A DNA stretch of 40,949 nucleotides from an uncultured Paraprevotella sp. (GTDB taxonomy: Bacteria > Bacteroidota > Bacteroidia > Bacteroidales > Bacteroidaceae), in contig CALULT010000025.1 of assembly GCA_944321565.1 (NCBI GenBank), positions 1-40,949 of the forward strand, given 5' to 3'. This document shows positions 1-40,949 of this stretch, piece by piece. Position 1 is the stretch's first letter, and the number at the start of each line of letters is the position of its first letter. Below the pieces are notes generated by a model. The model was not told the origin of the DNA. It did no database searches and saw only the letters and a list, made by a program, of their open reading frames with translations. A program made the position numbers and the translations under genes.

Positions 1-1
1 C

Positions 2-67
2 CGCAAGTTCACGCCCGACCAGTTGGTGAACTATCGCCAAGTGGAAGCCGTGGCAGCCGCTGAGTGA
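2..67 (+). CDS. 3' end of an unidentified protein-coding gene
   Basis: The window opens inside an open frame that reads 21 codons (ending ...VEAVAAAE) and stops with TGA at 65-67. The residues are plausible protein sequence (KFTPDQLVNYRQVE), but too little remains to name a family. The other two forward frames read less protein-like. The gene is followed by a hairpin that could end its transcript. Confidence 0.5.
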   Translation, partial: RKFTPDQLVNYRQVEAVAAAE

Positions 68-82
68 TATATATAAATAGGT

Positions 83-130
83 ATAAGGAGGGAATGCGCG
101 GGGCATGAGTTCTGCGTATTCTCTCCTTAT
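83..130 (+). terminator. Candidate terminator hairpin after the upstream partial gene
   Basis: ATAAGGAG at 83-90 pairs perfectly with CTCCTTAT at 123-130. The stem continues inward through imperfect pairs (GGAATGCGC against GCGTATTCT). There is no clear T-tract on either strand, so termination is inferred from the position just after the stop codon. Confidence 0.4.
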
Positions 131-502
131 GAATTGTAGGAGATTTCATGTCTATGAAAGAAATGGCTTGTTCATATTCATGCTATCTCGCGCTTTTCTG
201 CCGCCCTCCCTTCCTTCTTTCATTCTTCTTTCCATTTCTTCTTTTTGGGCTTTGGCTACTTGCTGTGGCGATGGTGTTTTTCCAGTCACGGCATACTTTC
301 AGGCTGTCTTTTCTGCCCTTGTTCGCGGATGGGGGAATGTGGCGTAGTAGAGGTTCCGGTCCTTGAAGAACTGCTGTTTGTCACGTTGCATTTCCACTAG
401 GATTTGTTTTTTCTTTGAACGGATTGGAAAGTGGCGTGTATGCTGTGTTGGCAGCTGTCGGAAGAAAGAACATTCGTAAACCAATTTAAAGAAAAGAAAA
501 AG
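131..502 (+). other. Gene-free leader upstream of the sigma-factor operon
   Basis: I see no convincing gene in this stretch. It is pyrimidine-rich around 180-250. A weak promoter-like pair sits at 377-380 (TTTG) and 398-406 (TAGGATTTG), 17 nt apart and with one extra base in the -7 element. It could drive the operon that starts at 503. The short open frames here have no family features and overlap each other. Confidence 0.35.
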
Positions 503-1675
503 ATGAAGAAATGGATACTGGCGGGAAGCGCATTCGCCTTTGCCGCGTGCCTATGGGCGCAGGAACCGCAAGAGATACGTGGAATCATAGAAGAGTCCCG
601 CGATTCCGTTTGGTATGCCGGACAAGTGAAGGCATGGGACAGAGTGGTGATGCAGGATACGTTGGACGAGAAGGCTTGGCGCAACCTTTTCGAGGCCGCG
701 AAGGGGCTGTCGATGGTGGCTCCCCGTGAGGGCGGGAAGGCCATGCAAGCGGTCTTGGCCCGGATGGAGCAAGCCATCCCCGGGACTTTCACCTATAATA
801 TCTCAGCCTATCGGGTCCAGCAAGGACCGGACAATGCTTTTGCGGAAAAGGCCCTGAAACAGTTGCCTGCCGACATCAGGGACCGGGGCTATGATGCCAT
901 TTTGGGCTACTTGTGGATGATGGGCGATGCGGACGGAGAGGGCGAACGGGCGGACTTGTTCAACGACATTCTCCGACGGCAGTACGAACACGGGAAATAC
1001 CCCTCGTTCATTCTCCGTTACGATTACAACCAACTGCAGGGGATGGACGAAGGCGGTCTCTTTTTCGGGAACGGCGACATGGATTTGTATGGCAAGGTGA
1101 TGCTGCAGCGGGTGCTTGGAGTGGACACGGACAAGGTGCTGGTCGTGCTTCCCATGTTGGGGATGCCTTCTTATCGCAATGCCTTGTGCCGCAAGCTGGG
1201 CATACCTTCTTTCCCGACGCGCAAGGTGACGACGGAGGAAGAGTATGAGAAGGCTTTGTGCGACATGGTGGAGTATCTGATTCGGGAAACGGGACGGCCG
1301 GGATATTTCGCCACTGGCGCACGACGTCCCCTTGAGAACATCGCCGACAAGCTCTACAACGAAGGCTTGGTATATAAATACAGTGAGCGTCCCTACGACA
1401 ACATCGCGGCGGCCAAACGGCATGTGGAGCAGGATTACCATTTCGATTACTTGACCGAACCCGAGTTCAGGAAAGAAACCTGGTGGTCCGGAAGTGAAGG
1501 CTTGCAGCTGAACTACACCGTGATGCTGGCCCATCTGGTGAGGTCGTACCGGGAAAAGGGAGAGGATAAGAAGGCGGAGCGGCTCTACCGCATCCTTCGG
1601 GCTTCCGTGGAGAATGGGCATTTCTCCGAAGAACGGAAAAAGGTATATCTGGATTATCTGGAACGATGGCGATGA
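503..1675 (+). CDS. Secreted hypothetical protein, first gene of a sigma-factor operon
   Basis: A 390-residue protein. I chose the ATG at 503 because it opens a classical signal peptide (MKKWILAGSAFAFAACLWAQ): a short basic start, a hydrophobic core and a cleavage-like end. The longer frame from 431 adds 24 unconvincing residues. FAAC could be a weak lipobox, so a lipoprotein cannot be excluded. The mature part is soluble and largely helical in composition, with Y/L/A-rich stretches late in the protein (LAHLVRSYREKGEDKKAERL) that resemble a TPR helix pair. I do not recognise the family. The gene overlaps the ECF sigma gene by up to 10 bases, so the two are almost certainly co-transcribed. The pair may share a cell-envelope role, but that is inference. 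Confidence 0.75.
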   Translation: MKKWILAGSAFAFAACLWAQEPQEIRGIIEESRDSVWYAGQVKAWDRVVMQDTLDEKAWRNLFEAAKGLSMVAPREGGKAMQAVLARMEQAIPGTFTYNISAYRVQQGPDNAFAEKALKQLPADIRDRGYDAILGYLWMMGDADGEGERADLFNDILRRQYEHGKYPSFILRYDYNQLQGMDEGGLFFGNGDMDLYGKVMLQRVLGVDTDKVLVVLPMLGMPSYRNALCRKLGIPSFPTRKVTTEEEYEKALCDMVEYLIRETGRPGYFATGARRPLENIADKLYNEGLVYKYSERPYDNIAAAKRHVEQDYHFDYLTEPEFRKETWWSGSEGLQLNYTVMLAHLVRSYREKGEDKKAERLYRILRASVENGHFSEERKKVYLDYLERWR

Positions 1676-2253
1676 GGGCTTGGTTTAGGAAAACTTATAA
1701 GCTCCTTCCGGACGAGGGACTGATGATGCGGGTGGGGTGGCACGATGACGAGAAGGCGTTCGACGAGCTCTACCGCCGCCATGCCCGCCGCCTGCAGGGC
1801 TTCTTCTTTCGGATGCTGGGCGGCGATGGGACGCGGGCGGCGGATTTCATGCAGGAGACTTTTCTTCGTGTGTGGGATGCCCGTGGGCGTTACGAGGCGG
1901 GGCGGGGATTCAGCCCTTGGATGTTCACGCTGGCTTATAACCTTTGCCGCAACGAATACCGCCGGCTTGACACGATGTCCGTCGGGGCGGAGTGGGATGA
2001 AGACTGCGGGGCCGGTTACGAGACGCGGGAAGAGTTGCGAATGGACACGGAGGATTTCGACCGTGCTTTGCGGGCCGAATTACAGCGTTTGCCTTTCGGC
2101 CGGCGGGTCTTGTTCGCCCTCCGTTATGAGGAGGAACTCACCGTTCCGCAAGTGGCTGCGGTGCTGGGCGTTCCCGAGGGCACGGTCAAGTCGCGGCTCC
2201 ACTATCTACTTCAACATTTGAGACAAAAATTGAAAGCGTATGAAAGACTTTGA
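1666..2253 (+). CDS. ECF-type RNA polymerase sigma factor (sigma-70 family)
   Basis: A 195-residue extracytoplasmic-function sigma factor that would direct RNA polymerase to a specific promoter set. Region 2 is visible at about residues 25-100 (FDELYRRHARRLQGFFFRML, then DFMQETFLRVWDAR and FSPWMFTLAYNLCRNEYRR). Region 4 is near the C-terminus (RLPFGRRVLFALRY, then LTVPQVAAVLGVPEGTVKSR, the helix-turn-helix). Length is normal for the family. Two starts are possible: ATG 1666, or ATG 1672, which overlaps the previous stop as ATGA. The end overlaps the next gene by 14 bases, so translation of all three genes is probably coupled. The target promoters cannot be read from this window. Confidence 0.93.
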   Translation: MAMRAWFRKTYKLLPDEGLMMRVGWHDDEKAFDELYRRHARRLQGFFFRMLGGDGTRAADFMQETFLRVWDARGRYEAGRGFSPWMFTLAYNLCRNEYRRLDTMSVGAEWDEDCGAGYETREELRMDTEDFDRALRAELQRLPFGRRVLFALRYEEELTVPQVAAVLGVPEGTVKSRLHYLLQHLRQKLKAYERL

Positions 2254-2689
2254 ATCACAAGTGGCCCGTGCGGCCGTGCGTTTGCGCGATGGTGAGAACG
2301 GCAGTCTGTCCGTGAAACCCAATCCGCGCCGTCCACGCCGTTTGTCGTGGGGATGGATTGCCACGCCGGCGGCAGCTGTGGCCGGCATATTCATAGGTGT
2401 GGAAATCGGGCGAATGTCCGGGGCCTCTATGCCTGTCACGGCGCAAGTGTGGGATACGGTTGTGGAGCACCGTGTGGTGTACGACACCGTGACGCTGGTT
2501 CGGCAGGAAGGCGTTGCGGTCGTGCAATCAGGAGTGGGACGGCAGACCCCGTCGCCTTCTCCAGAGTCGGTGCAGCCTGCCGTTCCCGATGTTGCGGAAG
2601 GGGGCGCATTGTCTTCCTCCGATACGCTCGGGAGGTGCATTTTGGACGACGGGGTGGACTATTCCTTGCTTTGCGAGGCCGTGTGGTGA
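2240..2689 (+). CDS. Small single-pass membrane protein, possible anti-sigma companion
   Basis: A 149-residue protein with a basic cytoplasmic N-terminus of about 35 residues (RPRRLSWGW) and one membrane segment at about 38-58 (WIATPAAAVAGIFIGVEIG). A Pro/Ser/Val-rich outer portion of about 90 residues follows. It starts inside the sigma gene (14-base overlap), the usual place for an anti-sigma factor. I do not see a zinc-binding anti-sigma motif (HxxxCxxC), so it would be an unconventional one. The sigma-regulating role is inferred only from position and topology. Confidence 0.7.
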   Translation: MKDFESQVARAAVRLRDGENGSLSVKPNPRRPRRLSWGWIATPAAAVAGIFIGVEIGRMSGASMPVTAQVWDTVVEHRVVYDTVTLVRQEGVAVVQSGVGRQTPSPSPESVQPAVPDVAEGGALSSSDTLGRCILDDGVDYSLLCEAVW

Positions 2690-2696
2690 TGTCAAA

Positions 2697-2808
2697 GTGT
2701 CATCCTGTTTATTTGTCAAAAGCGCGCGAGAATCGCGCGGACGGAGGGAAGGAGGGAGTGGATGAAAATACGCGATTCTCGCGGTGTGGCGTGAATGCAG
2801 GATGACAC
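2697..2808. repeat. Nested double inverted repeat
   Basis: Two perfect inverted repeats are nested. The outer pair is GTGTCATCCTG (2697-2707) and CAGGATGACAC (2798-2808). The inner pair is CGCGAGAATCGCG (2725-2737) and CGCGATTCTCGCG (2771-2783). Arm-to-arm gaps are 17 and 14 nt, so the whole 112-bp unit can fold as one long interrupted hairpin. It lies 8 bp after the stop of the preceding gene. It may be a small non-autonomous element or a transcript-end structure; no T-tract follows. Confidence 0.7.
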
Positions 2809-3112
2809 GGAATCCCGGTTTTCGCTTCCGTCCTGTCGTGGCAGAAAAGGTTTTGAGCGGACAACTTGTGCGGACGTGTCAGCCTGAGGGGGAAACTGCG
2901 GGCAAAAAGTCAGCCGGGTTTTGTAAGCGGAGTGGCTTCATCCAGAAAGAAAAATCGGTTTGAAGCCTCGGTTTCCTTGCTTTTCGGCCTCCTGAATATT
3001 TCTTTGCTGAAAGAAAATTCATTTTGTGCCATCAAAAAAGTGGTGGGATTGGAAGATAATTGTATCATGCGTTTTCCGGTTTCGCTTTCTTTCTTGTGTG
3101 AGTGTGGCCGTG
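2809..3112. other. Gene-free spacer between the sigma operon and the R-M operon
   Basis: About 300 bp lie between the nested inverted repeat and the stop codon of the convergent methylase gene. An 84-codon open frame on + (2866-3120) has no signal peptide, domain or start context and looks accidental. I see nothing else in it. Confidence 0.5.
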
Positions 3113-4681
3113 CTAACTGAAGCTGTTGATTAGCAATTGGTCGATTTCCTTTATGAAAGACAAGTCGTTGTTATGCTTGTTTGACAAGTAGATGTTTCTG
3201 ATTTCGTTTTTGGAATGTTCTTCCAAACTGCCAATGTCCAGCATATGGGATTTGTTCAGGTCGTTTGGCTCGAACTTGTTCAGCCCGTTTCCGTATTCCC
3301 TTCCTGAAGTTGAGAATAGCATTTTGGCCGTGCCGGAAATCAGATAAGCGAACAACAAATCTGCGTCAACTCCAAACAAGTTGCGGTTGACATACACGCA
3401 GTGGAATGTCGTGAGGTTGACTATGGAGGTCTCGTTCCGGATGAATTTCAGTCCGTTCCGGTTGAACACTCCTACCCAGATAGGGGATGGCGGTCGTTTT
3501 TCCATGGCATACCAAGGTTTTCTTTTTGATGTGAGGAACCTTTCGTTGATTTTTTCAGTCTCGCCGAGTTCGATATATGTCATGGTTTCCTTGTCTTGGA
3601 GATTTTGCGGGTTGAAGATATATACGTCTTTCCCGCTCTCCTGAAGCCTGCGGAAATCGTTTTCAGTGAAACACAATCCTGTAATGTCAGTGGAGTGGCA
3701 GATGCAGGGTTGCAGGTTGTCCCGGATGATTCCAAAGCGTTGCATTTTAGGCAGGCTGAATGAAAAATAGTTATTAGCCCCTGTGGCTATTCCCCGCATG
3801 ACCTTGGCATAAGTGCTAAACGGGGTCAAGTTCTTAAATTCAGGTAAAGTAAGGGGGTGGTAATAGTTTCTCCATTTGGTTTCGGCTTGTATGTTTTTGA
3901 TGTCATAGACATAGTCGGCGGTTCTGTTGTTAGGATAAGAAGCTATAATCTGTTCTGCTTTGTCCAGTCCTGCCGCATCTCTAATGTATGTGAATGCAAT
4001 TTCGCCGTTATGGTTGTCGTTGGCACATAGGATGATGGCGGAAGTGGTGAGGGCATCGTCAAATATGTTTTCATTGAAGTCAAATATGATGATGTGGCGG
4101 AGTTTTCCGGAGTTTATGAGATGCTTTTTTATCAGCACTCCGTAGTCGGCATTCATGAACTCGGACGGAACGATATAGGCGCATCGTCCACCTTCTTTGA
4201 GCTGGCTGACGGATTTTAATAAGAAAAGCGCATACAGGTTGGTTTGTAGGTTAAGTCTAAGATTCAGGTGCTTGTTGACTTCGGGGACGGCTTTCCTGTT
4301 GTCATAGTCGTGGAATTTGAAATAGGGCGGATTGCAGATGATGCCGTCATATCTTGTGTCCCATTCGCTGCAGATATAATCTTGCAGGGAAAAATGGAGA
4401 GCTGGGTTGCCTTTAAATACAGTGCGGGCCTGGTCGCCAATTATGTTATCGGTTTCAAAACCCGTGATGCGAATCTGAGGCTTCTCTGAAAGCAATATTC
4501 TTGAGAATATCCCTAACCCGAATGCCGGTTCCAGCACGTCGGACAGCCTTTCGTTGCCCAGCAGCCAGTCCGACATGATGCGGGCGATTCTTGTCGGGGT
4601 GAAGAACTGGGCGTGTCTTTTCCGATGCTCGAGGCTGATGCATTCTGAGTAATGGCGTTCTATGTCGTTCGTGGTGTCCAT
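3113..4681 (-). CDS. Type II N6-adenine DNA methyltransferase (Eco57I/PaeR7I-like)
   Basis: A 522-residue gamma-class amino-methyltransferase that would methylate adenine in the site cut by its partner nuclease. Visible motifs are HAQFFTPTRIARIM (residues 23-36, the motif X-like start), EPAFGLGIFS (51-60, motif I SAM loop), the acidic GFETD (74-78, motif II) and the catalytic NPPY at 117-120 (motif IV). The C-terminal half, with GREYGNGLNKFEPNDL, is the likely target-recognition domain. Its ATG at 4681 shares one base with the TAA of the upstream nuclease gene (TAATG arrangement), implying translational coupling. Base composition is visibly more AT-rich than in the neighbouring genes, suggesting horizontal acquisition. 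Confidence 0.9.
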   Translation of the reverse strand: MDTTNDIERHYSECISLEHRKRHAQFFTPTRIARIMSDWLLGNERLSDVLEPAFGLGIFSRILLSEKPQIRITGFETDNIIGDQARTVFKGNPALHFSLQDYICSEWDTRYDGIICNPPYFKFHDYDNRKAVPEVNKHLNLRLNLQTNLYALFLLKSVSQLKEGGRCAYIVPSEFMNADYGVLIKKHLINSGKLRHIIIFDFNENIFDDALTTSAIILCANDNHNGEIAFTYIRDAAGLDKAEQIIASYPNNRTADYVYDIKNIQAETKWRNYYHPLTLPEFKNLTPFSTYAKVMRGIATGANNYFSFSLPKMQRFGIIRDNLQPCICHSTDITGLCFTENDFRRLQESGKDVYIFNPQNLQDKETMTYIELGETEKINERFLTSKRKPWYAMEKRPPSPIWVGVFNRNGLKFIRNETSIVNLTTFHCVYVNRNLFGVDADLLFAYLISGTAKMLFSTSGREYGNGLNKFEPNDLNKSHMLDIGSLEEHSKNEIRNIYLSNKHNNDLSFIKEIDQLLINSFS

Positions 4682-5781
4682 TAACGTCCTGCATTATCAA
4701 GTTGAAGGATTGTATTTAGGTTCTCAACGTTTAAATATGCCGTTCCGCCTTGGAAAGACACGTAATAGAGCAGCCGTCCGCGCCCCATTTCTCTCCTGAT
4801 GCTATGGTGCTCGGGCTCGTCAACTTTGTACGCGATTTCAAGTCCGGCATTAGAACGTATTTTGATGGTCGTCTTGTTTTGGTTCTTTGTGTCCTGTTCC
4901 ACGGAAAATATGCTCCCCTCGTTATCGCTATTGGCGATGATTCCGAGTATTTGTTCAAAGGAGATTCCATAGACTTTGTCGAAAAACACTTGGAAATAGT
5001 AATGGGGGACATTGAATGTTTCAATCCACTTATAGACGACCTTTATGTCTTCGACTTTCGGGGTGATGGACAGGTAGTCCCGTTTTTGTATTTCCTTGAT
5101 ATGTTTTTTTAGCGTTTTGAGTTTTTCGTTCAGGATTGTTAGTTCGTGGGAAGAATGCCATCCGGGAACCTTGAAGTCTGTTGCATGGATGGTGTCAGGA
5201 TTGATGGCATTGAGTATAGTGATGTACTTTTTACGTGTAGGATGGCATAGCATTGCGGAATATGATGACAAGATTTCGTCTTTGAGTGCCATGGAAAGCG
5301 AGATGTTCCGTTCCGTTCTCTGATTCATGGCTTCTTCATATTTGTCAATGAGAAATGCGCTGGATCTTACTTCTATGCCGGCTATGGCTTTCTTTACATA
5401 ATCGTTGATTTCATCATGGGGTATTTTACTGATGTCCGTGCCTAAATCCGCTCTGTAATCTTTCTTTTTGAAGATTAACAGGTCGGGACGTTTTCCTATG
5501 GTGTCCAGTTCGTTCTGGAATTCCTGGTAGAAGTCATCAAAACCGTCATCTCCGGCTACCAAATCGTCATTTTTCCCATAATGTACGGCCATAAAGTCAT
5601 GGAACGTGCTGTTAATAGCTTCCATGACGAGTTTCTCAGCCCAATCTCCTTGCTCTTTGTTGGTAATAAAGTTGGAAGAAGCTTGGGTGGGTTTGTTTGC
5701 AGGTGTTCTTTCTTGCGAAAAGTCCACCAATTCGATTGGTATGTTTGCGATTAACGTCTTTATTCGCTCTAGATATGTCAT
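4681..5781 (-). CDS. Probable type II restriction endonuclease, partner of the methylase
   Basis: A 366-residue protein encoded directly upstream of, and overlapping, the methylase, so it is most likely the cognate nuclease. PD-(D/E)xK-like elements can be seen: E49 in GDWAEKLV, the RPDLLIF strand (D100), and [10 protein letters not shown] (E137 to R139), where Arg would stand in for the usual Lys. I recall this arrangement from the AccI-type family, and the length would fit, but that assignment is unverified. The gene order is nuclease first, methylase second, with no controller-protein gene between or beside them. Low GC matches the methylase. ATG 5781 gives a short leader behind a strong promoter. 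Confidence 0.75.
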
Positions 5782-5810
5782 ATTCGCATGCTGTTGATGC
5801 TGTGGTTATG

Positions 5811-5842
5811 CAAAGGTAAATAAAAAACGGCACTATTCCTAA
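5811..5842 (-). promoter_or_regulatory. Promoter of the restriction-modification operon
   Basis: On the minus strand TACCTTTG (5818 to 5811) is a perfect Bacteroidetes -7 element. TTAG at 5842-5839 matches three of four bases of the -33 TTTG, with a 20-nt spacer. Transcription would start a few bases further, leaving a leader of about 20-25 nt before ATG 5781. Confidence 0.75.
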
Positions 5843-5862
5843 TCTTGGAGATTTAACAAATG

Positions 5863-5874
5863 ACGAATATTCGT
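5863..5874. promoter_or_regulatory. 12-bp perfect palindrome, operator candidate for the R-M promoter
   Basis: ACGAATATTCGT is a perfect palindrome centred about 25 bp upstream of the -33 box of the R-M promoter. Imperfect ACAAA/TTTGT flanks extend the symmetry. It could bind a dimeric regulator, but no regulator gene is next to it. Confidence 0.4.
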
Positions 5875-5903
5875 TTGTGATTAAATGCATTGTTCCCCAT
5901 AGC

Positions 5904-6068
5904 TGTCTGTCCGGAGGGGGGGGTGCCTCCGGACGGACAAACTTTTTGTTGCGATGGTATAGGCGGTTGAAAGTTTTTTCGGATGCACTTTGCATAATCA
6001 GAGCCTTGAAGAGGCTCTGGCGATGCGTAACACGCAGGTTCGCTTCGCTCACCAGACAGTTACGCATC
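5904..6068. repeat. Cluster of four hairpins
   Basis: Four inverted repeats lie in 165 bp. They are TGTCTGTCCGGAGG (5904-5917) with CCTCCGGACGGACA (5926-5939, one wobble pair, six-G loop); ATGCA (5983-5987) with TGCAT (5991-5995); CAGAGCC (5999-6005) with GGCTCTG (6013-6019); and GATGCGTAAC (6022-6031) with GTTACGCATC (6059-6068). The right arm of the first, plus its flank to about 5957, recurs almost exactly at 32524-32556. No coding sequence is convincing here. Confidence 0.65.
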
Positions 6069-6291
6069 ATTGGACGGTTTTACCGAATTGACAGAATGTC
6101 ATGAAATGCTTTTGAAAACAAACAAATTGTTCCGTTTCGGATGATTTTCGTGACGCGACTTGTGTGCAATCCGGCTCAAATAGCGGATTTTTGTGTGATT
6201 TTTTTGCACAAAGCGGGGCTTCTGTGCAATGTTTTGCCGGAGTCATTCACTTTTTGGAGCAGTCTGACGGGAAATTTCGGGGCCGGAACGC

Positions 6292-6348
6292 GAAATTCCA
6301 AGCCCCGGAATTTCTTTTTCGGGGCTCGGAATTTCTTTTTCGGGGCTC
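6292..6348. repeat. 21-bp tandem repeat with an inverted partner
   Basis: A 21-bp unit beginning GGAATTTCTTTTTCGGGG occurs twice in perfect tandem (6307-6327 and 6328-6348). The preceding GAAATTCCAAGCCCC (6292-6306) is the inverse of GGGGCTCGGAATTTC (6321-6335) with one mismatch. The repeat therefore combines direct and inverted symmetry. Open frames run through it on both strands but are lysine/phenylalanine low-complexity and look accidental. Confidence 0.7.
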
Positions 6349-6748
6349 GGACGAAAAAATCCCGGTACAGAAACTTTTTCGCGGCGGCTCCGGGGGCGTT
6401 TTTCCTTCCCATTGGAACTTTTTCCCGGACACGTTTCCCGTGTCATTTTGTCGGCGGAATCCTCCGACGGGCTTTCCCGCCAACCGGGCTTCTGCGCCGG
6501 GAGTGTCCCGTGTCCCGTCAAAAGGGCAGGCCTGGAGGGATTCCGCGACATTTTGATTCCCGCATGGCGCGTGTGGCTGCGTTCTTTCCGCGCCGTCCCG
6601 GCCCGGCGGCCGGATACGCGAATCTCAGGAGGCGAAAATGAGCAAATTGTCAACGCGCACCCGAAAGTGTCATTCAGTCAATGGAAGGATGTGCGCGGGG
6701 TTCTTTGCTGCTTTTTGCTTCTTTTGCTGAAGGTGTATCAAATTTATT
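6349..6748. other. Gene-free stretch before a decayed phage-type gene
   Basis: GC-rich, low-complexity DNA with overlapping open frames on both strands (the longest 166 codons on +) that share no recognisable domain and mirror each other. I treat these as accidental. A 30-codon frame at 6638-6730 has a Shine-Dalgarno-like AGGAGGCGAAA before its ATG, but Bacteroidetes rarely rely on such sites and the peptide has no features. Confidence 0.4.
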
Positions 6749-7033
6749 TTATGGCAAGAGTTCGCGTAGGGTGTTCATCACGCCCTTGGCGGTGTCCTTG
6801 TAGAGCGAGCGGCGGACATTGGCTATTCAGATAGGCGTATCGTCCTTCTCGGCAATCTTTTTCACTTCGTCTTTCGGGAGCTGCCACAGGTAATTCACCA
6901 CCTCCTTGAACTCGTCCAGCGTGATGCCGTAGGACTTCTTGGCGATGGTGTACAACTTGGGCTTCCGGCCACGGTTGGCGGGCTGGTTGTCCGATGTGAA
7001 TTTATTGCTATATTTTCCTATATTCTTGTTCAT
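6749..7033 (-). pseudogene. Phage/integrative-element small protein broken by a nonsense codon
   Basis: The frame from ATG 7033 reads MNKNIGKYSNKF, then NRGRKPKLYTIAKKSYGITL and LPKDEVKKIAEKDDTPI. It then meets TGA and continues in the same frame as IANVRRSLYKDTAKG and VMNTLRELLP to TAA at 6749-6751, 95 codons in all. The residues after the stop continue the style of the protein, so TGA probably replaced TGG (Trp). The sequence recalls small proteins of Bacteroidetes prophages whose exact role I do not know. It lies in a mobile-element scar near tRNA-His. Readthrough or a sequencing error are alternatives. Confidence 0.6.
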
Positions 7034-7048
7034 TCAACTTGTTTACAA

Positions 7049-7079
7049 CTTGTTTTTCCGGAAAATGTCCGTACCTTTG
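7049..7079 (+). promoter_or_regulatory. Orphan promoter-like site facing no intact gene
   Basis: On the + strand CTTG (7049-7052) and TACCTTTG (7072-7079) are spaced by 19 nt, a good match to the Bacteroidetes consensus. The -33 part lies in a 10-bp direct repeat, CAACTTGTTT at 7035-7044 and 7046-7055. No gene follows on this strand before the convergent pseudogene at 7197, so it is a relic or it drives an unannotated RNA. Confidence 0.4.
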
Positions 7080-7196
7080 CAATGCCAGAAGCACGGGTCG
7101 GGATGCCGATGCTCCCGTTGGACAGCAGTTGTGTGACTGTGCTATCGATAGGTGTGCCGGACTGGCCTTGCACGCATTCTTCATTACGGGTTATGT

Positions 7197-7739
7197 TTAT
7201 GGCGATGTACCTTCCCATTTTTCAGTCACTATAATGATTTGCTTGAACCTCTTACTGTTATGCGGTTCAAATTTTCTTATTCCATCTTCTACGCTTTGTG
7301 CCCGTTACCTCTCATATAAGCAACAAGGACATCAGCGTTTTTGTCAGTAGCATGTTCTAATGCTTTTTTAAAGTTCTGGGCAGTACTACCAGTAGGCGTT
7401 CTTTGCTCAAACGAAGCTGTGAATAAATATCCATCAACAGTTTTTTCACTTCCAACTTCATCTTTCAATATAACCTTATACTGTACAATGCTGTCAATGT
7501 CCATTCGGTTCACTTCAAGGAACAGGCCGCTTATCTTCTCTCGGTAAATCCTGGTTAGTTCTTCGCATCGGTCAATAATCTGCTGGTTCTTAATCTTCCC
7601 GCTTGCGGTGATTTCTTTCCCACGTACATCGTGGAGGCAATGTATCTCACTTTCCTTTCGTGCGTGAACCGGATGAACACTGTCCATGTCTTGTCCTCGC
7701 GCTGCGCTCCTTGAATATTATCGGTTTGAATGTCGCTAT
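7197..7739 (-). pseudogene. Decayed tyrosine-recombinase N-terminus fused to another mobile-element gene fragment
   Basis: Reading the minus strand from 7739, three frames must be joined. The first is ATFKPIIFKERSA, whose start codon is now ATA. The second is TWTVFIRFTHERKVRYIAST with MYVGKK. The third is EITASGKIKNQQIIDRCEEL through VNRMDIDSIV. Together they match the arm-type N-terminal domain of Bacteroidetes phage/ICE integrases, including the usual ATFK start. The catalytic domain is missing. The frame instead runs into QYKVILKDEVGSEKTVDGYL and TASFEQRTPTGSTAQNF. After a further frameshift near 7290 it reads DGIRKFEPHNSKRFKQIIIV and stops at 7197-7199. That second part resembles C-terminal domains of phage head-associated proteins (moderate recall). 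It is best read as a deletion scar joining two genes, beside tRNA-His. Confidence 0.65.
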
Positions 7740-7864
7740 ATCAATTCGTGTTTAAACCTTACTAAAACATTTTCGCCTTACTTTTGCCGTTTTTCGGGCA
7801 AAGTAAACGGCCTTCTTCTTGTTCGATTCTGACGGTTTTTGCAGTAACATGCTTGCAACCCATT

Positions 7865-7898
7865 AAAAAAGAGGGAAATCATCGCTGAAATCCCTCTT
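7865..7898 (-). terminator. Rho-independent terminator of tRNA-His
   Basis: On the minus strand AAGAGGGA (7898-7891) pairs perfectly with TCCCTCTT (7876-7869), followed by further T residues (7868-7865). It begins 9 nt after the tRNA 3' end. Confidence 0.85.
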
Positions 7899-7906
7899 GT
7901 TGGCTG

Positions 7907-7981
7907 GGTGACTAGTGGGGCTCGAACCCACGACATTCAGAACCACAATCTGACGCTCTAACCAACTGAACTATAGTCACC
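7907..7981 (-). tRNA. tRNA-His (anticodon GTG)
   Basis: The minus strand folds as a full cloverleaf. The acceptor GTGACTA pairs with TAGTCAC, the anticodon stem is TCAGA/TCTGA around the loop TTGTGGT (anticodon GTG), and the T-arm is GTGGG-TTCGAGC-CCCAC. An extra G at 7981 and C at 7907 provide the G-1:C73 pair that is diagnostic of tRNA-His. It has its own promoter and terminator. The adjacent decayed integrase suggests its 3' end served as an integration site. Confidence 0.95.
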
Positions 7982-8032
7982 ATCTTTGTCGCTTCGATGG
8001 GGAAAGCTCTCCTTCCTTCTTCTAAAGCGATG

Positions 8033-8064
8033 CAAAGGTACGCTTTTTATCCGAATTGGCCAAA
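8033..8064 (-). promoter_or_regulatory. Promoter of tRNA-His
   Basis: On the minus strand TTTG (8064-8061), a 20-nt spacer and TACCTTTG (8040-8033) form a perfect Bacteroidetes housekeeping promoter. It lies between the folD stop and the tRNA, about 50 nt before the mature tRNA 5' end. Confidence 0.85.
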
Positions 8065-8068
8065 CATT

Positions 8069-8947
8069 CTACTGATAAAATTCTTTTTTCCCCGCAGAAA
8101 GGGTGTTCTTCATCAGCATGCAGATGGTCATGGGGCCTACGCCGCCGGGCACGGGGGTAATGTAGGAGCATTTGGGAGCCACTTCGTCGAATTTCACGTC
8201 GCCGTTCAGGCGGAAACCGCTTTTCTTTGTCGCGTCCGGTACACGGGTAGTGCCCACGTCTATCACCGTGGCGCCTTCTTTCACCATGTCGGCCGTCACG
8301 AAATTCGGTTGGCCGATGGCGGCGATGATGATGTCCGCTTCCTGGCATTCCTTTTTCAGGTCGCGGCTGTGGCTGTGGCATACGGTCACCGTCGCGTCGC
8401 CGTACTGCTTCTGCATCATGAGCTGTGCCATGGGTTTGCCTACGATGTTGCTGCGGCCCAGGATGACGCACTTGCGCCCGCTGGTCTCGATGTGGTAGCG
8501 GCGCAGCAGCTCGAGGATGCCTTTCGGCGTGGCGGAGATGTAGCAGGGCAGGCCGATGGCCATGCGCCCCACGTTGATGGGGTGGAATCCGTCCACGTCC
8601 TTGCGGTAGTCGATGGCCTCAATGACTTTCTGTTCCGAGATGTGCTTAGGCAGGGGGAGCTGCACGATGAATCCGTCCACGTCCTCGTCGCGGTTCAGCT
8701 TGTCCACTTCCGCCAGCAGTTCCGCCTCGCTGATGGTGTCCTCGAAGCGGAGCAGGGTGGACTTGAAGCCGCAGGCCTCGCAGGCCAGCACTTTGTTGCG
8801 CACGTAAGTCTCGCTTCCGCCGTCGTGTCCCACGAGGATGGCGGCCAGATGAGGGCGTTTGCCTCCGTTTTCTACAATTTGTTTCACTTCTTCTGCAATC
8901 TCCGCCTTAATCTGCGTGGCGGTGGCTTTTCCGTCTATCAATGTCAT
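8069..8947 (-). CDS. folD: Bifunctional methylenetetrahydrofolate dehydrogenase / methenyltetrahydrofolate cyclohydrolase
   Basis: A cytosolic 292-residue enzyme of one-carbon metabolism. It oxidises 5,10-methylene-THF with NADP and hydrolyses the methenyl product to 10-formyl-THF. Family signatures are clear: [17 protein letters not shown] (with the catalytic YxxxK lysine), [28 protein letters not shown], the NADP-binding [16 protein letters not shown], and [19 protein letters not shown] at the C-terminus. Length is typical. It begins 2 nt after the stop of the thioredoxin-like gene and is the last gene of the ffh operon. The tRNA-His promoter lies immediately after its stop, with the -33 box ending 4 nt away. 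Confidence 0.97.
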
Positions 8948-8949
8948 GT

Positions 8950-10077
8950 TTAATCTCCTTTTATATTTTTTTGCTTGTTCATTTCTTCTTGAATAGTTTT
9001 TTCTATCTGCGCTCCCCGCAGGCCACGGGTCAGGATGGTGCCGTCAGGTCCGATCAGCAGAATGTGGGGGATGCCGATGATGCCGTACTGTTCCATGGGT
9101 TTCATGCCGGTTCTGATAATCTGTGGCCATTGGTAGCTTTCTTCATTGATGGCTTTCAGTGTGTTCTTCTGTTCATCCCATACGGCGATGCCTATGATGT
9201 TTAGCTTTCCGTTGTCTTTATATTTTTTCCATAGTGGCTTCAGGGTCTCCCGCCCTTCTTCTCGGCACGGTCCGCACCAGCTGGCCCAGAAATCTACTAA
9301 TACGAATTCTCCTTTTCCCGCATAGTCAGAGAGGCGGGCAGGCTGGCCTTCGGGGGTGATACCTTCTATGTCGCAGAACAATTCTCCTACGGATGTGGTT
9401 TCTAAGGCTGTGATGGTTTTTGCAGCTTTCCGGGCTGTTTCAGAGGATTTGAGGTCAGGGCCGAGCAGCGAATAGAACTGTTTGAGCGCTTTCAGTTCGC
9501 AGTTCAATGCGGCTTGTGTATGAGCTTCTTGCCAGACGGCAAATCCTATCCCGTCGTTTCTGTGTGACTGAATCCATTTTGAATAGAAGCCGTAGAGCAT
9601 TTGGTGGATGCAGGGAGTGTTTTTTGCTATTTCCTGTTCAAAATCCTTTTTGTCGGGGTATTGTTTGAGCAGTGCTTCCCGCTTTTGGGTTATTATGCCG
9701 GCTATGGAGTCTATTTGTTCGCGATAGGCCAGGAAGGAACGGTTGAGCGGGCCTCCGGAAACCGGCAGATGTGTTTTGAAGTCTGCGACTACGGAATCTT
9801 CCAAAATCAGGTTGGCATACTCTCTCATGTTGTCCTGGTCGATGCGGGCATAATAAGATGTCTGGGCCGTTCCTGCCATGTGGAAGGCACGGTTCTGTAC
9901 GATGGCGGAGTCAATTCGTGTTCCGGTGTCGTATATGGTCAGATACACTTTGTGTCCTTCCATCTCTGGGTCGTCAATTCGCCCGGAAACGCTGTAGGAC
10001 GTTTGCGCTTGCGCCGCGCTTCCCCCGCTCAGGAGCAGGAGGAGTGCGGCGCAATATTTAAGGACGATTCTGTTCAT
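8950..10077 (-). CDS. TlpA-like thioredoxin-fold protein with DUF4369-type N-terminus
   Basis: A 375-residue exported thiol-disulfide protein. A signal peptide ([20 protein letters not shown], ending AAQAQ) precedes a beta-rich N-terminal domain ([20 protein letters not shown]) of the kind found in Bacteroidetes TlpA/ResA-type proteins. A helical middle follows, then a thioredoxin domain from about residue 235. The active site is WCGPC at 267-271 in [17 protein letters not shown], and the cis-Pro loop is [15 protein letters not shown]. It probably acts as a periplasmic reductase; the substrate is unknown. It sits 19 nt after ffh and 2 nt before folD, so it is co-transcribed with housekeeping genes without obvious functional linkage. 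Confidence 0.92.
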
Positions 10078-10096
10078 GGCATGTGCGGCCTTTGCG

Positions 10097-11452
10097 TCAT
10101 TTCATCTTTGGCATTCCCGGCATTCCGGGGATTTTGGGCATGTTGGCCATCATCTTGCCCATCTTGCTGCCCGTCACCATCTTCATCATCTTGCGCGTCT
10201 GGTCGAACTGTTTGATGAGGCGGTTCACGTCCTGAATGTTCGTGCCCGACCCTTTGGCGATGCGCTGCCGGCGGCTGGTGTTCAGGATTTCCGGGTTGGT
10301 CCGTTCGCGGGGCGTCATGCTCTGGATGATGGCTTCGATGCTCTTGAAGGCGTTGTCGTCGATGTCGATGTCCTTGATGGCCTTGCCCACGCCGGGAATC
10401 ATGCTGGCCAGGTCCTTCAGGTTGCCCATCTTCTTTATTTGTTGGATTTGCGACATGAAGTCGTTGAAGTCGAACTGGTTCTTCGCGATTTTCTTTTGCA
10501 GCCGGCGTGCTTCCTCCTCGTCATATTGCTCCTGCGCCTTCTCCACGAGCGACACAATGTCGCCCATGCCGAGGATGCGGTCGGCCATGCGCGAGGGGTG
10601 GAACTGGTCGATGGCCTCCATTTTTTCGCCCGTGCCGATGAACTTGATGGGTTTGTTCACCACCGTGCGGATGGAGAGAGCCGCGCCGCCGCGGGTGTCG
10701 CCGTCCAGTTTGGTGAGCACCACGCCGTCGAAGTCCAGGCGGTCGTTGAACTCCTTGGCGGTGTTCACGGCATCCTGTCCCGTCATGGCGTCCACCACGA
10801 AAAGCGTTTCGTCCGGCTGTATGGCGTTCTTGATGGCAGCGATTTCCTGCATCATCTGCTCGTCCACGGCCAACCGCCCGGCGGTGTCGACGATGACCGT
10901 GTCGTAGCCACGCGCCTTTGCCTCCTTGATGGCGTTTTGCGCAATCTGAACCGCGTCCTTGTTGTCCGGTTCGCTATACACTGGAATGCCGATTTGTTCG
11001 CCCAACACTTTCAGTTGGTCGATGGCGGCGGGGCGATATACGTCGCAGGCCGCCAATAACGGGTTCTTGCGTTTTTTCGTTTTCAACATCAGGGCGAGCT
11101 TGCCGGAGAGCGTGGTCTTACCCGCGCCGTTGAGGCCCGCCATGAGGATGACGGCCGGATGGCCCTGCAGGTTCAGTTCGGCTGTTTCGCCTCCCATGAG
11201 GGTGGCCAGTTCGTCGTGTACGATCTTCACCATCAGCTGGCTGGGCTTCACGGTGGTGAGTACGTTTTGTCCCAAGGCTTTTTGCTTCACCGTGTCGGTG
11301 AATGTCTTGGCCACCTTGTAGTTCACGTCGGCGTCGAGCAACGCGCGGCGCACGTCCTTGAGGGTCTCGGCCACATTGATTTCGGTGATTTTTCCTTCAC
11401 CTTTCAGTATTTTGAAAGACCGTTCGAGTCTTTCGCTGAGATTGTCGAACAT
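10097..11452 (-). CDS. ffh: Signal recognition particle GTPase Ffh
   Basis: A 451-residue protein that binds signal sequences of nascent membrane proteins together with 4.5S RNA and docks with FtsY. The N domain (residues 1-90) precedes the G domain with GLNGAGKT (106-113), DVYRPAAIDQLKVL, DTAGRLAVDEQM and TKLDGDTRGGAALS. The closing motif is GTGEKMEAIDQFHPSRMADR. The M domain contains the RNA-binding helix RQRIAKGSGTNIQDVNRLI and a methionine-rich end (MGKMMANMPKIPGMPGMPKM). Length and order are standard. It is the first gene of the ffh-tlpA-folD operon, behind a -7 element at 11488-11495. Confidence 0.98.
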   Translation of the reverse strand: MFDNLSERLERSFKILKGEGKITEINVAETLKDVRRALLDADVNYKVAKTFTDTVKQKALGQNVLTTVKPSQLMVKIVHDELATLMGGETAELNLQGHPAVILMAGLNGAGKTTLSGKLALMLKTKKRKNPLLAACDVYRPAAIDQLKVLGEQIGIPVYSEPDNKDAVQIAQNAIKEAKARGYDTVIVDTAGRLAVDEQMMQEIAAIKNAIQPDETLFVVDAMTGQDAVNTAKEFNDRLDFDGVVLTKLDGDTRGGAALSIRTVVNKPIKFIGTGEKMEAIDQFHPSRMADRILGMGDIVSLVEKAQEQYDEEEARRLQKKIAKNQFDFNDFMSQIQQIKKMGNLKDLASMIPGVGKAIKDIDIDDNAFKSIEAIIQSMTPRERTNPEILNTSRRQRIAKGSGTNIQDVNRLIKQFDQTRKMMKMVTGSKMGKMMANMPKIPGMPGMPKMK

Positions 11453-11487
11453 ATAGGGTTGTTTTTTGTTTACTCGCTTTGAATGGG

Positions 11488-11495
11488 CAAAGTTA
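11488..11495 (-). promoter_or_regulatory. -7 element of the ffh operon promoter
   Basis: TAACTTTG on the minus strand fits TAnnTTTG exactly. It lies 35 nt before the ffh ATG. I could not find a good -33 TTTG at the expected distance. Confidence 0.6.
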
Positions 11496-11584
11496 CGAAA
11501 AAACTTCCGTAAGACGGGGGCTTTTGCAGAAAAGTTGCTTGTGTCGCATGTTTTCGTTTTATGTTGCTCCGGTCAGTTAATGAA

Positions 11585-11627
11585 AGAAACGGAGAGCCGG
11601 CGCATGTTTGCGTTTCCGGCTCTCCGT
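11585..11627 (-). terminator. Strong terminator of the SusC/SusD-fasciclin operon
   Basis: ACGGAGAGCCGG (11589-11600) and CCGGCTCTCCGT (11616-11627) form a perfect 12-bp stem with a 15-nt loop. On the minus strand it is followed by TTCTTTCATT. It lies about 50 nt after the last susD stop and separates the operon from ffh. Confidence 0.85.
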
Positions 11628-11675
11628 ACTGGAAATTGATGAGCGTATGATATACCCTGCGTTTCGTGCAAGGTG

Positions 11676-13445
11676 TCAGTACCCGATTTGTCCCTGCCAG
11701 CTCATGTACCACGAGTGCGGGTCGTCAAGCGGACGGGCGATGAGTCCTTGCATGACTCCCGTGGCATCCGCGCCTCGGCGTGCATAGATTTTGTCGGCCA
11801 GATAGGACGGGTCGCCGCGCCGCATGGCTACGCGCATGAGGTCGCCGAAGCGGTGTCCTTCGAAGGCCGTTTCAAGTGCGCATTCGTCAATGATGAGGTC
11901 TTCCACGCGGGTAATCTGCCATTGCAGTGTGTCGGCCGTGCCTTCCGGTGCCACGGGGAAAGCGTATTCCGGGTTGAATTCCGCCCAACCCGACCCACGC
12001 GAGTGGATGCCGATGGTGTTCACGTCGCTTGCGTTGGGCGTGATGCGGCGTACGATGTAGCGGCTTTCCGGAAAGCTGAAGCCCTGCGCATAGGCACTGT
12101 CGGCCGCCGTGTGGCAGTAGGGCAGCACGTCGGAACGCACGATGGAGTCGTTCACCCCTGTGCTCAGGATGGCAAAGGCAAAACGTGGATAACCCGCGCG
12201 ATTTAACGCTTCGGCCAAGCGCAGATAGACCATTGCGCGGCGATAGACATGCACATTGGACGAATTGTTTTTCGAAATCGCCTGGTAAGGTTTGTAGGCA
12301 TGGTCGTAGTTGATGCTTGATTCGTTATACACGCTGTAAAGGCGCAGGTCGCCGGGATATTCTGTGGCATCGGCGGGAACGAGTGTCACTTCGTGTTCCG
12401 TGGAGTAATTGCAGTAGGTCTGCTTACGTGAAAGTTCCAGCAAAGCTTCTGAAGGCGCCACGGGGGCATCGTACTCGTTGTCGTGCGTGGAGCTGAAGAT
12501 GTTGAGCAATTGGCTGTAGTTCGGGTCGGCGATGTCCGTAGGACAGGGAATGAGCGTGATGAGCTCACCGTCATTGGAATAGCCTTCGGAGGTGACCAGC
12601 GAGGAGAAACCATCGCTCCATGAACTGTAGCGGTCGTCGTTGCGTCCCCACGCGGCGGCGGAGGTGGTCACAGGGTAGGCCGAAAATTCACCGTTGCGTT
12701 CCGAGATGTAGCGGTAGTACCATGAGGCCGCTTCTTGGTAACGGTTGGCATACAGGCAGAGGTCACCCAAGAGTAGCTTCGTGGGGATGAAAATCAGCCG
12801 GTTGTCCGTGCTGAGTCCGGTGAAAAGCGGGATGTTTTCGTCCGCGATGGGAGTGAGGTCGTTGATGAAGTAATCGCAAATTTCAGACAGTTCTACCCAG
12901 GGATAGTCGCGTTCCAGGTCGGCCGAGGAGAGTACCGGTTCCGTGACGAAAGGCACACGGCCGTAGGCCAGGACGAGTTGCAGGTAAGTCCACGCGCGGA
13001 ACGTCTTGGCAGCCGCGAATTCGCGCATGAAAACCATTTCGTTGCGGTTGTCGCGCATAGCCGTGTCTGCGTTGGCAATGAAGTAATTGCAGTTGTTGAT
13101 GACGGCATAGTAGTCGCGCGGTTGGTTATAGATGTTGCTGCTGTCCGAGAGGTTGAAGAGCGAGAGGTTTCGCAGGTCGGCGGGGGTATTCACGCCCAAA
13201 TCGACCAGGTCGCCGCGTAATTCGCCCAGCAGGACAGTACGGTCGGCAATGGCCTGCATCTTTTGCAGGATACCCATCATGGAGTAAACCGTGTCGGTAG
13301 GCTGGTTCAGGTGCCCACCTTCGGCATATACCAGTTGGTTTGAGTCTTGTTCGAAAAAGTCCTCGCATCCCGTGAAGGTGGCCGCACAGGAAGCGGCCGC
13401 CATGCACAGGCCCAGGAACGCATATTTGTTTGTTTTCATATTCAT
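11676..13445 (-). CDS. SusD/RagB-family nutrient-binding outer-membrane lipoprotein
   Basis: A 589-residue lipoprotein that would cap the SusC-like channel encoded just upstream and bind the glycan. The signal peptide ends in a lipobox at TFTGC, followed by the acidic CEDFFEQD, an export signal typical of Bacteroidetes surface lipoproteins. Early helices (YSMMGILQKMQAIADRTVLL, GELRGDLVD, YYAVINNCNYFIANAD) and the middle FRAWTYLQLVLAYGRVPFVT are the TPR-like SusD core. The C-terminal part with IDECALETAFEGHRFGDLMR is characteristic. ATG 13445 or the Met two codons later (13439) may start. It follows SusC by 21 nt and precedes the operon terminator. Confidence 0.95.
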   Translation of the reverse strand: MNMKTNKYAFLGLCMAAASCAATFTGCEDFFEQDSNQLVYAEGGHLNQPTDTVYSMMGILQKMQAIADRTVLLGELRGDLVDLGVNTPADLRNLSLFNLSDSSNIYNQPRDYYAVINNCNYFIANADTAMRDNRNEMVFMREFAAAKTFRAWTYLQLVLAYGRVPFVTEPVLSSADLERDYPWVELSEICDYFINDLTPIADENIPLFTGLSTDNRLIFIPTKLLLGDLCLYANRYQEAASWYYRYISERNGEFSAYPVTTSAAAWGRNDDRYSSWSDGFSSLVTSEGYSNDGELITLIPCPTDIADPNYSQLLNIFSSTHDNEYDAPVAPSEALLELSRKQTYCNYSTEHEVTLVPADATEYPGDLRLYSVYNESSINYDHAYKPYQAISKNNSSNVHVYRRAMVYLRLAEALNRAGYPRFAFAILSTGVNDSIVRSDVLPYCHTAADSAYAQGFSFPESRYIVRRITPNASDVNTIGIHSRGSGWAEFNPEYAFPVAPEGTADTLQWQITRVEDLIIDECALETAFEGHRFGDLMRVAMRRGDPSYLADKIYARRGADATGVMQGLIARPLDDPHSWYMSWQGQIGY

Positions 13446-13466
13446 TATTGTTTTTATGGTGGGGGA

Positions 13467-16400
13467 TTAGAGGTTTATCTTGATGCCGGCCATGATGCTG
13501 CGCCCTTGCGGCAGGCTGCCCGCATCGATACCTTGTCCTAGTACGGAAGACGTGGCCGCGAACTCGGGGTCGCCGCCCAAGTAGCGGGTGGTGGTGAAGA
13601 GATTCTGCCCCTGCACCCAGAACTGCAACCCCTGCAGGAAGGTGGTCGAAAGGGGCAGGTCGTAGCTCAGCGTGACGGTTTTCAGGCGCAGGTAGCTGCC
13701 ATCCTCAATCCAGCGGTCGCTGAAGCGGCTGTTGCCCATCGGGTCTTGGAATGTGGCGCGGGGGATGTCGGTGGCTTGTCCTTCCACCTGCCAGCGGCGG
13801 GCGAGGGCGGTGGTCTGGTTCATGAAGCGGCTGCCCGACTCCAATTGGCGGCGGGTATAATTATACACGTCGTTTCCCAAGGAGTAGTTGAACACCACGT
13901 CAAGCCGCAGCCGTTTCCATTGGAGTGCAGTTGAGATGTTGCCGTAGATGTCGGGATTGGGGTCACCGATGACGGTACGGTCGGCTTCGTCAATCACGTG
14001 GTCGCCGTTGAGGTCCACGAAGTGCATGTCTCCGGCTTCGAAGGGCACGGTGCCGTCACCAGTGGAGTTGGGAATGCCAAGGCCGGCAGCCTGTGCCTCC
14101 TCTGTGGTGGCGAACACGCCTTGTGTGCGGTAGCCGTAGAACACGCCCACGGGCTGGCCCACGGCCGTACGGATTGTGGCGTCATACATTTCTGTGTCCA
14201 TGAACGTGGCTCCGTCGGCCAAGGCGGTCACTTTGTTCTTGTAATGCCCGAGGCTGGCACCCACTTGCCATTGCCAATCGCTGCGGGCGAGCAGGATGGC
14301 TGTGGCACCGAAGTCCACGCCGTGGTTCTCCAGCTTGCCGTCGTTGCCCCACGTCTGTTCCAGACCGCTCAGGAACGACATTTCCTGGAGCATGAGCAGG
14401 TGGTCGGTGAAGCTGTGGAAATAGTTCAGGCGCAGGGCCAGACGGCCGGAGAGGAAGTTGGCGTCTAGTCCCACGTTATAGCGGCGGGTGGTTTCCCACT
14501 GTATCTTTTCGTTGCCGATGCCGGCGATAGCCAAGCCGGAGCCCAAGTTCATGTAGTCGGTGCTGGCAAAATAAGACCGGGCTGCATAATAGGGCAGGTC
14601 ATCGTTGCCGCTCACGTCCACGCCGGCCGTGAGGCGCAGGTAGTCGAGTCCCTTCACGCCGGCCAACCACGGTTCGTTCGTCAGCACCCACGAGAGCTGC
14701 GCTCCCGGGAACACGCCCCATTTCACACCGCACATCTTCAGGCCTTGGTCCGTGTCGTGGCCGAAGCGCGAGGAACCTTCCATGGCCATTGTGGCCTGCA
14801 GGAAATAGCGGTCCTTGAAGCTGTATTCACCTTGGAGGTAATACGTCAGCGAGTTCCATTTGTCGTTGGTGCCCGCCGTGGCGGCGTTGGCCAGGGAGGA
14901 AGAAATGAAGGGGGTCTTGTCGTTACCCGTGTTGTAGCCCACTTGTGTGTTGAGCTGATAGGTATCCCACTGCATGCGGAATCCGCCGAAGAGTTTCACG
15001 TCATGGGCGTTGAAACGCCGAATCCATTCCACGCGCGTGTCGCTCATGATGGAGTTCTGCTTGGAGAAGAGCGAACGCGACTCGTTTTGCCGGTATCCGC
15101 CAACGCTGGCCACGTAGTAGTCGGGTACGCCATTGAGCGGGATATAGTATTTCTCGTTCGTGTTGGTCAGCACGTAGCTGAAGTGTTCGCTGAGCGAAAG
15201 GTAACGGTTGAACTTGAAGCGGGGCTTGACGGCGATGCTGAGCATGGAGTTCTCAAAGTGGTTCTTGTTCTGTGCGTCACCGTAGTCGAGGATGGCCAAC
15301 GGGTTACCCAGCTTCCAGTTGTAGTTGTCGTATCCCGACAAAGCTTCATCGAGGTAAGTCTCGTCGGTGATGTCAAGGTGGTTGGTGTAAATTTGCCCGC
15401 CAGAAAAGGTGTAGGGACTGAGCATGGGCGATTTGGCGTAGGCCAGGAATGAGGGCGATGTCGGTGTGCCCTCCTCGTAGCTTTCCGGGGCGGTATCGTC
15501 GCGCAGGTTGCGCGTGATGTTGGAGAAGGCGGCATCAAACCGCATGTCGAGCTTGCTGCCCAGGTTGATGTCCGAGTTGAAGCGGATGTTGAGGCGGTTC
15601 ATGTTGTTCTTCTCCAAAGTGGATTGTGCGCCGGTGTATCCCAGCGATAGGTTGTACTGTGCCACGTCATCGCCGCCCTGCACGTTGATGCCATAGTCCT
15701 GGGTGAAAGCCGCGCGATAGACATCCTTTTTCCAGTCTGTGTTCTTGTTGTACTTCTCGCGGTAGTAGTTAGAAGGCGAGTCGTCCAGGAAGTTGAAGTC
15801 GCGGATGGTCGTGTTGGTGGTCTTGAGCAGTTCGCTGGCATAGGTGCGGTAACCCTTGGCGTCCATCATGTCGTAGTAGCGGGGCTCGAAGGTCACGCCT
15901 GCCGAGACGGAAGCCGTGATGCGGGTGGCCATGCTGCGGCTGCGTTTCGTGTCGATGAGGATTACTCCGTTGGCTCCTTTCGCGCCATAGAGTGCGGTGC
16001 CGGTACGTAGCACGGTGACTTTCTCTATGTCGGCGGGATTGATGGATGTCAGGATATTATTATAGAATCCCGCGTGGAGCATTTCCCGACCGTATTGCTG
16101 GTCAAGGGGTACACCGTCAATGACGATGAGGGGTTGGGCATTGGCATTGATGGAATTCAGGCCGTTCATCGTCATCACCGCGCCAATGCCTGGTGTGCCG
16201 TTGCGCATGACGGTGCGGATGCTCGCACCCAGTTCGCGCTGGATGTTTTCCTCTACGGACAATGCGGAGGAATAATCCGGGCTGTAGGCCTGTCGCATGT
16301 TGGCGGCTTGCGAAAGGTCGTCGTACATCGCGTCGAGGGTGGCGGGGTACATGACCACGTCCGCCTGTTCTTCCGTGCGTTTCAGTCCGGCCCGCACAGG

Positions 16401-16715
16401 GTTGCAGTCGGGGGCGGTGATGTCGATGGCCGTGGCGAAGACGGGTACTGCCAGCTCGAAGCTGCCATCGTCTTCGGTCAGCGTACTGTATCCATCGATG
16501 CCATGGGAGCTGACCAATGCTCCGCCTTTAGGCGTGTGCCCGGCGGCATCCACCACGCGTCCGCGGATGGTGCGTGTTTCCACCTTATTTTTTGTGCGCA
16601 AGGCGTTCTCGGCCTTCGCGTGTTCCCCGTCGGCACTTGTCGTGTCGGCTTCCTGTGCCTGCAGGGCCATGCTGCATGCCATCATGGCCGATATGCAATA
16701 TATTTTGTATTTCAT
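13467..16715 (-). CDS. SusC/RagA-family TonB-dependent outer-membrane transporter
   Basis: A 1082-residue import channel partner of the adjacent SusD. I placed the start at 16715 because it gives a proper signal peptide (MKYKIYCISAMMACSMALQA). The open frame extends 87 codons further, into the preceding gene, with unlikely residues. After the signal come a carboxypeptidase-like regulatory domain (RTIRGRVVDAAGHTPKGGAL), a plug domain (NAQPLIVIDGVPLDQQYGRE, then ADIEKVTVLRTGTALYGAKG and ANGVILIDTK) and the long beta-barrel. The barrel ends in GSLPQGRSIMAGIKINL. It starts 19 nt after the FAS1 protein stop. Its plug is preceded by an unusual non-repetitive stretch (residues 120-170) rather than the standard short linker. 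Substrate is not predictable. Confidence 0.95.
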   Translation of the reverse strand: MKYKIYCISAMMACSMALQAQEADTTSADGEHAKAENALRTKNKVETRTIRGRVVDAAGHTPKGGALVSSHGIDGYSTLTEDDGSFELAVPVFATAIDITAPDCNPVRAGLKRTEEQADVVMYPATLDAMYDDLSQAANMRQAYSPDYSSALSVEENIQRELGASIRTVMRNGTPGIGAVMTMNGLNSINANAQPLIVIDGVPLDQQYGREMLHAGFYNNILTSINPADIEKVTVLRTGTALYGAKGANGVILIDTKRSRSMATRITASVSAGVTFEPRYYDMMDAKGYRTYASELLKTTNTTIRDFNFLDDSPSNYYREKYNKNTDWKKDVYRAAFTQDYGINVQGGDDVAQYNLSLGYTGAQSTLEKNNMNRLNIRFNSDINLGSKLDMRFDAAFSNITRNLRDDTAPESYEEGTPTSPSFLAYAKSPMLSPYTFSGGQIYTNHLDITDETYLDEALSGYDNYNWKLGNPLAILDYGDAQNKNHFENSMLSIAVKPRFKFNRYLSLSEHFSYVLTNTNEKYYIPLNGVPDYYVASVGGYRQNESRSLFSKQNSIMSDTRVEWIRRFNAHDVKLFGGFRMQWDTYQLNTQVGYNTGNDKTPFISSSLANAATAGTNDKWNSLTYYLQGEYSFKDRYFLQATMAMEGSSRFGHDTDQGLKMCGVKWGVFPGAQLSWVLTNEPWLAGVKGLDYLRLTAGVDVSGNDDLPYYAARSYFASTDYMNLGSGLAIAGIGNEKIQWETTRRYNVGLDANFLSGRLALRLNYFHSFTDHLLMLQEMSFLSGLEQTWGNDGKLENHGVDFGATAILLARSDWQWQVGASLGHYKNKVTALADGATFMDTEMYDATIRTAVGQPVGVFYGYRTQGVFATTEEAQAAGLGIPNSTGDGTVPFEAGDMHFVDLNGDHVIDEADRTVIGDPNPDIYGNISTALQWKRLRLDVVFNYSLGNDVYNYTRRQLESGSRFMNQTTALARRWQVEGQATDIPRATFQDPMGNSRFSDRWIEDGSYLRLKTVTLSYDLPLSTTFLQGLQFWVQGQNLFTTTRYLGGDPEFAATSSVLGQGIDAGSLPQGRSIMAGIKINL

Positions 16716-16734
16716 CTTGGGCTGTGATTTTTTG

Positions 16735-18387
16735 TTATTCGTTAGGGGTTCCGGTCTCGTCTTCTTCGTGCGGCTTGAGGATGATGCAGTCCAGCCGCAG
16801 TGTGCGGGTGTATTGCTTGGCCGAGCCGCGGTTGGCTTCCACCGTGAGGCGCACCTGTGGCTCGTTTGTGTTGTAGCTACAGGTGGGAATCTTATAGTCG
16901 CTGGCCACCAGGATGGTGTCCACCACATTCGGTCGTGTTTCATAGACCTTGCTGCCTTCGTCGTTGACCATGTCAATGGGGTTCACTAGTCGTCCGTCTT
17001 GGTCGTTGTATTGGATGGAGAATTCCACGCGTAACGGAAGAGTGTCGGTGGCCAGGGTGTCGGCAGCCGTGGCCGGTGCGAAGACGGCATAGATATCATA
17101 ACCGATGTTGGAGAGCACGTTCGGGATAGTGTAGCGGATGAGAGGGGTCACGATGATGTTGAGCGGTTCGATTTCCACGAAGGTGTTGCCCGACACTTTT
17201 CCATAGAACGGGTTGGTCGTGGCGACGGAACGGATGGAAACCGGTTCTTTACATTTGGCCACGCTGTCCTGGTAGAAGGAGTTTTCGGCTTCTATTTTGA
17301 TCTCCTGGAAGAAGGTCGTGCGCTTGTCTATGTTCCATTGGTCGGTCTTGAACATGCGCCCGTTGCTGCAGGTCGTTTCGCTGACGCCATCAAGCACCCC
17401 GCCGGGGGCGTAGGGTGAAAGGCACTTGTAGTAGCGATAGTTCCATTTGCTGTAGGTCGTGGAGAGGAGCGAGTCCTGTGGCGAGGGTTGCTGGTTCATG
17501 TTGAAGATGGCACCTTGCAGGATGGCCTTGTGAGCCATGATGTCCTGCATCGAATCGCGCTTCGGGACAGTGTTGTCGTAGTTATAGTATGTGCGATATT
17601 CTTCGTACAGCCGTTTCCATTCCTTATCGACGGGTACGACCATCCAATAGTTACTGTCCTCGCGGTTGATGAGTCCCAGCTCGTTGAACATGACGTTGCT
17701 CAGGTTCATCACAGAGTCCAGGTAAACAGTCTTTCCGTCCACGATTTCTCCGGGAACGCTTTGGCTTGCATTGAATTCATATACGTTGAACTTGTCGAAG
17801 AACGCAGCCACGCTGTCCAACTCATTGTCTATTCCGAAGCTTTCCGACACATTGGCAAAATAGGGGAGTTTGTCACCTACGGTGAAAAGTATGCCGTTGC
17901 GATAGAGCTGGTTGGACGTGAGGCATTTCACGCCGTTTATGGTTCCGTCGGCCAGATAGCCATATTTCCCGTTCAACATGGTCATCTGCACGGAATCCCC
18001 CGTGGGCAGTGCCGATTGGTTGTACATGGCAATGTGGTTCTGCAGGAACTGCTTGATGATGGAATTGTCGTTGTCCTTGATTTTCCGCGCCTTTTGTTCG
18101 TTATAGGCGGCCGTGAGGCTGTCTATGTCGCTCAGGCTCAGGCAATCATTGGTTGGTGCGAATACGGTGAACATTTGGTCGCCGTTGAATTGGTAATTGT
18201 AGCCCGTGTTTTCGGCCAGCTGCACGAAGTTCGAGAGGTTTGCATCCGCCTTCATGGCTTCCCACAACGATTCCGGACTAGCCAGCGGGTTGGTTCTTCC
18301 ATAGTGTTCGTCCCATTCATCCTGACACGCGGCCATCATGGGTAGCAGTGCGGCTAGCGTGTATTTCATAATGGTTGTTCTTTTCAT
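16735..18387 (-). CDS. Fasciclin (FAS1) domain surface lipoprotein
   Basis: A 550-residue lipoprotein with lipobox MMAAC followed by the acidic QDEWDEHYG. The first FAS1 domain spans roughly residues 40-190, with the signature FTVFAPTNDCLSLS and the distal RNGILFTVGDKLPYFANV. A second FAS1-like fold is suggested by YWMVVPVDKEWKRLYEEY. The C-terminal 150 residues are beta-rich (YTIPNVLSNIGYDIYAVFAP, VRLTVEANRGSAKQYTRTLR) and end in EEDETGTPNE. FAS1 domains mediate adhesion in many organisms. Here the position before susC suggests a surface glycan-binding role, which is inference. ATG 18387 or the Met at 18369 may start. It is in one operon with its neighbours. Confidence 0.88.
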   Translation of the reverse strand: MKRTTIMKYTLAALLPMMAACQDEWDEHYGRTNPLASPESLWEAMKADANLSNFVQLAENTGYNYQFNGDQMFTVFAPTNDCLSLSDIDSLTAAYNEQKARKIKDNDNSIIKQFLQNHIAMYNQSALPTGDSVQMTMLNGKYGYLADGTINGVKCLTSNQLYRNGILFTVGDKLPYFANVSESFGIDNELDSVAAFFDKFNVYEFNASQSVPGEIVDGKTVYLDSVMNLSNVMFNELGLINREDSNYWMVVPVDKEWKRLYEEYRTYYNYDNTVPKRDSMQDIMAHKAILQGAIFNMNQQPSPQDSLLSTTYSKWNYRYYKCLSPYAPGGVLDGVSETTCSNGRMFKTDQWNIDKRTTFFQEIKIEAENSFYQDSVAKCKEPVSIRSVATTNPFYGKVSGNTFVEIEPLNIIVTPLIRYTIPNVLSNIGYDIYAVFAPATAADTLATDTLPLRVEFSIQYNDQDGRLVNPIDMVNDEGSKVYETRPNVVDTILVASDYKIPTCSYNTNEPQVRLTVEANRGSAKQYTRTLRLDCIILKPHEEDETGTPNE

Positions 18388-18416
18388 ATTGCTGAATGTT
18401 TTTTATTAATGCTATT

Positions 18417-20435
18417 TTATAAATCGTCTTCTTGTTGTTCTTCATCTTCTACGCCATAGACACTCTTGGGCACTATCTCAAGGAAATCGAGCATGAATTC
18501 CGTGCTGCCGTTGTCCGACACGTTGCGGCAGCGCAGGAAGTGATCCTTATTGGGGTCGATATGCACGGTGCAGAGCACGATTCTGTAAGTTCCTGCATCA
18601 TTGGCAAAAATGTAATGAGGGCTTACTCCCTGATATCCGCCTCTTGCGCCACGGTAGTAACCTTTGTTTTTCAATGCCTTGCGCTCTTCCTGCTTTTCCT
18701 CTTCAGTCATGCCTGTGGTGTAGTCGGTGCGGAAAGACGAACCGGCGATGGTCGGGTCGGTCAGGCGTTTGGTCATGTCCAACGGTATTCCTTGCGGCAC
18801 CCCGTCGAAATAGATTTGGCCTATGCCGCGCGTGTTCGTACTGGTGAATCCCAAGCGTATTTGGTATTCACTTTCAAAGGGCACGGGCGGGAGCTTGAAC
18901 GTGATGTCATAGTCGCCGAACATGTTCATCTCGTCGCCTTCGTAGCAGTAGTGCCATACGTGTGGCCGGCGGTAGATGAAGTATCCCGAGACCGTTACGT
19001 TTTTCAGGTAGCCGTTGGGGAAGTAGTAATTGCGTCCATATTTAGCTGTTACGTCAAATTCCGGATCGAAGGTATATGGGTCGCCGTTTTGGCGGATGCC
19101 CATGGTCATCAGTTCGGGGAAGATGGTGGAGAAATCCATGCGTATGCGGCAGTTGTGCACGATGTCGCGCGTCTGCTCGCTGAAGGCGATGTAGTCGTTG
19201 ATATAGAAGTAGCGTCCGTTCAACCCTTCCTGGTCGTATTCCGCTTCCACTGTCTTGCTGACCATTGCGCCGTGTATGCTGTTATAGTCGTCATATCGGC
19301 GGTTAAGGTAAATCTCCAAGCGCTGGTCGCCAGACATGTTGGCGTATTTCCACACGGTGAGTTTTTCGACTTTGATCATGGTGCGCGGCAGCATGGTCTC
19401 GTACCAATCCTCGGGGTTCATGATGGCGGTCTCGATGCCAATGTCGTTGAGCGGGGTCAGGTAGTTCCAACCCTGTACGTCGCGGGTGAGGATGTGATAG
19501 GCAATGAACCGGTTGAGCGGGTTCTTGCGGTTGGTCAGGCTGTCAAAACAGTGGTAGTCCGCTGCAGCATCTTCCGGATAAGTAACGTCATAAATTTGGC
19601 AGGCCAAGTTGTAAAGAGCCTGTATGTCTCCCGGTGCGATGCCGTACTTCTGCTGAAGCACTTCGTCTTTGGGGATGAAGAGGGTGAACCCGTAGCGTTT
19701 TTCATCGGGCACGGTGGCCGTCTCTTTGTTGACATCCGAGGTGTAATAGTAGCGTTCATATTGATCCGGATCCCACGAGTCGTCGCGGTAGGCATTGAGT
19801 GAGTCAATCAGCCCTGTGGCCTCAAGCGCGGTATAGAAAGTGGAAATCTTATCATTTTTTTGGAGCACCTGCGGGAGCATGCGGTTGGTGTTTTCGAGCA
19901 CTTCGGTGACGGGCTGCATGATGCCGTTCTCCACGGAGTCGTCCTGCAGCTCGAAGATGACGTGTGCCGTCTTGTTGACGAGCACCACGGCGTTGCCGTT
20001 TTCGTCATTGCCGTGCCCTATTTCCAAGTATCGGCGGTTCATGTTCTGCGTGGGCAGCACCCCGTCGTTCATCTCCGAAGTGGTGTACATGTTCTCGATG
20101 AGGTGTGTCCGCGCTATGGTGTCGCACTCTGCGTCGGTCAGTTCTTCCACGGAGCCTTTTCCTTTCTCCTCAAGATACTTCCAAACGGCTTCGTTGGTGG
20201 GTGCGAAGCAGGTGTATGAGCCATACGAGGAGAGCATGTCGGAAAGTCCGGCTCGCTTGACGATGGTGGCGAACTCGCTGAAGTCCTCTGAGGAGTTGAG
20301 GTATTCGCTCATCATCTGTCCCTTGAAAGTGTAGTAGTGCTCGGCATCCGGCTCGTCGGAGCAGGCGGTTGTGCAGAGCATCCCGCACAAGGCGGCTATG
20401 CATCCCCAATATCTGATGACTGTTGTTTTCCTCAT
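18417..20435 (-). CDS. Fasciclin domain surface lipoprotein, downstream copy of a tandem pair
   Basis: A 672-residue lipoprotein. The signal peptide leads to LCTTAC and the acidic SDEPDAEHYY. FAS1 domain one carries SYTCFAPTNEAVWKYLEE and domain two carries GFTLFIPKDEVLQQKYG. The C-terminal region (FGDYDITFKLPPVPFESEYQ, then GIGQIYFDGVPQGIPLDMT) looks like a beta-sandwich, possibly for glycan or protein binding. It ends in an acidic tail (GVEDEEQQEDDL). It is nearly identical to the gene directly upstream (20456-22477). The N-terminal quarter is identical in DNA while the rest differs mainly at silent positions. The stop-to-start gap to the next gene is 29 nt. Confidence 0.9.
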   Translation of the reverse strand: MRKTTVIRYWGCIAALCGMLCTTACSDEPDAEHYYTFKGQMMSEYLNSSEDFSEFATIVKRAGLSDMLSSYGSYTCFAPTNEAVWKYLEEKGKGSVEELTDAECDTIARTHLIENMYTTSEMNDGVLPTQNMNRRYLEIGHGNDENGNAVVLVNKTAHVIFELQDDSVENGIMQPVTEVLENTNRMLPQVLQKNDKISTFYTALEATGLIDSLNAYRDDSWDPDQYERYYYTSDVNKETATVPDEKRYGFTLFIPKDEVLQQKYGIAPGDIQALYNLACQIYDVTYPEDAAADYHCFDSLTNRKNPLNRFIAYHILTRDVQGWNYLTPLNDIGIETAIMNPEDWYETMLPRTMIKVEKLTVWKYANMSGDQRLEIYLNRRYDDYNSIHGAMVSKTVEAEYDQEGLNGRYFYINDYIAFSEQTRDIVHNCRIRMDFSTIFPELMTMGIRQNGDPYTFDPEFDVTAKYGRNYYFPNGYLKNVTVSGYFIYRRPHVWHYCYEGDEMNMFGDYDITFKLPPVPFESEYQIRLGFTSTNTRGIGQIYFDGVPQGIPLDMTKRLTDPTIAGSSFRTDYTTGMTEEEKQEERKALKNKGYYRGARGGYQGVSPHYIFANDAGTYRIVLCTVHIDPNKDHFLRCRNVSDNGSTEFMLDFLEIVPKSVYGVEDEEQQEDDL
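19896..20412. repeat. 517-bp block identical to 21941-22457
   Basis: This block of the downstream FAS1 copy shows no difference that I can see from the matching block of the upstream copy, offset by 2045 bp. Identity begins at GAGCACTTCGG and ends at CATCCCCAATAT near the start codons. Outside it the two genes differ at many silent positions, so recent gene conversion is more likely than simple age. Confidence 0.85.
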
Positions 20436-20455
20436 ACTTTTTTATTAATGCTATT

Positions 20456-22477
20456 TTATAAATCGTCTTCCTGTTGTTCTTCGTCTTCTACGCCATAGAC
20501 GCTCTTGGGCACTATCTCAAGGAAATCGAGCATGAATTCCGTGCTGCCGTTGTCCGACACGTTGCGGCAGCGCAGGTAGTGGTCCTTGTCGGGATCGATA
20601 TGCACCGTGCAGAGCACGATACGGTAGCTCCCTGCATCATTGGCAAAGACGGCATGGCTGGTTCCCGATAAATGATATCCGCCTCTTGGCCCGCGATAAT
20701 ATCCTTTGTTCTTCAGAGCTTTGCGTTCTTCTTGCTTTTCTTCTTCGGTCATACCTGTAGTGTAGTCGGTGCGGAAAGAAGAGCCCGCGATGGTCGGGTC
20801 ATGGAGGGCTTTGGTCATGTCCAAAGGAATTCCTTGGGGGATGCCGTCGAAATAGACTTGTCCGATGCCTCGTGTGTCCGTACAGCAGAATCCCAGCCGG
20901 ATCTGGTAGTCGCTTTCGAAAGGTACGGGCGGGAGCTTGAACGTGATGTCATAGTCTCCGAACATGTTCATCTCGTCACCTTCGTAGCAGGTGTACCAAC
21001 TGCGTGGACGGCGGTAGATGAAATACCCCCCGGATGTGGTTACGTCTTTCAGGTAACCGTTCGGGAAGTAATAGTTCCTTCCGTATTTGGCTGTTTCGTC
21101 AAATTCCGGGTCATTGAAATCCGGATTCCCGTTTTGTCGGATGTCGTTGGTCATCAGCTCAGGGAAGATGGTGGAGAAGTCCATGCGTATGCGGCAGTTG
21201 TGTACGATGTCGCGTGTCTGCTCGCTGAAGGCGATGTAGTCGTTGATGTAGAAATAGCGTCCGTTCAGTCCTTCCTGTTCGTATTCCGTCTCCACGGTCT
21301 TGCTGACCATCGCGCCGTGTATGCTGTTGTAGTCGTCGTAGCGGCGGTTTAGGTAAATCTCCAGCCGCTGGTCACCGGATGCGTTGGCATATTTCCATAC
21401 GGTGAGTTTCTCCACTTTGATCATGGTGCGCGGCAGCATGGTCTCGTACCAGTCCTCAGGGTTCATGATGGCGGTCTCAATTCCGATGTCGTTGAGCGGG
21501 GTCAGGTAGTTCCATCCTTTCACGTCTCGGGTGAGGATGTGGTAGGCGATGAACCGGTTGAGCGGGTTCTTGCGGTGTGTGAGCTGGTCGAACCCGTGGT
21601 AGTCCGCAGCGGCATCTTCCGGATAGGTGGCGTCATAGATTTGGCAGGCCAGTTCGTAGAGCGAACGCACGTCTCCCGGCGCGATGCCGTACTTCTGCTG
21701 GAGCACTTCGTCCTTGGGGATGAAGAGGGTGAACCCGTAGCGCTTCTCGTCGGGCACGGTGGCCGTTTCCTTGTTCACGTGCGAGGTGTAATAGTAGCGT
21801 TCGTACTGGGTGGGATCCCACGATTCGTCGCGGTATTTGTTAAGCGAGTCTATCAGTCCCGTAGCTTCAAGTGCGGCGTAGAAGGTGGAAATCTTGTCGT
21901 TCTTCTGGAGCACCTGCGGGAGCATGTTGTTGGAGTTCTGGAGCACTTCGGTGACGGGCTGCATGATGCCGTTCTCCACGGAGTCGTCCTGCAGCTCGAA
22001 GATGACGTGTGCCGTCTTGTTGACGAGCACCACGGCGTTGCCGTTTTCGTCATTGCCGTGCCCTATTTCCAAGTATCGGCGGTTCATGTTCTGCGTGGGC
22101 AGCACCCCGTCGTTCATCTCCGAAGTGGTGTACATGTTCTCGATGAGGTGTGTCCGCGCTATGGTGTCGCACTCTGCGTCGGTCAGTTCTTCCACGGAGC
22201 CTTTTCCTTTCTCCTCAAGATACTTCCAAACGGCTTCGTTGGTGGGTGCGAAGCAGGTGTATGAGCCATACGAGGAGAGCATGTCGGAAAGTCCGGCTCG
22301 CTTGACGATGGTGGCGAACTCGCTGAAGTCCTCTGAGGAGTTGAGGTATTCGCTCATCATCTGTCCCTTGAAAGTGTAGTAGTGCTCGGCATCCGGCTCG
22401 TCGGAGCAGGCGGTTGTGCAGAGCATCCCGCACAAGGCGGCTATGCATCCCCAATATTTAATGACGGTCGTTTTCAT
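20456..22477 (-). CDS. Fasciclin domain surface lipoprotein, upstream copy of a tandem pair
   Basis: A 673-residue lipoprotein with the same architecture as its downstream neighbour: signal peptide, LCTTAC lipobox, acidic SDEPDAE, two FAS1 domains (CFAPTNEAVWKYLEE and LFIPKDEVLQQKYG), a C-terminal beta-sandwich and the same acidic tail GVEDEEQQEDDL. Differences cluster in the middle and the C-terminal region (for example EYEQEGLNGRYF against EYDQEGLNGRYF, and DIRQNGNPDFNDPEFDETAK against MGIRQNGDPYTFDPEFDVTA). Surface loops may therefore be diverging while the first FAS1 domain is kept the same. It starts 29 nt after the SusD stop. The short spacer between the two copies (TTTTTATTAATGCTATTTTA) also recurs before the third FAS1 gene. 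Confidence 0.9.
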   Translation of the reverse strand: MKTTVIKYWGCIAALCGMLCTTACSDEPDAEHYYTFKGQMMSEYLNSSEDFSEFATIVKRAGLSDMLSSYGSYTCFAPTNEAVWKYLEEKGKGSVEELTDAECDTIARTHLIENMYTTSEMNDGVLPTQNMNRRYLEIGHGNDENGNAVVLVNKTAHVIFELQDDSVENGIMQPVTEVLQNSNNMLPQVLQKNDKISTFYAALEATGLIDSLNKYRDESWDPTQYERYYYTSHVNKETATVPDEKRYGFTLFIPKDEVLQQKYGIAPGDVRSLYELACQIYDATYPEDAAADYHGFDQLTHRKNPLNRFIAYHILTRDVKGWNYLTPLNDIGIETAIMNPEDWYETMLPRTMIKVEKLTVWKYANASGDQRLEIYLNRRYDDYNSIHGAMVSKTVETEYEQEGLNGRYFYINDYIAFSEQTRDIVHNCRIRMDFSTIFPELMTNDIRQNGNPDFNDPEFDETAKYGRNYYFPNGYLKDVTTSGGYFIYRRPRSWYTCYEGDEMNMFGDYDITFKLPPVPFESDYQIRLGFCCTDTRGIGQVYFDGIPQGIPLDMTKALHDPTIAGSSFRTDYTTGMTEEEKQEERKALKNKGYYRGPRGGYHLSGTSHAVFANDAGSYRIVLCTVHIDPDKDHYLRCRNVSDNGSTEFMLDFLEIVPKSVYGVEDEEQQEDDL
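21941..22457. repeat. 517-bp block identical to 19896-20412
   Basis: This is the partner of the identical block in the downstream FAS1 copy. It covers roughly codons 7-179 of this gene, including the lipobox and the first FAS1 domain. Confidence 0.85.
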
Positions 22478-22506
22478 TTTCTTGTCGGTTTAGAGAATGA
22501 TTCTTT

Positions 22507-24225
22507 TTATTCAATCGTGGTGCTTTCACCGATGGCGAAGGCTGGGTTTTGCACAAGGTATGGGTTCACATCCAGTTCGTTTTCGTTGTATGGCCAATAA
22601 ATGGCGTCCATTTTGGAAAGCTTGCTTTCCACGGCCGTGATGTTCGTGGTGTATTTCCGTGTGACTTGGTTCACGAGGTATTCCGTGTTGCCGTCGCGGC
22701 GGGCGCGGCGCACGAGGTCGAACCACCGCTTGCCTTCGAACATGAGTTCGCGTTGGCGCTCTTCCATGACGAGATTCTGCATGGTGGCTTTCGTGGTGTA
22801 CATGTTGCTGTCGAGCTTCTGCATGCCGGTGCGGTCGCAGTTGGAGCGCAGGTTCACGGAGTTGACCAGTTTGAAAGCTTGCGAGATTTCCGAGGGCTTC
22901 GTGGCAGATTCCTCGGGAGCCATTTGCGCGAGGGCTTCGGCTTTCAGGAGCATGATGTCGGTCAGGCGGTAAACAATCCAGTTGGCCTTGCAGTACTTTT
23001 CCCGATAGGGCGTTCCGTGGGTGACTCCGCCGGTCAGGTCGTCCGAAGTGGCTTTCGTAAGGTCGATGGAAGCCCCGTCGGTGGTGTATTTGTTGATGCG
23101 GAAGTCTGTGTCGCTGTTGCTTTGCACATTTTCGTAGGCGCGTGTGTCATACATGCTGGTGAACACCTGGAAAGACTTGTCCGACACGTCCGACCCGATA
23201 AAGTCGGCGGGACGGTAAAGCCCCGGAAAGGTGACATCATTGCCGTAGCAGTAGCTTACGGCGCCGTTCGAAAGCATGTTGTCGTTGTCTTTCATGTAAG
23301 TCAGTTCGAAGATGCTTTCGCTGCTGTTGCCGTTGACGAAAATCTGTGTGTAGGCACTGCCGTAGGTCGTGCGGGTGGAGTTGGCGTCGCTAATGAGCGG
23401 ATAGCCTTCCACCAGTTCGTCCACCACGCCGGTCACGATGCCGCCGTACCGCTGGTATTTCTCGTTATACTTGTCCATCTTTGACTGAATGACCAGGTCG
23501 GCATAATAGACGCATTTGGCATAGTCTTCTTTCCAAAGGTACATTTCGCAAAGCATGGCGTGGATGGCTTCCTGTGTGATGCGCCCGGTCTGATAGAGCG
23601 GGTCAGTTTCCGGATAGATTTTCACGGCATCGTTTTGTATGGACTCGAGGTCGGCGATGAGGGCATTGAGAATGTCTTCGAACTTGCTGGCAGGCAAGGC
23701 CATCGTTTGGTTGTCGTCCATGTAGGCTTCCGTGGTGTAAGGCACGTCGCGGAAGGCACGGATGAGGTAGAAGTAGCACAGCGAGCGCAGGGCCGTGGCT
23801 TCGGCAATGGTGGCGCGTAGTGCACTTTGCGTGTAATCGGGCGACTTTTGCGCCACTTGCGGGGCGTACTGGATGATGAGGTTACAGCTGTTGATGACGC
23901 TGTAGAACTTGTCCCATTTGGTAAAGCCGTTGTTTTCGCGCAGGTTTTCCTGGAAGATGTTTGAGTAGTCCACGTTGCCGTTCACATTGTTGCCGGCCAC
24001 GATGTTGTCCGAGCGCACTTCACCCCACACCATGAGGCGCTCTACGAAGTCACGGCTCTGCATCGTGGAGTAGCAGCCGCTGATCATGTTGTCCACATCG
24101 CTTTTCTCGTTCCAAAAGTTTTCCAATACGATGTCGTTGAGGGGCTTGAGGTTCAGGAAATCCTCGCAACCCACCAGGGGGCATGCGGCCAGCAGAGCCG
24201 TGGCGAATATCTTGTATGCTTTCAT
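22507..24225 (-). CDS. SusD/RagB-family nutrient-binding outer-membrane lipoprotein
   Basis: A 572-residue lipoprotein, partner of the SusC encoded upstream. The signal peptide ends in the lipobox PLVGC, then EDFLNLKPLNDIVLENFWNE, a classical SusD opening in which KPLND and ENFW are typical. Core helices follow (DVDNMISGCYSTMQSRDFVE, FYSVINSCNLIIQYAPQVAQ, ALRSLCYFYLIRAFRDVPYT). The C-terminal MEERQRELMFEGKRWFDLVR motif is diagnostic of the family. It differs clearly from the second SusD of the operon, so the two pairs are not a recent duplication. Spacing is 27 nt after SusC and 29 nt before the FAS1 genes. Confidence 0.96.
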   Translation of the reverse strand: MKAYKIFATALLAACPLVGCEDFLNLKPLNDIVLENFWNEKSDVDNMISGCYSTMQSRDFVERLMVWGEVRSDNIVAGNNVNGNVDYSNIFQENLRENNGFTKWDKFYSVINSCNLIIQYAPQVAQKSPDYTQSALRATIAEATALRSLCYFYLIRAFRDVPYTTEAYMDDNQTMALPASKFEDILNALIADLESIQNDAVKIYPETDPLYQTGRITQEAIHAMLCEMYLWKEDYAKCVYYADLVIQSKMDKYNEKYQRYGGIVTGVVDELVEGYPLISDANSTRTTYGSAYTQIFVNGNSSESIFELTYMKDNDNMLSNGAVSYCYGNDVTFPGLYRPADFIGSDVSDKSFQVFTSMYDTRAYENVQSNSDTDFRINKYTTDGASIDLTKATSDDLTGGVTHGTPYREKYCKANWIVYRLTDIMLLKAEALAQMAPEESATKPSEISQAFKLVNSVNLRSNCDRTGMQKLDSNMYTTKATMQNLVMEERQRELMFEGKRWFDLVRRARRDGNTEYLVNQVTRKYTTNITAVESKLSKMDAIYWPYNENELDVNPYLVQNPAFAIGESTTIE

Positions 24226-24252
24226 TTCTTTTTCTCTTTTTGCGGTTAAGGG

Positions 24253-27200
24253 TTAAAAATCCACGGTCACGCCGAGGGTGAATGATTTTGCGCGCGGGGT
24301 CTGGCCTTCGTCTTTGGCCACGCCGGTGCTGCCGTAGGAAATTTCCGGATCCACGCCCTTGTATTTGGTCAGGCAGAACAGGTTGTTGGCACTGAGGTAG
24401 GCGCGGACATCTTTGAGGCGGATGGCCCGTGCGGCCTTGGCAGGCAACGAGTAGGAGAGCTGCAGGTAGTTAAGACGCAGGAAGGAACCATCCTCCACGA
24501 AGCGGTCGCTGATGAGGGTATTGTAGTTGGACACGGCACCGTTGCTCATCGTGCCGTACATGGCACGCGGGATGGATGTCACGTCGCCTTCCTTGCGCCA
24601 GCGGTAGTTCACGGCCTGGCTTTGGTTGTTGTTCGTCAGCATGGATTCCGCGTCGAGTCGCGCCAAGTTGAGGATTTTGTTGCCCACGCGGTAGTTGAAC
24701 TGGGCGTTCAGACGCCAACGGTCGTAGGTCAGCGTGAGGCCGAAACCGCCGGTGAGCTTGGGCAGGGAGCTGCCAAGATAGACGATGTCCAGCTCATTGA
24801 TGTTGCCGTCATGGTTGATGTCCTCATATATGGCATCGCCCCCTTTGAAGTCGTAATCGAGCGACCTGTTATCTTCGTTGGAGAAGCAATATTTCATGCG
24901 CTTGGGTTCGCCCTTGCTGTCGTAGATGACCTGGCCGTCGGCACTGAAAGCCACCGGTGCTGTCTTACCATCGGCGAGAAACTGCGCACGTTCGGTCTCA
25001 TTCATGTCGGCGAAGGTGTCATAATGGTATTGGTAAACGCCTTTGTAGCGGAAACCGTAAATCGCACCGAAGGGGTTGTTGAGCTGTACACGTTCCAGCA
25101 CGTTGCGGTTGGCTTGCGTGAATTCCTTGTTGAGCGAGGCCAATACGGTAGGATCCATTTCGAGGATTTCATTCTTGTTGTTGCCGAACGAGGCGTTGAA
25201 GTCGGCGCTGAACTTGCCGGCATGGATGACGCGGTTGGTGGTGATGTTGAATTCCCAACCCAAGTTGCGCAGTTTGCCCACGTTCTTGTAGGCCAGCGAG
25301 GAGAATCCTGTGGAAGAAGGGATGCCCACGTTGCCCATCAGCATGCCGTCGGTGGTGGAGTGGTACCATTCCACTGTCAGCCGCAGGCGGTCGTCGAGGA
25401 AGCCGAAGTCCATGCCCACGTCGTAGGTCGATTTCACTTCCCAACGCAGGCTGGTGAGCCGGATGTTGAGCTGGTTCATGGCGTTCATGTCAATGTAGGT
25501 GTCTCCGCTGCCGTACTTGCTCTCGTAGAGGTAGTCTTGGGTTGGCTGGCTGCCCACGCGGCCCCAGCTGGGGCGGATGGAGAGCATGGAGAGCCAATCG
25601 CGGCTCCATTTCATCCACGACTCGTCAATGATGTTCCAGCGGGCCGACACGGCGGGGAACACGCCCCAACGCTTGCCCGGGCCGAATTTCGTGCTGCCGT
25701 CGGCGCGCAGCGAGAAGTCGAGCATGTAGCGGCTCTTGTAAGCGTAGTGGGCCGAGAATGTATAGTAGATGGAACGCCATTGGGAGTATCCTGTGGAGAG
25801 CGAGGAAATCTGCCCGCCGGCATCAGGGCTTTCAATGCCGCCCGAAGGTAGGCGCATTGATTCGGTGTCCTGCTGGTTGCTGGTGCCCGAGATGAGGTTG
25901 AAGCGCACCATGGCCATCATGGAGTGGTCTTTGTTGGCGAAATAGGGCGTGAGCGTGAGTGTCTGCTTGGTGTCGAAGGCCACGCTCTTGCGGCTGTTCG
26001 TGTATCCGATGTTGACATCGTTGTTCCAATTCACGGTTTTCAGCTCTTGGGGATAGAACTTGTCGTTGTATTCGTTGAACACATTCATGTTCACACGTCC
26101 GTTCCAACGCAGTTGCCATTCGTCTTCCGATGTGCCCAACAGGTCGTACTGGATTTCCAGTTCAGGCGTGATGTCGTAGGTCTTTTGGTCGTATTTGGCC
26201 AATTTCGCACTGGCCACGGGATTCACCAGGTCTTTTTGGTTGCCGTTGAACACCGAAGAGGCAGACTGTAGCATCTCGTAGTAGCGGCCCGTCGATCGTC
26301 CTGTGTGCGGGTCTTCTTCGAAGATGCCCATGTTCGGCATCTTCTTGTAGGCGATGGCCAGCAGGTCGTCGTAGTTCTTTTGGTTGTCCGTGTAGGTCAT
26401 GGCGAAGTTGGTGGACACCTTGATGCGGTCGCTCACGTAGTAGTCCAAGGCCAGTCGTGTGGAGAAGCGGTCCAGCTGTTGTTCGATGATGGAACCCGTC
26501 TCGTGGTCGTATCCACCGGAGATGCGGAACGTGGCCTTTTCACCACCGCCGGTGACGGAGATGTTGTGGTTCTGTCGCCATCCCCATTGGGTCACGGCAT
26601 CCTGCCAGTCGGTGTTGTTGTTGTATTGTTCATATTCCGAGAACGTGGGGTCGTAGTTCAGTTCAGGGATGTTGGATGCCGTGGAACTCTGTTCGGGGTT
26701 GAAGTAGCTTTCTTTGAGCAACATGGTGTATTCGTCGCCCGTGAGCATTTTGTAGCCTTCGGGCTGGTAAGTTCCCGTCAGGCGGAAAGAGTAGCTTACC
26801 TGGGGGGCGCCGCGCTTACCTCGCTTGGTCTTGATTTCGATGACACCGTTCGCGCCTTGCGAACCGTAGATGGCCGTGGCGGCCGCGTCCTTCAGCACGG
26901 TGATTTCCTCAATGTCTTCAGGGTTGATGTTCAACAGTTGGGCGAAAGACTCGTCATTGGCCGTGTTCACGTCAAAGGTGCTCATGTCCACGTTCCACGT
27001 GTTGCCGTTCACCACGATGAGCGGGTTTTGGTTGGTCAGCGTACTGATGGACGATGTACCGCGCAGGCGCATCGTCGTGCCGCTGCCCAGGTTACCTGAG
27101 TTGGAGATGATGTCCAGTCCGGCAATACGCCCTTGCAGGGCTTCGTCGATGGTGTTGATGCCCAATCCTTCGAATTCCTTGGTGGAGATGGTCTGCGAGG

Positions 27201-27597
27201 CGAAGCTGATTTCGCGTTCGGGGATGGCGAGGCCGCCGCCGCTGATGCGTTTCTTTTCCGTCACGGAGACTTCCTTTAGCGTCCGGCTGGCCGAGGCTAG
27301 GGTAATGTCATAATTCCGTTTGTTGATGGGGAGAGTCTGTGTGGTATAGCCCATGTAGCTCACCTTGAGCTTATTCTTCGTGTTCTTGACTCTCATGGTG
27401 AAGTGCCCGTTCATGTCGGTGACCGTGGCGTTGATGGCGCGCCCGGTGGCATCTACTTCGCACACCGTGGCTCCGATGAGCGTCTCGACATCGTCTCTCA
27501 CCGTACCACTGATGCTGCTGATTTGGGCCTGTGCCGGGATGGCTAAGAGGCAAAGCCATAGGAAAGCGACCCATATTCGTTTCATATTGTTTTCCAT
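24253..27597 (-). CDS. SusC/RagA-family TonB-dependent outer-membrane transporter
   Basis: A 1114-residue outer-membrane importer. The signal peptide is MKRIWVAFLWLCLLAIPAQA if the Met at 27585 is used; ATG 27597 adds only four residues. A carboxypeptidase-like domain follows (ISGTVRDDVETLIGATVCEV), then a plug domain (QGRIAGLDIISNSGNLGSGT, TTMRLRGTSSIS, NPLIVVNG, EITVLKDAAATAIYGSQGAN, the classical SusC signature). The barrel ends in AKSFTLGVTVDF, with the terminal aromatic residue used in barrel assembly. It starts 46 nt after the first FAS1 protein and is the typical channel for the following SusD. Confidence 0.97.
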   Translation of the reverse strand: MENNMKRIWVAFLWLCLLAIPAQAQISSISGTVRDDVETLIGATVCEVDATGRAINATVTDMNGHFTMRVKNTKNKLKVSYMGYTTQTLPINKRNYDITLASASRTLKEVSVTEKKRISGGGLAIPEREISFASQTISTKEFEGLGINTIDEALQGRIAGLDIISNSGNLGSGTTMRLRGTSSISTLTNQNPLIVVNGNTWNVDMSTFDVNTANDESFAQLLNINPEDIEEITVLKDAAATAIYGSQGANGVIEIKTKRGKRGAPQVSYSFRLTGTYQPEGYKMLTGDEYTMLLKESYFNPEQSSTASNIPELNYDPTFSEYEQYNNNTDWQDAVTQWGWRQNHNISVTGGGEKATFRISGGYDHETGSIIEQQLDRFSTRLALDYYVSDRIKVSTNFAMTYTDNQKNYDDLLAIAYKKMPNMGIFEEDPHTGRSTGRYYEMLQSASSVFNGNQKDLVNPVASAKLAKYDQKTYDITPELEIQYDLLGTSEDEWQLRWNGRVNMNVFNEYNDKFYPQELKTVNWNNDVNIGYTNSRKSVAFDTKQTLTLTPYFANKDHSMMAMVRFNLISGTSNQQDTESMRLPSGGIESPDAGGQISSLSTGYSQWRSIYYTFSAHYAYKSRYMLDFSLRADGSTKFGPGKRWGVFPAVSARWNIIDESWMKWSRDWLSMLSIRPSWGRVGSQPTQDYLYESKYGSGDTYIDMNAMNQLNIRLTSLRWEVKSTYDVGMDFGFLDDRLRLTVEWYHSTTDGMLMGNVGIPSSTGFSSLAYKNVGKLRNLGWEFNITTNRVIHAGKFSADFNASFGNNKNEILEMDPTVLASLNKEFTQANRNVLERVQLNNPFGAIYGFRYKGVYQYHYDTFADMNETERAQFLADGKTAPVAFSADGQVIYDSKGEPKRMKYCFSNEDNRSLDYDFKGGDAIYEDINHDGNINELDIVYLGSSLPKLTGGFGLTLTYDRWRLNAQFNYRVGNKILNLARLDAESMLTNNNQSQAVNYRWRKEGDVTSIPRAMYGTMSNGAVSNYNTLISDRFVEDGSFLRLNYLQLSYSLPAKAARAIRLKDVRAYLSANNLFCLTKYKGVDPEISYGSTGVAKDEGQTPRAKSFTLGVTVDF

Positions 27598-27643
27598 AAT
27601 GTCCGTGTGTTTGTCCGGTTCTTTTTATTTATTTTTTTCTCCT

Positions 27644-30199
27644 TCAATATTCTATCTTTTCCAATTGGCTCTTTTCGTAGAACAATGCACCGTCTATTTG
27701 GTGTACAACGGCCGATGACGAAGTATAAATGGTGTTCGCCCCGGTGTTGAAGGCATACTCGCGGCACACATTGTTATAAAGCCCTTCAGTGGTCACCACC
27801 TTGCGTTTGTTTCCGAGTTGGTCGGTGAGTTCCATGCCGTCTGTGCCAATCTTGTTCACTTCAATGCTGTAGAAACGGCGGTTGGCCGGGTTCAGCATGC
27901 CGGTTTCATATTTCAGCCCGCTTTCCGTGTTGTCACCGATAAAGACGGAATTGTCTTGGATGTGGTAACGCAGGAAGTTCACGATGCGGTTCTTGATTTT
28001 GTAGCGCAACCCTTCGTCGGTGGCGGCATCGAAGTCTGTCCAATAAGGCAAGATGCCTTCTTCGTGCAATTTTTCGATGGCTTCGTTCGTGGGGACATAC
28101 ACCGTATAATTATAGGTGTCAAAGAGGGTGATGTTTTGGTCCACGCACTCGTATTTCTCGTCGATGAGGGCTGTCAGCAGGCTGTATTCCGTGGAGTCCG
28201 GGTCGCCGCCGCTGAGCAGTTCCAGGAAGCGGGCGTATTCCGGGTGTTCGCTTAATGTCGTATAGACCGATTTGCGGCTGGGCATCAGCAGGCGGTCTTC
28301 AATGACGTAAGCCTTTCCGTTGCCGCTCTCCGTTTGGTCGTAAATCGTGGTCACCTCAACCGGATTGTTTTGTTCCACTTGCAGCCCACCGGAAATCATG
28401 ACACCGTTCTGTCCGCCGCGGGTCACCTTGATGATGCTCCCGCCCTTGGTCTTGTAATAAGTGTGTCCGTCTTCGATGTCGCCCACCACGATGGCGTTTT
28501 CCATGATGTCGCTCAGGCGGTTCATGATGGGGTCGTTGTCTTTGCCCGAAGCAGCATTGGCGTATGCGCTTTCATAGTGTTCGGGGTCTAGGATTTGGCC
28601 GGTGGCCATGTCATATTGGTATTTGTCCGCGCGCACGTTTTGCCGTTCTTCGTCCCAAAAGAATTGGTAAAGCGTGGAAGTGCCTTCACCGTAGGACACG
28701 GGGTCGATATACTGCAGGAAGGCGTCGTTGGTGGGCAGCACCAGGCTGTAGCGCGTGTCCATGGAGTTGAGGTAGGCATCCAGCCCCAGTTGTTCGATAG
28801 CCCAATAGACCACGCCCATCGTGGTGTTGCGGCGCACCAGCGCGGGGAACGACACGGAGCGGTAGGCAGCCGGGGCGAACACTTTGTTGGTGAGATACAC
28901 TACACCGTTGCAACCCATGAAGCAACTGTCCACGTCTTCGGGTTTCACGCCCATGCTGACCTTGGCGTCGTTCGTGATGCTTTCGAACTTAGAAGGCACG
29001 TGGTCCACGAACGAGGTAATCATGTTCACGTTGATGAGCTTGTTCAACACGTTCACATCCACTTCGGCCAGTGAGGGATACACATCCTGCAGTGCCCGGC
29101 CTTCGCCATTCCACCATCTTTCCACCGCGTCGTTGTTGGGCACGAGCATGGCTCCGCAGTCATATTCCAACGTCTTGCCATAGGCGTTGGTGTACATATA
29201 TTGGTTCCATCCCGGGTCGAAGGTCAGATAACCTGGAACTTGGACTTCCGGGTTGTCGGGGTCTTGCAGGTTGGAGCCGCCATTGGCTTGTTGTGCAAAG
29301 TAGCGCAACACGAAGACTGAGTCCTGTGTGCCGTAGAGGCGGTTATAGTTTTGCGTGGCGTTTGCGTCATAGATGGGTGCGCTATAGAGGTCGAGCAGTT
29401 CCGCCCATCGGCTCATGACGGGATGTTTGTGGATGATTTCAGCCATATTGTCGGCCGGGGTGATGACTTGTTCCACTTTTTGCACGTAGCCGTTTTTGCA
29501 GGTGATATCCGTAGGGGTGAGCACCTTGATGCCGTTCACCCATGACTCGGAAGCCGAGGTGGCATGGCCGTTGGTCAGTTTGGCCAAGTCATTATCGGTA
29601 ATCTTATTGGTTTTCATGAAACGCGGCAGGAGGTGTATCATGGGTTGGCTGGTGTTGTCGCGCATGAGTAGCACTCCATCTTTGCGCCCGCGGACTTTAT
29701 CCCAATATTGGGTGGCCGGCATGTCGGCGGGCAGGATGCGGGCTACGGAGTCATATACGCTGAGGGCCACTTCGCGGCGCATGCACATGCCCTCTTGGGG
29801 TGGATTGCCCGGCACGTTCGACAACAGTTCAATCAGGTAGGCATTGTTGACCATGGAACTGTTGAGTAAGATTTTTTTCTGCGCGAGCGAAAGCTCGTCG
29901 TAAGATTTTACGTTCCAACTGTTGCTTTTGAAGAAGGCGTCAAAAGCGGCATCATCGGCAGCGAAAATGGTCTTGCTTCCCGTCATGTTCAGCACGTCCG
30001 TCATGTCCAAATCATTGATGAGGCGGGTCAGGCATCCATAATTGCCTTGTTCTTGCAGATAGCCATAGATGGAATTGTTCAGCCATGAGGGTTGTCCCAC
30101 CAGCTCATCGTCTTGGCATGAGGTCAGTCCTGTGGCGGCCAACGTCATGGCCACCGCGAAAGTTTTTATCTTAAAACGATAACAAAGACTGCGTTTCAT
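27644..30199 (-). CDS. Large multi-FAS1 surface lipoprotein, first gene of the susCD operon
   Basis: An 851-residue lipoprotein. I chose ATG 30199 because it starts a signal peptide leading to the lipobox GLTSC (Cys 28), followed by the acidic QDDELVG. The open frame extends 47 codons further with poor residues. Four FAS1-like signatures occur in order: KTIFAADDAAFDAFF (about 76-90), AMLVPNNDAVERWW, SLVLPTNDAFLQYIDP and TVYVPTNEAIEKLHEEG. The C-terminus ends YTSSSAVVHQIDGALFYEKS. It is one of four FAS1 proteins in the locus and the only one with four modules. The location directly before susC suggests a function with the importer; binding of the glycan is inference. A weak promoter lies upstream. 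Confidence 0.9.
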   Translation of the reverse strand: MKRSLCYRFKIKTFAVAMTLAATGLTSCQDDELVGQPSWLNNSIYGYLQEQGNYGCLTRLINDLDMTDVLNMTGSKTIFAADDAAFDAFFKSNSWNVKSYDELSLAQKKILLNSSMVNNAYLIELLSNVPGNPPQEGMCMRREVALSVYDSVARILPADMPATQYWDKVRGRKDGVLLMRDNTSQPMIHLLPRFMKTNKITDNDLAKLTNGHATSASESWVNGIKVLTPTDITCKNGYVQKVEQVITPADNMAEIIHKHPVMSRWAELLDLYSAPIYDANATQNYNRLYGTQDSVFVLRYFAQQANGGSNLQDPDNPEVQVPGYLTFDPGWNQYMYTNAYGKTLEYDCGAMLVPNNDAVERWWNGEGRALQDVYPSLAEVDVNVLNKLINVNMITSFVDHVPSKFESITNDAKVSMGVKPEDVDSCFMGCNGVVYLTNKVFAPAAYRSVSFPALVRRNTTMGVVYWAIEQLGLDAYLNSMDTRYSLVLPTNDAFLQYIDPVSYGEGTSTLYQFFWDEERQNVRADKYQYDMATGQILDPEHYESAYANAASGKDNDPIMNRLSDIMENAIVVGDIEDGHTYYKTKGGSIIKVTRGGQNGVMISGGLQVEQNNPVEVTTIYDQTESGNGKAYVIEDRLLMPSRKSVYTTLSEHPEYARFLELLSGGDPDSTEYSLLTALIDEKYECVDQNITLFDTYNYTVYVPTNEAIEKLHEEGILPYWTDFDAATDEGLRYKIKNRIVNFLRYHIQDNSVFIGDNTESGLKYETGMLNPANRRFYSIEVNKIGTDGMELTDQLGNKRKVVTTEGLYNNVCREYAFNTGANTIYTSSSAVVHQIDGALFYEKSQLEKIEY

Positions 30200-30231
30200 T
30201 GGTGTATATGATTTAATTGGTTTTTCAATTG

Positions 30232-30259
30232 CTAAATTACCACAAAGAATGTAGCCAAA
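30232..30259 (-). promoter_or_regulatory. Weak promoter candidate for the FAS1-SusCD operon
   Basis: On the minus strand TTTG (30259-30256) and TAATTTAG (30239-30232, seven of eight consensus bases) are separated by only 16 nt. The site lies about 32 nt before ATG 30199, in a 103-nt gap after the GH43 gene. Confidence 0.3.
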
Positions 30260-30302
30260 CTTTATATTATGTATCATGTTGTTTAAGCTATGTCGCATGG
30301 CC

Positions 30303-31901
30303 TCACTTTTTCCCGCAACGGAAGCGGAACCAGTCCACATCCACGTGTCCGCCCGGTTTTTCGGTGGCGTAGTTGAAGATGGCGAAGCGTGTGCCCATGA
30401 AGAACCGGGTATGGTCGAATCTCATCTTGAAGTCTTCGCCGAGTTTGTACCATGTCGTGCCGTCGGTGCTGTAGCTCAGGCTGGCGATGTCCTTCCCGGG
30501 GTTGAAATCGGCATCTATCCGCAGATAAACAATGTCGCTTCCAAGTGTCCTTTGTCCGGTTATGCGTTCATCCACTTGTTCAATTTCTTTCCTCTCTCCC
30601 AACTTCACGGAAGCTTCTTTCACAAACAATGTCGTTTGTCCGTTTTGGCGGTTGGCCAGGAGTTGCACGGCGTCACCGTTGAAGGCGCTTAGTCCCGCGC
30701 AGTCGCCATCGTGCATGCCGCTCAGATCCATTTTGACGATGCCGGTGCAGGTCGGCCCCATCATGCGTTGCGAGATGGTGTTCGGTGCATCGAAGATATG
30801 CTGGGCGGGTCGGCTGGTGTGCAGGCGGAGCCAGCCCTTGCGGTCGGTCAGCGACCATGCTTCGTCCACCGGGTTGTGGTTCCATTGCCAATTGATGGAG
30901 AGCGTAGGGGAGTCGAACTCGTCGCTTGTCACGATATACGTGTGTTGCTTTTCTCCGCGGCAAGGCACGGACATGTCTGTGGGAACATGGCCTTCGCGGT
31001 CGCCCAGCATGGGCCATCCGTCTTCCCAGTGGCAGGGCATCAGGGTGAGCACACGCCCGATGGCGGCACGGTCTTGGAAGATGACGCCATACCAATTGCC
31101 TTTCGCATCATCCACGATGGTGCCTTGGCCCACGTAGGAGAAGCCGCCGAATTCGGATTCCAGGATGACGCGTTTTTCCCATGGCCCTTCCAGCCGGTCG
31201 GCGCGGTAGCACACTTGGCGGCGTGGCTTGTTTTGCGGCCACGACACCATCAACAAGTAGTATTTCCCGTCTTTCTTGATGACACGGCTGCCTTCCAGCA
31301 GTCCGGTCTCGGTAGAGTCGCGCTCGAAGAGTTGCAGGTTCAGCCCGTCTTCCTTCACGCCGCTCAGGTCGGCTTTGAGTTCCTGCAGGCCGCCGGTGCC
31401 GTGGAACACATAGACACGGCCATCGTCATCGAAAAACAGCGAACAGTCGTGGAAGTGTGGAAGGCGTGTGCGCAACGTCCAGCCTTGCCGCGGGTCTTTG
31501 GTCTGGTACAGGTAGCTTTCGCCGCCTGGGCTGTCGTTGGGGGCGAAGAGGGCATAGAACATGCCGTTGTGGTACTTGAGCGAGGTGGCCCATTGTCCGC
31601 GTCCATAAACCGTGCCCTCGCGCATGTCATATTTGGGAGAGTCGGTGAGCCGGTCGAACAGATAGCTCACGGTGTGCCAGTTGACCAGGTCTTTCGAGGT
31701 CATGATGGGGCCGCCGGGCATCAGGTGCATGGTGGTGGAGACGAGATAGAAGTCGTTGCCCACGCGGATCACGTCGGGGTCGGGCACATCGGCCCACAGG
31801 ACAGGGTTTCTGAAAGTGGGTGAAGCCGTTTGGCTGTCTGCCGCCCGGACGGATATCCCTAGGCAGGCAAGGAGAAATGTGGCGATGATGAGTTTTTTCA
31901 T
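30303..31901 (-). CDS. GH43 glycosidase (probable beta-xylosidase or arabinofuranosidase) with C-terminal beta-sandwich
   Basis: A 532-residue exported enzyme (signal MKKLIIATFLLACLGISVRA). It is expected to remove xylose or arabinose from plant hemicellulose or pectin side chains. The five-bladed propeller carries the GH43 triad: base Asp41 in VPDPDVIRVG, Asp152 in FHDCSLFFDDDGRVYVFHG and acid Glu203 in LLEGSRVIKKDGKYYLL. The opening FRNPVLWADVPDPDVIRVGN recalls GH43 subfamily 12. From about residue 330 a second domain (WQWNHNPVDEAWSLTDRKGW) looks like the concanavalin-like domain found in such xylosidases. It ends in RCGKK and lacks the C-terminal tail seen on the other CAZymes here. The FAS1-SusCD operon follows after 103 nt. 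Confidence 0.93.
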   Translation of the reverse strand: MKKLIIATFLLACLGISVRAADSQTASPTFRNPVLWADVPDPDVIRVGNDFYLVSTTMHLMPGGPIMTSKDLVNWHTVSYLFDRLTDSPKYDMREGTVYGRGQWATSLKYHNGMFYALFAPNDSPGGESYLYQTKDPRQGWTLRTRLPHFHDCSLFFDDDGRVYVFHGTGGLQELKADLSGVKEDGLNLQLFERDSTETGLLEGSRVIKKDGKYYLLMVSWPQNKPRRQVCYRADRLEGPWEKRVILESEFGGFSYVGQGTIVDDAKGNWYGVIFQDRAAIGRVLTLMPCHWEDGWPMLGDREGHVPTDMSVPCRGEKQHTYIVTSDEFDSPTLSINWQWNHNPVDEAWSLTDRKGWLRLHTSRPAQHIFDAPNTISQRMMGPTCTGIVKMDLSGMHDGDCAGLSAFNGDAVQLLANRQNGQTTLFVKEASVKLGERKEIEQVDERITGQRTLGSDIVYLRIDADFNPGKDIASLSYSTDGTTWYKLGEDFKMRFDHTRFFMGTRFAIFNYATEKPGGHVDVDWFRFRCGKK

Positions 31902-31927
31902 TATGGTTTCAATTTTATTTCACGGCC

Positions 31928-31935
31928 CAAAAGTA
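31928..31935 (-). promoter_or_regulatory. -7 element upstream of the GH43 gene
   Basis: TACTTTTG on the minus strand matches TAnnTTTG. It lies 26 nt before ATG 31901. There is no good -33 TTTG, as would fit a promoter that depends on an activator. Confidence 0.5.
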
Positions 31936-31962
31936 GGGATTCGCGTCCGAATGTTCCCGTTC

Positions 31963-31977
31963 GTATGTTTCACATAC
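31963..31977. promoter_or_regulatory. GTATGT-n3-ACATAC palindrome, activator or repressor site candidate
   Basis: GTATGT (31963-31968) and ACATAC (31972-31977) form a perfect 6-bp dyad with a 3-nt centre. It sits about 27 bp upstream of the -7 element of the GH43 gene, where the -33 box is missing. A dimeric regulator is plausible. I did not find the same site before GH31. Confidence 0.4.
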
Positions 31978-32054
31978 TTTTTGTGATGTCTTAAATCTAA
32001 TGAAACCGTCTTAGGGAAAGGCAATTTGTGACATGGATAAAAAGGCGATAAGAA

Positions 32055-32186
32055 TTTCAGAGCCTGGAACACCCAGTTTCAGAGCCTGGAACACTCAGTT
32101 TCAAAGCCTGAAACACCCAGTTCCAAACGCTTGGAACACCCAGTTTCAAGGCCTGGAACACCCAGTTCCAAACGCTTGGAACATTC
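32055..32186. repeat. Six-unit minisatellite of 22-23 bp, each unit with dyad symmetry
   Basis: Consecutive units start at 32055, 32077, 32099, 32121, 32144 and 32166. The consensus is TTTCAAAGCCTGGAACACCCAG, alternating with TTCCAAACGCTTGGAA versions, which are near-perfect palindromes. There are no unique spacers, so this is not CRISPR. It lies upstream of the GH43 gene, between that gene and repeat elements. Confidence 0.85.
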
Positions 32187-32340
32187 TAATAACAACGTTG
32201 GAGGTCTTTTTGCCGTACAGAAACAATTTTCCTTCCCTTTGCTTGCGGTTAGAGATTTGGCGGCTCAGTAGATTTTTAGTGGGGGGTTAATAAATTCTGC
32301 ACGGGCCGTAATGCCCCTTCTGTTCTCCATGCGGATGCCA

Positions 32341-32522
32341 AAACTGTCCCGCCTCGCAGGGGGACGAGCCCCGAAGGGGCGGAGGGGGTCTTACGCCCAC
32401 GGGAACAACACCGGACGCATCTGCGGATAACATAAACGGGTCGGAAAAAGAGGAAAGTCACTCTTGTGCATGGGAAACCCCTCCGGCCCTGCGGGCCACC
32501 TCCCCTACAAGGCGGAGGAGTT
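32341..32522. repeat. MITE-like palindromic element, copy 1
   Basis: The left arm 32341-32400 begins AAACTGTCCCGCCTCGCAGG. The right arm 32474-32522 ends in CTACAAGGCGGAGGAGTT. The two arms are imperfect inverted repeats of each other (GGGGCGGAGGGGG against CCCCTCCGGCCC). The left arm matches 33018-33077 with about four differences in 60 bases. Its downstream flank (32524-32556) matches 5924-5957. Confidence 0.75.
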
Positions 32523-32612
32523 TTGCCTCCGGACGGACAAACCTTTGTTGCGATGGATCTCAAATCTGTCGCAGCATATCAGAGGGCTAGCATGAAACCG
32601 TTTCCCCACTGA

Positions 32613-32986
32613 ATTTCTACTGACCCGATGTTTTACGTCATGTCGATGAAGCCTGCGGGCAATCTCTTTGGCAACCAGTTGATTTTACGACAGTTGATGC
32701 ATTTCTCTATTTTGCAGAAGAAGTAAATTCTCGTTTGGTCTTGTTCGGGATTGTGTTACCTTTGCAGGGAAGAGAAATAGAAAACTTCGAACGTTGGATT
32801 TATGTGTTGAAGAATATGGAGGCATTACCGAGGTTGCCTTTCAAGGCTTGTAACGCGGTTTTCCAAAAATTGGAACAAATTGTGGACATCGCCGCCATGA
32901 GCAAGGAAGACCGCATGAAATACGACGAGAGCATCAAGGTCTATCGCGACCAGTTGGCCGTGATGGAGTTTGAGCGGCAAAAATAA
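32613..32986 (+). pseudogene. Remnant of an Rpn/PD-(D/E)XK nuclease family transposase gene
   Basis: Two frames must be joined. MFYVMSMKPAGNLFGNQLIL and RQLMHF run in one frame from 32628. At about 32705 the reading shifts to FAEEVNSRLVLFGIVLPLQG, then FERWIYVLKNMEALPRLPF, KACNAVFQKLEQIVDIAAMS and KEDRMKYDESIKVYRDQLAV to a stop at 32984-32986. The last parts closely follow the conserved C-terminal half of the Rpn recombination-promoting nuclease family common in Bacteroidetes. The N-terminal catalytic part is absent, so the gene is dead. It lies between two copies of a MITE-like repeat. Confidence 0.65.
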
Positions 32987-33017
32987 ACTCTTACTATGCC
33001 ATGCGGCCGACTACGAA

Positions 33018-33159
33018 AAACTGTCCCGCCTCGTAGGGGGACGAGCCCCAAAGGGGCGGAGGGGGTCTCACGTCCACAAAGACATACTTTATGTGTGTGT
33101 CCGTGGGTATGAAACCCCTCAGACCCGTTGGGCCAGTTCCCCTACAAGGCGGAGCAGTT
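33018..33159. repeat. MITE-like palindromic element, copy 2
   Basis: The left arm 33018-33077 and right arm 33111-33159 correspond to those of copy 1, with a shorter middle. Both copies lie in the same orientation, flanking the Rpn-type remnant. Confidence 0.75.
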
Positions 33160-33190
33160 CCTTCTCGTGGGTTTTGGCACACCCTCGGGC

Positions 33191-33271
33191 AAAAGCATAC
33201 TTCATCAAGTGTATCCGCAGGCGTGAGCCTCCTCAGTCCCTATAGGACGACAGCTCCCTGCAAGGTGAGGG
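33191..33271. repeat. Decayed right half of a third MITE-like copy
   Basis: AGCATACTTCATCAAGTGTA followed by CCTCCTCAGTCCCTATAGG and CTCCCTGCAAGGTGAGGG aligns with the middle and right arm of copy 2 (33082-33155), with many differences. No left arm is visible. Confidence 0.5.
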
Positions 33272-33305
33272 TGTTGTTCAAGCACCATTTGGATATTCTC
33301 TCTTC

Positions 33306-34829
33306 TTATGGCCGGTTCAGGAATTTCTTCCCGTCGCGGATATAGACACCTTTTCCCGGCTGTTCCACTTTCCGCCCGCTCAGGTCATACGTCGCGCCGT
33401 CTTCTTGTGACGGGGCATCGGACAGTGTGGAGGCGACGCCTGTGGCCGTATTCGTGAAAAATTGCCAGTAGTCAAACTGCATGAGGTCTTTCCGTTCGGC
33501 CGCAGTGGCACGGAAGCGGAAATACACATCGTGGATGCCGGTTACGGTTTCGTCCAGGTCGGCCCGCACTTCCGTCCATTCCCCGCTTTCCGGCACATTG
33601 ATGGTGCCCACTACGTTGGACTGGGTGTCGATGCAGACTTGGATGAGTCCTGGGTTTTTAACCTTCCGCACGGCTAGCATGACGCTTTTTGCTCCTGTTG
33701 TGCCGAAGTCCACTGACTTGACCTTCACATAATCGCTCATGTCCAGCGAGTCCAAATAGACACCGCGCTTCTCGTCCTGTGCGGTGCGCACTCCAGAGGA
33801 CATGCCGATGGTCTCGGCCTCCTGCCGGATATAGGGCGACAGGTGTGTCACGGCTTCCGTCACTCCTTCCTTGGTAATCGGGATGTGCGGGATGGTGCCG
33901 TCTTCGTTATAAGTGAATTCCTCCACGCACACCGAGCGGCGGAACCCGCTTCCGCCCTTCAGCCCGCCGTTGTGGTAGAAGATGAAGCTGCGGCCTTTGA
34001 AGTCCACGATGCCGGGATGGGTGGTGAAGCTGCCTTCGGGCGAGTCCATGATTTGCCCGCAATATTTCCAAGGCCCGGTGGGCGAGTCGCTCATGGAGTA
34101 GGACAGGTGTTCGGGAATTCCGCCGGCGGCGTAAACCAGGTAATATTTCCCGTTGCGTTCGTAAGCCCAGGGGCCTTCTTCGTATTTGTCCGTGCCCACC
34201 AGCCGGGTCTGTTCCTGCCCGTTTTCGTCCACGTAGGTTTCCTCATAGCCGCCCACGCTTTCCACCGTGCGGGGAACTTCCACGATGTCGCCATTGATTG
34301 CCATCATGTTCCGGCTCAGGCGGGCATACCACAGTCCGTTGTTGCCCCAATAAAGATAGGCTTGTTCGTCCTTGTCGATGAACACGGTGGGGTCGATGTC
34401 GCGGATGTCTTGGTTGATGAGTGGCTTGTTCAGCACGTCGCGCCACGGCCCTGTGGGCGATTCGCCTACCAATACGCCGATGCCGCGCAGTTGGATGGGG
34501 ACGTAGAGGAACCATTTCCCGCTGCGCGAGATGGCATGGGGTGCCCAGGCTCCGTTGTCGCCCGTCCAGCTGAAGTTGTCCAGCGAGGCCACCGTGCCCC
34601 GGTCGGTCCAGTTGAGCATGTCGGTCGAAGTGTAGAGTTGCCAATAGGTCTTTTGGTAGCCTTCGCCCTCTTCGTTGTCCACGCTGGTATATAAGTAACA
34701 AGTGTCGCCCACCACGTAAGGAGCCGGATCGGCCGTGTAGCGGGTCTGGATGATGGGGTTCTGTGCAAGCCCCTCCGCAAAGGGAGAGGCAAGCGCAGAA
34801 GTGAGAAGAATGAAGAAAAATTTGTTCAT
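33306..34829 (-). CDS. GH43 glycosidase with CBM6-like domain and C-terminal sorting-type tail
   Basis: A 507-residue exported enzyme (signal MNKFFFILLTSALASPFAEG, ending LAQ). It is expected to act on arabinose- or xylose-decorated polysaccharide. The GH43 triad is visible as Asp34 in RYTADPAPYVVGDTCYLYTS, Asp146 in DIRDIDPTVFIDKDEQAYLY and Glu218 in KYEEGPWAYERNGKYYLVYA. From about residue 335 a CBM6-type beta-sandwich follows (YIRQEAETIGMSSGVRT, then DVYFRFRATAAERKDLMQFD and YWQFF). The last 30 residues (ATYDLSGRKVEQPGKGVYIR, DGKKFLNRP) match the C-terminal tails of GH31 and of the 664-aa protein. It starts 20 nt after GH31 and is co-transcribed with it. Confidence 0.94.
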   Translation of the reverse strand: MNKFFFILLTSALASPFAEGLAQNPIIQTRYTADPAPYVVGDTCYLYTSVDNEEGEGYQKTYWQLYTSTDMLNWTDRGTVASLDNFSWTGDNGAWAPHAISRSGKWFLYVPIQLRGIGVLVGESPTGPWRDVLNKPLINQDIRDIDPTVFIDKDEQAYLYWGNNGLWYARLSRNMMAINGDIVEVPRTVESVGGYEETYVDENGQEQTRLVGTDKYEEGPWAYERNGKYYLVYAAGGIPEHLSYSMSDSPTGPWKYCGQIMDSPEGSFTTHPGIVDFKGRSFIFYHNGGLKGGSGFRRSVCVEEFTYNEDGTIPHIPITKEGVTEAVTHLSPYIRQEAETIGMSSGVRTAQDEKRGVYLDSLDMSDYVKVKSVDFGTTGAKSVMLAVRKVKNPGLIQVCIDTQSNVVGTINVPESGEWTEVRADLDETVTGIHDVYFRFRATAAERKDLMQFDYWQFFTNTATGVASTLSDAPSQEDGATYDLSGRKVEQPGKGVYIRDGKKFLNRP

Positions 34830-34849
34830 TGAGTGTTAGGACTATTTTG

Positions 34850-37800
34850 CTATTTAATGATGAATTTCTTGTTGTCTTTGATATATATGCCGGCCGGCAG
34901 GTTCGTGCCTTCGGGCATTTGGATGCCTTGCAGGTTATAGACGGGGCCTAACGTGGCAGTCGTTTCCGCAGCGGCCACTTCGCGGATGCCCGTACCGATG
35001 TGCGGCAGTTCCTCTTCCGAGTAGAATCCGATTTCGCTCACCACGGAGGTGCCCGTCGTGCTTGTCATGCCGAAACAGAAGAGGAAACCGGAGGAGAGGC
35101 AGAACGGAATGCGCTGTTGTTCCTTGGGCAGACGGTCGCTCAGGTCCCACACGACCACCAGGTCGCCGTCGGCAGCTGTGAAAGTCTTCGTGGCCTGCAC
35201 CGTGCCCACGTGCATACCCAAGGCATACCACAGCTGGGAGTCGGAGAGCTGGTCGCTGGCGTTGGACAGCTTCACGGCCAAGAGCGGATGGCCCTGCGTG
35301 ATGTAGTAGGTGTCAGACTTCTTGGTGTCCAGCTGCAGGCAGACGTTGTTCGTGCCCGTGGCTTTGAGCGTGATGGTGTTGGCCTCGTTGTCGTAGCTGA
35401 TGTTCGACTGCGACACACGTCCGCCGTCGCCCGTCACCCATTCCGATGCTTGGAAGCGGTAGGGCTTGGAAGCGTCCGGAGCCGCTCCTTCGGGCAGGTT
35501 GTTCGTCAGATAGACTTTGTTGATTCCTATCTTGCGCGAGGTATATGACCACAGACACACGCCATAAACCTGGCTGATGTCCGTCAGGTCGAGGTACATG
35601 ATGTTCGAATTCCCGTCGCCCTTACAGATGAAAGGCACGGACGAGTTGTTGTTCTGCGTGAAAACGCGCAGGGAGACCGTGGCCGGCACGGCGTCGCCCA
35701 TTTCGGCCACGAGGTAGCGGTAGCCGCTCAGGTTGATGCCGTTGTTGTTCCACCATCCGCCCATGCCTTGTGCCGAGGGCACGAAGCCGTTTCCGGCAAG
35801 GGTGCCTGTGCCGCGGATGGCGGGGTTGAAGTCGGCAAAGTCAAACACATAGTCTTCCATCTCGTTGGCCGGGTCGTTCAGGTATTCCGCGTCGATGCGC
35901 TGCGTTTCGTCGATGGTGACGGTCTGCTCCGTGCCGTCATATTCGATGCGGCAGTTCACTTGCGCCGACAGCGTATCGGCACATCCCAGCTCCCCGTTGA
36001 CCAGCACGACGTCGAACACGCGTTTTTCCGTCATGCCTTCAAACTGTCCTTCACGTGCGCCCACGGTCAGTTGGCGTGTCGCGTCGTTCCAGTCCATGCG
36101 TATGGTGGCGTAAGCACCCTGTTCGTAGTTGTAGTTGTCGCCTTCGTCCTCATAGAGCGTGAAGGTGCCGTCGGCTCCGGGATAGATGCGGATTTGCAGG
36201 GTGTCCCATGAAGCGATGTCGGTGTATTGCGTCTTGCGTGCCCAAGGCAACACGCTGCCCGCCTTCACGTAGAGCGGCATGATGTCCAGCGCAGCTTCGG
36301 TGTTCACCGTCTGTCCTCCGTCGAAGGTTTCGCCCGTCCAGAAATTCGTCCATTTTGCGTCAGCCGGCAGATAGACGTCGCGGTCGCGCGCCTCGTATTC
36401 CATTACCGGAGCCACCAGCAATGACTGGCCGAACACATATTCATCCTTCACGTCCAGCCCCCTCATGTCCTGCGGGTAGAGGATGCCCAAGGCGTTCATG
36501 AACGATTGCCCGTCGCTGTGCACCGCCCAGGCCGTGCTATATATATAAGGTAGGAGGGCGTAGCGGAGGCTGATGTAGCGTTCGATGTTGTCGAAGTACT
36601 TCTGTCCGCGCTTGCCGAACACGTAAATCGCCTTGTCCGTGCCTGCGCCGTGGGAGCGCATCATGGGGCAGAACGTGCCGAACTGCAACCAGCGGGCATA
36701 CAGTTCGTTGTATTCCTCGTTGCCCGGACCGCCCAAATCGCCGTTGAAGAATGCGCCGAGGTCGGAGTTCCAGCTAGGGATGCCGCAGGCCGTGAAGTTC
36801 AGGGCCGCCGGGATTTGCTTTTGGAAGGTTTCCCAGCTGGCTGTCACGTCGCCGCTCCAAGTGTTGGCACCCGTGCGTTGCTGTCCGGCGTAGGCCGAGC
36901 GGGTCAGGATGATGCAACGCTTGCCGGACAGGCCGGGTTCGGCGCGGTGGTGGTCATACACGCCGCCCACATGCACCAGCGGGAAGGCGTTGCGTACACT
37001 GCGCCACGTGCAGCCCATGCCTGTCACGAAGTCGAACGTCTCTTCCATCTCGTCGCCGCCCTGGTAGTGGTCGGGTTCCGAGGAGTCCAGCCAGTATCCG
37101 TCGATGCCTTTCGAGATGATTCCATCGTAGAGGAAGTTCCAGTAAGCATCACGGGCATCGGGGTTGTAGGTGTCATAGATGGCCACGCCTGCATCGCCGG
37201 GATAGGTGGAGGTCATGATTTCGTCGCCCTGCTTGATGAGCTCGCCGTGTTCCTTGAAGTAGGCGTAGGGCTTCGTGTTAGGCCCGAAGTTGGCCCAGGT
37301 GGAGATGATGTTGTGCGCATGCATGGCGTGGATGGAGTCGATCATCTCTTGGTAATTGTGGAACGTGGGATTACTGAACTCCATGCCGTTCCAATTGGCG
37401 TTGTCCGTGCCCCAGTACTGCCAGTCTTGCACCACGCAGTCGATGGGCACCCGCAAGCGGCGGTATTGTGCGGCCACGCCCATGTTCTCGTCCGCGCTCG
37501 CGTAGCGTTCCTTGCTTTGGAAGTAGCCGTATCCCCATGCCGGAATCATCGGCACCTGTCCCGTCAGTTCGCGCATGCGGCGGATGGCTTCGTTGCCGTC
37601 CGTCGCCGAGCCGAGCAGGAAGTAGTAGTCCACGCCGTAGCCCACGGCCGATTCGAACGACATCTCCACGGAGCCATTGTCGCTATAGGTGGTCGGCGAG
37701 GCGTTGTCCCACAGCAGGGAGTAGCCCCGGGTGGAGTGGAGGTAGGGAATCCACACCGAGGTGTTTCCCTCTATCATATAATTATAGGTAAGGCCGCGCT

Positions 37801-38296
37801 GGCTCATGTTGCCGTTTTGCAACTGCCCCAGGCCATAGAAGCGTTCGGCACTGGTGGGCTGGAACGACTGCTTCACGCGGTAGGAGTCGAAGGGGCCGTC
37901 CTTGCGTGCCGTCAGTTCCGTGGAACCGAGTTTTTCGCGCAGGATGGGCTTGTCTTCTTTGTCCACGAACATCACGCCGCCCGTGGCCGGGTAGTACCTC
38001 ACGCCCATCTTGTCGCTCTTCAGGAGAGTGTAGCTGTCGCTGGGATGTTCCACGGCGACCGCCACCTCTTGTTTTTCGAGCGTGACCACCAGGTCGTGTT
38101 GCGGCACTTCGCATCCTTTCATGTAGCGGCGGATGTTCACGATTTCGGGTGTTATGAAGGATATTTCCGTCACCACGTTCGTAGTCTCCACGGTATCGAC
38201 CAGCTCGGCCTTACCGTAGGGCGCGTCATAGACTGTCGTTGCCGCGCTGGCACCAGTCGCGAGCAACAAAAGACAGCAGAAGAATGAGTTTCTCAT
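34850..38296 (-). CDS. GH31 alpha-glycosidase (probable alpha-xylosidase) with C-terminal binding domain and tail
   Basis: A 1148-residue exported enzyme. I chose ATG 38296 because it starts a signal peptide (MRNSFFCCLLLLATGASAA). The N-terminal beta-sandwich is followed by the (beta/alpha)8 barrel. The nucleophile is Asp404 in DGYWLDSSEPD and the acid/base is Asp483 in NTWSGDVTASWE. The proximal beta domains (YLPADAKWTNFWTGETFDGG, IMPLYVKAGSVLPW) are standard. Beyond about residue 800 a CBM-like domain (YRYLVAEMGDAVPATVSLRV through INKVYLTNNLPEG) resembles those of the divergent 664-aa protein. The end (PVYNLQGIQMPEGTNLPAGI, YIKDNKKFIIK) is a Prevotella-type tail. Alpha-xylosidase is likely but alpha-glucosidase is possible. 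Confidence 0.95.
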   Translation of the reverse strand: MRNSFFCCLLLLATGASAATTVYDAPYGKAELVDTVETTNVVTEISFITPEIVNIRRYMKGCEVPQHDLVVTLEKQEVAVAVEHPSDSYTLLKSDKMGVRYYPATGGVMFVDKEDKPILREKLGSTELTARKDGPFDSYRVKQSFQPTSAERFYGLGQLQNGNMSQRGLTYNYMIEGNTSVWIPYLHSTRGYSLLWDNASPTTYSDNGSVEMSFESAVGYGVDYYFLLGSATDGNEAIRRMRELTGQVPMIPAWGYGYFQSKERYASADENMGVAAQYRRLRVPIDCVVQDWQYWGTDNANWNGMEFSNPTFHNYQEMIDSIHAMHAHNIISTWANFGPNTKPYAYFKEHGELIKQGDEIMTSTYPGDAGVAIYDTYNPDARDAYWNFLYDGIISKGIDGYWLDSSEPDHYQGGDEMEETFDFVTGMGCTWRSVRNAFPLVHVGGVYDHHRAEPGLSGKRCIILTRSAYAGQQRTGANTWSGDVTASWETFQKQIPAALNFTACGIPSWNSDLGAFFNGDLGGPGNEEYNELYARWLQFGTFCPMMRSHGAGTDKAIYVFGKRGQKYFDNIERYISLRYALLPYIYSTAWAVHSDGQSFMNALGILYPQDMRGLDVKDEYVFGQSLLVAPVMEYEARDRDVYLPADAKWTNFWTGETFDGGQTVNTEAALDIMPLYVKAGSVLPWARKTQYTDIASWDTLQIRIYPGADGTFTLYEDEGDNYNYEQGAYATIRMDWNDATRQLTVGAREGQFEGMTEKRVFDVVLVNGELGCADTLSAQVNCRIEYDGTEQTVTIDETQRIDAEYLNDPANEMEDYVFDFADFNPAIRGTGTLAGNGFVPSAQGMGGWWNNNGINLSGYRYLVAEMGDAVPATVSLRVFTQNNNSSVPFICKGDGNSNIMYLDLTDISQVYGVCLWSYTSRKIGINKVYLTNNLPEGAAPDASKPYRFQASEWVTGDGGRVSQSNISYDNEANTITLKATGTNNVCLQLDTKKSDTYYITQGHPLLAVKLSNASDQLSDSQLWYALGMHVGTVQATKTFTAADGDLVVVWDLSDRLPKEQQRIPFCLSSGFLFCFGMTSTTGTSVVSEIGFYSEEELPHIGTGIREVAAAETTATLGPVYNLQGIQMPEGTNLPAGIYIKDNKKFIIK

Positions 38297-38328
38297 GTTT
38301 CGTTTATTTAATAATGTTTCTACGTTTG

Positions 38329-38336
38329 CAAATTTA
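38329..38336 (-). promoter_or_regulatory. -7 element upstream of GH31
   Basis: TAAATTTG on the minus strand fits TAnnTTTG exactly, 32 nt before ATG 38296. A TTTG at 38356-38353 is only 16 nt away, shorter than the usual 19-21. Confidence 0.5.
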
Positions 38337-38455
38337 ATCACCTTCCCGCAGTCAAAGTCCTTTTATGTCGCAAAATCTTTTTTTTGTGTCGGAAGCGGGT
38401 GGGGTTGGGGTGGTTTTCATCATATTTTTCGGTGTGCGTGGCGCAGAATTAAAGC

Positions 38456-38525
38456 ATTTGCAACGTGAAATAAAGGATTTGCAACATTTCAAGGGGGGGG
38501 GGTAAAAGCCTAATACCTATTTTTG
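38456..38525 (+). promoter_or_regulatory. Promoter region of the 664-aa gene with direct repeats and a G10 tract
   Basis: TATTTTTG at 38518-38525 fits the -7 consensus, about 62 nt before ATG 38588. Upstream are two ATTTGCAAC boxes at 38456-38464 and 38477-38485, 21 bp apart (two helical turns), as expected for an activator dimer. A run of ten G residues (38493-38502) separates them from the -7 box. Slipped-strand changes in the run would alter the spacing. Confidence 0.5.
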
Positions 38526-38587
38526 TAGCGGCACAAGAAAAGCGAAAAATGCTATTAAAAACATAATCGAACTTAAATTGTAGTAAA

Positions 38588-40582
38588 ATGAAAAAGTTTA
38601 TCTTATTAGTCAGCGCGTGGCTGGGATTTGCCACTACAGCCACAGTGCATGCGCAAGTGGAGAGTACGCCGTATGCGTTTACATCGACGATTACGGCATC
38701 AGGCGAAGAGGGACTGCGGTTGCCGGCGCGGTTGGGCATGCAGTATTGGGACAACGTTGTGCTCTATGATGATCCGGAAGGTTTCGTGCTGACGGATGAC
38801 ACCAAGATGCTGAAAGCCGTTTGGTCGGGGTTTGCCAATAGTAATGCGAGAATGTCAATTTGGTATTCGGCGGAATGGAAAGTTCAAGGAGAAAGCGGAG
38901 AGGAGACGAAGACGTTTTCAACAGGTAATCAAGGCAGGGAAGAGTGGCCTACCATAAACTGGGCTTCCATTTGGACGGTAACTGATTCTTATGACCTTTC
39001 GACGTATGGCGACGCAGCGTCTGAAAATTCGATAAGCTGGATTTTGGCGCAAGACCCGCAGGCGAAAATTACAATTACCAAAATAACGGTGAATAATTTT
39101 TGTTATATGGAACCGGATGTGGCGTTGTATGATTTGGAATCGTTGGAAGTGGCCGGACAGATCGTGGAGACGTTGCCTGCCCAGCCTAACGGGGCCGATT
39201 ATTATGGTGGTACGTTCACGGTGGTTAATAACGGAAATCAACCGTTTGGTATAGCAACGTTTGAAATACCGCAACAGTATAGGGGTGGTTATGTGCGTCT
39301 CGACATTAGTGAAGGAGCCGAATATAATTGGGGATTAAATTTGAATTTTGACCAAGGTGGTGCTCATTATAATTATTATGGACATCATGTAAAGCAGATA
39401 GGAAATAGCTATTATTATGAGATTCCAGATGAGGCTACCACGATGAACCCGCAAATGTGGAAGGAAGAAGCTGATAATGGAACGACTCCTTGGACGGTCA
39501 AAGTGGATGGTTTTTACCTGACCAATGGTTTTGACGATTCTTCTGTTTATACGGATGAGTTCTTCCCGTTGGAAGCTGATGAAATGAAATTGAATTATTT
39601 TGGTGATGGGAATGCTTTTGATGATGCGACCAAGCAACTGACTCTCGTAGAAGGCGGTGCGGCCGGTTGGTCATTAAATACGGACTTCTCCGTGTATGAC
39701 TACGCCGTGGTGGTGTTGAATGAGCCGGCTCACGATGATTTCTCGTTCCGTTTCTTTGATGAGAATAATTATTGGTCTGCAGCTACGGAGAACAGCGCGG
39801 TTGGTAATGGAAATCTGTATGCGTCCTATAAGTTGGACGAGTTGCAGAAGAAGGTGAATGAAGAGTTGATTGACTTTAACGAGTCTCAGGTTTACATCGC
39901 CTGTTTCTGGGCCGCAGGTTGGGGACAGGGAAAAACGACCCACAGCCTTTCTCATGTGTTTCTTACCAATGTATTGCCCGACTGGAAGAATCCTGATGTA
40001 CGCACCACGACAGCCGACAATTACGGCACAGTCTGCTTCGAATACCCGGCCGTAGTGAGCGGTGCCTACATCTATACCGTGGAAGGCAAGGATGCCGAGG
40101 GCACAACGCTTTACCTGAAACCCTACAATGGCGTGTTGGCGGCCGGTGTGCCTTATATATATAGGAGCATCAACGATGAGGGCGTGAACTTCTATCAAAT
40201 GGAATCGGAGGAAGCCAAGAACGAAGCGCCGGTGACCCGCAACGGATTGGTGGGTTGCCTGAATGCGACAGTGAGCGAAGGCGGCTATGCCCTCCACACG
40301 GACAACGTCTGGTATAAGATAGACCAGGCAGTCACGTTCACAAACCGCGCTTACTTGGATTTGGATGCCGTTCCTGTATTGGCCGATGAAGAGGCTGCAG
40401 CAGCCAATGTCAACCGGATGGTGCTGGGCGACTGGGAGACGACGGGCATTGATGAAGTGAAGGCAAGTCCCGCACAGGTGGACGACGAAGCCGTCTATAA
40501 CCTTTCCGGCATCAGGATGGATGCGGACAACTTGCCGAAGGGCATCTATATCCGTGGCGGGAAGAAGTTCATCGTGAAATAA
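38588..40582 (+). CDS. Large secreted protein with CBM-like repeats and C-terminal sorting-type tail
   Basis: A 664-residue exported protein (signal MKKFILLVSAWLGFATTATV, ending HAQ). No catalytic motif is visible. Three beta-sandwich units of about 140-150 residues can be recognised by similar closing strands: ITITKITVNNF (about 160), WTVKVDGFYLTNGF (about 305) and TTHSLSHVFLTNVLP (about 455). The third closely resembles the C-terminal domain of the divergent GH31 enzyme. The region from about 470 to 620 (TTTADNYGTVCFEYPAVVSG, YIYTVEGKDAEGTTLYLKPY) is a module I know as common in Prevotella surface proteins. The final residues (AVYNLSGIRMDADNLPKGIY, IRGGKKFIVK) match the GH31 tail. A glycan-binding role is inferred. 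It is followed after 35 nt by a small-peptide gene. Confidence 0.85.
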   Translation: MKKFILLVSAWLGFATTATVHAQVESTPYAFTSTITASGEEGLRLPARLGMQYWDNVVLYDDPEGFVLTDDTKMLKAVWSGFANSNARMSIWYSAEWKVQGESGEETKTFSTGNQGREEWPTINWASIWTVTDSYDLSTYGDAASENSISWILAQDPQAKITITKITVNNFCYMEPDVALYDLESLEVAGQIVETLPAQPNGADYYGGTFTVVNNGNQPFGIATFEIPQQYRGGYVRLDISEGAEYNWGLNLNFDQGGAHYNYYGHHVKQIGNSYYYEIPDEATTMNPQMWKEEADNGTTPWTVKVDGFYLTNGFDDSSVYTDEFFPLEADEMKLNYFGDGNAFDDATKQLTLVEGGAAGWSLNTDFSVYDYAVVVLNEPAHDDFSFRFFDENNYWSAATENSAVGNGNLYASYKLDELQKKVNEELIDFNESQVYIACFWAAGWGQGKTTHSLSHVFLTNVLPDWKNPDVRTTTADNYGTVCFEYPAVVSGAYIYTVEGKDAEGTTLYLKPYNGVLAAGVPYIYRSINDEGVNFYQMESEEAKNEAPVTRNGLVGCLNATVSEGGYALHTDNVWYKIDQAVTFTNRAYLDLDAVPVLADEEAAAANVNRMVLGDWETTGIDEVKASPAQVDDEAVYNLSGIRMDADNLPKGIYIRGGKKFIVK

Positions 40583-40617
40583 ACCAAATTGAAGACAACA
40601 ATAAAAACCTGAATACA

Positions 40618-40797
40618 ATGAAGACAACAAAGAAAACGTATGTGGCACCGGTGGTGGACATCGTGACGATGGTGCCCGAACAAATGATGGTAGTGAGTGG
40701 TGACCCCAATCAGATGTCAATAAGGGATAACGGCATAAGCGAAATTGAAAACTTCGCACCTCAAAGCAACAAGAACGTGTGGGAAGACTTGTGGTGA
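40618..40797 (+). CDS. 59-aa peptide of unknown function with a Trp-rich acidic end
   Basis: ATG 40618 opens 59 codons ending in TGA at 40795-40797. The peptide begins MKTTKKTYVAPVVDIVTMVP, continues EQMMVVSGDPNQMSIRDNG and ends NKNVWEDLW. It has no signal peptide or membrane segment. The pattern (basic start, a YxxPxVxxV strand, an (L/V)SG step, an acidic Trp-containing end) recalls a large group of small uncharacterised Prevotella/Bacteroides proteins often found next to secreted proteins. It lies 35 nt after the 664-aa gene, which carries a C-terminal sorting-type tail, and before a terminator, so the two are probably one transcript. Function is unknown. Confidence 0.7.
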   Translation: MKTTKKTYVAPVVDIVTMVPEQMMVVSGDPNQMSIRDNGISEIENFAPQSNKNVWEDLW

Positions 40798-40828
40798 CCA
40801 CATCCATGGATTGTCATGCGAAAACAAC

Positions 40829-40858
40829 GGGCGGGAGGATAAACTCTTCCCGCCTTTT
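40829..40858 (+). terminator. Rho-independent terminator after the small-peptide gene
   Basis: GGCGGGA (40830-40836) pairs with TCCCGCC (40848-40854), followed by TTTT (40855-40858). Confidence 0.85.
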
Positions 40859-40897
40859 CGTTGCTTCGCGATAGATGTCTTCTACTGACATAGGTAG

Positions 40898-40930
40898 ACA
40901 CATTTATAAGTAATAACTAAATGTGTTTTT
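40898..40930. terminator. Second hairpin with a T-run, terminator or leader structure
   Basis: ACACATTTA (40898-40906) and TAAATGTGT (40918-40926) form a perfect 9-bp dyad with an 11-nt loop, followed by TTTT. It ends only 3 nt before a possible start codon at 40934, so it may be a leader element, or part of a mobile-element end, rather than a terminator. Confidence 0.5.
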
Positions 40931-40933
40931 ATT

Positions 40934-40949
40934 ATGGAAAAGAAGAATC
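40934..40949 (+). CDS. Possible first codons of a gene cut by the window end
   Basis: ATG GAA AAG AAG AAT (MEKKN) begins here and runs off the window. The lysine-rich start is compatible with a real gene, but only five codons are visible, directly behind a hairpin. Confidence 0.3.

What the first reader, a model, noticed from the sequence alone, without database searches (positions are those of the whole stretch)
11676..30199. FAS1-SusC-SusD modules with four fasciclin lipoproteins in place of the usual surface glycan-binding proteins
In transcription order the operon reads FAS1(x4 modules), SusC, SusD, FAS1, FAS1, FAS1, SusC, SusD. Each FAS1 set precedes a SusC, and all are lipoproteins with acidic residues after the lipid cysteine, so all are likely at the cell surface with the importers. 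FAS1 domains are known adhesion folds; using them as the binding partners of a Sus-type importer would be a distinct design. No endo-acting enzyme is in the operon itself.
Basis: partly seen in the sequence, partly recalled or inferred. Interest (0 to 1): 0.72.

Follow-up and report, generated by a model that had tools for sequence, protein, structure and literature searches.

The report
Fasciclin proteins in bacterial glycan importers
A bacterial operon for taking up what are probably plant-fibre sugars combines two importers with lipoproteins built from an adhesion-type fold (fasciclin), and the same seven-gene set in the same order recurs in many related bacteria, so it looks like a widespread but little-described way of catching polysaccharides.

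Summary
The minus-strand genes at 30199-11676 are FAS1-A, SusC1, SusD1, FAS1-B, FAS1-B', FAS1-C, SusC2, SusD2, 19-46 nt apart: one case of a conserved seven-gene unit, A-SusC1-SusD1-B-C-SusC2-SusD2. The same genome has two more copies. The unit is complete in 50 of 59 module-type loci that I annotated and in three genomes outside Bacteroidales. Most high-scoring 'classic' fasciclins have no SusCD beside them (16 of 17 control regions). FAS1-B homologues occur in 84 of 121 genomes of the GTDB family. In Paraprevotella xylaniphila and Hallella seregens a copy lies in a xylan locus beside the genome's only GH10 match. Models of B and C show two fasciclin domains plus a C-terminal beta-sandwich; the non-fasciclin fold matches include carbohydrate-binding modules (weak). 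I read it as a plant-glycan, probably xylan, importer whose fasciclin lipoproteins work like surface glycan-binding proteins, fasciclin pair as spacer and C-terminal domain as probable binder. Binding, surface location and complex formation are inferred. Eight literature searches found no description of the unit.

The parts
30303..31901 (-). GH43 with GH43_C2 domain (beta-xylosidase/arabinofuranosidase type); possible first gene of the transcript
   Evidence: Pfam GH43 144.1 bits, GH43_C2 135.2 bits; 103 nt before FAS1-A; a GH43_C2 gene is also upstream of A in L012 and in Hallella seregens L185
31928..31935 (-). TACTTTTG, possible Bacteroidetes -7 promoter element (TAnnTTTG) 26 nt before the GH43 ATG
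   Evidence: 21 such matches in the window against 15.2 expected (10 of 100 shuffles as many), so weak alone; the consensus is recalled
27644..30199 (-). FAS1-A: 851-aa lipoprotein, tandem FAS1 units (first and last clear, two middle ones weak)
   Evidence: lipobox then CQDDE; not modelled
24253..27597 (-). SusC1, TonB-dependent importer
   Evidence: TIGR04056 715.8 bits; SusC1 clade
22507..24225 (-). SusD1 lipoprotein
   Evidence: SusD_RagB 92.1 bits
20456..22477 (-). FAS1-B: two FAS1 domains plus C-terminal beta-rich domain
   Evidence: lipobox then CSDEP
20486..21235 (-). C-terminal domain of FAS1-B (residues 415-664), no Pfam family
18417..20435 (-). FAS1-B', 92% identical duplicate of FAS1-B
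16735..18387 (-). FAS1-C: two FAS1 domains plus C-terminal beta-rich domain
   Evidence: lipobox then CQDEW
16762..17319 (-). C-terminal domain of FAS1-C (residues 357-542), no Pfam family
13467..16715 (-). SusC2, TonB-dependent importer (start ATG 16715)
   Evidence: TIGR04056 561.3 bits; start by comparison with paralogues
11676..13445 (-). SusD2 lipoprotein
   Evidence: SusD_RagB 35.4 bits; aligns with SusD2 of the two paralogous copies at 41-42%
33306..34829 (-). Neighbour: GH43 with CBM6
34850..38341 (-). Neighbour: GH31

Best explanation
This is the outer-membrane part of a polysaccharide utilisation locus for a plant cell-wall glycan, most likely a xylan or arabinoxylan. Two SusCD importers and three classes of FAS1 lipoprotein are made together from one operon. 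FAS1-B and FAS1-C work like surface glycan-binding proteins: the lipidated N-terminus holds them at the outer membrane beside SusC, the FAS1 pair is a spacer, and the C-terminal beta-sandwich catches the polymer. FAS1-A, built from FAS1 units, is a longer scaffold or second capture arm tied to SusC1/SusD1. Enzymes of the locus (GH43 here; GH10, GH67, GH30 and an esterase in relatives) cut the captured chains, and SusCD imports the oligosaccharides by the pedal-bin mechanism. Shown: gene order, families, lipoprotein signals, conservation as a unit, fold models, enzyme neighbours. Inferred: co-transcription, surface exposure, assembly, glycan binding, substrate.
For: Conserved order: 33 of 36 loci (32 complete, L039 ends after SusC2; L021 and L036 are contigs under 5 kb, L045 has no module); 17 of 20 chosen Bacteroidales regions show it whole or apparently split over two contigs; three genomes of the class outside the order. 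Gaps median 12-33 nt. Two paralogous copies in the same genome. Reciprocal link: module SusC2s form one clade and module SusC1s one clade but for L110, itself a FAS1-SusCD contig; the five other full SusCs of the genome fall outside. In 20 genomes without the unit the best SusC1-profile score is 332 bits, against 633 or more in the modules with A other than the contig-split L080/L081. Distances of all seven genes correlate (r 0.92-0.98, 44 modules). Lipid Cys invariant. Folds: FAS1 like TGFBIp/periostin; further matches to MiXBM 7ehg, CBM35 2w47, CBM22 4xup/1dyo. Enzymes: GH10-GH43-GH67 before the C1 copy and the P. xylaniphila copy; GH43_C2, module, GH30, esterase, MFS_2, GH10, GH43, HTCS in H. 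seregens; the single GH10 match of each of three named genomes lies 3.4-5.1 kb from a module. [quoted passage not shown]
Against: No binding, localisation or expression data. The C-terminal domains match no Pfam CBM and no relevant PDB chain by sequence, and B and C C-termini are not homologous by profile comparison. Foldseek CBM matches are weak (E 2e-6 to 1e-3, rmsd 5.6-10 A, low TM for the query); the lists shown (50 of 1138 and 50 of 1411) also hold Cry toxins, laminin and APC/C subunits, and the query range is not printed, so their assignment to the C-terminus is inferred. Two or more acidic residues within four after the Cys: B 35/37, A 19/32, C only 11/33; SusD1 17/52 and SusD2 22/46 by the same count, so this does not settle surface export. 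28 of 40 upstream neighbours scanned (my sum, if GH43, GH67 and GH31 do not share members) are none of these, so xylan is not shown for every copy. The C17 copy has no CAZyme among ten flanking ORFs scanned. SusD diverges nearly as much as FAS1, so divergence alone does not mark FAS1 as the binder.
Confidence: 0.66

Rival explanations
1. The FAS1 lipoproteins are scaffold or assembly parts of a SusCD supercomplex (for instance bridging SusC1 and SusC2) and do not bind glycan themselves.
For: Strict gene order and co-inheritance. In B the most conserved stretch of the whole protein is the segment just after the lipid Cys (rank 1 of 662 windows; in A rank 8 of 840, in C only 39 of 539), as a docking segment might be. 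A consists of FAS1 units as far as detected.
Against: B and C carry an extra C-terminal beta-rich domain, and their fold matches include carbohydrate-binding modules. The FAS1 proteins diverge more than SusC (mean identity 0.31-0.37 against 0.46-0.51), as ligand-facing parts would, though SusD does so too (0.37-0.42).
Confidence: 0.17
2. The FAS1 proteins are adhesins for host matrix, mucus or other cells that share an operon with an importer.
For: FAS1 is a known adhesion fold (recalled); nearest solved relatives are periostin and TGFBIp.
Against: Constant pairing with two SusC clades and plant-polymer enzymes beside several copies. High-scoring classic FAS1 proteins mostly lack SusCD neighbours.
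Confidence: 0.1
3. The imported ligand is not a glycan, and the FAS1 domains bind something else, such as a pigment, lipid or peptide.
For: A carotenoid-binding FAS1 protein appears among the fold matches (8c18); SusCD-like RagAB imports peptides (recalled).
Against: GH10, GH43, GH67, GH30, esterase and sugar-symporter genes beside several copies.
Confidence: 0.05
4. Chance neighbourhood or assembly artefact.
For: None beyond draft-genome fragmentation.
Against: Complete in 50 of 59 module-type loci over many families, including named cultured strains.
Confidence: 0.01

Closest known systems
Levan utilisome of Bacteroides thetaiotaomicron (SusCD + GH + SGBP; PMC7618045, passages seen)
   Same: SusCD core with extra surface lipoproteins from one locus; [quoted passage not shown]
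   Different: Ig-like domains, not FAS1; one SusCD pair and one SGBP, against two SusCD pairs and three or four FAS1 lipoproteins; its GH is part of the complex
Tandem-SusCD xylan PULs of gut Bacteroidetes (PUL 43 of Bacteroides xylanisolvens, PMC4855328, passages seen; Prevotella bryantii Xus cluster, recalled)
   Same: Two tandem SusCD pairs with GH10/GH43 enzymes and a hybrid two-component regulator
   Different: No FAS1 protein is mentioned in the passages seen; whether their genes of unknown function are FAS1 was not tested here
Cellulose/hemicellulose-like PUL of Gramella portivictoriae (PMC4891872, section 19 read)
   Same: Figure legend lists a FAS1 domain protein in a PUL
   Different: GH5/GH9/GH26 locus; no role or repeated unit described in that section; gene order not seen (figure not held)
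TGFBIp / periostin (FAS1 arrays)
   Same: FAS1 fold; top sequence and fold matches
   Different: Animal matrix proteins (recalled); no lipoprotein anchor, no importer
CBM35 / CBM22 / MiXBM binding modules
   Same: Weak fold matches, assigned by me to the C-terminal domains of B and C; MiXBM belongs to a xanthan lyase (PMC10881899, passage seen)
   Different: No sequence relationship detected

Membership tests
Sus-type polysaccharide utilisation locus | SusC homologue next to SusD homologue | tested here: met
   two pairs, both SusCs over the TIGR04056 cut-off, both SusDs over the SusD_RagB cut-off
Sus-type polysaccharide utilisation locus | Carbohydrate-active enzymes in the locus | tested here: met
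   GH43_C2 103 nt upstream; GH43-CBM6 and GH31 nearby
Sus-type polysaccharide utilisation locus | Regulator in the locus | tested here: inconclusive
   No HTCS, AraC or two-component gene among the 22 window ORFs scanned with Pfam; a sigma-70-family gene lies at 1666-2253, 9.4 kb from SusD2. Regulators lie beside the P. xylaniphila and H. seregens copies
Sus-type polysaccharide utilisation locus | Induction by and growth on a glycan | not testable with these tools
   No expression data
FAS1 (fasciclin) superfamily | Pfam PF02469 over gathering score | tested here: met
   54.8, 66.9, 66.6, 37.8 against 22 bits
FAS1 (fasciclin) superfamily | FAS1 fold | tested here: met
   AlphaFold models of B (pLDDT 84.0) and C (88.1); Foldseek top matches TGFBIp and periostin; A and B' not modelled
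Surface glycan-binding protein (SGBP) | Surface-exposed lipoprotein of a PUL | tested here: inconclusive
   Lipid Cys invariant; polar-plus-acidic export motif clear in B, partial in A, weak in C; consensus from PMC5080379 (passages)
Surface glycan-binding protein (SGBP) | Encoded with SusCD | tested here: met
Surface glycan-binding protein (SGBP) | Binds the glycan of the locus | not testable with these tools
   No binding data
Known CBM families (CBM6/22/35) | Sequence profile match of the C-terminal domain | tested here: not met
   No CBM family among the matches of 33 B and 31 C C-termini at E 0.1; one C member matches F5/8 type C at E 0.026

The most novel reading that the evidence does not exclude
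The seven genes encode one heteromeric outer-membrane supercomplex: two different SusCD importers held together by periostin-like FAS1 arms whose C-terminal domains are two new carbohydrate-binding families. This would be a second, FAS1-based design of utilisome, widespread in Prevotella-like gut and rumen bacteria.
Probability: 0.3. Interest if true: 0.85.

Novelty: new variant of a known kind. Interest (0 to 1): 0.62.

Why it matters
Six of the eleven SusCs over the family cut-off in this genome belong to this unit, and Paraprevotella clara and P. xylaniphila each have 15 B-class hits (some partial). If B and C bind glycans, two large uncharacterised families become candidate carbohydrate-binding proteins, and the way a major group of gut and rumen fibre degraders captures xylan can be tested directly in cultured strains. 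It would also give FAS1 proteins a bacterial role tied to nutrient import rather than adhesion.

Tried and rejected
Mucin or host adhesion as the main role: where neighbours are recognisable enzymes they are plant-polymer enzymes. FAS1 in general linked to SusCD: rejected. In 17 regions around high-scoring FAS1 proteins (80 bits or more, ORFs of 168-587 aa) only L110, a 5.4-kb contig, had SusCD beside it; L099 and L100 end at the FAS1 gene, so only one side was seen, and a very divergent SusC would escape my profiles. Of 20 regions of the phylum draw, picked by me from the hits, 3 had the full module, 1 a variant (L117), 3 a FAS1 gene close to a SusCD pair (L118, L119, L125), and 13 no FAS1 beside SusCD (L132 has a SusC-like piece at the edge of the stretch).

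Homology of the B and C C-terminal domains to each other or to a known CBM by profile: none. Sigma-70 promoter and terminator scan downstream of SusD2: nothing useful. TAnnTTTG scan: little above chance. Literature: searches gave no description of the unit; the library lacks most subscription journals, and PULDB was not searched.

Selection and dropped rows to tell: the 20 regions were picked by me as large, low-scoring FAS1 ORFs with spaced hits, and not all G098 loci were fetched; the 36 loci were found through FAS1-B itself. The 59-locus count is therefore of module-type loci, not of all FAS1 genes. Of the 59 (36 + 20 + window, L008, L010): 43 exact at first; L078, L087, L091, L093, L094 and L095 after profile refinement (in L078 the C slot scores only 41.8 bits and the second SusD scores best on the SusD1 profile); and L010, whose SusD2 lies on L011: 50. 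L021, L036, L039, L080, L081 and L088 are cut by contig or fetched-stretch ends; L090 is a variant; L045 and L082 lack the module. Of the 26 FAS1-bearing Bacteroidales genomes, 14 have the unit by my reading (12 whole or split over contigs, G071 cut, G096 variant), each in a different family of that draw. Of 41 same-strand upstream neighbours 40 went to Pfam (L008 left out there, scanned: MFS_1); of 30 downstream ones 25 went, plus one of L011, with L084, L085, L088, L095 and the window's ffh left out. L012 (near-identical to the window) was left out of the alignments behind, and L043 out of the A alignment. Of the 20 genomes, 18 have no PF02469 hit and two (G200, G203) only no FAS1-B profile hit.

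Full report
WHAT IS THERE. On the minus strand, 30199 down to 11676, the window holds FAS1-A (27644-30199), SusC1 (24253-27597), SusD1 (22507-24225), FAS1-B (20456-22477), FAS1-B' (18417-20435), FAS1-C (16735-18387), SusC2 (13467-16715) and SusD2 (11676-13445). The gaps between them are 46, 27, 29, 20, 29, 19 and 21 nt. Family assignments are over the curated cut-offs. A GH43 with the GH43_C2 domain (30303-31901) precedes FAS1-A by 103 nt on the same strand, with a TACTTTTG element 26 nt before its start (the motif is common in the window, so this is a hint only). Further upstream lie GH43-CBM6 and GH31. Downstream, 223 nt away, is the SRP54-type gene. No HTCS, AraC or two-component gene was found among the 22 window ORFs scanned.

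SAME UNIT IN THE SAME GENOME. PF02469 gives seven hits at E 0.01 in the window's genome, all in three loci: this one, contig C17 and contig C1. Both others have A-SusC1-SusD1-B-C-SusC2-SusD2. Between paralogues SusC identity is 47-63%, SusD 39-46%, FAS1 31-45% (the recent B/B' pair left out). Six of eleven SusCs over the cut-off are in these units. The C1 copy is preceded by GH10, GH43 and GH67, a glucuronoxylan set. The C17 copy has no CAZyme among ten flanking ORFs scanned.

SAME UNIT ELSEWHERE. A profile of FAS1-B found 36 loci in titled genome records: Paraprevotella, Prevotella, Hallella and others. In 33 of 36 the neighbours follow the unit (L039 ends after SusC2). L021 and L036 are contigs under 5 kb with SusC1-SusD1-B; L045 has B without SusCD. 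In a draw of 119 Bacteroidales genomes, 26 have a fasciclin hit. I fetched 20 regions of the large, low-scoring type and 17 of the high-scoring type. Of the 20, seventeen show the module, counting L080 and L081, apparently two contig halves of one locus. L088 is cut, L090 is a variant, L082 has none. Of the 17 controls one (L110) has SusCD beside a FAS1. In a draw of 80 Bacteroidota genomes, 34 have a fasciclin hit. Of 20 regions fetched, L114, L115 and L116 carry all seven genes in order, L117 is a variant, and L118, L119 and L125 have a FAS1 gene close to SusCD. A FAS1-B profile matches 84 of 121 genomes of the window's GTDB family, in 15 of 22 genera. Gaps within modules are short (medians 12-33 nt).

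CO-INHERITANCE. In a tree of 62 SusCs, module SusC2s form one clade (support 98) and module SusC1s one clade apart from L110, itself a FAS1-SusCD contig. The variants L117 and L090 are sister to each clade, and the five other full SusCs of the window's genome fall outside (quick method, SH-aLRT only, long branches among the 'other' rows). In 20 genomes without the unit the best match to the SusC1 profile is 332 bits, against 633 or more in modules with A, leaving out the contig-split L080/L081; the two searches used different programs on the same three seed sequences. Over 44 complete modules the pairwise distances of all seven genes correlate at r 0.92-0.98, and nearest neighbours by FAS1 and by SusC agree in 28-32 of 44. 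This shows the unit is inherited together; it does not separate that from species kinship.

PROTEIN ANATOMY. The lipid Cys is invariant in 37 B, 33 C and 32 A proteins. The published export signal is a polar or positive residue followed by acidic ones: SDDDD in B. fragilis, SDDFE in F. johnsoniae (PMC5080379, passages). The window's four proteins fit (CQDDE, CSDEP, CSDEP, CQDEW). Across homologues, two or more acidic residues within four occur in 35/37 B, 19/32 A and 11/33 C; by the same count 17/52 SusD1, 22/46 SusD2 and 36/88 of all predicted lipoproteins of the sampled regions. So the count is distinctive for B only. In B the most conserved window of the whole protein is the segment next to the Cys (rank 1 of 662; A rank 8 of 840; C rank 39 of 539), which would suit docking. 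AlphaFold models of B (pLDDT 84.0, pTM 0.80) and C (88.1, 0.82) show two FAS1 units and a C-terminal beta-rich domain (domain limits are my reading of the printed secondary structure). Foldseek puts TGFBIp and periostin first for both. Among the other matches are MiXBM 7ehg (B 2e-6 to 1e-5, C 3e-6 to 2e-5), CBM35 2w47 and 2w1w for B, and CBM22 4xup, 1dyo and 1h6y, CBM27 1of4 and CBM32-type modules for C. The tool does not print the query range; I assign these to the C-termini because FAS1 is not a beta-sandwich. TM-scores over the query are low and rmsd high, and the same lists hold Cry toxins and APC/C subunits. By sequence the C-termini match no CBM family, no relevant PDB chain, and not each other. 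They are therefore CBM-like in fold at most, not members of a CBM family. The PDB chains listed for A, B and C by sequence are named periostin, TGFBIp, phycobilisome and NDH-1 parts, AstaP and a fasciclin-like protein: no structure of this family.

SUBSTRATE. In P. xylaniphila YIT 11841 the order is response regulator, histidine kinase, sugar symporter, GH10, GH43, GH67, A, SusC1, SusD1, B, C, SusC2, SusD2, then a large protein without Pfam match. In H. seregens ATCC 51272 it is GH43_C2, A to SusD2, GH30, esterase (SASA), symporter, GH10, GH43, HTCS (same calls). P. clara, P. xylaniphila and H. seregens each have one GH10 match, 3.4, 3.4 and 5.1 kb from the edge of a module (the two Paraprevotella are not independent). 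In the window the enzyme before A is again a GH43_C2, as in H. seregens. In a wider tally, GH43 occurs in 6 and GH67 in 5 of 40 upstream genes scanned, while 26 downstream genes include GH88, rhamnosidase, GH3, GH2 and pectinesterase (25 of 33 families shown). Copies may therefore differ in target; plant polymers are the common theme where enzymes are recognised.

MECHANISM. [quoted passage not shown] I propose the same working principle with FAS1 pairs as spacers. It works like an SGBP system; that B and C are SGBPs is not shown.

NOVELTY. Eight literature searches found no description of the unit. One figure legend names a FAS1 protein in a hemicellulose-like PUL of Gramella (PMC4891872, section 19). 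The library is incomplete. I rate it a new variant of a known kind.

Noticed in passing
window 32055-32183: Tandem repeat of 22/45-bp units (5.8 copies of the 22-mer) in the 1.4-kb gap between the two GH43 genes.
   Followed up: no
window about 32480-32525 and 33110-33155: Two similar GC-rich intergenic blocks that look, by eye, like copies of a dispersed repeat element.
   Followed up: no
window 3113-5781: Restriction-modification pair: AccI-type endonuclease (4681-5781) and Eco57I-type methylase (3113-4681).
   Followed up: no
window 1666-2253: Sigma-70-family (region 2 and 4) gene, 9.4 kb from the operon's end; no evidence of a link.
   Followed up: no
window 33306-34829, 34850-38341, 38588-40582: The three proteins end in similar G(V/I)YI(R/K)-x-x-KKF tails, reminiscent of type IX secretion C-terminal signals (recalled, not tested).
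   Followed up: no
L047: Record titled Roseburia sp. carries a full module with SusCD; probably a mislabelled or misbinned Bacteroidales contig.
   Followed up: no
L011:2872-6582 and homologues in L028, L029, L030, L035, L037, L041: A large protein (1236 aa in the window's genome) of unknown function follows SusD2 in several copies; no Pfam match over cut-off.
   Followed up: partly
L090 and L117: Variant unit FAS1(B-like)-SusC-SusD-FAS1-SusC-SusD, whose SusCs are sister to SusC1 and SusC2.
   Followed up: partly
L045: A FAS1-B homologue without SusCD neighbours, near a GH31-like gene.
   Followed up: no
L088: An extra FAS1-B gene directly after SusD2.
   Followed up: no
G098 (L091-L094, L096) and P. 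xylaniphila (G318): Some genomes hold many copies: G098 has 24 fasciclin hits, G318 15 B-class hits.
   Followed up: partly
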